Shown: piece by piece, positions 1 to 64,000 of the stretch
Position numbering within the stretch: the first letter of the stretch is position 1
How the letters are laid out: each line of letters opens with the position of its first letter
From: Tetradesmus obliquus
Taxonomy: Eukaryota; Chlorophyta; Chlorophyceae; Sphaeropleales; Scenedesmaceae
Assembly (NCBI GenBank): GCA_030272155.1
Contig: CP126202.1
Coordinates: forward strand, 4,547,501-4,611,500
Length of the DNA stretch: 64,000 nucleotides
Reading direction: 5' to 3'
The notes under the pieces: model-generated
Database searches by the model: none
Told to the model about the DNA's origin: nothing
The model's input: only the letters and a program-made list of their open reading frames with translations
Made by a program: the position numbers and the translations under genes

Positions 1-704
1 AGCAGCCCCTCTTCTTGCAGGAACAGCGAGTTGCTGCTGAAGGTGGCAGACTAGTACCAGGAGCACCCTCAGCTGATGGGCAGTACAGGTGCAGTTGCAG
101 GTCATGTTTTGTTAAAATGGGGCTGTCAAGGGTGTAAAGGGAGAGTTTTCCTTCGAGTAAAGGTGTGAAGGCTGAGCACAGACTGGATTTTGCAGGTGTA
201 GTAGCTCATTTTGGCTGTGGCAGTCGCAGTGGGCTTCTGCAGCCTCCAGCCTTGTCATGTGGAGTGCCCTAAAAGCTGTTGTGGCATGCTGTGGGGTGTT
301 ACGTTTTCAGTACCTGTGTACGTATGGCAGCCTGCCATACGTACACACCTGCCAATGGCATTGGCAGGTTGCGAGGTGGTAACCTACATCTTTGGCTTCC
401 TGTGTTCTGTGTTGCAGCAGAATCGCTTTTTCAGAAAGGCTGCAACACAAAAGTGCCAGGTGCTTGACCTGCTCAGCCAGATCACCATTTTCGATCGTTC
501 ATCTAGCAGCAGCGGTAACGTACTTGATTGAGCGAGAACAAAGAGCACAGTACAGACCGAGCAGCACAATGAACGGCCAATCGATGCCAAGTGGACTCTG
601 GCACGGCAGCAGTCGGTCCCACTGGCAGCAATGGGCAGCAGGCGACAAAACGCAGCAAGGTGAATGTAAACAGTGTACTCCATTTAAAGATATAGGGCGG
701 TTTC
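1..704. other. Region upstream of the kinase gene
   Basis: I see no convincing coding exon here. The stretch includes a perfect inverted pair around 319-345 (tatggcagcctgcc and its complement), which could form a small hairpin. It may hold the promoter, 5' UTR or a further upstream exon of the kinase gene that starts at 705. Confidence 0.4.
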
Positions 705-1355
705 ATGCGTTGCTTCCGTGCTTCACCGCAGCAGCAGGGGACAAGCAGTACCAGCAGCAAGCCTGACACACTCCCACCTGCTGGCCCTTCACGCCCTGCA
801 GGAGCCCGCAGAACGCCTTTCAACCTCAATCCTGTGGCAACAATCGCCGATGACAGCAGCACTGTAGCCGCAAACACTGCCAGCTCTAAAGCAATCACCA
901 GCAGCACTCCCTCAGTGCCACCCTCAGCACTTTTCCAGCCAGGAGATGTTATCAGCAACAGCAGCAGCAGTAGTGGTAGTGGCAGTAATAGTAAAAGTAG
1001 TGGAGATGCTTCAACTTCACGTGTGGGTGCAGTTGCCGTTTCCAGTCAACATAGCAGCAGCAGCAGCAACAGCAGCAGCAGCTACAAACTGGAAGCACTG
1101 GCTCACTCAGGCCCCCGCTCAAATGTGTGGAGGGCCACCCGCCTGGCTGACGGCAGCTTGGTGGCTGTCAAGGTGAGAGAATGAATTTGCTGCTTGCAGC
1201 AGCAGCACCACCATCAGCAGCAGCAGCACCTGCAGCATGGTGAACCAACTGGCTGGTTGCAGCAGTTCATAGCCACCCGGCTGGCTGACGGCAGCATAGT
1301 GACTGTGAAGGTGAGTGCACTGCTGGGCACAACTGCTAAGCTGTAGCAACACATA

Positions 1356-1386
<31 letters not shown>

Positions 1387-2265
1387 GTGGTGACTGTCAA
1401 GGTAAGAGCTGTGAGAGTAGTGCTTGATGCAGCACTATCACCTTACCTGACCTAGGGTTTAGGGTTTAGGCCAGCCATCACAGCATGGCCAGGCACCTGG
1501 CTGTTGGCTGGAGCAGCAACAGCAGCAGCAACATGATGCCAGCAGTCGGCACAGTAGCGCAACAAGGCACCCGTCAAGTGTGTTGGCAGCGCTGTCACCC
1601 TGCAGCTTGACTGGACCGCCCACTGTAGGGTTTGCTCGTGTCCAGCAGATAGATCAATAAAGACTTTGCTGCTATGCTGTTTTTGCTGTGCAGGCCCTGC
1701 GCACTGCCTTACCTCTCATTGTAGGGTTTGCTGGTGTCAACCAGCCTAGCCTGACTAGTGCTGCTATGCTGCACGCTGTTTATGCTGTTCATGCTGCTAT
1801 GCTGTGCAGGCCCTGCGCACTGCCTCACTTCTCATTGTAGGGTGTGCTGGTGTCAACCAGCCTAGCCTGACTAATGCTGCTATGCTGCACCTGTTTATGG
1901 TTTATGCTGTTTATTCTGCTGTGCTGCTATGCTGTCATGCTGCTGCAGGCCCTGCGCACAGCCTCACCTGAGCAGCTGGCAGCAGCGTAGGGTTGTTGTA
2001 GGGTTTGCTGGTGTCTGGCAGCCCACCCTAACTATTGCTGCAATGCTGCCATGCTGCTGCAGGCCCTGCGCACTTCCTCGCCTGAGCAGCTGGCAGCAGC
2101 AATGCAGGAGATGCACATCACACAGCACATCAGCAGCAAGCGGCAGCAGCAGCAGCAGGATGAGGTACAACCCGCAGCAGATGGCACAGGTAGCGCTGCC
2201 ACTGCTGGCTCAAAGCAGCATCACATCGTGCAGCTGCTGGACAGCTTTGTGCTGCAACAAGCCCC

Positions 2266-2300
<35 letters not shown>

Positions 2301-2416
2301 CGGCAGCAGCACCAGACAAACGCTCTGCAAGGCCTTGCCAGAAGCAAGACAGAAAAGCCAGCAGCAGTACAGCTGCCCCTCCCGCACCACAACACCCAGC
2401 TGCGAGCCACGATGCT

Positions 2417-2453
<37 letters not shown>

Positions 2454-3564
2454 GCAGCAGCAGCGGGCCTGCTGCTGTGGTGCTTGTGTTTGAGCCGCTG
2501 CAGCAGAGCCTGGCCTGGGTGCTGGCATTTGTACGGCAGAGGTGCGCTGATCTGCTGCTTTTGTTACAGCCTGCCTTTGAACACAGCATCTGCCACGCTG
2601 TTTGCAGCAGAGCCTTGCCTGGGTGCTGGCTCACCAGCTGATGATTATCAAAGAGCCCTCGTAATAGATTGTCACATTGTTACTGCCTGCAGGAGTGGCC
2701 GGCAGGGCCTGCCGCCGCAGGCTGTGCGCAGCATTGCCTGCCAGCTGCTGACGGGACTGGCGCAGCTGCATGATGATCACTGCGTGGCACATCGTGATGT
2801 GAAGCCCAGCAACGTGCTGCTGCGGCAGCCTTTCCTGGTGCAGCAGAGCAAGGTGGGTTGGCGTGCCATTATGCAGGTCCATAGGCACCAAGCCGGTTCA
2901 CCTACCCGTGGGTGGGAGTGTTGACTGTGAAAGGGCTGGCAGAGCTGCATGATGGCCACCAAGTGGCACACAGGGATGTGAAGCCCAGCAACGTGCTGCT
3001 GCGGCAGCCTTTCCTGGTGCAGCAGAGCAAGGTGGGTGTGTGGGTTGACTGGACAGGGCTGGCAGGGCTGCATGACGGCCACTGTGTGGCACACACGGAT
3101 GTCAAGCCCAGCAACGTGCTGCTGCGGCAGCCTTTCCTAGTGCAGCAAAGCAAGGTGGGTTGATGTTGACCTTGGGCAGGGCTGGCGCAGCTGCATGAAG
3201 GCCACAGTGTAGCACGCCGGGACGTGAAGCCCAGCAACTTTCTGGCGCAGCAGGGCAAGGCGGGCTGCTGCATTGTACATCTGCTGCTGCTGCATGTTCT
3301 CTCCTGCAGTCAATGCTGTGCAGCATGAGCCTGCAGCGGCTGACGTCACAAGCTGCTGCTGCTGCTGCTGCTGCTGCCATAAAGAGTTAGCATTATTGCT
3401 GCCCTTGCCTTTTCTGCAGACGACGCTGCGCAGCATGAACCTGCAGGAGCTGACGTCAGCACAATGGGCCCTCATTGACATGGGCAGCGCGGCCATGCTG
3501 CTGCCACCCTCACCAGCAGCAGCAGCAGCAGGCGGTGTCAGTGCAACAGCAGGGCATTCGTTGA

Positions 3565-3595
<31 letters not shown>

Positions 3596-3671
3596 TGGTC
3601 TTGGTAGTGGCTTGAGTGGCCTGTTCAGCTGGATGTCTGGCGGCAGCAGCAGCAGCGGCAGCAGTGGGTCA

Positions 3672-3703
<32 letters not shown>

Positions 3704-3943
3704 AACCCCCAGCAAGCTCTGCTGGCGAGTAGCGGAGGGGTCAGCAGTGCCATTTGAGACACCAGCATACACACCTCCCGAGGTAGGTCAGCTGCTGCTG
3801 CTGCCACTGCTTCTGCAATTTGACATTAGTTTGTGGCCTCTTCGAATGATGAATGCCCAGATTCTGTCTCTGTCCTGACTGGTAACTGCGCTTGTCAAAG
3901 CCCATGTCATGTCATGTCTGTAAGCAGCTTGCAAACATCTGTG

Positions 3944-4003
<60 letters not shown>

Positions 4004-5284
4004 CGCTGCTGCACCTGCCATCTACATCAACGTATGACGTGTGGAGTGCAGCCTGCTGCATCTACGAGGCGGCAACTGGCAGGCTGCTGTTTCCAGTGGA
4101 GCAAGTGGCAGCAGTTAGGTGGGCAGGCTGCTACGTGGCAAGCTAACGTTCTCAGATGTAGACCTTGTGTGTACATGCATGACGTGCTTGGTGCTGTTCC
4201 CCGTGCAGCAAGTGGCAGCAGTCAGGTGAGAGAGTTGCATAATCACTCCAGGCATCTTTGCTTTGTATGCAATGCATGTGGTGTTGGTTACAAGGCAGCC
4301 TGCTGCATCTACGAGGCGGCTACAGGCAGGCTGCTGTTCCCAGTAGAGCAAGTGGCAGCAGTCAGGTGAGGACAGCTGCTGTTGCAAATCAAACACCTAA
4401 ACCATGAATGGCTGGATCAAGCATTAGCACTACATGCAATGCGTGGCATGTTGGTGAGAGTTGGCCTCTTCTTGCTGAAAGCAAGCAGCGATCACATGAG
4501 CTGCAGGTTGTGCAGCTCTGCTGTGCACTATTGCTGGCTGATGGGTTGTTCGTGTGTTGTGTAATGCTGTGACATCATCTTCCTCTGCTTCAATCCACGC
4601 AGGGGCTTGCGCCTGCCGCAGCGCCAGCAGCTGGAGGCGACAGCCGGCGGCTCAGCTGTTGTTACAAACAACAAAAGTAACAGTGTTAGTAACAGTGAAG
4701 ATGCTGAGGAGGTCGAGTTTCAGGTTGACCAGCTGCACCTGGCGCTGATGAAGGGCGTATGCGGGCCGCCACCGCCACAGGTCAGCTCAAGTAACACAAC
4801 AAGTAACACAGAAGTAACATTGCTACCTTCCGGCCGTGGCTTGCGTGATGCCAACATGACCTACACAACCATGGTGTTTTGCTTCATTACTGCTGCCAGC
4901 ACAGGCAGTTCACTTTGAACTGCACCTGAACTAGAAATGGATCAACACTTTGAAGTTGCCCAGCAGCCAGTTGGTCGCCTCCAACCTACTGACCTGCCTC
5001 TCGTGTGCAGTTGGACAAGCAGTTGTGCTGGCGAAACATGAAGCGTGCATGTGCATCCGCGCACCACTACTGGCTCCTCATCCATCCTATGCTGCTGGTG
5101 CTGCTGCTGTCCATGTCCCACTTCCCCGCTGTTTGGGCTGTGTGTGCAGCTGGTGCTGCGGAGCCCTTACGCAGAAGACCTGTTTGCAGACCCAGGCAGG
5201 GGCAAGCTGTGGCTGGAGCAGGAGCAGCAGGAAAAGGACTGGGCCAGAACCACACAACCCTGGACGTGGTTTAACAAGGGCGTT

Positions 5285-5342
<58 letters not shown>

Positions 5343-5708
5343 GTGCGCGGCCGATCTGGAGGCTGGCTAAGCCGGTGCTGCAGCAGCTGCTGGCTGCACA
5401 CACCATGCCCTTGCAGGAGGTGAGAGCACTGCTGTCCAGATGTATGAGAGAGTCCTATGCTTTGGTGCTGAACAGCGCCACAAGCTCGCTGAAAATACTG
5501 TTGTACTGTAGAGGTGCTGGTGCGCTGCTGATAACAACGACAGCTAAATTGGAGATTCATCCACCCTGCTGTCACAATGTACTGTCCTGCAGGCGATTTC
5601 TCTGGCCGACTTTCTGCAGCCGATGCTGGCCTGGGACCCTCAGCAGCGGCCGACAGCAGCAGAGCTGCTGCAGCACCCATACTTCAAACCATTGCTGGAG
5701 GACACACC

Positions 5709-5756
<48 letters not shown>

Positions 5757-5784
5757 AGACACAGCAGCAGACAGTGATAGCTGA
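705..5784 (+). CDS. CMGC/SRPK-like serine/threonine protein kinase
   Basis: Predicted to transfer phosphate from ATP to Ser/Thr; the layout resembles SR-protein kinases. Exons I joined: 705-1172, 2063-2541, 2693-2852, 3420-3782, 4003-4118, 4603-4780, 5150-5419, 5593-5784, giving 741 aa with all phases agreeing. Motifs in order: VAVK lysine at 156; an alpha-C glutamate near 172; HIVQLLDSF; VLVFEPL; the catalytic loop HRDVKPSN at 349-356; DMG in place of DFG at 389-391; TPPE at 487-490; DVWSAACCIYEAATG from 502; and the subdomain XI segment WDPQQRPTAAELLQHPYF near 692-709. Poly-Gln, poly-Ser and poly-Ala inserts split the N-lobe and activation segment, as a spacer does in SRPKs. The DMG change and the degenerate activation loop leave activity uncertain. 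The N-terminal start at 705 is the first good ATG, but an upstream exon is possible. Almost every exon has partial copies in the adjoining introns. Confidence 0.8.
1191..1405 (+). repeat. Copies of the VAVK exon end plus 5' splice site
   Basis: The real exon ends at 1172 with ATRLADGSLVAVK followed by gtgaga. About 140 bp downstream, near 1268-1310, a copy reads ATRLADGSIVTVK followed by gtgagt. A third, shorter piece near 1386-1402 keeps only VTVK followed by gtaaga. Both copies retain a usable donor sequence. Confidence 0.75.
1451..1470 (+). repeat. Interstitial telomere-like TTTAGGG tract
   Basis: The sequence reads cctagggtttagggtttagg, about two and a half units of the Arabidopsis-type telomere repeat. 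It lies inside intron 1 of the kinase gene, so it is interstitial and not a chromosome end. Confidence 0.6.
1691..2062 (+). repeat. Copies of a 3' splice site plus exon start (kinase exon 2)
   Basis: Three upstream copies of the acceptor and first codons of exon 2 (caggccctgcgcac, reading ALRT) begin at 1691, 1807 and 1946; the true acceptor cag is at 2060-2062. Spacing is 116, 139 and 114 bp. The third copy extends furthest into the exon, through the codons for SPEQLAAA, then diverges. The copies share flanking intron text with ggtttgctggtgtc. Confidence 0.8.
2929..3259 (+). repeat. Three downstream copies of the catalytic-loop exon end
   Basis: The real exon ends at 2852. Copies of its last 85-105 bp end at 3031, 3154 and 3259. 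They read AHRDVKPSNVLL, AHTDVKPSNVLL and ARRDVKPSNFL. The first two keep a gtgggt donor, while the last has gcgggc. None carries the 5' half of the exon. Confidence 0.85.
3304..3352 (+). repeat. Copy of acceptor plus start of kinase exon 4
   Basis: The segment from cctgcag through ctgacgtcac matches the acceptor and first 40 or so bases of the real exon at 3420 (SMNLQELTS), with a few substitutions. It lies about 110 bp upstream of the real exon. Confidence 0.7.
4195..4366 (+). repeat. Two copies of the DVWS exon end
   Basis: The real exon ends at 4118 with VEQVAAVR. A short copy ends near 4225, followed by gtgaga. A longer one at about 4292-4366 reads CCIYEAATGRLLFPVEQ again, followed by gtgagg. 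Both keep donor sequences. Confidence 0.8.
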
Positions 5785-6663
5785 AGGTGTATTTAGCTTC
5801 AAGAAGAATTGCCGTAGATGAGGCAGCAGAGCAGTTCGCAGTGCAGGTGAGCGGCGAAGGAAGCTGCTGTGTACGGGAGAGTGAGATAGTGTCACGTGTG
5901 CGTGGTGGCACTACCGAGCCGGGCTGTAGCAGCTGTGACTGCAAGTCGATGAATCACAACAGCGACATTAATTATTGACCTCGATCCCTTCTATCCTTGA
6001 TACATCTTCAGGGGTATCTTGGTTGCTGTGAAGCGTTTCATCGTTCCTCGGCGTGTGCCCAGTCAGCTGACGATGTTTCGTCACAGCTGCTCATGTTCCT
6101 TGTTGGTCGGGTTGTAGGGCTTCCACCGGCTGTATATAGCTTGATCGATGCAATGCCTTGGCTTAACTGCAGTCACTCTCTCACCTTTGCTGTCTCAAAC
6201 GCTGTATACGTCAAAGAACCTCTTCGTGACTGTGAGTACCGACATTGGTTGTGGGCTCGTTTGCATGCATCTAGCGCAGCAGAGCACTGTATTCAACACA
6301 TTATATTCTTCTTGCTGATGATCGTAGCTTCTGTTGACCACAGATGCAATGGACAGCGAAGTGTGCGCTAAATCACAGCTCAATGATGCTTCTCGTGCCT
6401 GCATGCATGCATGCCAAAGCAACCGCGAATTTCGCGTTTGACAATCTGCCTTGCATGAATGTGCTGTTATTACAAGATTCAAGCTGGCATGCATACATGC
6501 ATGCACATGCTTTTGACAGTACATTGGACTGATCTGCTGCTGCTGCACGGCATCCAGTATCCATGCATGCTTTGCAAGCAAACACCGCTGACCTGCCTGA
6601 TCATTGCTGCTTGCCTTGCTGCTCTGCTGCTGCAGCCGTCTCTCAAGCAACAACCAAGCGAAC
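5785..6663. other. Intergenic, no gene seen
   Basis: No supported exon. Several TGCATGCA-type palindromic runs occur at about 6398-6415 and 6487-6510. The right part should contain the promoter and 5' UTR of the LEA-like gene. Confidence 0.4.
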
Positions 6664-8922
6664 ATGGACTCCGCAAAGCAGGCCGCAAACAAGGTGTCCG
6701 AGGCTGCAGGCCAGGTAAGTGCTGCTGTGGCTGCTGCTGTCACAGTACATGCATGTGCAGCACAGCTACTGCTAGGTACTGCTGTGCTGTAGTTTTATTA
6801 CACAACATCCACACGGTGTGCAGCACACCTGCTGCTTGGTGCTGTGCTGTTCTGTGCTGCATAATATCATCATGGTGTGCACAGGCCTGACATGCCAGCA
6901 GGGCTGTGGCTAGGCATTGTCCTGCGAGCATATTCCTGCAGCATCAAAGCACGCACATATAGCTGTGCCCATCCCTTTCCAGGGCTGCTGCTCAGCATGC
7001 CTGCTGCCAGCAGCTCTACTCCAGCCTTGTTCTGCCAGAAGCTTCTTATCAGCTCCCAACTTGTCTCATCTGTCTGTACTGAATCGCGCCCTGACCTCAC
7101 TGCGTGCCTGCCACACTGCTGCCACTGCTGTGCATCTCCTCCTTTGCCCCCCTGCAGGCATATGATGCTGCCGCCAACACCCTGAAGGAGGCAGGCAACA
7201 AGATCAGCGAGGCAACCACCGGCGCACAGCACTCCGCCTCTGAGACCGCCACCCAGGTGGGCTTTTTTACTTGTCTGCCACGTGTGTCAGTTTTGTCAGT
7301 GAGGTCAGCGAGGCAAATATTGTCGCACAGCACTCCGCCTCTGAGACCGCCACACAGGTACGGCGGAAGGTGGCTGGTGCTGCATCTGCATGAATTGCTG
7401 GTGCTGCATCTGCCCTGCCCATGTGCTGCTGCCTGCTGTTGATCGGCTCTCAGCTGCACTGTCAGGCACCGCTACTTGCTGGTTCCAAAACATCTACCTG
7501 TCTGCTCGTGTGCTGGCCCTTGTCACCTTGCTGTGTCCCGCAACGGCCAAATGCCGTGCCGTGCTGGTGATGTTGGCTGCCTGTCCACGCCGGCACTGCT
7601 TGTCTGCACCCTGATCCCTGCTTGTCTGTTGCCTTGTGCGTAATGTATTCACAGGCTCAGCACCGCGCCGGTGAGGCCATTGACTCTGCCAAGCGGAACA
7701 TGGGCCAGACTGCCAACAATCTGCCCCTGACTGACTGACAGAAGCCTGTGTGCAATGTGCCATGCTCCATCTGTTGTCTCTGTGCAGGCTCAGCACCGCG
7801 CCGGTGAGGCTGTTGACTCTGCCAAGCGCAACATGGGCCAGACCGCCGAGCAGGCGCAGCACCGCGCAGGCGAGGCCGCTGACAAGACCAAGGCGCAGGC
7901 CACGGTGAGGCACTGTGGCGAAAACAGTAGTTTTTTTTTGCATCTGCTGTTTATCGTTGCATGTTTGGTTGCCTGCCGGGCTGCTGCGGCACGTGCTGTT
8001 GCATTGGTCAGGCTGCTGACCAGACCAAGGCACAGGTTACGGTGAGGAAATGGCTTTAACAATGGCGTGTTACATGATATTAAGTGTGCCTGCTGGGGTG
8101 CTGCACATGCTGTTGCGCTGGCGAGGCCGTTGACCAGACCAAGGCGCAGGCCACGGTGAGGCACTGAGACGATGAACATAGTTGACTGTTGCATGTTTGG
8201 TCGCCTGCTGTTCACCGTTGCATGTTTGCTGTTTATCGTTGCATGTTTGGTTGCCTGCTGTTTATCGTTGCATGTTTAGTTGCCTGCGGTTTATCGTTGC
8301 ATGTTTGATGATTGTCTGCTGGGCTGTTGCGGCACTTGCTGTTGCATTGATTAGGCTGTTGACCAGAGTAAGGCACAGGCCATGGTGAGATGAGGGTTCA
8401 ACTGGACCAAAATGAGAGTGGCGTGTGGCTGAGCTGTGTAGGCTGCTGACTAGGGCAATGTGAAGATGATGAAGCTTTTGTGTTACATACTGTAGTTGAT
8501 ATGCACTACAGCCTGTGTTGGTTGGGCTGCTGCAGCGAGTGCTAAAGCGATGTGTAGGCTGGAGAACTGTGCGTGGTTCTGTAGTTATGTCTTGAAGGCG
8601 TTGGCCACTAGCCACCCGCAGTCCTTCAGCCTACACAGCCCTGCGTGTGTGTGTGCCTGCAGTAATGGCAAGTGCTGCGTTGTTACCAAATACGTGAGTG
8701 TGGCCACAAATGCATATATATAAGCCTTCAACTTGCGAAGCTGGGGTGCAGTAACACCTGTGCATCAAGGTAGATTATGTGATCATCCGTTGACCTACTC
8801 AACCCCCATGTTTGCTGTTTCTGCTTTTGCTTTTGCTGCTGCTGCTGCTGTTGCTGCAGTCTGCCAGCCACACCGTGCAGCACAAGGCTGATGACATCGC
8901 TGACAAGGCACGTACCTCCTAA
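6664..8922 (+). CDS. LEA-like (late embryogenesis abundant, group 3 type) protein
   Basis: Small hydrophilic helical protein of a kind that protects proteins and membranes during drying, cold or salt stress. The minimal model uses exons 6664-6714, 7158-7256, 7788-7904 and 8860-8922, all in phase 0, giving 109 aa. The residues are dominated by Ala, Lys, Gln, Glu and Asp with repeats such as AANKVSEAAGQ, AGNKISEATTG, AQHRAGEAVDSAKRN and HRAGEAADKTKAQAT, the amphipathic 11-mer style of group 3 LEA proteins. It lacks a signal peptide, so it is probably cytosolic or chloroplast-directed. Extra exon copies in the introns are mostly phase 0 and could lengthen the repeat array if spliced in, so the true isoform is not settled. 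A TGTAA signal lies near 9242. Confidence 0.75.
7308..7356 (+). repeat. Copy of LEA exon 2 end plus donor
   Basis: The end of exon 2 (AQHSASETATQ followed by gtggg) recurs about 100 bp downstream and is followed there by gtacgg. Confidence 0.75.
7648..7738 (+). repeat. Upstream copy of LEA exon 3
   Basis: A near-identical acceptor and exon start (AQHRAGEAIDSAKRNMGQTA) begins at 7655, 133 bp before the real exon at 7788. It then runs through NNLPLTD to a stop with no donor in sight, so it is either an alternative terminal exon or a dead copy. Confidence 0.7.
8010..8390 (+). repeat. Three copies of LEA exon 3 end plus donor
   Basis: The real exon ends at 7904 with ADKTKAQAT and gtgagg. Copies reading ADQTKAQVT, VDQTKAQAT and VDQSKAQAM, each followed by gtgag, end near 8041, 8155 and 8385. 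The intron between also repeats gtttatcgttgcatgttt four or five times (8176-8310). Confidence 0.75.
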
Positions 8923-10336
8923 ACAAGCCCATGTCACTCAAGCTCCCAGGCTGCCAAGCATCCCATTGCCGTGACACCAGCCGGCCACCCTACTGCTTGA
9001 CTTCATAGCAGGCTCCTGCATGTGTGCACACATAGTGCGTGTGTGGGAGGGGCCACCTCATGGTGGGGGTTGTTGTGCCAGTGTGGCTTGTATGCACTGG
9101 CCGCCGGCAGTGCTGTGTGACGATGCATAAACGCGCAAATCGCTAGGAAAAGCGTCAGTCCACGACGCTGTACTGGTGGTTGCTGTGTTTGATGGTTGTA
9201 CAATTGCATGGGTGTTGACTATGGTTGCTGGGTTGAAACCTGTGTAAGGAAAAGAACTGTGATCGTGTCTGGGAGACTGTGATCTGCAGATATGATGTAG
9301 CTACCCGAACAGCGGCAATAAACGGTGTTGAGCAGAGCAGAGCAAGTGACAAACATCTGATTGTGTCACATGTGAAAAATGTGCTCAGGATACGGTGCAG
9401 CACTGGCGGCTAGCAGCAGGGGCCTCTCCCGGGAGTGCTACTCATCTCAACACCCAGCTGTGCTCGTGCTGCAGAACGGTGCATCATTATATTGGACAGC
9501 CGTTAATGCCAGGCAGGAGACTACCGCAAAAAAAAACTTTTACAAATTTGTCATGCGTGGACATGCAGCTGCAGCAGACGCATGCAGCTTGACACACCAA
9601 CACCGCGTGGTCCTGCGCCACGCAGCATCTATATCAAACCACACAACAGCCGGCGCCCTGCCCTGCCGGTGTACAAAAGGGCCCGTGCACGGTGGGCATG
9701 CGCTGTGACCTTTGCACTGACTGCCATTGTAAAGCAGCGTGCATGAAGGGCTGCACGTGAACCACTTCGAAGTGAGCATGCCTGCATATGTACCAAGTGC
9801 CTGAAGCATAGCCTTTGGCGTAACGGGCTGTACATATAATGAAATATTCATTGAGGTGGACCCTCCGCTGCCAGGAGAAACAAGGTGCGCAAAGAAAGCA
9901 GAAAGCATCATGCCTTAAGCCAAACAAGACCACATTTAGCACTACAGTGCGTGCTGCAGCGGCGCACTGCTGTAGTGTGGCGGCACAGTGCAAAGTGCAC
10001 GCAAAACGGAGCACACACTGCGGTGCACATCACCTGCATACACCTGTCCTGCGAATGTACAAACAAGCGCCAGCAAAACCATAGTACATGACATGCACGC
10101 AAGCCACAGTGATAATCACTGTTTCTGCTGAGCAGCCAAATGCATGTACTGCAGAGCCCAGTACTACAACCCTGCACGCACAAAGCTGCAGTACAGCAGG
10201 TAAACGCCGCTGCATGATGTGCCAACCCTGCAGCCACGGAGGCACCAGTCTGCACACAATACAGTGTGTTGATACAATCCTGCCAATGAACAAACGTTGT
10301 ATGCTGCTGAAGGCTCCAGCAAATGGAATGCTGCCA

Positions 10337-10560
10337 CCCCAGGGCACTGCTGCAGCCCCAGCTGGCATGCAGCACATGGCGGGCTCAGGAACGCAGTAAT
10401 TCAGCCATCGGATGGCAGAGCACGCATGCCGGCGGTTTGAAAACAAGCTGTCCCCAGGGCACTGCTGGCATGCTTGCAGCACATGGCCGGCTCAGGAACG
10501 CAGCAAATCAGATGGCCGAGCGCACATGCCAGCGGTTAAAAACAAGCCGTGTTCTAGGCA
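10337..10560. repeat. About 115-bp tandem duplication
   Basis: Two consecutive units begin with ccccagggcactgctg and contain cacatggc(g/c)ggctcaggaacgcag, followed by a diverged tail ending in aaaacaagc. Starts are near 10337 and 10451. Confidence 0.65.
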
Positions 10561-10642
10561 AACGATGCAGCTGCATACTCAACAACGGCATCTGTGCGCG
10601 CGCCTGGTTCGACTCAACGCGCGAAAGGCGCATTACAAGCAC

Positions 10643-11580
10643 AAGCAAGCAGGCATGCTGCTGCCTGACAGAAGCAGCCGAGAGCCAACCCAGCAACCCG
10701 TTTTTCCAGCAACCCTTACAGCAAACCCCACCCACGTTCTGCAGAACAACATACACACCAGACGCACCTGGTGCAAGCCTGTGGTGCAGCATATGCGAGC
10801 AAACACAGCAATGCATGTGCCCGGGTGACACCAGCTGAACTCTGCGCACATCAGCTGGGTCACCCAGTCAGCAGCTACCAAAGTAGTTGCTTTATAGTGG
10901 GGGCGTGTGCCCAGTGCAACTGGCCACAGGCCCACACTCTAAAAGGGCAAGCAAGGCTCATGGGGTCACAGCATCAATGCATAGAAGCCGGCCGACTCAA
11001 CTGCTGGCTGCAGATACCCTGCATGCCTGGCGCTGCGGAGCAATGCCTCACAGCATACTTTGGGCTTCACATCATGCATTGTAACTACATTCAGACATGC
11101 CATCAAAACATCTCTGTGACACTGTAGGCCCTCAGCAATGCCGATGCAGCACTGCCGTCTAGCCTTGCACCTCCAGCATACAGCACATGTGTACAGAGCC
11201 AGTCCTGAGAGCTGCAACACAAAGCAAACAATGCATCCCCATGCCAACAACCCCAACAAAAGCTGCCAATAGCACAACACAAACCAGCTGCAGCTGCAGG
11301 CCCGGTGCAATGACCTGCATCTGTGCACAAGCCCCACAGCACAACCAGCTCAAGCAAGCAGGCATGCTGCTGCCTGACAGGGGCTGCCAAGAGCCAACCC
11401 AGCACCCGCTGACCTGCGTCTGTGCACAGTTCCCCTGAGTATAACACGCAGGCAAGCAGGCAGCACAGGCAAGCAGGCAGCACAGGCAAGCAGGCATGCT
11501 GCTGCCTGACAGGGGCTGCCACGAGCCAACCCAGCAACCCTTCAGCAGACCCCACTCACGTTCTGCAGAGTAAAACACAT
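10643..11580. repeat. Dispersed repeat family, three copies
   Basis: The phrase aagcaagcaggcatgctgct continuing into cctgacag and later gagccaacccagca occurs at about 10643, 11355 and 11486, with tails of different length. A 19-20 bp mini-repeat (aggcaagcaggcagcac) runs at 11450-11490. No function seen. Confidence 0.6.
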
Positions 11581-11609
11581 ACCAGACGCCCAAGAGCCAA
11601 CCCAGGACC

Positions 11610-11900
11610 CGACGACCTGCATGTGTACACAAGCCCCCAGAGTACAACAGGCGCACCCACACACTGCAACTCTGCAAGCATGCATGTGTGCGCAAGCCCC
11701 CAGAATACTACAAACGCACCCACACACTGCAACTCTGCAAGCATGCATCTGTGTACAAGCCCCGCAGCACAACAACCACACCCACACACTGCAACTCTGC
11801 AAGCATGCATCTGTGTACAACTATGGGAGCATGCATCTGTGTACAAGCCCCCACAGCACAGCAACTACACCCACACACTGCCACACTGCGAGCATGCCGC
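11610..11900. repeat. 62-63 bp tandem repeat, about 4-5 copies
   Basis: The core aactctgcaagcatgcat recurs at 11668, 11731 and 11793, with a diverged copy near 11880. Each unit also carries gtgtacaagcccc and cacccacacactgc. Open frames through it are by-products of a period divisible by three in one spacing only. Confidence 0.75.
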
Positions 11901-13892
11901 CGGCATGAGTTCAGACTGATGACTGGAATCTGCAGCTTCCCAGATGCTGCATTTCGCTACTGCGGATACAAAGATGCTGCTCAGCAAAGCAACCGACAAA
12001 TAGCCATCTAGTAATAACACCTGCTGCACCTGGCGTATGTGCAAACCCCACTCGCTGCGGCATCTGATAAGCATGCAGCCGGCATGCGTCCACTTGATTG
12101 GCAGCTGCAGCTTCTCACATGCTGCTTTGAGCTATTCACCCACCCACCAGAGCAACTCCCCAACAGCCACCTATAACAACACCTGGAGCATCCCCACACG
12201 TGGCAGCATCCGTTGAGCCACACCAGTGAGTCGTGTATCAGTATAACAGCAGCTGCAGCCACAACCAGCTCTGTCACAACAGCTGGCCAGAGGCTGCAAA
12301 TAGCCCAAGTCCTTGGATTGCACACGATTAGCAGTACCACATGAATGTCTGCTCAAATGACACAACTCCGAGAGCCAGGCGGTTGCGGATGACAGTAGTG
12401 ACATACAACAGCAGCAGCAGCAGCAGCAGGTTAGTAACTCGTTACTATCATGAGAGACCGCCCACACAAGCTGATGCCTTGCTGGTAGATGCCCCTGGGA
12501 GTGCCAAGGAACACTGAGGAGCCTCCTGCAGGACAATGCAACACAGAGATAACCTGCACAGGCACTGCAACACAGATTAAACCTGAGCCACAACACTGCA
12601 ACACAATGTAACCTGAGCCACAGCCATACCCCCGCAGCTCTGCTGCCAACGTTCACAGCACAAGCCAACACACCTGCAGTGCCTGTGACTCTCACATTTG
12701 GACAGCTGCCGCTGGTAGCACCAACATGACCTCAAAGCATGACAAGCAAAGAATGGGTCAGCTCTTGCTTGCAACACAAACACACGTGGCTCTGGCGTTC
12801 ACGTTGCAAAAGCCACATGCATGTTTGTATCAATACATCGTCACCACTGTGGTCCTGAAGCATTGTAACACCTGTACCATCTGCAACCCACACAGAGAGG
12901 GCTTCAAGAGGGCAGCTCAGCGCCAGAAACTCATGAATCTTCCAGCAGAAAGCACAGTACCATCAATGCTATAGGTGCTGCAATATACTCACAGCACAGC
13001 CTGGTGCCGCAAGCATGTGGAGCTCAAACCCCCCGCAAGAGATGGACACAAGGCTGCAGGTATGAGCGCTCATGCGCGCGCGAGATACTACACAGTGTAC
13101 ACCCACACGCAATGCACCTGCAACGCCGACAGAAGAAGTAGTACTAGACAATGGTGCCGGCAACGGCCCAGCCACTAAACCCACCATCGCAGAAACGCCG
13201 TCATCCTCACATGCTGAGCAACCAATAACTCAATAGTAGGGCAGCAATTACGCCAGCCATTTCTGCACACTTCATTGTGCCTGTTGTGCAGTGTGTTTGT
13301 TTTTCTTTTCTTTTTTCTATTTCCCCTTCAGCCGTACGTATACAACCAGCAGCTGCTAGCCCAGCTGTTGCAGCAAGCAACATGCAGGGCCAGCAGCAGT
13401 GGTACAAGTGCGCAATCGGATGTGTGCAATAATGTCAAGACTCTGCTACTGCCGGCTCAAACACACAATGCAGTGCTGACATGAACACGCAAGAATAGCA
13501 ATACGCATGCATACAATGCAGCTGCTGGCAACTCAACTGCCAGCTCGCAAGCCAGATGCAGGGATCAGCTGTCGAGCTGACCTCAAGCTCTGCGTTCGGT
13601 GCACAGTACGTATGCACGTACTGTAGCCGCTGAATACTAAACAATCAGCCAGCATGCAAGGTCAACAGCCATGCCGTACTATTCAATGCCAATACCCCAG
13701 ACGCACACCAGCAACCAACCCGAGGCACACAGGCCTACAGCCAAACCGCTGCTACAGATCCCTTACACCTGTCTGCAGAGCAGCCTGTAGATGCAGGCAC
13801 TAACACAAATCACAACAGCCACATTCTACATCAAGCAGGCGCTATGGCATGCAGCAGTCTGCCAGCAGCACAGCAGATGTCTGGCAACACAA

Positions 13893-14790
13893 GCATTGCA
13901 GTCTGAGGCACAAACAGCACGCAGTTCTTACGTGGGCGGGTACACCAACAGATGCTCTATGCTGTAGTGCTGTGTAGGTGCGACATACTGCCAGTCAACA
14001 GGCAGGCTCATCAATCATTCACTCGGTGCGTTGCTGCTGTGAGCGCATGCAACACCAGACGCGGCCCAGCAGTGCTAGATACTATCATGCGTTGCATGGC
14101 TGCTTCAAGCACACACCATTGCAGTCTGAAGCACAAACAGCATGCAGTTCTTACGTGGGCCGGTACAACAACAGATACTCTATGCTGTAGTGCTGTGTAG
14201 TTGCAACACACTGCCACTCAACAGGCAGGCTCGTCAATCATTCACTCGACACGTTGCTGCTGTGAGAGCATGCAACACCAGACCCGTCCCAGCAGTGCTA
14301 GATACTATCATGTGTTGCATGGCTGCTTCAAGCACACTCCATTGCAGTCTGAAGCACAAACAGCATGCAGTTCTTACGTGGGCCAGTACAACAAAAGATG
14401 CTCTATGCTGTAGTGCTGTGTAGTTGCAACACACTGCCACTCAACAGGCAGGCTCATTAATCATTCACTCGACACGTTGCTGCTGTGAGAGCATGCTACA
14501 CCAGACCCGTCCCAGCAGTGCTAGATACTATCATGTGTTGCATGGCTGCTTTAAGCACACACCATTGCAGTCTGAGGCACACACAGCATGCAGTTCTTAC
14601 GTGGGCGGGTACAACAACAGATGCTCTGCGCTGTAGTGCTGTGTAGTTGCAACATACTGCCACTCAACAGGCAGGCTCGTCAATCAATAAATCGGCGCAT
14701 TGCTGCTGTGAGAGCATGCAACACCAGACCCGTCCCAGCAGTAATCAAGTATCATCAGGCGTCGCATGGCTGCTGCAAGCAAACACAACA
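13893..14790. repeat. 223-bp satellite-like tandem repeat, four copies
   Basis: The anchor gcagttcttacgtgggc starts at 13921, 14144, 14367 and 14590, an exact 223-bp period three times. Units differ by only a few substitutions, so the array is young. The last unit decays after about 14750. Confidence 0.9.
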
Positions 14791-15125
14791 GAACACAGCT
14801 CAACATGGGCGCTGAACAGACAGCGAGTTGGAGCATAGTTCCTTCAGTTTTTCAATGGCGCAACACCAAAAGAAACAGTGCAGCTGTACCAGTGCTTGCA
14901 GGAAAGCCCTGGCAATTGCCGCAGCCCTAGATGCTTGCAGAAAACACCCTAACCTCACACACCGAAGCCCTTCTCTTGCAGGAAACCTGGATGAGCGCCA
15001 CAAGCGGCTCTGCAGGAAATCACACTCATCCACACAAAGAAACGCATGAAAAACGAGCCATTTGCCTCAGAGCAACACACAATCTTTCAAGTGTGTGCAG
15101 CTGTCTGCAGCAGAAACTGCCAGCG
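14791..15125. other. Downstream flank of the SBP gene
   Basis: No gene seen. It should contain the 3' UTR of the minus-strand SBP-box gene that ends at 15126. Confidence 0.4.
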
Positions 15126-17608
15126 CTAAACAGCCCTGTTGTTGGCAGACGGGCTGCTGCTGCTGCTGCCTTGCACATGCAGCCATGCAGCGTCATCAGC
15201 CAGCAGCAGAGGCTGCGGCACATGCAGCAGCCCTGCAGCCGCCTCAAGCAGTGGGTATGCACCGTAAGCATGCGCCACCACAGTTGAACTTGGCAGGCCA
15301 GCAGGTCCGGTCAAGTGCTGTGGCAGCAGTGCATGCTGGTAGCTTCCAACCGGGCCTTGCGCAAGCGCAGCCGCTGTTGTGACTGCTGAGCCAGCCATAG
15401 TACTGTTTCCTGCAAAGCTGTGTGGCCCTGGTGCAGCTGCTGGCGCTGCAAACCCGTACCCCACCTGCTGCTGCTGCTGCTGCAGGCACTGCAGCTCCTG
15501 GCTCACATTCTCAAACTCTGCATACAGCTCTGCAAGTCGCTGCGCCAGCAGCGCTGGTGCCGGTGCTGCTGCAGCGTGCTGAGCCACAGCAGTCAGTGGC
15601 AGAGCCTGCTCAGGCACTGCTGCAGAGCTGTTGAAGCTGTAGCTGGCATGTGTGCTGTTTGCAGGAACAGCAGCATCCAGTATGCTGTGCACCAGCTCAT
15701 CACCCAGTGCTGCTGCGGCTGCCTCATAATGTGCAGCAGCTGCCTGCTGCTGCTGCCACGACAGCTGTGCAAAGCTGGCGGCAGGGTTGCTGGCACACAC
15801 CGGTGCTGCTGCTGCTGCATCTGGCTGGCAGAAAGGGCTGCCATCATCCACAGGTGCAGCAGCTTCACCTGTGCCGGCTGCTCTTGTGGCATTGGGCCCC
15901 CCCATCTTTGCCTCAGCTCCTGCTGCTGTCAGCTCTTGCTCAATCCACTGCTCCAACAGGACTTCCAAATCCAACTCGTCTTCCGCAGCACCTGCCATTA
16001 CTGCTGCTGCTGGAGACACTGGCAGCGGCGCAGCAGCAGCAGCAGCAAGGTAGCTGCAATCTATGCTGCTGCCTGCACTGGCCTGACCCTTACTGCTGCT
16101 GCTGCTGGCACAGTCAGGAGAGAGCAGGTGTGTGCCGCTGTTGCTGCTGCTGTCTGCCTTGTACAGTCCTTCGCCCACTACTGTGCACTGCATCTGCATT
16201 AGCTGTGCAGCAGATGGCTCTGGCAGTGCTTTGACTGCCACCCACACATCATCAAACGCATTGCCTGCATCAGCATCAGCAGCAGCTGCGGCAGCAGCAG
16301 CAGCCTCTGCTAGCACAGCTGGCTGGCCTGCAGTGCAGCTGGGCTGCTGCTGCTGCTCTGTGTGTTTGCTGCAGGTGCGCCTCTTGATGAGAGCTGCGCG
16401 GCAGCTCCTGCAGGACAGCAATAGCAGCAGCAGCAGCAGCAGGAGGACGAGCAGTGGTTAGCAGACCGTTTGCCATGGCCGACACTGCCAAACAAGGTGA
16501 AGTTCAGCACTGGCAGTAGGGATCACCTGCAGTGCGTGCAGCAGCCGTTCAGATTGAAAGTGTGATCTGGCTGCTGCAGCTGCTTAGCTATAAGGAGACA
16601 GCACTGAGACCTGTTGCTGCTGAGGGTGCTGCTGGTGCTGGTGCTGCTGCTGCTGCTCCTGCTGAGGTCTGTACTGCTTCATTTCCTCTTATTCTATATG
16701 TAAAATCAGCTTCAAATCAATCTGTGCTGAGGTACGCTGCTGCTCACCTTTTGCCTGCCTGGAATCGGCTCAGCGGCTCAACCTTGCCGCACTGCTGGCA
16801 GTAGCGGAACAGCCCAGGCCCTGCACCCTTGATGGCGATGGCATCAGCCTGCAGGACCACAGCAGCAACAGCAACATGTTGCAGGAGCAGCGCATGCAGC
16901 TGCAGCTTGGGAAGCATTGAAACTGCATATGCGGTGCTGCATTACTGCTGTCCTTGCATAGTAAATTTCCTGCTGCATGGCTTGAGGGGCCCTTTGGGTT
17001 GCACTGCACAGCCATGGGGTTGGGCCCTGCAGTGTGGCAGAAACTTGAACAACTGCTTCCCTGCAGTCCGTTGACAAACCACAGATATGAAATGTGTTAT
17101 TCACCTTGATGTGGTCAGGGCAGAGCTTCTTCCTCAGGCAGTAGGGCTTGTGCAGCGCCAGCAGGTCCACAGTACATCCCACTGCCTGCAGGACAGCACA
17201 CACACAAACATTGCTTCATTACAGCACAACAGCCTGGATTTGGGGGCCACTGTGATGACAAGGCTGCAGCATTTGCCCGCCAAAAGCAGGAGCTTGCGGA
17301 TGGCATGCAGCAGCTGTGGCCGCTGCAGCGAGCTGCTGCTCTGCAGCGCAGAACACATCGCCTGGGCTTCACCCTAACCTGCTCTGACACTGAAGGTTGG
17401 TGTGTGAATGAGACAAGACATCGAGTATCTAACGAACAACATGCTTCTGCACACACATTTTGCACGGTGTGCTCAGACAGCTGTTTCAAAGCGATGCACT
17501 GCCCACTGAAACTCAGCCTCAACCTCCCACCAGCACGTGACCTGGTCCCTTGCCGAGAAACCCTGTTCCTACCTTGCACTCCCTCTTCTTGGCGCAGCAG
17601 GCAATCAT
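15126..17608 (-). CDS. SBP-box (SQUAMOSA-promoter-binding-like) transcription factor
   Basis: Plant/algal-specific nuclear DNA-binding protein. On the minus strand the exons are 17608-17573, 17185-17105, 16848-16748 and 16407-15126, giving 499 aa if the ATG at 17608 is used. An alternative is that this exon extends to an acceptor at 17688. The SBP domain (residues about 8-90) is split over all four exons: first zinc site CKAVGC ... LCPDH, then FRYCQQCGKVEPLSRF and KRSCRAALIKRR, the last doubling as a basic nuclear-localisation signal. The fourth ligand of the second site is normally His (CQQCxxxH), but here it is Glu. The remaining 400 residues are low-complexity Ala/Gln/Ser with some acidic patches, a likely activation region. 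Copper- or stress-linked roles are known for one algal SBP protein (CRR1), but nothing here shows that this is its counterpart. Confidence 0.85.
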
Positions 17609-19017
17609 AAGCTTGAACTGTCCGTGTAGTCGTGGTGGTCTGCAAAGCGTGCCACGGTGGGCAGCTGGGCATGGTACAAACGTAGCATCTGCATTTTGCA
17701 ACAAATCAACACAGCTTGCAAGCAGACAGCCATGCTGGCATAGCAACCTGCTGTATGTGGCAGGCACAGTAAGGCACAGCTGCCAGTGCTGCTGCTTTGG
17801 TTTGCTTGCATCCCAACTGCACAGCAGGGCCCCCACCTGCCAGCAGCAGCAGCTTCAAACTGCTAGTAATTTTGAGCTCCAGAATTCGCCTTGATCACAC
17901 AAGAAGGATGTTTGCAGGAAACTGTGTAGAATACTAGTCCTCAACAAACTCTGTGCAGCCACACTAGCTGCACGCGCGCAGCAGCTGCCGGTGGGCCTGA
18001 AGCGGTGTTGCGCACTATGTAACAGATATGACAGTTGAAACTGTATGTGCAGCGCACAGCGCCAAGCAGCAGAGCGCAACAGCAGCGGCAGGGCACTTGG
18101 CACACCAGAACTGCAGTGCCTGATCAGCCAGCAAGGGAAGCCCAGAAGTATTACATTACACATCAAAACATGTTGCAGGCAGCAGCACCCACAGCAACAC
18201 TCTACAGCGCAAGTTAACATATGTAACAGTCGAGTCGGGGCACTTCAGGGCAACGTGTTTTTAGCTCTTTTCTTGCAGTACACTGTGCCACTGCTAACAG
18301 CTCAAATTGATTTAGATTCGTCGTTGAAAGCTTGACATTTATATGTAGGCCACTTGTTCGCTACGTTTGTACCATGCCCAGCTGGGGAGGAGAAGGGTTG
18401 GAGAGTAAGAGTTCACTCACACACGGTGTCGAACAGGTCCCATAAGCGCCTTTGACGCAGGCGTGTAAGGACGCGTCGGTGATTGTTCTGTGGTATGTAA
18501 AGATTACATCCAAACATGCAGCTGCGCCGTGTGGTGGCAAGAACTGCGTCTGAATTCAACCACGCTGCGTTGGTTGTACTGTTTTGGAGGCGCCACATAT
18601 CGCCTTGACCATACTCTCACCTTCAAATTGAAGGTGGCTGACCGTACCCACTGATGGGCTGCTCACGTTGGCAGCAAAGACAACATTGGTGGCCTAGTCT
18701 AGCGCTGTTACGGTGGCTTCTGTCTCGACTATGCTGAATCAAATAATCGCAACACATCACAGCAGCATTTCAGTCCTGGGTCCGCCATGACTTTGATGCG
18801 ATGCGAACCGAAGCGCGGATTCGCTGGAAACCCTAACCTCCAAGGGTGCCAAGGGTTTTTGTGCTCTGGCGCATTTGCTGAAAGGAGCATTGCACTTCAA
18901 CCTGAATTTCCGTTTTTGTTGGTTCTGACAAAGCTTCCGGTGGGCGCCCAGTGCCACTCACTACGTCGACAAGTGCAGCAGCACGCATACTGGTAGACAT
19001 GTCTGTAGTTCTGCAGT
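17609..19017. other. Intergenic region upstream of the SBP gene
   Basis: May hold the SBP promoter and an earlier SBP exon (an acceptor-like site follows 17688). A 61-codon minus-strand frame at 18413-18598 has no recognisable domain. No other support for a gene. Confidence 0.4.
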
Positions 19018-19309
19018 TGATTCGGTCGTGACTTTTACTGTCAATCGATCGATCCTGACCAGCGTCAGTGATGTGCTGGACGGCGCTGCAGCAGCAGCAG
19101 ACTCTAACGCGGACGGTACCCAAAGCCAGTCCTGCACGGTGCCTCTGAGTGATGATGAATCAGAGCACTGGAAGCTGCTGATTCCTTTCTTAAAGGTGGT
19201 GGCAGAAACGCCAGCAAAGGCGGACAGGGCTGCTCAGGCCACCACCAGCACCAGCAGCAGCAGCACTCTCAGCTACCAGTCTTGCGCTGGGCAAGCTGGG
19301 CTGGTGTAA
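19018..19309 (+). pseudogene. BTB/POZ-like exon fragment
   Basis: An acceptor (ttctgcag) precedes an open frame reading DSVVTFTVNRSILTSVSDVL and, further on, VPLSDDESEHWKLLIPFLK. This matches the BTB/POZ pattern of a hydrophobic strand, a helix 'HxxxLxxxSxVL' and 'DDxxxxxxLLxFL'. The frame ends at a stop at 19309, some 60 bp before the hAT terminus. The C-terminal half of a BTB domain was not found on the far side of the transposon. Either it is a degraded gene or one exon of a gene whose other parts I cannot recognise. Confidence 0.45.
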
Positions 19310-19367
19310 GAATCCTGGACTTGGGGACGAAGGCCCGTTAACATGGCCTGCCCTGCCTACGTTACGT

Positions 19368-21214
19368 AGGGGTGTGCCATTTCACGGTTTCAAGCCCCGG
19401 TGTAAGAAATTTCACTGAAATATGAAATTTAATGAAATCTGAAACGGAAAAGTGAAACGACTGAAACATGTCTGAGCAGCAGCAGCAGCAGCAGGCGGGA
19501 GGGCAAGTTCAAAATGCTGGCCCTGCCCGCATCGGTTTGGCGCGTTCCCGGCATGCGCTGGACGCCGAAGATCCATCGATTAGCAAGAAACCAAGGGGTG
19601 CAGCGCCCAGCTTTGCGCACAACGAGATCAGCACTGTGAACGGCCAGAAGAGGTGCAACCACTGCAACATGTCTGTACCTGGCAACATTACACGCGTTAA
19701 GACCCACCTGTTGACGTGCCAGAAGTTCTTGACAAGTGAAGCCGCTCAGAAGGTAGCAGAGTCTAACCAGGAGGTGGCAGCTAAACTGAAGGCACTCAAG
19801 TGAGCAGCAGCAGCAGCAGCAGCAGCAGCACTACTTGCAGCAGCAGTCATGGTGTGACTTGCATACTAATCCCTTGTACGCTTTTGCAGGGAGAAGCGCG
19901 GCGGGCAGACAACGCTCACTGGACTGCCAGTTGGCGCTGGCGGCAGTGGTGCTGGCAGCAGCGCAGGCAGCGGCAGCTCAACAGGTGCTGGCAGGTCCGC
20001 ATCTGCTTTTCCGGTCAAGGTGTACCCTAAATACAGCGCAGCTGACATTGAGGAGCACAACGAGGCCATCGCCATCTTCCTGTACGGCTGCAACCAGCCC
20101 CTTAGCCTTGTGGAGCACCCTGACTTCCAGCAGATGGTGTTCACGCTTGCTCCGCACATGAAGGGCAAGCTGATTGGCCGCAAGGCGCTGGCCACCACCA
20201 TGCTGGACAAGCGAGATCTGGTTGTGGCAGCAGCGATTGTGGATCCCAGGTGCGCGTCAGCAACTGCAGCAGCTGTGACGTGCGGCATATACATCACATG
20301 CAGCCACACCTCAGTAATGCTTGCAGGTGTGGAGGGTTGTGGTGCTGCTTTAACCTGCATTGCCAAGCTATTCAGATTGCTGTCATGTTGAATGCAGCCA
20401 TGGCAGCAGTTTGCTGTCAACCTGGTTCTGCTGCCTGCTCTGAACACTTGATTCTGGTTGTCTGCACCTGCAGGTACAAGGACAAGCTGAGCAGCATGCC
20501 AGCTGCAGACGTGGTGCGGGGGGAGGCATTCATTGAGCAGCTTGCAGGACGCATGATGGGGCAGCAGGCTCAGACCAAGGCAAAGGTGAGCAACAGGTAC
20601 AGCAGAAATACCGTATTTTGGTGGCGCATGTATATTACTCAAGCAATTGCCTGTATACTGTAGCGCCTGTATACTACTCAAGCAAGTGCCCAGCTAACAG
20701 ACGTCATACCTGATTTGAAGGCATGTTAATTTGGCTTGGATTTGCCACTGCTCAACACTCACTGCTGGCAGTGAATTGCATTCATCCCAAAAAATCAAGT
20801 GCCGCCCACCGCATTGTTTAACCGCCCTGCTGTAGGGGCAACTCATGAATTACAAGAGCAGGCCCCGGGAGATTGGCATAACGCCTGCAGCAGTGGCAGC
20901 CACGCAGACGGCTGGCGTGGCGCCTGAGACCTTCTGGACTGACATCTCGCACAGCTGTGCTGAGCTGTCTGAGGTAGCGCGCATGCTGCTGTCCATCCCC
21001 CCAACCAGCGCCACCAGCGAGCGTGTGTTCAGCGCTGTGAGCCAGGTGTGGGATACAGGGCGCAGTTGCATGGCCAGCGCACGTGTGCGCAAGCTGCTGT
21101 TCATCTACTTCAACCGCAAGGCGCTCAGCCGTGACGGAGCAGTGCGTGATGCAGAGGACTTTGCAGCGTACGTGAAGTGGCTAGACAGCTTGAACAACGA
21201 GGAGGAGCAGGAGA

Positions 21215-21246
<32 letters not shown>

Positions 21247-21760
21247 CAGCAGTAGGAGCAGGAGCAGCTGTATTTCAGCAGGTCATGTGGGCGAATGCCA
21301 CCTGCAGCAGCAATGGCTGCATTGTGCATCTTGATGCTTGTGTGGGTTTGTGATTGCCTGTATTTCTTTGTGTGATTTTTGATTTTATTACTATAATCAC
21401 TAGTGATATTGCAGCTGCAGATTTGAAGAAAGGTTCTGACTTCTTAAGGGACCCATCCTGGGCACTGCATGCTGCAGGCTGCTGGCTACAGCCTTCACCC
21501 ACTGGCAGTGGATAAGCTGAGCGTGGCAGAGTGTGTGCTGGGCTCCTACTGGTGTTTAGCCCTATTGTAATGTAGTTATATGAAAGTATGAACACTTTTA
21601 GATGCTTTTGACGTGAGCTGCTGCTGTCCTGCGTCTCAAAGCGGACGTTTTGCAATGATTTCACTCCGTGCAGTGGGGCGTATCGACGAGTGAAATTTGA
21701 AACGAAATTTGAAATGAAATGAAAGGAATCGAAACGTGAAATTTGAAACGGCACACCCCA
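19368..21760 (+). mobile_element. hAT-superfamily DNA transposon, internally deleted
   Basis: About 2.4 kb. The ends are inverted: aggggtgtgccatttca at the left and, read inward from the right, tggggtgtgccgtttca. Both subterminal regions are packed with GAAAT/GAAAC motifs (19405-19467 and 21690-21750), possible transposase-binding sites. It carries one four-exon gene. I could not find an 8-bp target-site duplication of the kind hAT elements make, so either the exact ends are off by a few bases or the duplication has decayed. Confidence 0.8.
19468..21255 (+). CDS. hAT transposase-derived protein lacking the catalytic core
   Basis: Exons 19468-19799, 19890-20249, 20474-20585 and 20836-21255 join in frame to 407 aa. 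The N-terminus has a BED-type zinc finger (CNHCNMSVPGNITRVKTH ... C, residues about 57-82). The middle has the conserved pre-catalytic segment (LVEHPDFQQMV ... RKALATTMLDK). The C-terminus has the DPRYKDKL box and the hAT dimerisation region (IPPTSATSERVFSAVSQVW), ending in a poly-Gln tail. In full-length hAT transposases a few hundred residues holding the DDE catalytic residues lie between TTMLDK and the DPRYK box. Here the two are about ten residues apart. The protein could still bind DNA and dimerise but should not cut DNA. It may be a repressor, a domesticated gene or a recent deletion derivative. Confidence 0.8.
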
Positions 21761-23037
21761 ATTTGGACTATGTTCCCAAATGACTCATGCATCATATGAT
21801 CTGGTGAGTTGTACGTCAAGACACATGTTTTGTTGTCGGCTCCTACTGCTGCCAGCCGCCAGCTATGATGTATGCTTGTGGCATCTGTACATGATTGCAG
21901 ACCGTGTGCTTGTGGCAAGCTGTTAAGCACGACGGCCGCAGTTCATTCATTTGGCGCTAAATGGCTGATCAGCCTGTGAACGTGGGAACTTGCTCAAAGC
22001 TTGCCAGGCTGTACAAGCCCTGTAGGCCTTGAAGGCCTTGTCAGGCAGCCTGCCTGCTGTTATTTAGCCAGCCTTCAGGCCCTAGTAGAGGCTGTACTGT
22101 TGTTGCTGTTGCAGTTGACCATTGTGGTGCTTACAAGTGAATCTAGCTTCGGGCGTCTTGGTTTTGTGCACGTGCATGTCAGCGATGCTGGTAAGCACGT
22201 TTTGTGCTGCAGGGATCATGAGGACTGACAGGTGTTAGTTTGACTAGGCTGTTGTCATCAGGGTTCAAGTGCATGGTAGTGTGATTTCGCTCTATTAAAG
22301 CAGATACAGCTTGGCTTGAATGCCAGCTGTTTGATTGTACGGGAGCAACGTTTGTGCATGCGCGTTTCCCTCCCACCCACCCTTGATACTCCATTGATGG
22401 GCTGTCATTTGCCTCTGCTTGACTACATACCACCATGTCAGTACTGTGTGGGATGTGTGCTGTGTGCTGCTCAGCTGAGAATGCTGAGCTGTCACTGCTC
22501 TGGCGGCTGCTGTACAGCATGCATGTGTGCGCGGCACACGCGTAGCCTGCCCGCTTCTGGCCCAACCTCACTCATTGCTGGCATGTCTGTTGTTATGTTA
22601 AGTCAAGATGGGGATATTGTAACACACCTAAGGCAATCATGATCTGTTGCAACAGAGGTTGCGCTGTGCCACTGCCAGGTTGCTGGCAAGCCAGACAGCA
22701 CAGCTTGGGATTGCACAGCTTGCCCCTGCTACGAACAGATGTTTTCCAGCTGGTTGAGATTGCATCAGCCAGCGGTCATATGGTATCCAGCAAGCACGCA
22801 CAGCGGAATGCCTCGAAGTGGTGAGCGAGCGTGCTGCTGAGGTTCTGGGTAACGACTTTTCAAAGAAGAGCGACAGCTAACCATGTGGAGCCTGTGCTTG
22901 ACGTAATCCTATATCTCAACAACTATCTCATACTGTTCAAAAGTATCATCACGATGCTATGCCGGGTTGTTGAGCACAAGAAGGGCACTCGACATATATC
23001 ATAGCCACGCGCAAAGCACGCAGCAAAATAGCTCGTA
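21761..23037. other. Intergenic, no gene seen
   Basis: No exon with recognisable sequence on either strand. The last few hundred bases should include the promoter of the BRCT-domain gene. Confidence 0.4.
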
Positions 23038-26000
23038 ATGGATATGCTGGACATCGAAGCAGAGGATAGGCCCCTGCAGGACATCTCTAACACTGGCAGC
23101 AGCAGGGCAGTAGGTTCAGCAGCACAGCAGCCTGCCAAACAGAACTGCAGGACCCCTGGCCTAGTCATCACGTCCTCTGGTAAGACAAACATACCCATTC
23201 ACAAAGCAGCTATTGAAAATGCCGTCAATGCCACCTGTCACGCAAAAACTCGTGACTTCATGCAAATTGCGCTCAGCTAAAGTAAGCAGCTTCACTGCGA
23301 TGCTGCCATGTGCTGCACAGGCTTCCATGGGCCAGCAAAACAGGAGCTGCAGCGACTTGCACATTCCTTTGGAGCAGCATACTCAGGGGAGCTGGTTCAG
23401 GGCAGGACCACCCACCTGATATGCAAGCGTCTCATTGACTGCTTTGCCACCCCCAAGTACCAGCGAGCACTGGACTGGGGCATCCAAATAGTTACATATG
23501 ACTGGCTGCTAGCCAGCAGTGCAGCAGGCCAGCCAGTTCCAGAACAGGACTATAAAGATGACCAGCTGCAAGCACTAAAGCCTTCTCCACGGCCACCCAA
23601 GCGACAGCAGCAGCGGCAGGCAGCGGCAGCAACAGCAGCACAAACGGCAGCAGCAGCAGCAGCGGCAGCGCGTGAGCCTGCTAAAACAACTGCTGGCGTT
23701 GATGACAGCCATGACAGCAGCAGTACAGCAGCACCGGCTGCAGCAGCAGGCAGCAGCAGTGGCTCAAGCATGCACCGCCAGCAGCAACATTGCTCGCAAC
23801 AGCAACAGCAGCAGCATGCACACAATGTTCAAGCAGCAACAGTTGCTCAATCCAGCCCAGGCCAGCAGCCTGCAGGAGGCAGCTCACCACCAGCAGCTGT
23901 GGCTGTGCAGGGGGGGCCGGAGCACGGGCTAGGGTTCCAGTTTGTGCTGAGCCAGTGCAGCTTGAAGCAGCAGGATGAGGGTCAGCCGCAGGAGCAGCAG
24001 CAGCAGCAGCAGGGGGACATGTTTGGCTTTGTCCTGCCGGGCAGAATTACCATGTCGACCAGCTCCCCTGCAGCTGCAGGAACCAGCGCTGCTGCTGCTG
24101 CTGCTGCTGTTCAATCTGCTGGGCAGGCTTTTCAGTTTGCGCAGGCTGTGCTGGACAGCAAACAAAGAAGTCCCAGCATGCAGCATTTTCAGCCCCTGCA
24201 GATGGGTGAACTGCGCAGCACGCCCTCTGCAGCATACTGCAAGCAGCAGCAGCAGCAGCAAAGCCCTCTGATACAGGACTCGCAGATTCAGCCAGATGGC
24301 ATATCAGACGTGCGTAGAACTCCTGCAGCAGCTGCTCCAGAGCAGCAGCAGCAGCAGCAGCAAGGAGGCAGCAGCAGCCCCAGCCCAGGCAGCGCACCTC
24401 TGCAGGAGCAGCACCACAGCAGCAGCGGCGACTTCAAGGTCAGCCCAGCGTGCACTGCTGCTGCTGCTGCTGCTGCTGGTGCTTGCCCCAGCACCGCAGC
24501 AGCTGTGCAGGATGCTGCTCCCAGCAGTTCCAGCGGCAGCAGCAGCAGCAGCTGCAGCAGCGACGCAGAGTTTGAGCATGCAGGCAGCCATGGCAGCCCA
24601 GCGAGCCTGCTAATACCTGAGACACAAGCTGACGTGGAGGATGTGTGGGAGGCGCAGCAAGGCACCCCACTCAGCCTGAAGCTGTACGCGCTGCAGCAGC
24701 GCAGCAGAGCCCGCACAGCATGCACAGCAGATGAGGCAGGGCTTGCTGAGGATCCAGCAGCAGCAGCAACAGAGGGCGTAGTCGGCTCCCATGCAATGCT
24801 TGGCAGGGGGCTTGATGTGGGTGACGGGGCGGGGATAGAGCAGTACCAGCAGCAGCAGCAAGATGGCTCTAATGAGGAAGAAACAGAGGACAGTACAGAG
24901 GGCGAGGAGGCAGAAGAACAAGCAGAAGCAGAAGAGCAGCAAGGCAATGGCATGCGGCCGATCAGCGCCAGCAGCACCTGCGGATTCAGCGGCAGCCAGG
25001 GGCAGCAGCAGCAGCAGGTGCCTGAGTTCCGCCTCACTTCTGGCAGCAGGGGCAGCAGCGGCGGCCTCACTAGGCTGCGCAGGCGGGATGGCTTCAGGCG
25101 GCAGGCTGTCAGGCTGCTGGTGTCAGAGCTGTCAGAAACTTCACAGCAGGAGCTGGAGGACAGCGACTGTGAACTTGAGGATGAACTGGCAGACAGTGAC
25201 TGTGAAGATGAGGTGGAACTGGCCCAGCAGCAGCAGCAGCAGCGGTACCACCAGCAGCTGGACGCAGCAAGGCATGGCGGCCACAGCAGCTGGGGAGCTG
25301 CAGGGCTCAGCCCGGTGCACAGCTGCAGCGGCAGTAGCTTGCCGGGCAACAGTGGCGCACCTTGCTCTGCTGCCGCAGCTGCGTATGCTGGTGACGATGA
25401 TGCAGTGTCTGCTCTGCCACTGCCTGGAGCAGCAGCAGCAGCAGCAACGCCGGGCAGTGAGCGCAGCATGCCTGTGATGAAGCTGAGCTTCTCACAAGCC
25501 TCAGGCATAACTTCTCAGCAGCCGCAGCACTCCCAGAGCTTCTGCAGCACAGCGAGTGACAGCGCAGCAGCAACGCCTGGGGCCACCTGCCAGTCCAGTG
25601 AGTACAGCCCTTCAGCAAGCACCAATAGCAGCATATGTGACGATGGAAGTGCAGCAGCAGGGCCAGGCAGCGGCAGTAGCAGCAGGCCGAGTTCAGGAAG
25701 CAGCTGTGGCAGCAGTGGTGGCAGCAAGCGCCTGCTGAAGCTTAGCAGGCGCCCTGCGTCAGGCACTGCAGCAACAGCAGCTGCTATGATGGAGAAACAG
25801 CAGCAGCTCAAGCAGCAGCAGCAGTCGCAGCTACATGCGCATGACAACATGACAGGGGAGGGTAACCACAGAGGGTTGCACCAGTTGCAGCACAGTGTGG
25901 ATTTGCTGTCGCCTCCACTGCCAGTGCTGACAGCTGGCGGCAACTTCATCACCAAGCGCAAGGCAGCAGGCAGCTGCAAGCCTGTGGGCTCCCCAAAGCT

Positions 26001-26182
26001 GGAGAAGCAGCAGCAGCAGCAGCATGCACAGCCCACAGTGTCGGATAGTGAGGATACAGCAGATGAAGATGAAGATGAGCGGGGCGAAGCAGCAGCAGCG
26101 GCAGCAGCACCAGCACAAGCAGTGGGGCGGCATGTTGTGACGGTGAAGCAGGAGCCTGAGGAGTGGCTTGACAGTGATGATC

Positions 26183-26229
<47 letters not shown>

Positions 26230-27923
26230 GTGTCAGCTGAGTGCAGAGCAGCTGCCGTGGATCCTGCAGAAGCGCTGCTGCAGGACATGCGCATGCAGCA
26301 GCAGCAGCAGCTAGCACCAGCTAAGCAGCAGCAACAGCAGCGGCAGGCAGTGAGCATCAAGCAGGAGCGGCTTGATCCAGCTGAGCAGCTGCTGCAGGAC
26401 ATGCGGCAGCAGCAGCAGCAGCAGCGGCAGCAGCAGCGCATCCCAGGGCGTGCAGGTGCGGCAGCACTTGAAGCTGAGGGCATTGATGCAGACAGCCAGC
26501 AGCAGCGCAAGCAGCATGTGCGCTACTCTTCTGCTAGCAGCTTTGCCACTGAGATGAGCACGGTGTCTGCAAAAGTGCCACTGCGCTTTGTGGGGTCAGG
26601 GCAAGAGCTGGACAGCTGCAGCATGGCTGCTGGTGGGGTGTCACCCTTGGAGCGGCTGCTGCAGGTAGCACTTGCTGGCAAAGCTGGAGCGCCTGCTGCT
26701 GATGTTGTTGATAGCAGTGCTGCAGCAGCAGCTGGTAATGGCGAATGTGCGGCTGGCGTTGCAGCAGCAGCAGGTTGCGGCAGCAGTGCTGCGGTGAAGC
26801 AGGAAGAGGCAGTGGGCTGGATGCACACGCCGGAAGAGCAGCAGCATAGGGCGGCGCGGCAGCGCACAGCGCGGGCAGGTGAGGCGCAGAGCTGTCTTTT
26901 CCCTATCAGATGTATGTATGCTGCGTAACTTTGCTGCCGTGGCTGCAGTGTGAACCAGATCCCGCCATCAAAGTGACGGCCACATATAATGTCTTGAGAC
27001 ATGCTGAAGTGGCCCTGTTGCTGCCCGGGCGCTGGCTTCCTGAACTGCTGCAGGCTATGCCAAGGCAGGGTCTCGCTGCGTCATCAGATGACGAGGCAAC
27101 AATACACCTCACTAAGTCGCCCACAGGGGCCCTGGCAGCTTTCTAACATACTGCTGCCAAATCTGCTGCAGGGTATGCCGAGGCAGGGTCTGGCGCTGAG
27201 TCATCCAATGATGACGAGGCGTCCCTGGACCTCACCAGATGCCCACAGGGGCCCTGGCAGCTGTCTGATACATTGCTGCCACATCGGTCGTTTTGAATCG
27301 TTTTCTGTCATTTACGGTTGTTTCTTGGTCGTACTGCTGCAGGGTATGCCGAGGCAGGGTCATCTAATGATGACGACGAGGCGACCCTGGACCTCACTGA
27401 GATGCCCACTGGCGCCCTGGCAGCACGCGCCAAGCCCATGACGAAGCAGCTGGGGGCACACCTGGCACACCTCTCACAGGCGGGCTGCCAGCAGCAGGTG
27501 ATCGCACTTGTGCATATATCCCGCACAGCTTGTTTGAAGCTCTGCTTGAGTGTAGGTTTCTGTCATGCTAGCAGCATGTGCCAAGCCCAAGACGAAGCAG
27601 CTGGGGGCACACCTGGCGCACCTCTCACAGGCGGGCTGCCAGCAGCAGGTGCGCACACTTCTGCATACATCCCGCGGAACTTGTTTGATGCACTGCTGGA
27701 GTGTAGACTTCTGTCAAGCTAGCAGCACGTGCCAAGCCCATGACAAAGCAGCTGGGGGCACACCTGGCGCACCTCTCACAGGTGGGCTGCCAGCAGCAGG
27801 TGAGCACATTGCTGGTGTGCGGAAGAAGTACGTCTGCTGCATGTGCGTATGTTTAGTCCTCCTTGCTCTTCTGCAGCGTATGCGCGTGTTGGAGATGTGA
27901 CACACCTTTAACATGTGCAACCA

Positions 27924-27966
<43 letters not shown>

Positions 27967-30900
27967 TGCCAGGTCATCCCGCTGAAGCTGCTGTCCAAGG
28001 CTCCCAGGGGCAGCACTGCCAAGGCCTTCCATGGCTTGAGGGCCAGCAGCAAGCTGGTGTATGCAGACCAGGTCCAGGTGCGCTGCTTTGGGGTGCCGCA
28101 AATGCCGTGTGCCTGTTCCTGAGTGCTGAGCGGCCCACACTTGCTGTGGCACTCGAATCTACTGCCTAGCAAGCACTAGCTGCACAGGAACAGCATACAA
28201 AGCACAGGGCTGCGCCAGCGGCGCAGTCAGCGGTGCTGGCACTGCTCATGTGCATCCAATCAGCCCAACCAGCGAGCACTGGTCTTTTTGCAACCAAGGA
28301 GGTGCGTGTCTATGGGCCCGTTGTGGCCTGACCAGTAATTCTTTGGATATCGTTGAATGTGTCAAGCATGGTATTGCTTGGCCTCGTTACTGACTGCAGG
28401 TGCCGTGGGCACACGCCACCTTCAGCACCAAGGAGCGCAGCAGGTGTGCCATCGTGCAGGAGCTGGCGCTAGCAGCTGCAGCAGCTGACGCAGATGGTGC
28501 CAGCAGCGGCAGCGGCAGCCAGCAGCGGGTGTTCCTTGCTGAGCCTGTTGCCTTCTACAAGCTAGAGTCAGGTGGGCTGGCAGGATGCTGATGGGCTGGC
28601 TCTGTGTGCCTTCCACGGCATTACGCAGCAGCTTTGCTGCACCGAGCAGCAGTGCACCGTTCTCTTTCATTTATGATGATAGCCTGTGTTCCGCTGTCTC
28701 GCTGTCCACCATCCGGCAGATGCACTGCATGTTCAGCTGCAGGTGAGTTGTGGGTGGGGCTGCTGCGCTTCTACAGTTCTTCAGGCACAATGCTGCGCAT
28801 AAACATATGCACTGCGTGTTGCTGCTGCTGCTGCCGCTGCTGCAGGCTAGTGGCAGGTGGAGCTGCTATGATCCTGCACTCTGCTTGCACTGCGCTGCGC
28901 TCGGGCAAATGTACTGCTGCTGCTGCTGCTGCTGCTGCAGGCGAGTGGTGGGTGGAGCTGCTGCGCTTCTACAGTCCCCCATAGTCCCTTCTGCAATTTG
29001 TCACACAGCACGGTGCTCATGCAACTGTGCTGCGTGCTGCCGCCGCTGCTGCTGCTGCTGCTGCTGCTGCAGGCGAGTGGTGGGTGGAGCTGCTGCGCTT
29101 CTACAGCAGCAAGGAGCTGCGGCTGCTGGCCAAGGCGGCAGACACGCGGCTGCACCTGCCGCCTGACTTCCAGCTCAGCTACGAGCTGCTGCGCGGCATG
29201 GCGCACGAGCACGTGCGGCTGCGGCAAGTGCAGGGTGAGTGGGCTTGGGCCTTGTGATTAACACTGCTAGGCTGGTTCACTGGGTGAGTGGTGTTGTGGT
29301 GGTGTGCACTGCTGCTGCGGGGCATGGCGCATGAGCACGTGCGGCTGTGGCAAGTGCGAGTAGAATGATCAAAAATATTGCAGAGGTGCTGCTGTGTAGA
29401 TGGTGCGGTGGTGTGCTCTGCTGCTGCGGGGCATGGCGCACGAGCATGTGCGGCTGCGGCAGTGCAGGGTGAGTGCTTTGCGGTTCTTCCTTTTGCAAAC
29501 GCAGTGTTGGGTTGTTGGTTGGCTGCTGGACTGGGTGGGTGGTGTGGTGAGAGCTCTGCTGTTGCGGTGCATGGCCACGAGCATGTGCGGCTGCGGCAGT
29601 GCAGGGTGAGTGCTTTGCGGTTTTTCCTTTTGCAAACGCAGTGTTGGGTTGTTGGTTGGCTGCTGGACTGGGTGGGTGGTGTGGTGAGAGCTCTGCTGTT
29701 GCGGTGCATGGCCACGAGCATGTGCGGCTGCGGCAGTGCAGGGTGAGTGCTTTGCGGTTCTTTTTTTGCAATCGCAGTGTTGGGTTGTTGGTTGGCTGCT
29801 GGACTGGGTGGGTGGTGTGGTGAGAGCTCTGCTGTTGCGGTGCATGGCCACGAGCATGTGCGGCTGCGGCAGTGCAGGGTGAGTGCTTTGCGGTTCTTTT
29901 TTTGCAATCGCAGTGTTGGGTTGTTGGTTGGCTGCTGGACTGGGTGGGTGGTGTGGTGAGAGCTCTGCTGTTGCGCGGCATGGCGCACGAGCACGTGCGG
30001 CTGCGGCAAGTGCAGGGTGAGTGGGCTGCGGTTCTTCTTCTGTGCACGCACTGCTAGGCTGGTTGGCTGGGTATGTGTTCTGATGGTGTGCTCTGCCGCT
30101 GCGGGGCATGGCGCACGAGCACGTGCGGCTGCGGTAAATGCAGGGTGAGCGCCTTGGTATTCATCTTTTGCAAATGCACTACTAGGTTGTTGGCTGCATG
30201 ACTGGATAGGTGGTATGGTCTGAAAGCTCTGCTGCTGCGGGGCACGGCGCACGAGCACAACCGGCTGCGGCAGGTGCAGGGTGAGCAGCCTGCTTGGACG
30301 TACTGCAGCGCGTAGCGTGTGAAGGCACCGTGATTGAGAGGCGTCTCACCTCTGATCTCACCGTCTCACCGTCTCACCGTCTCACCTCTGATCTCACCGT
30401 GAGCAGCCTGCTTGGACGTACTGCAGCGCGTAGCGTGTGAAGGCACCGTGAATGACAGGCGTCTCTCCAGCCAGCTCACCATGCTAGTGATGGTGTGCAT
30501 GGTCATGACATAGCTAGCCGGTGCCGCAAAGCTGCTGCTGCTGCTGCTGCTGCTGCGCTGCAAACATGGTGGCTGCAGGCGAGTTCAAGCTGAGCAAGGT
30601 GAAGAAGGTGCCCGCAGCCAGCAGCAACATGTTTTCATGGTTCTAACAAGCAACAGCCATTGCTATGTTGTTGCTGCTCCTGCTGCTGCTGTTGTGCCAT
30701 GTATGGCTGCAGGCGAGTTCAAGCTGAGCAAGATGAAGAAGGTGCCCGCAGCCAGCAGCAACATATGTGCATGACTTCAACAAGCAACAGCCATTGCCAT
30801 CTTACTGCTGCTGCTGTTGTGCCGTGTATGGCTGCAGGCGAGTTCAAGCTGAGCAAGGTGAAGAAGGTGCCCGCAGCCAGCAGCAGGGCGCGCCCCAACC

Positions 30901-30983
30901 CCTTCTTCTGGCGCTACAGCTTTGACAGCGCCAGCATGCAGGTGCTCACAGACAGGCCGGTGACGGACTTCATCGTGCAGTAG
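23038..30983 (+). CDS. Large BRCT-domain protein
   Basis: Exons 23038-23179, 23321-26878, 27343-27497, 27973-28077, 28400-28571, 29073-29234 and 30838-30983 give 1,479 aa with all phases consistent. One BRCT domain (residues about 42-125) contains KQELQRLAHSFGAAY, GELVQGRTTHLIC and the Trp motif IVTYDWLLAS. It resembles BRCT repeats of TopBP1-like DNA-damage proteins, so a phosphopeptide-binding nuclear role is likely. The 3.6-kb second exon encodes a long disordered Gln/Ser/Ala-rich and acidic region with three psi-K-Q-E sites (K near 990, 1061, 1206) that fit the SUMO consensus, and a duplicated DPAE(A/Q)LLQDMR box. The conserved-looking C-terminus (WWVELLRFYSSKEL, then NPFFWRYSFDSASMQVL) matches no family I know. 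The last three introns are filled with exon-edge copies. Confidence 0.75.
27040..27290 (+). repeat. Two upstream copies of BRCT-gene exon 3 start
   Basis: Acceptor plus first codons (ctgctgcagggtatgccgag, then SS(N)DDDEA) occur near 27046 and 27170 before the real exon at 27343. The flanking ggggccctggcagct text is repeated as well. Spacing is about 125 and 170 bp. Confidence 0.8.
27570..27807 (+). repeat. Two downstream copies of BRCT-gene exon 3 end
   Basis: The end of exon 3 (AKPMTKQLGAHLAHLSQ to QQQ and a gt donor at 27498) recurs with a donor near 27657 (gtgcgc) and at 27807 (gtgagc). Period is 150-160 bp. The copies are more than 90 percent identical by eye. Confidence 0.85.
28735..28985 (+). 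repeat. Three upstream copies of BRCT-gene exon 6 start
   Basis: Copies of cag plus GEWWVELLRFYS occur at about 28740, 28846 and 28937 before the real acceptor at 29072. The middle one is degraded (GGAAM...). Two are preceded by (CTG)n tracts like the real acceptor. Confidence 0.8.
29311..30285 (+). repeat. Eight downstream copies of BRCT-gene exon 6 end plus donor
   Basis: The real exon ends at 29234 with LLRGMAHEHVRLRQVQ and ggtgagt. Eight copies follow, near 29325, 29430, 29564, 29701, 29837, 29973, 30098 and 30235. The central ones have a 136-137 bp period. Several lost one base inside the exon part, while seven of the eight keep gtgag. Confidence 0.9.
30281..30470 (+). repeat. 118-bp direct repeat in the last intron
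   Basis: The text gtgagcagcctgcttggacg and about 45 following bases occur at 30281 and again at 30399. A short array of tctcaccg units sits between them. Confidence 0.75.
30570..30775 (+). repeat. Two upstream copies of BRCT-gene last exon start
   Basis: ggctgcag plus GEFKLSKVKKVPAASS occurs at about 30577 and 30712, before the real acceptor at 30837. Period is about 125-135 bp, and the preceding intron text (caagcaacagccattgc) is copied with it. Confidence 0.85.
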
Positions 30984-31398
30984 ATGCAAGCGGGGTTGGC
31001 GAGCTGCACGAAAAGGGGGTTGGTAGGCTGTGCAGTGTCTTGCAGGGCGTTTGTGGCGTGCAGACCAGCAGCATGGCTGCTTATTGTTGTGCACGTCGTA
31101 ACTGTGTTGGTGGAAAGATGTGGTTACGGCTCAGCGGGTGTTCCATGCAGCTGCGGGTTATGCTTGCTGAACGGCTGCTGTCACAGCGCTCCAAGCAAGG
31201 ATTGCTCCATCTGTACTGCGATACCAGCTGGTGCAGCAGCGGTGATGGCTGGTATGCAGGGGCGCTAGGCAGGCCAGAGGCAGATTAGGTTGGTGTGGCA
31301 GTGCAATGGGGCTGCGCATGCGCAGTGCAGCGGAGTTTGAACATTCAAGCTTTCTGGGGAACAGCTGCCCAGCCGATAGGATGTGTCAACCATGACTT
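30984..31398. other. 3' flank of the BRCT gene
   Basis: No further exon recognised. Presumed 3' UTR followed by intergenic DNA leading to a LINE 3' end. Confidence 0.4.
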
Positions 31399-31485
31399 TC
31401 ATACATTACATTACATTACATTACATTACATGCTCCACTCAACGAGGAGTGGGAACCCCAGTCAGGAGCCAACGAGAGGCTATTT
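31399..31485 (-). mobile_element. LINE 3' end, severely 5'-truncated copy
   Basis: A (TACAT)n tail followed by tgctccactcaacgaggagt and about 35 more bases matches the 3' end of the larger LINE fragment at 32156, in the same orientation. Similarity stops at gaggct. Confidence 0.6.
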
Positions 31486-32155
31486 CCTTCTTAGTGCTGC
31501 CCTGTGTCTATCACGTCGTCCCATGGTGACTGGGGTGGATCAGGTGTATGCTGGCCTGGTCGCTGTCTAGTTTGTGCTTGGGACCACTGCCGCAAACTTG
31601 ATCCACAATGGGACATGTGGCGCGTAGTTGCAGCGGCATAATTAGTTACCAGGATGCCGCTTCTTGCATCACACAGTGTCATGTTCATCGGTGCCTTTCA
31701 TACCGCCATCAACAGCGCCAACCCAGCATCCATCTCACAGCACCATTACCAACAGGCAGGGCCAGTCCATGCGTGTGAAGCAAAACAGAGTGCTGGAGCA
31801 TAGTACTAGTAGCACGTTTCCTGCAGCAGGACAACGCGTTGGCCAGCTTATAACAGAGCCTTTAAAATCTTAGCTATGCGTCTACTGCACCAGGCAGTGA
31901 CGGACGAACGCGCAGTGTGGGCAGCGTAGCATGTGTGGCCTGCGACATACACCACACGTGCTCCACGGCTGTGGCTACCAACATCATGCCGCATGCAATG
32001 ATGTGCTCATGTTGTTTGCTTGAATGTGCTTGATTGTCCTCTTCCCTAGAACAGTTCTGCCTCAGAACACATGACCTCTCAGTAGAATGAACATGCGATG
32101 CACTCTATGCATAATGTAATGTAAATGCAGATGGTAAGCAGCAAGTTCAAATTGC
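31486..32155. other. Spacer between two LINE ends
   Basis: No gene recognised on either strand. Confidence 0.35.
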
Positions 32156-32697
32156 ATACATTACATTACATTACATGCTCCACTCAACGAGGAGTGGGAA
32201 CCCCAATCAGGAGCCAACGAGAGGCTCAAAGGGGGAGGAAACATCGAAGAACAACTCATCATCGTCCAAACCGTCAGACGAAAACGCAGAAAAAAACTCA
32301 TCAGCATCATCAATAGCTTGAGCAATAGCCTGAGAGGACAGAAGGACCTCAGGATCAGTGTCCGGGTGACACCGCATCAGATAGCAGCAGTGCACAAAAG
32401 CGGCCACCAAAGCAGGTGCCTGCTTCATAAAAGTGATCATGTCATCGCCTGCTGGGTGACAACCAGCAATAGTAGCCCATGTTTGTGACGAGTCCCCGAA
32501 GGGTTCGAACAACATAGCAAATCGCTCGCGGACTGGTGCATAGAAAGGGCACTCAAAGACCATATGAAACTCATCCTCAACAACCTCAGACTGGCAGCCA
32601 GGGCGTAGGCACACCCTGTCACTTCGCAGCACAGGTGGTCGCTGCCACCTGCCACTGCAGACACGTAAATCATGAGCACCCAAACATGCTGACAATC
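32156..32697 (-). mobile_element. LINE (non-LTR retrotransposon) 3' fragment
   Basis: A minus-strand frame of 162 codons holds the region found after the reverse transcriptase in many LINE ORF2 proteins: LRVCSGRWQRPP, then a CCHC-type finger (CLRPGC, EDEFHMVFEC) and PFYAPVRERFAMLF. The frame ends in an acidic tail with a stop at 32207, followed by a short 3' UTR and a (ATGTA)n tail. No reverse transcriptase is present; the copy is truncated just upstream of the finger, as expected for target-primed integration. Confidence 0.75.
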
Positions 32698-33985
32698 AGC
32701 ATGTGACAAGCCTGCACATCACGAGAGTGCTCAACTGTACCAGCCACCATACAATAGCATGGAAGCAAAGTACTGACAACTCCTATGCTTCTGATGTTGC
32801 GCACCTTTTCAATAAGCATCATCCCATCAACAGCGCAAGCTAGCTAGCATTGGCATGATTATCACATCACTGATTTTGATTGTTGTCATGCCATCCACCC
32901 CCTGATGCAGCGGGTGCCTTGTGACATCCATAGCAACCAGGCAGGACGCATGACTTGACAAAACAGCGTTGTGACGATCTGTCAAGACAGCCCAGCAATC
33001 ATCATGCTGCAGCTAGGTAGTGAGCTGTAGCATACTGGGCACACAGTATCAAATAGAAACTGGCAGTCATGCAAAGTCAAATGCGTAGCTATAGGAAGCG
33101 TTCATGCTTCACAAAGCACCCCGTCTCAACGGCTGTGGCTACAGACATCACAAGGCATTCACCGCCCTATTGCTGTGACGTTCAAAGCCAGTAGTCAAAG
33201 AGATTCCTGTGAGTCACAAACATATTCTCACTGCAGCTGTGCTGGAAAAAAGCACCACTCCTCACTAGCATGCAGCAGTGCACATTCATGCAATGCAAAC
33301 GATGCATGATGCGCATAGCTGGTGGGTTGAACACTCAGCTGCTACACTCAAAACGCAGGTACCGTCCGCATTTGATCAGCTCTGATCTGGGCACGTAATC
33401 AACAAGCTCATGATGCAACATGATGATCATCATCAAGTCTCAAGCCTCTACACAGCCAAGGGGAGTGCTCAGCTGCACCAGCCCATACAACAACAGTACA
33501 GCAGAATACTACAACTCTCTCTATGCTGAAGTCAGCGTGCATCTGTCACTGGTGCCACCCATCTCTCAATGCAGCAGACACCGCCAGGCAGCAGGGCTGA
33601 AGCAATGCATGCGCACCTAGCAGAGTACAGCAGCAAGCAAATCAATGCCATGGTTCACATGTAACTCTCCTCTCTCTCAGATCAGGGGCGGCACAGTGAC
33701 CAGCTGTTAGCACAGGCCAGGTCAGCGACGCTTGCAAGCCAACATCGTTCAAGTGTTGGCTGCGCCAGTGGCTCACAAGGCTCTTGATCACACAATTCAA
33801 ACCAATTCAAACTTCATGCGCGGCACACGTGCCAGTAGGTCGGCCGCCAGCACATTTGGTTGTCTACTGGGGCTGTGAATAATTAATATTAAAGATTTAT
33901 TCATGTGCTTGAAAGGCATTACATTGCCTTTTTGTTGCATCAACCATACCTGGCAGAAGCACTACAGAGCCCAGGGTGTTGAATC
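32698..33985. other. Intergenic, no gene seen
   Basis: No supported exon. A TGTAA motif on the minus strand near 33920 could be the poly(A) signal of the cysteine-rich gene to the right. Confidence 0.4.
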
Positions 33986-36900
33986 TCACCCTGACTCTGC
34001 CTCTGCCTCTGCCTCTGACTCTGCCAGAGCTAATCTGATTGTTTCAATCAACTCCCACTTTTGGCAGATCAGGCCGACTGTACCATCCATGGGTGCGCCA
34101 AGTCCCTCCGGGTGCAAGGTTGAGCCATGCCATCCCACCGCAACCTCGCCTGTTTGGCATCTGGCGACCGCCGGCCTGAGAAATTGACTCAGCATGTCAG
34201 GGACTTCCCAGTAATAACCGCCTGTCCACGGCAGCTTCCTGCTGCCCTTGAGTGAAAAGCCACGGCCAATGATGGCGCTCCAGACTCCATCGTCCAAATA
34301 ACCCAGCACAGTGACCTCGTCGAAGCCTTCGGGGAGGTTCACCTCAGTACGGACCCCATCCGGCACATCAGGCATGATTGGCGTCAGCGTTGAGTTATCG
34401 CTGCATGTCGCAACCCAATACAACACATAGCGCGTGACTTGCGTAACCTTGTTGATGAAGGTCCCAGGAGGGCACTGCATTGCGAAGGGTTCAGGCTCCA
34501 GACTCTCAGCGTCTGCACCAGTTGGCTCGTCACCTGCTGCCTGGTAGCGGTTAATGCCCAGGCATGCTGCTGCTGCCTCAGCGTAGGTGGTATTCTTGGG
34601 GTCCTCTGTGTAGTAGTTCCCGATGCCGTTCATGATCACAGAAATACCCTCTGTCACGCTCTGGAGGTTGGAGTTCTGCCATGCTGCCGTCTGGGGTCCA
34701 TTGAGGACATAGTCAGCATTGGGGCAACCAAACAACGTACCCCATATATGCTCCAGACAGGGCATGCTTATGGTGGCCGCGGGCCAAACATAGATTACCG
34801 TGCCATTCGGCAAGTATCCTTCTCCTATAGGCATAAAATCTTGACAAACATTGTCACCTGCAAGGCACGCGTGTACACAAAGGATGTGACAAAGTGTGTC
34901 AAACCAATGTTGGGTGGAGAGCAAACACAAGGGATGCGATGAGCAACTTAAAGGGTACATATCATAGTGTAGTAGCAACTGTGCGGTTTTATCACTGCCA
35001 CACTGACAGATGCTATATACTACTAGCAGTTGCAGGATGTGCTCACCCTCTTTCTCACACTTGCCCTCGGCGCCATTGTAGTATCCTTCCTCACACTGGC
35101 ACCCTTTACCAGGGATGCATGTGCCGCGCTCGGAACAAGTGTTTTGCAGGCAAGGGTCTGCATGGAGCAGAGGACCAACAGGCTTGTGAAAGTCAGTCAA
35201 AATTGTGCTGGCAGGGGATCAAAAATAAATTGTTCTGGCAGGAGGTCTGTACAATAAATTGCTCTGGCCGGGGCATGCAAGGATTAGGTTCCAGCAGGCT
35301 CGTCAGCAACAGCAAAATGGCGAGAGCGGTGCAGATGATGCCAGCCAAGACAGCAGAAGTTTGCGCATATGCATGGCACACATGCATGGCACACATTTCT
35401 GCTGCTTTTGTTGCCATACTTGGCGAAAAAACATTTCAAGCCCGGTTTGTGTTTCAAAGAAAAGGAAGCTTGGCCCTATCAGCAAGGTAGCCTGTTAGCA
35501 AGCCACACTATGCCGAAGGGCAGCATCAGTAGCCCAAGTAGGCAGTGGGAACATAATTAAAGCGTGGCTGGCGTGGCTGCTTCATACGTTGCTTGCCACA
35601 CATTGCACTTGTACAAGTGGCAGCAACAGCAGGGCCGCTGGCAGTCGGCAGATGGCTCACCTTTGTCATATCTGCCAGGCTGGGCAATGCGCTTGCTGCT
35701 GGTGGAGACGGTGTCATTAGCCTTGTCCGTGTTGATCAAGGTTCGAACTCCCGCCAAGGTAGAGCCCGCCCGCAGGTCGTAGCCACCACTTGCTGCTTTT
35801 ACGAATCCCCAGCAAGAGGGATCCGCATCGCAGGCATCCGCAGCATCAGCCAACTCAAGCTTGTTGATGATCCACCTGCCCCATGGCGGTTGCACGATGG
35901 CGGATGCATCATACGTGTACTTGGCGTACGCGCCGCTGCCAATGGTACGGGCCTTGACGCGCCCTGTAGTGCTGTTGGCGCTGCCATTGCTGCCACCGGT
36001 AGCATTGGCTGTGGCCTTGGCATCTGCAGAGGCAGCTGAGACGCGGCTCGCTGCTCGGATGTCGTTGCTGGGCGGCAGCTTGTAGTAGACCTCTGCCGCA
36101 TCAGGGGCAGAGCTTGGAGTGGGCCTGAAGGCCCAGCAACCTCTGAGAGGTGTTGGTGTGTAGTGATACTCAACAAACTGGCATGCCGCAGTGTTTCGGC
36201 AGTAGTTGACGCACTCCTCCAAAGAGCCTCCTTCCCACCCCATGAGGCCCCACACATATGAACCATTAATGTCTGTGTTGAAGACTGACGTGCCAACGAA
36301 AGAGCTCTGTAGGCAAACAAACAGATGCAGCAAAGAAGTTGTGATGCTGCGGACACTTCTGGTAATGTGGTTGCTACAGGCATATCTCGACAGCAGTGGT
36401 GGCTACTGCAGGCCAGCAGCTGCGCTTGCTCTGCCTGCCGCATGATGGTAAACGACACTTTGATGAGTTGATGGCTGCATGGGACCCGTGGCACTGGGTT
36501 GGCACCGTGGCTCGCCTCTTGGCGACAGCTGATGCACGACCCCTCTTATAGCATGAGGCGGACGCCCAAACCTGATGATGTGTATGTACACCCTATCAGG
36601 CCGCATGTACGTACACCCTATCAGGCCGCATACAGCGGACTGCAATCCTATCATGGTGCAAGATTTTTTTTATTTATCATTGTGCAGCGGTGCGCGTGCG
36701 AGTCGGGGGCAAGGTGTTGTTATAGCTACAGCTGTGCAAGAGCGCTATGGAGAATCTGTATATTTGTTGGAGCAGCGCTGCAAGCTAGCTCACCAGCTGG
36801 GTGTGGACTGGCAGGCAGTCGCTGTCAGATTCCGCGCCAGTCTGCAGCGTAGTGCTGTCAGACGTGAAATCCTCCTGGCCTTCGTAGCGGAAGGTCATGG

Positions 36901-39900
36901 CCGGGCACTTCATGCACTCCCAGTTGGTCCGCTCTTCGCCAGTGAAGGGGTTGGTCCTTTCGCCATTGCTGAAGAAGCCGCGCTCACACGCTACACATCC
37001 GCCGTATGCGTTGTAGAACTTGCGGCCAGAGCCGGCCTCGCAGACTGCAGGGCAGAGCAGGAGAACACACATGTGTACACGCAGACGTCAGGTGATTGTA
37101 ATGCGTTTACAGCACAACAAGGGGGAGCAGCGGCAGGTCCAGGCAAGTAGCAACAGCTGCCGCCTTCTGACTACGTGCTGTGGTGCATTGTGTATCACCA
37201 CGCAGCAGCTGCTGTCTCACATGCCTGTTAGATATGGCAGGTTGAGGCTGAATTACATGCCACATGACAGTGCATGCATGAGGTATGCCAGCTGGCTCGT
37301 ACGATCTTGCAGCGCAGTGCACCACGACTGAAATCGGTTGGATGAGATCACGTTGCTCTACTCTTTATCTTCCATACTAAAATACAAACACGAAATAATT
37401 GACTGATGCAGAGCCATGTGGCACTTGCCTGTGCAGTTTGCCACAGAAATGGAGCCTGACTCAAGGGTAGTGCTGTAGGGTGGGCAAGACTTGCACCTGG
37501 CTGACACATCTGCAAAAGTTGCTTCGCCGCCTGTGCTACTGCTGTAACGGCCTACATGTACACGTGTACACGTGCAGCAGCACAAACTTCAGTGAGCGGC
37601 CACAGGTTGTGTAACAGCCTGCACTGCAGCAAGGTTGCATGATTTACAGTGCATGTCTGTACGCTGTCAACATGCACACGCTGCTGCAGCCGTTGATGCG
37701 CAAGACAAAGAGCTTTGCATGAAAACCACGACAAGGCTGTATGTATCTAGCCGCTGGTGACTCTGCGTCCTGAACCGGCGCTCCACACAGGAGCACTGGG
37801 ATGCATGCTGCTGCATTACAACTGCCGCAAGGTCCTTGTGGCCAGCACACATGTATAGCGCACCTATAGGGCACTCAGCAACGTCCAGCTTTGCCTGGTC
37901 CTCTAGGCTCCCAGGAACAGGCTTGGATGCCCCTGTGTCATACCACTTGTCACGTGGGGTGAGGCCTTCCGGGTTGTAAATGCCAAATCCAGGCTGCACG
38001 AAGCAGTTGATCACGGACTGCTTTTCCCCTGGCTCACTCAGCGTGGAGCGCCCCTTGCCACATTCAGTGCATGGAAGCTTGGACCTGGCGCGCAGGAAAA
38101 GCAAGTCACAAGTTACAATCTCTATGCATTGGAAGCAGGCAAGCCTGCTTGAGCCTATGATCTTCCGTGCGTAAAGTAGTGCGTAAAGTAGTGAAGGGAC
38201 AGGCCTGGTAAAGGAAAAGAAGGGACAGGAGCTGGGTACGCAACACCAACTGAAGTGCAATAAAGTAAACGAATAACTCCCTGTTTATTAGAACATTCAC
38301 CAACAGAATGCGCACGAGAGCGCTTTGTGACGCATGGTCCTATCAGCAGATGTGCCGTGCTTTGTCTGCACTTGCCTACACGCGTTCGTCAAAAAAAAAC
38401 ATTGATGACCGCTGCAGCAGTACAAAGGAAGCCTGCGCCTTGCCTGCAGCACTTGAGATTCACTGCCAGCACCACTCAAATATTGCAACTGCTCCCACTA
38501 ACTTGTCATCACTCACCCGCAATCAGCTCATGACCCTTCTGGCCACTTCCAAGCGCAATTGCTTACATATTATTAACGAAAGACTTTGATGAAACAAACT
38601 CTCCCGCGAGCAACCCATGAGCCGTCCGAGCACTCCACAGCTGCTTTTGTATGAATGAATTTTTTTGATCAAAAAATTCTCTCCCACAAGCAGCCCATGA
38701 GCCGTCGCGGCACTCCGCAGCTGCCTTTGTAAAAATACAAAATTTCAAAAGGTATTGATGAAAAACTTTCCTGCGAGCAGCCCATGAGCCGCCGTTGCAG
38801 CACCCAACAGCCGCCTTTGTGTAAATATACATTACATTACATTACATTACATAATATAATATAATATAAATAATATAAATAATATAAATAATATAAATAA
38901 GAAAGAACACTCACCCACAACACATCAGCAGTCTGAGCACTCCACAGCTGCCTTTTTTAAAATAAATAACAATGAGAAAAAATCTCACCTGCGAGCAGCC
39001 CATGAACCGTCCAGGCACTCCACAGCTGCCTTTGTTCAAACCAAATATGTTCTGAAAAAACTCAATCGCAACCAGCCCATAAGCCGACCAAGCACTCCAC
39101 AGCCACATGCGCATTCATAAATCAAACTGTATAGAAAACTCACCCACGAGCAGCCCAAGAGCTGTCCGAGCACTCCACAGCCACCTGTGCATAAATATAC
39201 AAAATACACTCAAGAACATAAACTCACCGGCGAGCGGCCCATCAACAGTCCGAGCACTCCACAGCTGCCTTGTAATACCAAAGTATTAAATAACTAAATA
39301 CAAATTTAAGCAAATAATACATAAATTTTTAATCAAATGAATAATTAAGCAGGTAAATAAAGAAATAAGCAGATAAATAAATAAACAAATAATAAATAAG
39401 TACACAAATAAATTAAAAAATATAAAATTATAAATTTGCTATAAAATAACTCACCCACGAGCAGCCCAGGAGCCGTCCGAGCACTCTACAGCCGCCTTTG
39501 CATATGCTCCAAATCCAGCCGGGTTCATGCATCTGTCGCCGTATGGGCCCACTTCGTACCCCTCTCCGCAGTACACCGTGATAGGCCTGCACACAGTGGC
39601 TGAGGCCGTGCCAAAGGTCATAGCTGTGGCGCCAACTGTATTAATGGGGCAGGGAAATGCCCTCCACGTGCTGATGCTGGCATCCAAGGACAGATCCCGC
39701 ACAAGGCCCCAATCTGGCATGATGTCTGCAACAGGCACAGCACAGGCAGCACATACCGCATTGTGTTTAGAACCACAAAACATGGCCCCAGCATACGGGC
39801 AATGTGCTGAGCCTGGATGCCTGTATGGTTTGGATGAGGACGGTGACAGAATGGCAGGGAGCACGCTGGCTAGCCGTCCGCTCTCACAGCGTGATCTATG

Positions 39901-42900
39901 TTGACAGAACAGCTGTTGAGCCACTGCAGTATCCTAGAGGCAGCAAGCTGTTCAGGCCTGATATTGATCAACAATGCAGCCGGCGTGGCAGGCTGCGTTC
40001 CAGCTTTGCAGTCTGAGGCTCCATGCCAGCTTCACATCAGGCGCAGACTGATGCACATAAACAAGCAGCAGGCGAGGCTGGTGAGGGTTGCAGCGTGTTG
40101 CATATATTGCTGCGGCTGATACTCACAGCAGCTTGCAGCGCTGGTTGCTACCAAGGTGGTGTCGCCCACAGTCAGAGGATCGTTCGGCGGAGCATCGCTT
40201 TGCACAGCAAAGCCTTCCGGCAGCTCGCTGGGCTCAGTAGGCATGACCAGCATGTGAGCGCCACAGGCCTTGCAGTCACGCACTCCATTGGGTGTGGTGG
40301 CCCACCCCGGCCTGGGGGGTGGGTTGCAGCAGCAGGATGCAGCAGGTGTCAGACGTGGTGTTATGTTACATTATTTTATGTTATGTGACGCTACATGCGA
40401 TGGTTGACGTTATATGCGACAGAAGAGTGGCCATGCTCAGCTGCCACTACAGCAGCAGCACCCATCACCAGCAACTAGTAGAGCTCTGACAGCCTTTGGT
40501 TCTCTTTTGGACTGCGTCTGAACACGAGTGCTGCGCAGGATGGCGGCCAACCAAAGGTACTGCTATCTTTTGTATGCAATGCCAGGCTTAGCACTGGCTG
40601 GCTGGCCATGCCTTTCCAGGCAGAATGTGGCACGGAACTATGAACTCCGTGCTAGAGGCAAGCTGCATCAAGCACCAAAAGTGTCTGCTGCGTGTTGGGC
40701 ACTTGAACAAGCGCCACGCAGCGGCAGCTGCAGGGGTGTTGGCTGCTGGCTCGCATGCTCACCTGTACGTTCCGAAGGTTTTGTAGGCTGAGCTCATGCT
40801 TGAGCTGTAATCCTCGTGCCTAATGGATGTTGGGCAGCGCTGCAGGGCCGGTTGTGGCTGGGTGACGTCGAGGTAGTAGCCTGGCGGGGCCAAGCAGTCA
40901 GCAACCGTCGTAGACTGCGTGCTCCTCGTGACATAGCCATTGCATGGAGTGCATACGCTAGCCTCTGTGATACTGCCCCCAGTGAAGTAGGTGCCGATCG
41001 GGCATGGCGTGGCCTCATAAGCAAAGCCTCCTTCTGTTTCATTCCAGAGAGCAGCAAACCCGGCCTCAACAACTGCGACAGGCAGCAGGCAGCAGACATG
41101 CAGCAGAGGTGAGTGCCACAAACCCGCTGTGAGAGAGGACAGGTAGAGGGCGTGGAGCCCAGGGGCGCCACCCCTGGCCACACACGCCTTCTCGAGCCTT
41201 ACCTTACCAGGAGCTGCAGAGCTGCCTGGGTAGTCACTCGCTCACTCACTCACTGAGAGAGGATGGTTACATGTGGGTCCTGGAACCATCTTTGGTGGTA
41301 TGAGTCACAACAGGCTGAACACATGGTCTGACCCCAGGCAAAGAGAGTGAGCACCATAAAAACAAGTGGTCAATCGTCACGAACAGCAGGTGAGACACAG
41401 CTTCATGTTTTAGAACAGTGACAGGTGCGTTTCATCCCACAGTTTTCATACGCTAGCAGCCACGCTGCTCCGTGGCTGATGTCAAAACCAGCCCGTACTA
41501 CAGATGCTCAATCGAGAGGTTGCAAGCATCGCCCGTGCTCAGCCCTCCTTCTCATCTGTAGCTGAGCTTGCTCAACCGCAATGCCAGTACACCGCGAGTG
41601 CTGCATGGGATGCTGCACAGGCTCTGCCTGCCAACATACCCCATTTCTGGCGCACCTGCATTTGCTCACCTCTGCCGCTCAAGTTGCAATGTACTTCCAG
41701 CAAGCAAGTGATTTCAACTGTGTCGTGAGCAGTGACAGCCGGTTGCTTCAAGCTCCACAGAAAAAACGTGCCTGCATGTGCTCACCTCTGCAGCCGCTCA
41801 AGTTGCAACGTATTCCAGCAAGCAAGCGATTTTATCACTGTTGCCAGAAGCAGATAGCCAGTCGTCTTCAAGCTCCATCCTGCAACCAAAAACCACAACA
41901 AACAGAAAACAAACAAAACAACGCGCCTGCATATGCTTACCTCTGCAGGCGCTCTTCTGAGTGGCTCCAGGCGCTGCAGTGGAGATGCCGGTTTTGCCGG
42001 TGGGGTTGCAGCTGATGCAGTTGACGTCAACGCCAGTTTCTGCAATGCCTTCACGGTAGGAGCCCTTGGGGCACACCGCAGCCCTGCTGCCTTGAAAGAA
42101 ATAGCCGGCAGGAATCTCTGCACGGCAGCCACGAAGCAGCGTGAGCACGTCGCAGTTGAGGTGCGGCAAGTCAGGTTGCTGCTGCAGCTGTACGACTGAG
42201 GCCAAAAATACGGCTTGCAGCTTGTGTTCATCTGTGCACACTGCCTCTGTTCTATGACTGGTCCATTGTGCAAAACAGACTGTCATGGCTGGGAGCTTCT
42301 GCAGTTGGGTCCAAAGAGCATGGTCTTGATTCAAGCACTGGCTGCAACACAACAACCTGGTCGCTCACACTGCTGTCAACGGCGTGCTAAGCATTCGAGC
42401 TCTGGTACGCATCTGGCAACAAACATACTCACTGCAATCCGACCTCGCGTCTCTGTTGCGGGCAGTCTGACTTGTTGTCTCCGCTGGAGCAACGGCGACA
42501 GTGACCTGCAAGGATGCAGCGACAACATAAGACATGCATACGGCAGGTACAGGTCAGAAAGCAGCAGTAGCAACAAGCTGCACGCCCTACTCTGATAGCA
42601 ATGCAGAGGATTGTTTCATGTGGGGCCTGGCACCGTCTCAAACTGTATGGGCCATGACAACGCTGCTGCTGCTGTACCTGTTATGCGGCTGTGGCCAGCC
42701 AGACACAGTGCAATGTTGAAATGCCTAGTACAAAGTACAGGCCTTGGCTGCTGCAGCAGATGTAACTACGCTGACAGCTGTTGAATCCAGTAAACCAGTG
42801 CGTAACTGCTGTCTGCTCAGCCACAACAATTTACACAGCAAACTGCATCTGCAGCACAGCACACTACAGTACTCTTGCATGCATCGCGCTGGAACATGTC

Positions 42901-44207
42901 TAAACAGGGATTAACCCTTGCAGCGCTGGCAGGATTGTTAACTTTTCATGTTATTGCTGTTGCTGGCCAACACTGGCACTGCCTGAAGCGCGGCCGGCAG
43001 CTCAAAACACATGTCAACAGCTGCATCAACTACAACACCAACACACTCACCAAGCCAGTAGGGCAGGGCGTGCACGTCGTTGCCCTGTTGTTGCCGATGT
43101 TGAAACGATTGGCCTCGCACAACGCGGACGTCTGTGTTGACTCCCTGACGCCTGCACCTGAGGTGCTTGCCAGGCGGAACCCGGGCTTGGTCACTGCAGC
43201 AGCAGCAGCAGCAGCAGCAGCAGTGTTGGTCACATGGGCACATGTGCTATTGGCAACCCGCCGGATGCATTTGTGAGGCTTGTGTGGCAGCAGCTACCAT
43301 GCACAAGCAAAACACTTAAACCACATATGGCATAGCAGCTTGAATTCTGCTACACAGCGCTTTTCAGCATTCATGCATGAGATGCATGACACCATATTGC
43401 ATGCATGCCTGTTGTGTGCTATGTCACATGTGTGTTCAAGCATGCAGCGCATCCTGGGGGTATCCTGTGCAGCACATGAAGTTGTGACATAGGGCAGAGT
43501 CGCTCACCGCAGCTGGTCCATGTCCGCGCTGTTTTTGTTGCTGTGGTCAGCCCACCAGTGAAACCCTGCGCAGAAAGCAGCAGACAAAGGCTGAGGTGCA
43601 TCCACAATTCAGTACCACAACGTAAATCAAAGTATGGAAGTTTCATGCGCTGGAATTTCAGATGCGCATGCTGTTGCTGTGGGTATGCGCCAAGCACTCA
43701 CAACGAAACTAGCAGAGCAGTCAACCGTGCAGAGCAATGCCAGTTGACTGTTGCGTTGATGCTACTGCGACAGCATGCGCTCGTTCTGCTCTGTGGTGTT
43801 TCTTTCTATGAGAAATGACCTGCCACATACACATGTCATGCTTCAGATGCTGGGCATGTCTAAATGTCACATGGCCAGTGCTGGCTTTCAGCCATCTACA
43901 ATGCTGTTGGTCACCAGTTTGCCGGTTGTCGGCAATTGAGCAATCCGCGGCCAGGCTGTTTTGTAATATACTCATGATGTGGATCAAAGCTGCACAAACT
44001 ACGCGTGCAGCTGCACACAAGTGGCGCGGCATGGTGTGCGGCTTACCCTGTCGCAAGGGTACAGCGGACCCCGCATCGCGTTATTCAGTTCATGTGCAGG
44101 GAGGGCTATGTAGTCTATTGCGGCTCCAGGGCAGTAGTTGCCAAAGCCGCAGGCGACACACCCATTGCCAGTGTCATATTGGCCAGGCGGGCACGCTGTG
44201 CAGCAGG

Positions 44208-44242
<35 letters not shown>

Positions 44243-45156
44243 AGTGGCAACAGTTGTCAAATCCTGCTGCGGCAGTCTACCCAGGCACAGAATGCAGGCC
44301 GCCTCTTCATTCAGACAATCATCAGCATAATCGCTAATCAGCTAGTTATAATAATCAGCACTGATCATGAGTGGCACTCAGTGCAGGCTGCAGCTGCCAG
44401 CTGCCCAGCTGGCCACTGCAGTGGCCATTGTACAGCCATGGTCAACTGCAGCACTGCTGGACAAGCACTGCCCCTTCAAATTTGAAAGTTGAAAGTGGCC
44501 ACGCACTCTTTTCAGGGAGCGGATCAACGAAGAGCAAAGGCCTTTGCCTAGGACAGGGCCATAACACCGTATAACAGGGTTACGGGACTACCCCATTGCA
44601 ATGCTGTTGGCTGAAGTTTTCGCTGTTTTCTTGCCATACTTCAAGAGCTTTCTAGCTGTCAGCGCCATGCCGCATCAAGGCATCGTGAATCAAGGCATGA
44701 TGATCATAGTGACCCCACTGTGCTTCGCAGCCATCCGGCGCCTGCTCTGCTAAAAAGCTGAATCTCACCGCAGGCTCGTGCGCGGTTGATTCGAGAGTAC
44801 CCGGGCTGGCAGGCGTTGCAGACAGACACTTCCTCCGCGAGGCCAGTGACACGCCTGACCACGCAGGCATTTTGCTGGCACTTGGGAATCCTCTCGTCGG
44901 GAGAACAGGGTTTCAACTGAGCAACGATGAACGGGGCCCAGGTCAGCCACAGCAGCAGCGACGCGAGCACCAGTTTGGACCGGCACCTAGTGGTGACAGG
45001 TTGTCCTGCAGTGACAGCCGCAACATACCAACAGTCAGTTGAGAGAAACAATGAGCTGTTTCTGGTGATGATGCGCAAGACAGCAGGGTAACAATGGCAC
45101 ATGTGCGGTGATGGGTGAGGGCCGGGCCCCGAACTGCTGTCGTCTTCCCAGTTCAT
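33986..45156 (-). CDS. Secreted or membrane-anchored cysteine-rich protein (GCC2/GCC3, PAN/apple-like, EGF-like)
   Basis: Fifteen exons join in frame to 1,325 aa from the ATG at 45156: 45156-44769, 44195-44047, 43565-43508, 43193-43051, 42505-42433, 42117-41941, 41072-40763, 40311-40127, 39725-39455, 38084-37864, 37551-37429, 37044-36794, 36306-35661, 35157-35047, 34857-33986. A hydrophobic segment (LVLASLLLWLTWAPFIVA, residues about 62-80) would be a signal peptide if translation starts later, or a signal anchor if it starts here. Residues 80-783 hold repeated ephrin-receptor-like cysteine units (CPPGQYDTGNGCVAC, CPIGTYFTGGSITEASVC). Residues 784-998 look PAN/apple-like (LEECVNYCRNTAACQFVEY). 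An EGF-like unit (CSERGTCIPGKGCQCEEGYY) follows, then a 290-aa C-terminus ending near VGLICQKW. Probably an extracellular adhesion or wall protein. One intron uses a GC donor. Confidence 0.8.
38595..39285 (-). repeat. Eight copies of exon 9 end plus donor in the cysteine-rich gene
   Basis: On the minus strand the real exon 9 ends at 39455 with AKAAVECSDGSWAARG and gtgagt. About eight diverged copies follow in the intron at a spacing near 80 bp, ending near 39228, 39142, 39063, 38989, 38914, 38777, 38687 and 38607. Four keep gtgag, while the others have changed to forms such as gagag, gaaag or ttgag. The spacers are AT-rich. Confidence 0.85.
38826..38902. repeat. (TACAT)n and (ATAAT)n microsatellites
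   Basis: Four or so tacat units are followed by an ataat/aaatat run inside an intron of the cysteine-rich gene. The tacat unit is the same as in the LINE tails but no LINE sequence adjoins it. Confidence 0.7.
39281..39450. repeat. Very AT-rich (AAATAAAT)-like tract
   Basis: About 170 bp of almost pure A/T with a loose aaataaat period, in an otherwise GC-balanced region, lying just after the donor of exon 9 on the minus strand. Confidence 0.75.
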
Positions 45157-47130
45157 ACGAAGAAATTGCTTATACAGCACCTGTCGACTTCATCCTGCTA
45201 CGGCGCTGTGGAAGCCTTCAAGCGTACAGCTCCAACACAGCAGCAGATGTTCAGTTGAGCGCTGGTCCTGTTGCTCAAGCTACTGGAAGCGCTGCACACT
45301 CGCCCAGAAGGCAGGGTACAGTCTAAAAGTTGTTGTGCGCGAGCATCGTGCGGCTGAAAATGCGCCTGGCGGGTACTTATCGACGCATCGGGCGCTCACT
45401 TGTCGCGGCAATGCCACAGATCTCGCCACACCTAAACCTAATGCATCCAACAAACTTTTCATGTAGGTTCTAAGGCATTCAGTTTTTTTATCTGTGTGTG
45501 TTTGTCCTGCCACCTAGCTGCAGGATCAGAAGTCACCCCAATCTCCATCCGCCGGATGGCCGGGCCCGGTGTCGCTGACGGTTTGCTCCCTCGCAAGTCA
45601 CTGGTGCTGCACCATAATATATTTAGAGGCTATTAAATTGATCCCGAAATGTCAAATCTAGAAACGGGCACCTGACGAGCTTGGACCTTTGTCCCGGTCA
45701 CCGGGTGCACCTGGTGACTTGGTGAAAAGGTCAATCTCGTCAGGTGTCCGTTGCTACATTGGACAAATCTGGATTTGTGTGAAAGCCTCTCACCGTGTGG
45801 GACCCTCGGTCGATGCCAGTGAAGACAGTAGTGAAAATCGGGCAGGGATTCAGTGCACATCATCCAGTAAATAACCAATCCTGTAAAAAAGTATGGCGTT
45901 CTGGATGTTAACGAGGATTGAATGCGAGGTGCAAGTCCCCTTTTCAAGTTCACGCGCTTGCCTATCGCATGGTGCAGACGCTAGTGCGTGCATCGGGAAA
46001 GCGTGTGACACCCTTGAAGCTGCAGATGATTTATTTGTGCCTTCTGAGCCACAACGCTGCGCTATGCAAGCCTTCTGCAATTGCAGCAGTGCCTTGCCCG
46101 TGTTGCATGGAACTGCCTGCCTTGCCAGAAAGCCGATGACATGTTGTTTTCAACAGACAACTCACATATATCACGCTAACACGGTCAGCAACGGCTGCTG
46201 AACGCACATAGCAGCTGCAGCAGGCTTGCGCTTGCATGCCTAGGCATCGGCACACCAAATGCTTCAGCCCAGTCCTGCAGGGTTGCAAGGGAACTGCAGT
46301 AGTACAACAACCACAGCTAAACAAAAAAATTATGGGAAACTAGCATAGTATGCCTTCACCGTGCATGTGTCCTGCCAGGCCTGCACCTGCACCTGACATC
46401 TGTGGGGCTTCTGCAGTACAACTGTTGCTGCTGCACAGGTGTGCTGTCCTTGTATACCATAGCATGCACATAAAAAAGCATCCACGGCATCAGTTACAGG
46501 TTCTGTGAGCAGCCATTGAACAGTCATCCACAGCAGCATGCTGTGGATGCACCAATAAGCATGGCGGGCCCCCGTGCACGTGCCGGGCACGGAGGAAATA
46601 AAAACACCTGGGTGCCAGTTTCGATCAAACGATCAACCGCTTTGTTCGCGGGGCACATATTACGGGCCGGGGCGAAGAATCTCACCGCTTTGGCACAGGT
46701 CCAAGCCCTGCAGCAACACACCCCATAAAAGTCCTGCAGTCCTGCAGCCTTCATGTTGTGCAACCTGTGACACAAAGCTGCAATTGCAAGGGTCCAATAG
46801 CAGGTGTAAGGCTTGCCGAACGCAGGTGTGAGGCTTGCTTCGCTTGTATAATGTTTTATGTGCAGCAGTGTCGTGCCAGTCTTTTTCTTGTCTGTCCCCC
46901 TGGACCAGTGCATGCGCAGACCACTGTGTTATGGTATGTGTTTCAACCCCAGCACCCTGGCTGATACATCCAGCTGATCACGTGTATGCCCAGCATGTTT
47001 ACGAAAATCGTGTTTTCTACTTATCTTTCAACCGTGATAGAACCAGTCTGCCATCCAACAAAACACCAGCAGAACACGTTGCTTTCCCGCTTCGCGCCCT
47101 GGCAATCCAGCTGCTTCTCCAACTCGCACC
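45157..47130. other. Divergent intergenic region
   Basis: Lies between the 5' ends of the minus-strand cysteine-rich gene and the plus-strand phosphatase, so both promoters should be here. No exon recognised. Confidence 0.4.
45663..45752. repeat. 90-bp hairpin with 17-bp arms
   Basis: The arms aacgggcacctgacgag and ctcgtcaggtgtccgtt are inverted copies with one mismatch. The loop itself contains a near-palindrome (caccgggtgcacctggtg). It could be a very small MITE or a structural element. Confidence 0.6.
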
Positions 47131-47384
47131 ATGCTTCCGGTTCGCAACGTGTACTGGTGCGAGTATAATATCTAAATGCTGCACGCCCAGTCCCCGCGTA
47201 CCCCATCACTCTGTTAGTGCAGCTGACTGCAGCAAGCACTCATGATGCTGCAGGGTGCTCAGGCACGGCAGGAGCAAAGCCAATGAAGCAGCCATCATCG
47301 TCAGCACGATGGTGAGCACTGTTAAGGCGCTGCTGCTTGTAGAAAACAGCGCAGCAATGGTGGACACTGCTGTGAAATGCATCA

Positions 47385-47455
<71 letters not shown>

Positions 47456-49056
47456 GTGCTGTTGTGCTGCACTTGCAGGAAAATGGCATCAAGCCAGAGT
47501 ACGGGCTAGCACATGCTGGCAAGCAGCAAGCAGAAGCAGCAGGGTGAGCAGCATGCGGCCTAACCAGATGCACGGCTTCTGAGGAGCAGCAAGCAGCAGC
47601 AGGGCGAGCCTGCTTCCTTCACGTGGGGTCGCCCTCCTCTGACGTGCATACCAACAGACAGACACATAAGTCAAAGCACAGATAGAGAGCATGAATGAAG
47701 CAGCAGGGTGAGCAACATGTGTGCGCCTGAGTGGGCTGCATTTGCGGAGCAGCTGTTGCTGCCTGCAAGCAACAGCAGGGTGAGCCTGCTTCATTCAGGT
47801 GGTTTCCCCCCCTCCTCTGATATGCATACCACCAGGCCGGCACAGAAGTCAAAGCACAGATAGAAAGCAGACAAGTGCTGCCCTCTGCAAGCCTGCAGCT
47901 TGCCTGAAAGGGTTGTAGCTTTGATGGCTCACCACTGCTGCACTGTGTAACGGCCGCATGCTTGCAGGCAGTTGCTGCTGCAGCAGCTGCAGCAGCAAGG
48001 GGTGCCGCTGAGGGCAGTGCGGGTCTACACTTCACCCTTCTCCCGCACAGTGGAGACAGCCAGCATTGCAGCAGCATCTGCAGGCCTGGACCCTGCAGCA
48101 ATGCAGGTGATCCTGCAGCAGCATGAGTTCTCCTACGTGTTCAGCACTAGAGGAAGCTCGGCATTGGTGCTACTGTCGCTGCATCAGATGCAGCAGCTTG
48201 CTGTGTGGTTAGCAATGCCAAAATGTTCACGTGACTGCTCTGCACTCACATCTCAGAGGCAGTTGGCATCCCTTGCCAAGCCCGTGTCATTCACCACCCT
48301 GCATGATGGCTACCTGGTGTGCTCTACTTCTGCAAATATATGACAACAAAATGCTTGCTTGTGTTATGTCCTGCGGTTGCAGGTCACACCACTGCTGCGA
48401 GAGCGCTGCTTTGGCTCAAAGCTGGAGCTCACGTGCCACGACAACTACTGCCCAGCATGGGAGGGTGATGCTGCTGATCCTGGCAGCAAGCCATGTGGCT
48501 GTGAGGATGGGGAGAGTGTGCAAGATGTGTCTGCTCGGGTGCAGCAGCTGTTCCAGGTGAGCATGTGGGCGGTGAGTGGTGATAAACGAGTGCATGCATG
48601 TAATGTTCCTACGTCTGGTGTGCAGCAAGTGTTAACAGGCGTGTGTGTGTAGCAGCTGCTGCATGTCACTCTGTGCACACACTGTGCATCTGTGGCTACT
48701 TGTGCAGTCCGTGTGCACAGCTGGCGTGCGTGCTGCAGCCTGTGCGTCTGTATTGCGGCACTAAAATCATGCACTTCTGTGCTGCGCAGGAGCTAGAGCA
48801 GCAGCACGAGGCGCAGCATGTGCTGCTGGTCTCACATGGCGACACACTATCCATCCTGCAAGCAACATTTCATGGCACGGACCTAGCGCAGCACAGGCAG
48901 TATGGCCTGGGCACAGCAGAGCTCAAGCAGCTGAATGGTGCTGACGGCAGCAGGGGGGCGGTTGAAGCGGACGCAGGGGCAGTGGCAGCAGCGGAGGCAG
49001 TAGCAGCGGAGGCAGCATGTGAGCCGGAGTTGGTGCTGACGGCAGCAAGCAGCTGA
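47131..49056 (+). CDS. Histidine phosphatase (phosphoglycerate-mutase-like) family protein
   Basis: Exons 47131-47156, 47254-47311, 47479-47543, 47968-48106, 48383-48556 and 48790-49056 give 242 aa. The RHG motif VLRHGRSKANE lies at residues 10-20 with the catalytic His at 13. Next come ENGIKPEYGL, the substrate-loop segment VYTSPFSRTVETA, and the second catalytic His in LLVSHGDTLSILQ. The layout matches small plant-type phosphoglycerate-mutase-like phosphatases, whose physiological substrates are mostly unknown. The start was chosen because MLPVRNVYW joins in frame to VLRHG across the first intron. A C-terminal Ala/Glu-rich tail is extra. A TGTAA signal lies near 49264. Confidence 0.85.
47387..47455 (+). 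repeat. (CTG)n microsatellite, about 22 units
   Basis: The longest uninterrupted triplet run in the window, located in intron 2 of the phosphatase gene just upstream of the acceptor at 47478. Confidence 0.9.
47540..47875 (+). repeat. Copies of phosphatase exon 3 end plus donor
   Basis: The real exon ends at 47543 with the codons of AEAAG and gtgagc. Further agcagcaggg(t/c)gagc junctions occur near 47603, 47705 and 47780, in a roughly 165-180 bp tandem unit that also repeats cctgcttc and aagtcaaagcacagatag. Confidence 0.75.
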
Positions 49057-49484
49057 CCCTTGCATGTAGCTGGGCCACAGCACATTTGCTGTGGCGTGTC
49101 GTGTCAAGGCCAAGAATCCTCATTCAGCAGCAGGTAGAGGGGAAGCAGAACACCAGCAAGCGGTTCTGTGTTATACTGGCAGAGTCATTGTCAGTGACTG
49201 AACCACAGACCTTCTCGCTCTGGTGCACAGTGATGTTGTATAGGTGCTTCCGTATTGCTTGCTGTGTAACTGCTGCGCCATTTGATGTAAGCAGTATCGG
49301 CTTTCCTGCTGTATTGTGCAAACGGAAGCTGCCTTGCTGTTGAATAGCGAACCTGCTGTGCCTTGCCTGCTGGCACCGATCCTCGCCATACCCGGAACCG
49401 CACAGTAGTTCGAGGAGCTCATTTGACTAGTCAAAGGACACAGGCTCGGCCGCGTGCCTCGGAGCTGCAGCAGCAGCGAGCACC
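49057..49484. other. Phosphatase 3' UTR and CWC15 promoter region
   Basis: No exon seen. The TGTAA near 49264 is a likely poly(A) signal, so the remaining 220 bp would carry the CWC15 promoter and 5' UTR. Confidence 0.5.
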
Positions 49485-51276
49485 ATGACTACGGCACACA
49501 GGCCCACCTGGGCTCCCGCCCGTGGTGGCGAGGAGCAGGGTGGCATGCGCATCTTCGCGCCCAGCAAACAGGTGTCCGCGAAGAACCAGGCAGCGCACAC
49601 GAAGATGAAGTTCAGGTGGGGTGCAGGGCTTGTGCTGCTGCTGTGCACAGTGTTTGTGAGCTCGGCACAAGACTCGATGCAGTACGGTGGGGATGTATAT
49701 GCCCTGATTGTCGGTTTGTATCATGTGAGTGCAGGCAGGAAGGGCAGGCTGCTCCCCATGAACTGAAGAGCCAAGACCTCAAGGTGTGAGCAGCAGCAGT
49801 GGCAGCAGCAGCTCCAGCAGCGCTGCGTGCCAGCAGCAGCAGCAGAGGCACTTCTAGCTTTGTCCCAGCTGTTTCATATTTAGCAGAGGCTTGCGCTTCA
49901 GCAGTACTAATGCATATCGGCAGCTCTTATTGTGCTGGAGGGAATGGCGGCATCAACTCGCAGCCTGGCAGCCTGTCGGCAAGGGCGGCACCAGTACTGG
50001 TGTGCCAGCAAGCATGCATGTGTATGCAGCAGAGGCAACTGGTTGATTGCGCAGCAGCGGCAGGTTGCTGCTGGCATGACATTACTGTAACTTGCAGCAG
50101 GCGCTATACGTGCGCGATTGTCATTGTACTGCGCTGAACATGTGTTTAGCAGCTGCTGCCGGATGTTGCTTGGTGCAGGCGCTCTACATGCGTAGCTGCG
50201 CATCCACGTGTTGTGCGCGCTGTCGCGCTCTTCAGCATCGCACCTCTGTGCCGCTTGCACTGCTGACTGCTGCCGCTGCATGCTGCTGCTGCTGCTGCTG
50301 CGTCATGCTGCTGCAGGCCAAGCTTGAGGAGAAGGAGCGCAAGCACTTCCAGAAAACAAAGGGCATTAACTTTGAGGGTGCGCAGGCGCCAACAGCAGCA
50401 GCAGCAGCAGCAGTGGCTGGGGTGCAATGGCATGATTATGTTAGCAGCAACACCCACGGCTTTAGCAGCAATAGCAGCAGTGGCTGCAGCAGGCTAACAT
50501 GCAGTTCGCTGTGCTAATGCTTCAACAGCAGCGGCAGCAGCATCAGAAGCGTCAGCAGCAGCAGACCACTGCTTGATGGCTGTAGTGCCAGAACCAATTG
50601 CAGTACCACTTCTGCGACAATGATGCTCGCCGTATCGCAGCCTATATCATTGCTTACTGTCGCTGCAAAGGAGCGCAAGGCAGACATGGAGGCCGCCGGA
50701 ATAATTAAGGACTTCACCTGCAGCTCTTCTCAACCCTATAATCAACTGTTTCATCTGCTTTGCATGTATCTATGCCTGCAGAGGAGCGCAGGGCAGACCT
50801 GGAGCTGCTGGAGGCTGCAAGGATACTAAAGGTGATTGACTAAATCAATGCTTACGTTGTATCTGTGCTTTGCATGTGCCTGCAGAGGAGCGCAAGGCAG
50901 ACATGGAGCTGCTGGAGGCTGCGCCGCCAGATGAGGGAGGCGGCGGCAGCAGAGCGCTGATACCCAACGCGCGAGATGCGGACGACGTGGATGCAGATGC
51001 AAGCAGCGACGACAGCAGCGACGTGAGTGGCACCGCCTGGCCTTGGCTTTGATATAGGAGTTGCTGTGCAGCAGCGTATGGAGGTACAAGCAAGTGAAGC
51101 TGTCGTGTTGTGCGAGTGGCTGCAGTCCCAATAGTGGCAGCACTCGCACGAGTTACGAGCCTGCTGATATGTTGGGATGCCAGCCTGCAGCACATGGCCC
51201 TTGCAGACAGGTGCAGGGCAAATGCAGCAGCTGGAGCTGCTGTGCCGGCTGATCTGCTGTGCAATGCATTGCATTC

Positions 51277-51309
<33 letters not shown>

Positions 51310-52009
51310 CAGTAGCTGCCCCACAACAGCGCTGTGCTATGCTCGCTGATGGCAATACATCTTGTGACACGTGCCATAACAACAACAGGATGACGATGAC
51401 GACTCGGATGACGAGGCCGAGCTCAAGGCCGAGCTCGAGCGCATCCGAGCTGAGCGCGCAGCAGAAGCGGAGCGGCGTGCAGCAGAGGAGGAAGCGAAGC
51501 GGCAGGAGGCCATCCGCAGCGAGGTGCTAGGGGGCAACCCACTGATGGCTGGGGCGGGGGAGGTGGACTTTGGCGTGAAGCGCAGGTGCGAACAAAACTG
51601 CTGGGTATTTTCCAACCTCTGGAGATCATACATTGGTGAAAGTGGCAAGATGTCGTCTGATGAACTGCTTCTCAGCTGTCGCCTCGGGTTTTAGGGTGTT
51701 GTGTTGTGGTGGTCTTGAGCCCAGAGGGGGAAGCCAAGCGGCAGGAAGCGATTCGCAGTGAGGGGCAGGAACCCGCTGATGGCTGGGGCAGGGGAGGTGG
51801 ACTTTGGCGGCGTGTAGCGCAGGTGAGGCAGAGGAAGGAAGCTGGCATGTGTTGCAGTGCTGGTGTTTTCTGGTGTTGTGTGTTGTGCAGTGAGGTGATT
51901 GTTATTTGGCAGGTAACCGCTTTGGTGCAAGCTCGGCAGGGGATTTGAGAACCTGGTCTTGTGACCTGAGAACGTGGCAGATATCAACTAACAACTGCAT
52001 GCTACTGCA

Positions 52010-52043
<34 letters not shown>

Positions 52044-52210
52044 GCCACACGTGGCGCAAGGACGTGGTGTTTTGGCACCAGGCTGCTCGGCAGACAACGC
52101 ACTGATTCCACATGCATGTGCACCCCTGTGCTTGCATGTGTCTGCAGGTGGGACGAGGGGGTGGTGTTCAAAAACCTGTGCAACATCGCCTAACCTCCAC
52201 TCTCGGCTTG

Positions 52211-52246
<36 letters not shown>

Positions 52247-52322
52247 ATGTTTGCTGTAGGGTGGACGCGGACGTGGTGTTCAACAACTGTACAACGTCTG
52301 CCTAACCTCCAGTCTGTGTTTG

Positions 52323-52364
<42 letters not shown>

Positions 52365-52611
52365 ATGTTTGATGCAGGTGGGACGAGGACGTGGTGTTCA
52401 AGAACCAGACTGCAAGGCACATGTTCTGCAAAGTCTCATCCATGTGCTGCCCTGTGGTTGTGCTTTTATATGTCTGTGCTGCGCCAGGTGGGACGAGGAC
52501 GTGGTGTTCAAGAACCAGACGCGCGGCGAGGCCAAGGCGGCGCGGCGCTTCATCAACGACACCGTGCGCAGCGACTTCCACAAGAAGTTCCTGGAGCGCT
52601 ACATCCGGTGA
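49485..52611 (+). CDS. CWC15: Spliceosome-associated protein CWC15
   Basis: CWC15 (Cwf15/AD002) is a component of the Prp19-associated spliceosome core. Exons 49485-49615, 49735-49783, 50317-50377, 50886-51022, 51389-51585 and 52488-52611 give 232 aa, close to the 229 aa of the human protein. The N-terminus [15 protein letters not shown] and the C-terminus [10 protein letters not shown] ... [20 protein letters not shown] are the family signatures. Between them lie a charged helix ([13 protein letters not shown]), an acidic stretch ([16 protein letters not shown]) and a long Glu/Arg/Ala coiled coil ([19 protein letters not shown]). Three exon edges are copied into neighbouring introns and the last exon's end is copied after the stop. 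Confidence 0.93.
50665..50832 (+). repeat. Two upstream copies of CWC15 exon 4 start
   Basis: The exon 4 start [13 protein letters not shown] (real acceptor at 50885) is preceded by copies reading [13 protein letters not shown] near 50670 and [13 protein letters not shown] near 50782, each with an AG acceptor. The spacing is about 105-110 bp. Confidence 0.85.
51718..51832 (+). repeat. Downstream copy of CWC15 exon 5 end
   Basis: A copy of about 100 bp of exon 5 ([11 protein letters not shown], then the coding text for [12 protein letters not shown] with frame-changing differences) ends in cgcag followed by gtgagg, as the real exon ends in cgcag and gtgcga at 51585. Confidence 0.85.
52146..52415 (+). 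repeat. Three upstream copies of CWC15 last exon start
   Basis: Acceptor plus RWDE(G/D)VVFKN occurs near 52149, 52259 ([10 protein letters not shown]) and 52378, before the real exon at 52488. The period is about 110-120 bp. Two of the copies are preceded by (CTG)n tracts and share a tgcatgttt motif. Confidence 0.9.
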
Positions 52612-52715
52612 CACTGTGAATTCTACAAGAAGTTCCTGGAGCGTTACATCCGGGGGCATCGTGCTCTACAAGAAGTACCTGGAGCGCTACATCCGGTGAC
52701 ACTGCGAACTTCACA
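52612..52715 (+). repeat. Two copies of the CWC15 C-terminal codons after the stop
   Basis: After the stop at 52611 the text for KKFLERYIR is repeated with a period of about 52 and 53 bp, ending near 52654 and 52698, and the second copy is again followed by tgacactg. This duplication includes the stop codon and lies in the 3' UTR. Confidence 0.8.
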
Positions 52716-54349
52716 AGTTCCAGACACTGTGGTTGCTTTTGATGACACTGCAGTTGCATTCAGTGACACTGCTGCTACATGCAGTGACACTGTGACCGTC
52801 GAAAGGTGTATGTTTTGGGAGTGCGGCGTTCGGTGATAGTCACTGCGGTTGTGCTGTGCGGTGGCGCTGCTGTTACATTTGGTGACACTGCGGCGCCTGG
52901 GGCAGCGCTGCAGAGAGGGCGCTGCAGCAATGTGTGTGTGTGTGTTGCACTGCAGTGCTGTGTGCAGTGGTCGTGGCATGACATGTTCATGGCAGTGCAA
53001 GGAAACGTTTGCACGGCAGCATGTTGTGCGGAAGCCATGCTGTCTGATGTGATTTTGCCGTCTGTGCTAGCATCACGTGCACCCACAGCAGCACTTTTGT
53101 GTAGGCTCCAGCTACACGAGTGTACTTGTGGCTGCGGCTGCTGTCATGTACATCATGTCTGTGACAGGCCGCTACGGTTGCCACTACTCTGTGGCATGCT
53201 TGTTTGCAGTGCGGCGTGTTTTCTGTGTCGAATCTTTCAGCTTGTTGCTGGCTGAAGGGTGTGGGTACACTCCACGTTCAGTGTTGACATATCTCCGAGT
53301 TACATCTTGCCGGATGGCCGGCCTGTGCCTGCTTTTGCCAAGTGTGCTTCCTGCACTTACACACGAGGGTCACCTGGCATGCAATGGCATCGCTGGGCAG
53401 TGGTCAGTGCCGATAGGCTTGTCGCGCATCTTGGTAGCGCTTGTTCTTGCTTGCGAAGTAGAAATATATTGCCGACTTTTTTACAGTGCAGCTGCCTGTT
53501 GGACCAGTATTTCGCTGCGTGTTGATTGTCATCGCTGCACAACTGTGATCTCATGAGACAAAACACGTGGGAGAGCATGAAATGATGGTCGATACTCTCC
53601 TCTATGGCGTGTCGTTTGCAGCTAAGGTGTAATGTGTATGCAGTGCCGCAATCAGCGCAGCAACTAGTGTGCTTTGTCTGTTTGCCTGTCTGTTCGGCGG
53701 CGCCGTTATTGGTTTCTGCGCCGCTGCTGCAGCAGCAAGCACGGACCTTGGTGGCTGATCATGACTGCGTGTGTGCAGCTTGATGCTTGGCTGCTTGTGT
53801 GGCGTTGCAGTGACGTCGGCTGAGAGCCGTGTTGAGTGATGCCCATGTGGCACCAAAGTCTGGTGACCAAACCCTAGTGAGGGTTTTGCCTGGCACCTGT
53901 GACATCACATTCGCGCGGGGATGCCAATCAAGCCTTGCAGTGTCGTCGATATGATAAGCATTGCACTAGGTTTGCCGTAGGTGAAAACGACCTGCCGGAC
54001 AGTCAACACCAGACCAGGTCAGCGGGGTGCGAAGCAACCATCGTCTGTGCAGCACGTCCAGTAGGCTACGCTTCACAAATTCAATTCGATTATTTAGGAC
54101 ATGTTTGTAACCGCTTTGCTCTTTCTAGGGTGCAGTTGGCTGCCAGCAGGAGGGCTGCATGTGCCCGCCTGCCTTTGATTTTTCAAACCTGGGCGCATTC
54201 GTTGCTTACACAGGCTCGTCCACCACACGACAGGCAAGATGAATAAGAGGTCCGACTCAATGCTTCTTCATGTTCGGTGCTGCCCTCCCTGCTGCTGCCG
54301 TGCAGGTGCAAACCCCTCCAACACAAGGTGCCAGACTTGCAGGAGCAGC
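52716..54349. other. CWC15 3' UTR and intergenic DNA
   Basis: No gene recognised. A run of agtgacactg-type short repeats (52740-52890) continues from the post-stop duplications. A TGTAA lies near 53628. Confidence 0.4.
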
Positions 54350-55960
54350 ATGGCAGCTTCACATGCAGTCAGTCGCTCTCCTCTGATCACTCTCCCTGAT
54401 GATGTTTTGGCGGCAATCTCAAGGCAGCTTACAACCTCAGAGCAGCTGCTGCTGGGACGCTTGGTCCTGCAGCAAGGCAGCAAAGCAGCAGCAAAAGACA
54501 CAACAAGCGCAGCGCCTGCTGTGGAGCCCATCTCAGCCATACCAGCAGCATCCTGCAAGCTGCTGCGTGGACTGCGGGAAGCTGCAGCTTCTGCAGTGCT
54601 GTCGCACATCACAGCTTGCACAGTCAAGCTGCCACACAGCAGCAGCCTGGACAGCCTGCCCAACCTACAGAAGCTGACACTGCTGGTGCAGCAGGACAGC
54701 AGCACAGCAGACATTTGCTGCACAGCAGCAGCTGTCGCATCCCTAGCGCAGCTGCCAGCACTGAACAGCCTGAAGGTAGTGCGGCCACAGCCCTTGAGCC
54801 ACCTACCTTTCAGTATTGACCTGGCAGCAGCAATCGGCAGCCTACAGCGCCTGCAGGAGCTCACTTTGAGTGGTGTTGTCATTCCTGCAAGAGACACTGC
54901 AACAGCAGCAGCATGTGCACAGCACATTGCCAGCCTGCCAAACTTGAAGTGCCTGCAAGCACCGGCACTGCTCAGCATGGTGCAGCCACATCATGCAGTA
55001 GCAGCAGTGCATGCCCTGGGGCCGCTGCTGCCACAGCTGCAGATGTTGAAGCTGCCAGACAGTAACCTGGAGGGGCCTGCTGCAGCAGCACTGCTGGAAG
55101 GCCTCCTAAGATGCACTGGCAGCAGCAGCAGCAGCAGCAGCAGGGACAGCAGCTTTGCAACCAGCAGCAGTCGAAGCAGCAGGGGTAGCAGCTGCTGCTG
55201 CTGCTTACAAGTCCTGGACCTTTCAGGCAACCACCACATGTTTGCTGCGCATGCAGAAGCAAGTGAATGCTCGGCAGACGGCAGCAGCAGCAAAAGCAGC
55301 AGCAGCCAGGCCAATGTCAAGCAGACTATCCAGCAAGGCCTGGCAGCACTTGTGGCTGGCAGCAGCTTGCAGGAGCTGCTGCTGGCAGACACAGGCATGA
55401 CCCAGGATGATCTGGCAGCAATCTTTAGCAGCAGCAGCAGTAGCAGCAGCAGTGGGCAGCAGCTGCAGCGGTTGGATGTGCACAACAACCGGCTGCTGGC
55501 GAGGGGTGACTCGCTACACTTGGGCCAGTGCCTGCAGCACCTGCAGGTAGGTACATGCGAGACGTCAACGACTGCGCAACGCAGCCAGCATGCTTTTCGT
55601 TGTCAGGCACTGCGTGAGCCATGTGCACATACCCAACAAGCCGAGCGCAGTACACAGTAGCAACAGTAACAGCCACAGCACCCCACCAGCACTTTCTTCC
55701 ATGACGCTTGCTGTGGTCCTGTAACTCGCTGCATGGCCTGCTTCCGCTATGCTCTGCAGGGCCTGCAGCACCTCAACATCTCTTGGATCACTTTGGGGCC
55801 TGAGGGTGTGGCCTTTGCCAGCCGCCTGGCTAGCCTACGCATGCTGGTCATGTCAGGCACGCGTGCTGGCCCTGCTGCCATTGCAGCACTGCACAAAGGG
55901 CACCCGGGCCTGAAATGTTTGGAGCTGTTTGACAGCCTGGAAGCAAATGCAGGGTGGTGA
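54350..55960 (+). CDS. F-box-like leucine-rich-repeat protein
   Basis: Two exons, 54350-55546 and 55760-55960, give 465 aa. The same frame is open back to another ATG at 54239. Near the N-terminus ITLPDDVLAAISRQL resembles the first helix of an F-box. About eleven leucine-rich repeats follow, such as LPNLQKLTLLVQQ, LQELTLSGVVI, LQVLDLSGNHHM, LQRLDVHNNRLL and LQHLNISWITLG. Some are separated by poly-Ser and Cys/Ser-rich inserts. F-box/LRR proteins usually pick targets for SCF ubiquitin ligases. The F-box itself is weak, so a plain LRR scaffold is possible. Confidence 0.7.
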
Positions 55961-58093
55961 GAAAGGTTTGGGGGTCTGTGCATTTGGTTGAGCATCAATC
56001 TGTTATGTATGCAGTGCAGCCGCATGGCTGCCTGCATGCTTTTGTTATTCTAGGCAACTGGCAGCCCCTGCAGCCAATGCTGCCTCAGGCGTGTGGCTCT
56101 GCAGCAGGCCAAAGTGGAGTGCAACTGCCCTGGAATTGTTGACTGCCTGTAGTATTGTGAGTTTGCAAATGTGAATCGAGCCTGCAAAATGTGAAACGAG
56201 CCTGAGCACGTTGTTTGTCGTGATAGTGTACAAGCAACAACTAGACTAGATTGTCCATCTTTACAACTGCCTTGGTAGGGTTTTGTGCCTGGTCGAATGG
56301 TGAAGCCGTACCTCCAAATGCTGCAAATCGAGAGGTAGTGCTTACATAGCGCTGCAAGTGCTGGAGCAAATGATGCTGTGCCTCAGGCACATCGAGAACA
56401 GCAACGGTCAGCCAGGCAAGGTATAGCAGCTTGTCAAGCAATGCATCAGCAGTCTGTGTGCATCTGGGCCTGGCTGTGTTGTCGAAGCATGCGTGTGTGT
56501 GGCGCGTGTGTGGGGGGGGGGGGGCGAGCCGCCTCAGCCAATGGATGTGACACAGCTCCTGTTATGAGGTGCTGTTGTGACAATGTGCGGATTGGGGTGC
56601 GGCGGGGCAGGGAGTGTGAGTGGGATGTACGCCAATGCTGGCGGCACATGCAATATGCATGGCATGTGTACACAATCAGTGGTTATGCTTTCGTTATTTG
56701 TCAGCGTTGTACCTGATGTTTGTGCGGTGGCCGCCAAAGCATGCCGAACGTGTACCAGTAATGGTTCCAAGGCAGGACGAGCATGCAATCATGCTGTGGA
56801 GATTGGGTCAAATACGCATACAATTTAGACAGATTTGGTGCAGGAGCTGCAGGTGATGTGGTGCCTGGCTGTCAGGGATGTAAAAGCCGGGCACCGCATG
56901 TTTGAATGCATCATGTGTACTTTATATTGCTTAGGCAGCAGGTTCGTGTTGGGGGCACAGGGCAGTTCCTGCAAGTCAGTGTGGTGCCGCTGTTATGATG
57001 GTTGGCAGCCAAGTGAAAACGCTCCTGCAGGGCCGATGCATTTACTGCCTCAGCCAGCGCCAAGCGTAGCCTTTTCCAGCAGCGTGCATGTGCATGCACC
57101 GGATGCTTCCCAACGGCATTCATCATGCAGGAGTGGGGGGTTGTCTGTTCATGTGAGCTTGATGTGCCACCCTTGCCAAGGGTGCGCAGTCAGCATGCAT
57201 GCATTGAAGCTTGGGCCTTGCTTCAACTAGGGCTTTGGCGGCTTGTTTCGCGCATTTGTATATTTGTGGTGGCGTTTGTGGTGCTGAAGACATGGTATGT
57301 GGCTGTGTAGCACCTTTGACTCTTTCCTGCAAGGAAACATTTCGAGCAGCCAACACGGGATGCGGTGTGGTATGGTGTGATGCAAGACCATACTGACAGC
57401 GCGTGCTACAGGAATCAGGCTGCAGCTGGCAGCTTGTAGGAGAGCAAGAGTGCAATGTTGGTAGCATGGGTGACAGCGACGCCTGTGAGACCATGCACCA
57501 ACGGCATTGCACGCATTCTGAGCGCACCATGGCAATTTGGCATGGACAGCCGTCATGCGTCGCATTGTGTGTGCTGACCCCGCTGTGCGGCATTTCAGTG
57601 CATGTGTCCACTTCTCTTCTTGCTGCATTTGGGTGCCTTGTAACCTGCTGGCTGCCGAGGTTCTAGGCAGAACACGGTGTTTGGGGCAACATGTGGGTGC
57701 GGTGCAAGCAGTCGGGTACGAAAACCCTAACCGCCAGACTGTCGTCAGCAAGCGCCATCCCATCTCAATACATCAACGAAAACTCCATCCACATACGTTT
57801 CAAAGCTTTCGGTCCTGCGTTTCACTCCGCCATGCGCCAATAGATGCACGCACTGTCCTTGCAGACGTAATTGCGTAGCAAGAAGCTGTTGACAGCGTAC
57901 ACCGACGTTGCCCAGCGAAGGAGTTCAAATCAGGCTTACTTTTTATGTGGTGAGTGAGGCACGGCAGAGGTGCGCCACCAAGGCTGCTGTGTTCATCTGT
58001 TGCAGAGCAACATGTTGCTATTCATACTCAGCATTACAGAGCACCCACAAACCACCGTATGTATTGCTTTGACCACCCCTATTGCGCCCTTTT
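55961..58093. other. Intergenic, no gene seen
   Basis: Low-complexity TGCATG-rich sequence with a 13-base G homopolymer at 56512-56524. Frames on both strands show no recognisable domains. The gene starting near 58094 may have upstream exons here. Confidence 0.4.
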
Positions 58094-59233
58094 ATGCAGG
58101 TTGGTGCCTCCATGCTTCCTCTCAGCTCACTGAAAGCAATGGACATGGCTAGCACAGAGGCTGCTCTCGCCAAAGAGCATCCACTGAGATGCACAGATGG
58201 CAGACTTAACGCTGCAGCACATCCCGTTGCTGTCACCGCTGTCTCCCCTACTGCTGCTCCTGGCAGCACACGCACCGGCAGCAGCAGCAACCCAAACCAT
58301 TGCCAGTGTATATGCTGCCGTGTTGCTGCGCGAAGCGTCAGCAGCAACAGCAGTGATGCCCTTTGCAACTCAGCTGGTCTGGCCGAGCCTCAGCCTTGCA
58401 CCAGCAGCACTGCCACGTGGACAGCACAGGCTATTGCTGCAGTTCCTGCAAGCAGCATTACTGTTGTTAGCAGCTGTGACCAGGCAGCTCTTGCAGGACC
58501 AGCAGCAGAGGCAGCACCAGCTGCAGATGCCCCGCCTACAGCAACAGAACGGGCCGCAGCTAAGGCAGCAGAAGCAGCAGATGCAGATGCAGTTACAGGA
58601 TGCAGGCCAAAGCTGCACAGCTTCTGCAGTCATAGCTCGAGCATGTCTGCAGCTGAGGCAGCCAAGTGTTACATGCAGGGCTGTGTGGCAGCACCTGATG
58701 CATGGGCGTGCAAGTATGGCTGCCTAGCTGCCTGGTGTAGCGAGCCTAGCGTGGAGTCCCTGGCAGCAGCAGAGTGCTATGTTGCAGGAGTGGAGCCGCT
58801 TCCACTGCCAAGCATGGATCAATGCCCAGAGCATGCTGCAGCATACCAGACCTGCAAGGTGCTGTTTGAGGCAAAAGCGGCAGCCGCAGTGACGCTGAAT
58901 TGCTTGCAGGACTGCCAGCAGCAGCTGGTGCGTGACCTGGCAGTGGCATGTGTAGAGGTGCAATCCACCAGGGCAGCAAAAGCAGCGGCCGCATGCTCTG
59001 GCAACGCAGGAGCAGCAGCGCCGGCAGCAGCCGCTGCACAGGCAGCAGCAGAGAACATGGAGGCAGTTTCCTGCAAGCTGCAGAGGGTGCAGGGCCAGCT
59101 ACGAGTGGCTGTGGCCGCGCTGCAGCAGTATGAAGCTGCAGGAGAGGCAGCATTTGCAGAGGTGCGCAGCGCACAGCATGCGCTGATGAAGCGCTTGGAA
59201 CAACAGCACACGGGCGTGTTGGGCAGAGTGTGA
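58094..59233 (+). CDS. Alanine- and cysteine-containing protein of unknown function
   Basis: A single open frame of about 380 codons. The stretch just before it (ttttatgcag) also looks like a 3' splice site, so the first in-frame ATG may instead be that at 58112. The first half is low-complexity Ala/Ser/Thr. The second half has spaced cysteines (AKCYMQGCVAAPDAWACKYG, CPEHAAAYQTCKVL, LNCLQDCQQQL) and then a helical, probably coiled-coil C-terminus. No signal peptide or family was recognised. Codon use and length make it likely to be real. Confidence 0.55.
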   Translation: MQVGASMLPLSSLKAMDMASTEAALAKEHPLRCTDGRLNAAAHPVAVTAVSPTAAPGSTRTGSSSNPNHCQCICCRVAARSVSSNSSDALCNSAGLAEPQPCTSSTATWTAQAIAAVPASSITVVSSCDQAALAGPAAEAAPAADAPPTATERAAAKAAEAADADAVTGCRPKLHSFCSHSSSMSAAEAAKCYMQGCVAAPDAWACKYGCLAAWCSEPSVESLAAAECYVAGVEPLPLPSMDQCPEHAAAYQTCKVLFEAKAAAAVTLNCLQDCQQQLVRDLAVACVEVQSTRAAKAAAACSGNAGAAAPAAAAAQAAAENMEAVSCKLQRVQGQLRVAVAALQQYEAAGEAAFAEVRSAQHALMKRLEQQHTGVLGRV

Positions 59234-60800
59234 TGCAGGGGCAGCGGCAGCATGCTACGCAGCAGGAGCGACTGCCTATGCTGCATGTTGGATGGGATGT
59301 GCTGTGGCAGCAAAGCATACCCCTCTGTGGCATCATGCTTAGTGATGAGCAGCAAGGTGCAATGTGGGAACTACCACAGCAGCAGCAGCGGCCACAGCAG
59401 CAGTAGCTGAAGTAGCTGGAGTCCGTCGCTGTGCACTATTTGAGAGCTGAGGCTTAGCAGCAGAACAGGCTTTTGGCTTGCACCTGCCGCGGCGTTGCTC
59501 CCTGCGCTGGGCTGCAGCCCTGCATAGCCATTGGAAAAATCGCTGGGATGCAACCAGAAAGTGATTCTGCCAGCAATGGTCGAGGTTTGGTTCAGGCTCA
59601 CGTGCTCTTAATGGTAGCGGTCAAAAGATGGACGGTATCATTCATCAACGATTGTTGGCCAAGTTAGCTGTCATGGCCTGTCATGTGGGGGCAGATGCGG
59701 GCAGTGGTCTACTGGACAATGATGTTGCAAAGCAACAAGAGTGACAGGCAGTGCTATTTGGCGATGGTTCTTGCTAACACCAACGTTGCGTGCTTGCTTT
59801 TGGATGTGCAGCGTCTGTTTGTTTGATGTTCAAGTGGAGCATGCGTCTGGATATGCAGCACACGGCCGTGCCACACCCGTGATGACCATGACCGCTGCAA
59901 TCAAGATTGCCCTGACGCATCCCCTTCGCTTTCCTTCTTCCCAGCTGCCAGCAATGGCGCGTCACATTTACCGTTCAATTGTACGTTTCTGAACAGCTGC
60001 AGGTGCAGCTACAGTTGTGTTTGAAATCTTTGGCTCATGTCATCCACTGCCACGTGGCAGTGCACTATCTTCATAAGTCAGGTGCAGCATGCCAGGCTAT
60101 AATCAGACTGCTGTGCTAAACAAACCAAGAATATGTTTTAGGGACTGGAAGTTGGCCCTGGCAGCTGCCTATGCCAGCTCCGCCCGGGGAAGCTTCCATC
60201 GGCTGCAGAACCACGACATGGCCGGGCCGCATGCCGACACACGGCGTTAGTACTTAAGGCCCGACACACGCCATCAATGTATGGTTTAAAGAGCACCCAA
60301 AAAGAAAACAAGTATTCAGAAGCCGGTTTGTTGCTTTTACACACAGCAACCTACACAGCTTTCCCGCCAATTCTCGAACGCCGGTCCGGAGCGCTTGGCT
60401 TGCTCTCACGCGCTTAGAGCATCACTGGTAGGTTTTTTTGAAACTTAAAACTAAGCAGCTGCATCTATCAGTAAATTCCGGCACCTGCTCAGCCTGGCAG
60501 GCTGCTGGCAGGCAATTGCAAGCAGCAGCTGCTCGGTAGCAAGCTTGACGGCTGATCTGCTGCGTCCTGTAAATACGTAGAGTCCTTCGGAACCATTACT
60601 ACCCCCCTCTCGATACGTTTTCGTGCCCCTGACCATGCCCTGGTCCAGTCCAGCAACTGCTGCTTCTATAGATACATTGTGCCTTATCCCTGCCATGCCT
60701 CTCTGCGCCTGCAGGTGCCATACTCAACTCAACTTGGCAGCCAGTACAATAGAAGGAGACCCACCTACATCCGCAATAGGGGCACAGCACACAAGGCAGG
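59234..60800. other. Intergenic, no gene seen
   Basis: No supported exon. A likely acceptor (cgcctgcag near 60715) and an open frame after it (60716-60840, starting VPYSTQLGSQYNRRRPTYIR) may be an upstream exon of the next gene, but I could not link them with confidence. Confidence 0.4.
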
Positions 60801-61487
60801 ATGCGTCCATACGGATTGGAAGCAGGTGGCTGCTGCTACGAAGATGTCCAGAGGAGAATCGGCTCCGCCCAGATGCCCGCTTATCGATTTGAGAATGCAT
60901 CCATGTGCTATGAGCTCTGCGGCTGCAAAGAGTGCCAGCGTGCTCCGATGCGCAGGACTGCGATGAGGATCAAGGCAAGCGCTGCAGCCGCAGCAGCGGC
61001 AGCAGCGGCTCCGGTAAAGAATGCGAGCAAGGCAGTGCGCAAAAGCTTGCAGGACAGCGGCAGTGCCGTGGCAGATGTAGCTTGTGCATCTGTGGTCGGC
61101 ATACGCTGGCAGAAGCTCTCTGCTGTCACAGTTGCGCCGGGCGGAGGGCTCTCAGACGGCTGCACTGATAGGCAGGCCTTTGATAGAGAGCTGCGGCAGC
61201 TTCATACCAGCTTCAAGCAGCAGCATGCGGCTGCTGAGTCAAGCCAGCCAGCAGCAGCAGCAGCAGCAGCATCACCCAAGGAGGAGGACCTGATTCGCAC
61301 AATGTTCAAAGCAGCAGACAGCTACGCAGCGCGGCTGGCAGACTTTGTAAGCAGCTCGCTGCTGCGGAACCATGCTGGCCATCAGGTTCGGCAGCTGGTA
61401 ATCAAGCAGGTGCTGCGGCCAGCACTGTACAAGCGCTTCCGCTTCCACACACACTACTGGGTGAACTGCTACGACTTTGAGTCCTGA
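60801..61487 (+). CDS. Conserved-looking protein of unknown function
   Basis: Open frame of 228 aa from the ATG at 60801. An in-frame stop lies 24 bases upstream, so either this is the start or a splice acceptor sits just before it. The N-terminus has a cysteine cluster (GGCCYEDVQRR, MCYELCGCKECQRAP). A basic Ala-rich linker follows. The C-terminus is rich in aromatic and basic residues (VLRPALYKRFRFHTHYWVNC). I do not recognise a family. Confidence 0.5.
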   Translation: MRPYGLEAGGCCYEDVQRRIGSAQMPAYRFENASMCYELCGCKECQRAPMRRTAMRIKASAAAAAAAAAAPVKNASKAVRKSLQDSGSAVADVACASVVGIRWQKLSAVTVAPGGGLSDGCTDRQAFDRELRQLHTSFKQQHAAAESSQPAAAAAAASPKEEDLIRTMFKAADSYAARLADFVSSSLLRNHAGHQVRQLVIKQVLRPALYKRFRFHTHYWVNCYDFES

Positions 61488-62263
61488 TTTTAGCTTGTGG
61501 TGGGTGGTGGCATCTGGTGCTGCCGTTTCTCTCTATTTGTTAAATGGCTGGCACATCCACTACTGCTTGAGCTGCTACAACTCTGATTCTTGAATGATTG
61601 TGTGATGTTTGGTGGTTTCTGGGGCTGGTTTGGGCAGTCCATTTTTCTCCAGGGCATCAAGGGTCCCAGGGCTGTACCTTCTCTTCATTTGCTCAATGCC
61701 GGCTGCATGCATAGCTTGGTTTGGCATTCTCTGGTTGCAGCTCGTTCAAGCATTTTCTCTTAGATTTGCATCTGGTCATTGGTCGAACTGTGATGCATGG
61801 CATACTATGCCTAGTACAGGGCAGTCTGGATGCCTGTGTTGTCCCAGTTGCATCATTGCAGCAGCGCGCTGCGAGCACTGCTGGTAGTTGCAGATCACCT
61901 TGGCTTCGCTAGCACATCACTGGGACCGCGTTTAACAGTAACCAGCGGCTCGCAGATGGGACTTGCCAGCGCGGCAGCAATGCCTGTGCGGTTGCCAATT
62001 CATGCGGCCTGAGCAACGAGTGCTGCAGTGTCTCAGGGGCACCTTGAGTGGCTCTATCGCAGTGCGTAGCTGAAGCATGTGCTTGTTCATTGCTAGGCTC
62101 AGCCGTGCTGACCTGCAAGCCAACTTTTGCGTGACGCGACAGACAACGCTATAGGGTTGTAGCTACATTATACCACAGTCGAAACCCTAAATTGCCCACC
62201 TTTGCCTGCAGGCTCTGTTGATGCTATACGCAGCACAGCAAATCTCACATTGATCCATTCCAG
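61488..62263. other. Intergenic or upstream intron, no exon assigned
   Basis: Nothing recognised. The 5' end of the following gene model is missing and may lie here. Confidence 0.35.
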
Positions 62264-63208
62264 GTTACCAAAGGACGCTGCAAAGCCACACCCTAGCAGA
62301 TTCCCTGCTGCAGCATCAGCGTCTGTACCTTCAACTGTCCTGCCTGTGCTGCTGCCTTCAGCAAGCCAGCTCGCTCTTGGATGTCGGTATGGACAGCTCC
62401 GTTCAGTTAGAAACAAGCATTAATGAGGCGGCCGGCATTACAGGCAGCGAGCTACAAGGTTTCGCAAGCAACAGCGTGCAGTCCTCGCATGCCGTGGCTT
62501 CGTACGCTTTGGAGAATGTGCTGCTGCACCAGGCTGCAGCCCAACAGCTACAGGTAATGTGAAGCATTACGTTAGGAGGTCTGCTGGCCTCGCTAGGCGA
62601 CGCGTCTCAGCAGCAGCAGCGGCAGCAGGACGAGCAGCACGGCAGCACTGCATCACACCAGCAGCATTGGCAGCAGGCCATTTTGTGCCGCAGCTGCTGG
62701 CTCAAGCAGCTGTCTTTGTAATGGGTATGTTTCATTCACGAGTATGTGTAATAGGCACCAGCTCTGCCAACTCTGAATCAGCGCAAGTACACCAGCTGCA
62801 GCTCCTTTGGGCCATGCTGTTCGGCCAGTGTTAGTGCTGCTGCGGTGCTGCTGCACCATCAGCCAAATAAGCATTCATTCAATGCTTCTCGTGTTCTGCA
62901 CAGTGCTGCTGTGGCTGCGCCTGCAGTGAGCAGAGCCTGCTGTTCCTGTGCATATCTGCTGACAATGTGCTTCCATCCTGCATGCTGCATGCTGCAGGGT
63001 GTTGCTGCTGGCCTAGTCAACTCTGGCCAGCAGCTGCTGGCCACCAGCAGGCAGCTGAGCCCTCAGCTTGAGCAGCTGGCAGCAATGGCAGCAGCAGCAC
63101 GGCAGCTGCGGCAGCAGGCAGACAGCCTGAAGCAGCTAGGGGATGCAATGCATTTGATCCAGCAGCAGCAGCAGCAGCAACATGAGCAGCAGCAGCAGCA
63201 GCAGCAGC

Positions 63209-63251
<43 letters not shown>

Positions 63252-63354
63252 CCACGACGGGCAGCAGCAACATGAGCAGCAGCAGCAGCAGCAGCAGGAG
63301 CGGCAGGAGCAGCAGCAACATGAGCAGCAAGCTGCAGTAGTAGCACCGCCATGA
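62264..63354 (+). CDS. Coiled-coil protein with long poly-Gln tail, 5' end missing
   Basis: Two exons I can support: 62264-62553 (acceptor ccattccag, donor gtaatg) and 62998-63354, joined in phase 0, giving about 215 residues. The middle is helical with heptad-like leucines (ALENVLLHQAAAQQLQ, QLLATSRQLSPQLEQLAA, RQQADSLKQLGDAMHL). The last 70 residues are almost all Gln with a few His, Glu and Arg. The helix pattern recalls BLOC-1 subunit 2, but the match is weak and the N-terminus is not resolved. Confidence 0.45.
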
Positions 63355-64000
63355 CCCTCAGCAGGATTGACACGGCCATGTAGCTGCGTCATGACTGGCT
63401 TGACTAGGCTTTGTGCACTTGACATACTGGCTGCCCTCGCCTTCGCAGTAGTCGCTTATATAGGATGACATGCATATGTTGTTGCCACAGGTGTGGCCAT
63501 TACACTGTGTGCTGCTAGTAATAATTATGATCAATGGTACTGATGGCAATTATGAGCATACCGGTAGGCGGGTGCCCGCCCCTACCTGACAGGCTCTGCG
63601 TGACACCAACTGTCTGGCCACTGCCTTGACACACATCGCCTGGCAGCTCTGGACCCTGCACCTGTGCAGGCTGCATCCCCCAGGTTGAAGACGAACTGCG
63701 TGTATTCCCGTCTTGTAACACAACACACGTTAATTCAGCAGCGTCTGCTGCATGAATAGTTGTGCAAAGGCTGAGTGCGTCATGCAGCTGCAAGCACTGC
63801 CTCAGGCAGGCTGCTGGCAAGGCTCACCAAGCAAAGTAACTTGTTACAGTCATGTGTCATTTGTTACACTGCTGCATGCCACTATGGCGGGAGTGGTGGC
63901 TTGCCACCTCAACACACTGTGGCACCAAGTGCCAGCACTCCAAAAGCTTGCTGGGAACAACGCACCACACCACACCACGCACCAGCAATGTCAGCCAGCA
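63355..64000. other. Right-end flank, no gene seen
   Basis: No supported exon on either strand up to the window edge. Confidence 0.35.

Follow-up and report, generated by a model that had tools for sequence, protein, structure and literature searches.

The window, a 64-kb stretch of Tetradesmus obliquus DNA, contains kinase, LEA-like, BRCT, cysteine-rich, phosphatase and CWC15 genes, and short pieces of exon edge recur in tandem along it, mostly together with their splice sites (Table 1). A sequence-only reading had described such copies in all six genes. Self-alignment combined with gene models, and for CWC15 also an independent protein, bears this out for the kinase, LEA-like, BRCT and CWC15 genes, but the other two are less secure. 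The cysteine-rich edge at 39455 is copied at 39130-39193 (period 310) and elsewhere, with an edge LLR of only 3.2, and the 164-bp repeat near the phosphatase gene is present, but its putative parent exon has an LLR of -0.1 and is without coding support. Copies of 3' splice sites lie upstream of the exon and those of 5' sites downstream, as had been noted earlier and as any border-crossing tandem duplication must give. An Rfam search of the window returned nothing at gathering scores.

Table 1. Repeated exon edges and related repeats in the window
Gene	Positions	Strand	Feature
kinase	1664..2100	+	3' splice site and start of exon beginning 2063, copied upstream, period 116
kinase	2750..3253	+	end of exon 2693-2852 and 5' splice site; copies at ~2933, 3052, 3178
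kinase	3304..3458	+	start of exon beginning 3420; one upstream copy, period 110
kinase	4048..4370	+	end of exon 4003-4118; copies 4192-4230 and 4295-4370
LEA-like	7201..7359	+	end of exon 7158-7256; copy downstream, period 101
LEA-like	7652..7847	+	start of exon 7788-7904; upstream copy, period 133, 94% identical
LEA-like	7864..8389	+	end of exon 7788-7904; downstream copies
BRCT	27044..27424	+	start of exon beginning 27343; two copies upstream
BRCT	27417..27814	+	151-bp tandem units, 2.6 copies; modelled exons 27343-27497, 27556-27648, 27707-27799
BRCT	28736..29106	+	start of exon 29073-29234; copies upstream
BRCT	29185..30468	+	end of exon 29073-29234 and 5' splice site; ~8 downstream copies
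BRCT	30533..30885	+	start of exon 30838-30983; upstream copies, period 136
cysteine-rich	39130..39504	-	end of exon with edge 39455; copies; edge weakly supported
near phosphatase	47533..47869	.	repeat, period 164
CWC15	50756..50922	+	start of exon 50886-51022; upstream copy 50781-50819
CWC15	51483..51825	+	end of exon 51389-51585; downstream copy 51722-51825
CWC15	52000..52520	+	start of exon 52488-52608; upstream copies 52146-52175, 52376-52411
CWC15	52577..52717	+	last codons and stop codon copied in 3' flank, period ~45-88; no splice border

The kinase gene matches Pfam Pkinase, and its exon 2693-2852 (LTGLAQLHDDHCVAHRDVKPSNVLLRQP...) is the catalytic-loop segment; the copy at 3052 is open over the copied stretch. 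It had been proposed that only one copy at each locus keeps the full frame. One copy does join the rest of the exon, but over the copied stretch many others remain open: the 1348 copy codons contain 2 stops, against an expected 7-11. The BRCT array at 27417-27814, with successive modelled exons of 155, 93 and 93 nt, all in frame, possibly represents true tandem exons and is a candidate exception, whole-exon copying being found in just 2 of the 118 arrays of the larger sample described below.

In CWC15 a 118-bp array (52133-52406) implies one further unit upstream of exon 52488-52608, and the annotated T. obliquus protein equals the window exons with one replacement. For CWC15 (P0001) and ClpP (P0241), the only two genes compared in this way, independent proteins give the exon edges, homology alone shows the border-crossing duplication, and none of the copies is present in the proteins. 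Two cases span not a splice site but a stop codon, one of them being the last array in Table 1.

Frequency and geometry of the duplications

The sample consisted of 354 kb of T. obliquus DNA, the window and 290 kb from eight other contigs, and held 118 local duplications; low-complexity matches, pairs <40 bp or >1000 bp apart, 12 arrays with a period >350 and exons <40 nt were excluded. Duplications were found on all nine contigs, in unrelated genes, and one is present in 43 of the 237 introns of the better-supported gene models. Arrays occupy 24.4 kb of ~193 kb of modelled intron, in keeping with the suggestion that such copying makes introns grow, and the period is 96-164 bp in 60 of the 75 border entries, in agreement with the 80-180 bp read from the window.

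A splice border of an exon extending past the duplication is contained in 73 of the 118 cases, against 33.0 ± 4.3 under random local shifts (59 of 89 against 26.0 ± 4.0 with the window left out), and by a unit-level count 79 of 118 arrays cross an exon-intron border. Border-crossing repeats are commoner than others inside introns, as the sequence-only reading required. Transcription, splicing or chromatin might steer duplication to borders, with RNA-DNA hybrids that end at exon edges or nucleosome edges as examples, and this would fit the excess over shifts, the 50 of 55 arrays seen where a geometry null expects.545, and the concentration at exons of 120-250 nt (48 against 16.1 expected). However, exons >250 nt show no excess (12 against 11.5), the donor and acceptor sides are similar (42 and 33 of the 75 entries), copies crossing a stop codon exist, and acceptance and visibility alone bring the border fraction to.87 in simulation, so we regard steering as rather improbable. 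Plain random-shift nulls, moreover, overstate the surprise because they ignore the tolerance of duplications by the gene, and as its measure they were replaced by forward simulation.

The exon edges used in these counts are mostly ab initio, and the excess is absent among the highest-scoring exons (12 arrays against 13.9 at LLR ≥30; 17 against 12.5 at LLR ≥25), both of which would suit an artefact of the gene finder or of the assembly. Against this, the excess is still seen when the gene models are jackknifed by keeping arrays out of training, Pfam supports all ten sample genes submitted, and the CWC15 and ClpP edges are fixed by independent proteins. Since the copies have diverged from each other, their sequence makes an assembly artefact unlikely, and artefact of either kind appears very improbable.

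Divergence and coding character of the copies

Across the 44 of 72 borders where both parts could be aligned, the exon part is 91.5% identical and the intron part 81%. The best identity per border array runs from 81.5 to 94.6% (10th-90th percentile), and some copies are 92-98% identical, yet their intron flank is without significant similarity. Of 72 copies, 67 have the same GT/AG as the real site (simulated.74-.85); in 19 of the 72 less than 20 nt of intron was aligned, which favours their detection, and 48 of the remaining 53 keep the site (p 0.056). Copies with <5 nt of intron did not enter the counts of codons and splice sites. Third codon positions carry a 3.16-fold excess of mismatches (bootstrap 2.5-4.2), against a simulated maximum of 1.96. 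Standardisation for codon-position composition is imperfect, since classes were assigned by the bases now present and third positions rich in GC may have a higher mutation rate. The bias is therefore treated as suggestive.

These features raise the alternative that the copies are retained by purifying selection as spare or alternative exon edges, mini-exons or elements of regulated splicing, comparable to the potato RdRp case discussed below. Beside the third-position bias, the kept GT/AG and the scarcity of stops, nonsynonymous changes are slightly conservative (BLOSUM mean -0.15 against -0.49, p 0.007), copies that retain the site have median splice-site scores near the real ones (donor 6.38 against 6.38, acceptor 6.94 against 8.01), and 21 of 38 donor-side copies would allow an in-frame mini-exon where one third is expected (p 0.006). 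On the other hand, acceptor-side copies show no such excess (13 of 33 in frame), 8 of 13 indels within exon copies disrupt the reading frame, neither the CWC15 nor the ClpP protein contains a copy, and partner splice sites are not enriched, which also speaks against use as cassette exons. We infer that most copies are not used and consider retention for use unlikely, while some may be in use. A wider proposal, that selection keeps many copies able to splice and similar to coding sequence or that they are made preferentially at junctions, leaving about one fifth of introns with a spare exon edge for alternative splicing or a future intron, is doubtful.

Forward simulation and a proposed origin

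The simulation applied neutral forward duplication, accepted if the protein stays intact, with the period as an input rather than a prediction. The simulated border fraction was.66-.73 with equal mutability and.78-.87 with faster introns, and because neutral duplication thus gives 66-87% border-crossing, a splice-directed mechanism is not required. From the window alone a common mechanism linked to splice junctions had been suggested; recurrent short duplication in unrelated genes does emerge, but the junction link is unnecessary.

The model reproduces much of the statistics, not all. In the fast-intron runs C and D, the fraction of copies ending 0-8 nt beyond the border is.31 and.39 (observed 36/107, under looser alignment limits), both parts are alignable in.53 and.47 (.68 in run B; observed 44/72), and the exon gap rate is.0039 and.0042 (observed.0038). 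The fast-intron runs misfit in intron mismatches (.12-.13 against.163), third positions (.11-.12 against.169) and intron gaps (.033-.034 against.025). An end lying within the exon is also too frequent in runs C and D, at 5-14% compared with 1/107 observed. Border-crossing was found in 46 of 50 families; intron-only duplications, in the other four (three of them likewise exon-derived), are scarcer than simulated. The pile-up at 0-8 nt also arises in fast-intron simulations, so special copying that stops exactly at the splice site was rejected; gene conversion was dropped on argument alone. AG/GT motifs at exon-side breakpoints of the real exon are not above expectation (12/39 against 14.4, 9/33 against 10.7). 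Copy-side GT occurs at 18 of 33 acceptor-type edges against an exon-based 10.7, an unfair expectation for intron flanks.

It is probable, in our judgement, that most tolerated short tandem duplications straddle borders and that the copies are decaying partial exon edges in introns. Duplications with units of ~100-160 bp would arise often in the genome, and with exons of ~120 nt and introns of ~250-270 nt most tolerable units would straddle one border. A unit within an exon would disrupt the protein and be removed by selection; for a unit across a border, one intact edge would remain continuous with the exon, the second copy would turn into intron, and further duplication would enlarge the arrays. 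The intron halves would diverge fast and gain indels, and the exon-derived halves, compared with a constrained real exon, would appear to change more slowly, such that with age only the exon edge and splice site would be visible, as if pasted into the intron.

Relation to known systems

As to the duplication mechanism, we infer by analogy that fill-in of staggered breaks followed by end joining may be a source. Pol alpha-primase fill-in at break ends gives small tandem duplications in human and mouse cells (PMC8355091), likewise short and tandem, and for the alga serves as an analogy only. The closest precedent found is the potato RdRp gene, where, according to PMC4974935, a tandem duplication across an intron-exon boundary gave a new intron; there too the duplicated stretch spans the boundary and splice signals are copied, but in the alga no use of the copies is apparent from the proteins of CWC15 and ClpP, and introns are affected at the frequency given above. 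The same source describes another route to new introns, the duplication of an exon segment containing AGGT, likewise tandem and within a gene; there the unit lies within the exon and provides both splice sites, whereas the algal units cross borders. For three modelled introns only, length and period (155/179, 138/112 and 187/136) do not match the equality expected of the AGGT route. Direct repeats of 4-30 bp near intron borders are described as pairing both ends of one intron (PMC11782384); they also lie at exon-intron borders, but the algal copies are at least 40 bp and come from a single border. A comparison within the window for sequence shared among many introns, as with introners, gave no more than two distant pairs, both at TACAT microsatellites.

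Introns can accordingly lengthen by neighbouring exon sequence, which provides ready-made proto-exons and proto-introns, and a single species, with its many natural replicates of varied age, allows the tandem-duplication route of intron gain to be tested. The copies are also an annotation hazard: as anticipated by the suggestion that they form decoy exons, the gene finder used here accepted 23 of 72 as exons.

Duplicated exon edges in the window

The window (C12:4547501-4611500, from a genome of 104.66 Mb in 17 contigs) was annotated with a small self-trained exon-intron model. A published table (PMC5966456) lists T. obliquus with 57% GC, 7.8 introns in each gene on average and a mean intron length of 462 bp. 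Among nine protein pieces submitted from the window, kinase, SBP, hAT dimerisation, BRCT, histidine phosphatase and CWC15 domains passed the Pfam cut-offs, as did Ephrin_rec_like in the cysteine-rich gene. The LEA-like gene, labelled so by the sequence-only reading, gave only a sub-threshold match (Apolipoprotein), and no Pfam match was obtained for the BRCT gene's C-terminal piece. The hAT dimerisation domain (6e-11) belongs to a transposase-like gene with cellular genes on both sides.

After low-complexity filtering, self-alignment of the window yielded 79 local pairs and only two distant ones, indicating local duplications and no dispersed element. Partial copies of exon edges with their splice sites had been claimed in the introns of six unrelated genes; examined border by border, they are clear in four (kinase, LEA-like, BRCT and CWC15) and weak in the cysteine-rich gene, while the phosphatase is not among the clear cases. 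A clean 223-bp tandem array of four copies, about 91% identical, is set in a long noncoding stretch adjoining the SBP-domain gene.

For two genes the exons can be fixed by homology, with no gene finder. The CWC15 protein P0001 (UniRef name Tetradesmus obliquus) agrees with the window gene exon by exon, and the source is accordingly taken to be T. obliquus or an alga very close to it. A tblastn search with P0001 recovers the true exons, which account for the whole annotated protein without the extra copies, and edge copies accompany 3 of the 6 exons. The ClpP exons were fixed by P0241, a protein from a 1325-bp contig, 97% identical to the query; by homology, extra edge copies occur at 5/5 exons and P0241 contains none of them.

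Coordinates of the features discussed (window positions unless another piece or locus is named)
Feature	Position	Remark
CWC15 exon	49485-49616	unchanged vs P0001
CWC15 exon	49735-49783	unchanged vs P0001
CWC15 exon	50317-50376	unchanged vs P0001
CWC15 exon	50886-51022	unchanged vs P0001
CWC15 exon	51389-51585	one replacement vs P0001
CWC15 exon	52488-52608	unchanged vs P0001
CWC15 extra partial copy	50781-50819	tblastn with P0001
CWC15 extra partial copy	51724-51808	tblastn with P0001
CWC15 extra partial copy	52146-52175	tblastn with P0001
CWC15 extra partial copy	52376-52411	tblastn with P0001
CWC15 extra partial copy	52667-52696	tblastn with P0001
'Inside' family	27045-27424	exon copy
'Inside' family	27417-27814	exon copy
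'Inside' family	52133-52406	exon copy
'Inside' family	B5 13926-14242	short copies of exon edge 13852 nearby
hAT-transposase-like gene	18374-21255	+ strand
223-bp array	13894-14786	
Satellite-like block	L027:1383-9133 (C14)	
Duplicated gene end	L014:8925-9099	

Abundance and placement of the arrays

Including 290 kb from eight other contigs, 354 kb were searched. The sampled genes are ordinary conserved ones, Pfam confirming 10/10 submitted (COX15, ClpP, EF-hand, ACT, FAD-binding, HAT_KAT11, SNF2/Helicase_C, NIF phosphatase, RPE65 and SRP TPR). We found 118 duplication arrays covering 39.2 kb. Placement was assessed with jackknifed gene models, arrays being kept out of training, against 300 local shifts. 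Arrays holding the splice border of an exon that runs on beyond them numbered 73, versus 33.0 +- 4.3 by shifting (maximum 50), and 59 of 89 when the window was excluded, versus 26.0 +- 4.0 (maximum 36). Taken at face value, the 59 border-holding arrays per 290 kb outside the window would extrapolate to ~21,000 genome-wide.

The excess is located at exons of 120-250 nt (48 vs 16.1 expected), with none at exons over 250 nt (12 vs 11.5). By coding score of the modelled exon (LLR) it is strongest at 15-25 (33 vs 9.9) and small above 25 (17 vs 12.5); an earlier run without jackknifing showed none at 30 or more (12 vs 13.9). Border entries comprise 42 donors and 33 acceptors, 60 of the 75 having a period of 96-164 bp, and arrays reach a median of 50 nt (24-124) into the exon. 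A dense satellite-like block on another contig, with copies 95-100% identical and several periods, is unlike these arrays.

Apparent targeting of splice sites

Placing single units instead of arrays gave 79 border units versus 16.5-23.3 expected locally. Under a geometry null, restricted to introns bounded by better-supported exons and to placements leaving the protein intact, 50 of 55 arrays crossed a border versus 30.0 expected (odds ratio 8.3). In forward simulations, neutral duplications with the observed periods were introduced into 162 array-free introns, accepted if protein-keeping, diverged and detected by the same kind of search; border-crossing families made up 66-73% of those detected at equal mutability and 78-87% when introns changed faster than exon-derived sequence. 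The observed figure is 46/50, in 231 introns. Three of the four 'inside' families are themselves exon copies, and near the fourth a looser search found short copies of an exon edge. Geometry, tolerance and visibility therefore account for most of the apparent targeting. A modest excess at borders may be left over: against the simulated.73 the observed fraction gives p 0.0008, and at.87 about 43 of 50 would be expected.

Decay, coding signals and origin of the copies

At 44 borders with both parts aligning, identity to the partner is 91.5% in exon parts and 81% in intron parts (divergence ratio 0.45). Significant intron-flank similarity is retained by 21/39 non-abutting copies, so that many are old tandem units with a decayed intron half; it is not significant for several copies 92-98% identical. 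In noncoding DNA, 36 of 107 exon-edge copies end 0-8 nt past the border and one just inside the exon, and the same search found no exon-internal copies. Fast-intron simulations (runs B to D) placed 13-39% of copy ends at 0-8 nt and 1.5-14% inside the exon.

Some signals would be consistent with coding use of the copies. Mismatches at codon positions 1, 2 and 3 number 73, 58 and 207 (about 1,230 sites each), and no simulation, the highest reaching 1.96, attains the third-position excess of 3.16 (2.5-4.2); comparing copies with one another gives rates of.089,.092 and.160. GT/AG is retained in 67/72 copies (69/71 by another count); among copies having 20 nt or more of intron, 48/53 retain it (p 0.056 vs.815). 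Two stop codons occur in 1348 copy codons, where the copies' own rate would predict 7.1 (p 0.03) and that of introns 10.8 (p 0.001). Against such use, however, 8/13 indels break the frame, the copies show no enrichment of partner splice sites, and on the acceptor side they are in frame only as often as chance predicts. Taken together, the copies are read as debris for the most part, although a minority may be used; whether some are maintained is a testable question.

Repeated short tandem duplication is the origin suggested by the size of the units, their tandem arrangement and their divergence. One candidate pathway, reported for mammalian cells (PMC8355091), would be end joining after staggered breaks have been filled in. 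On the real exon, breakpoints on the exon side are not marked by any motif. The nearest published parallel found comes from potato, where a duplication is reported to have likewise crossed an intron-exon boundary, giving a new intron (PMC4974935). Searches of an open-access library yielded no account of such copies at comparable scale or in an alga. The events are of a known type; their abundance is unusual.

In one sampled piece, the last 50 bp of a modelled gene, its stop codon TAG among them, recur 125 bp downstream with 98% identity, the duplicate terminating at the stop codon. Across the window and the fetched pieces L001-L029, on both strands, TGCAG/CAG bias is strong (TGCAGG 1259 vs 75 for the reversed control), and alongside it poly-Q, poly-S and poly-A runs are numerous in the modelled proteins.
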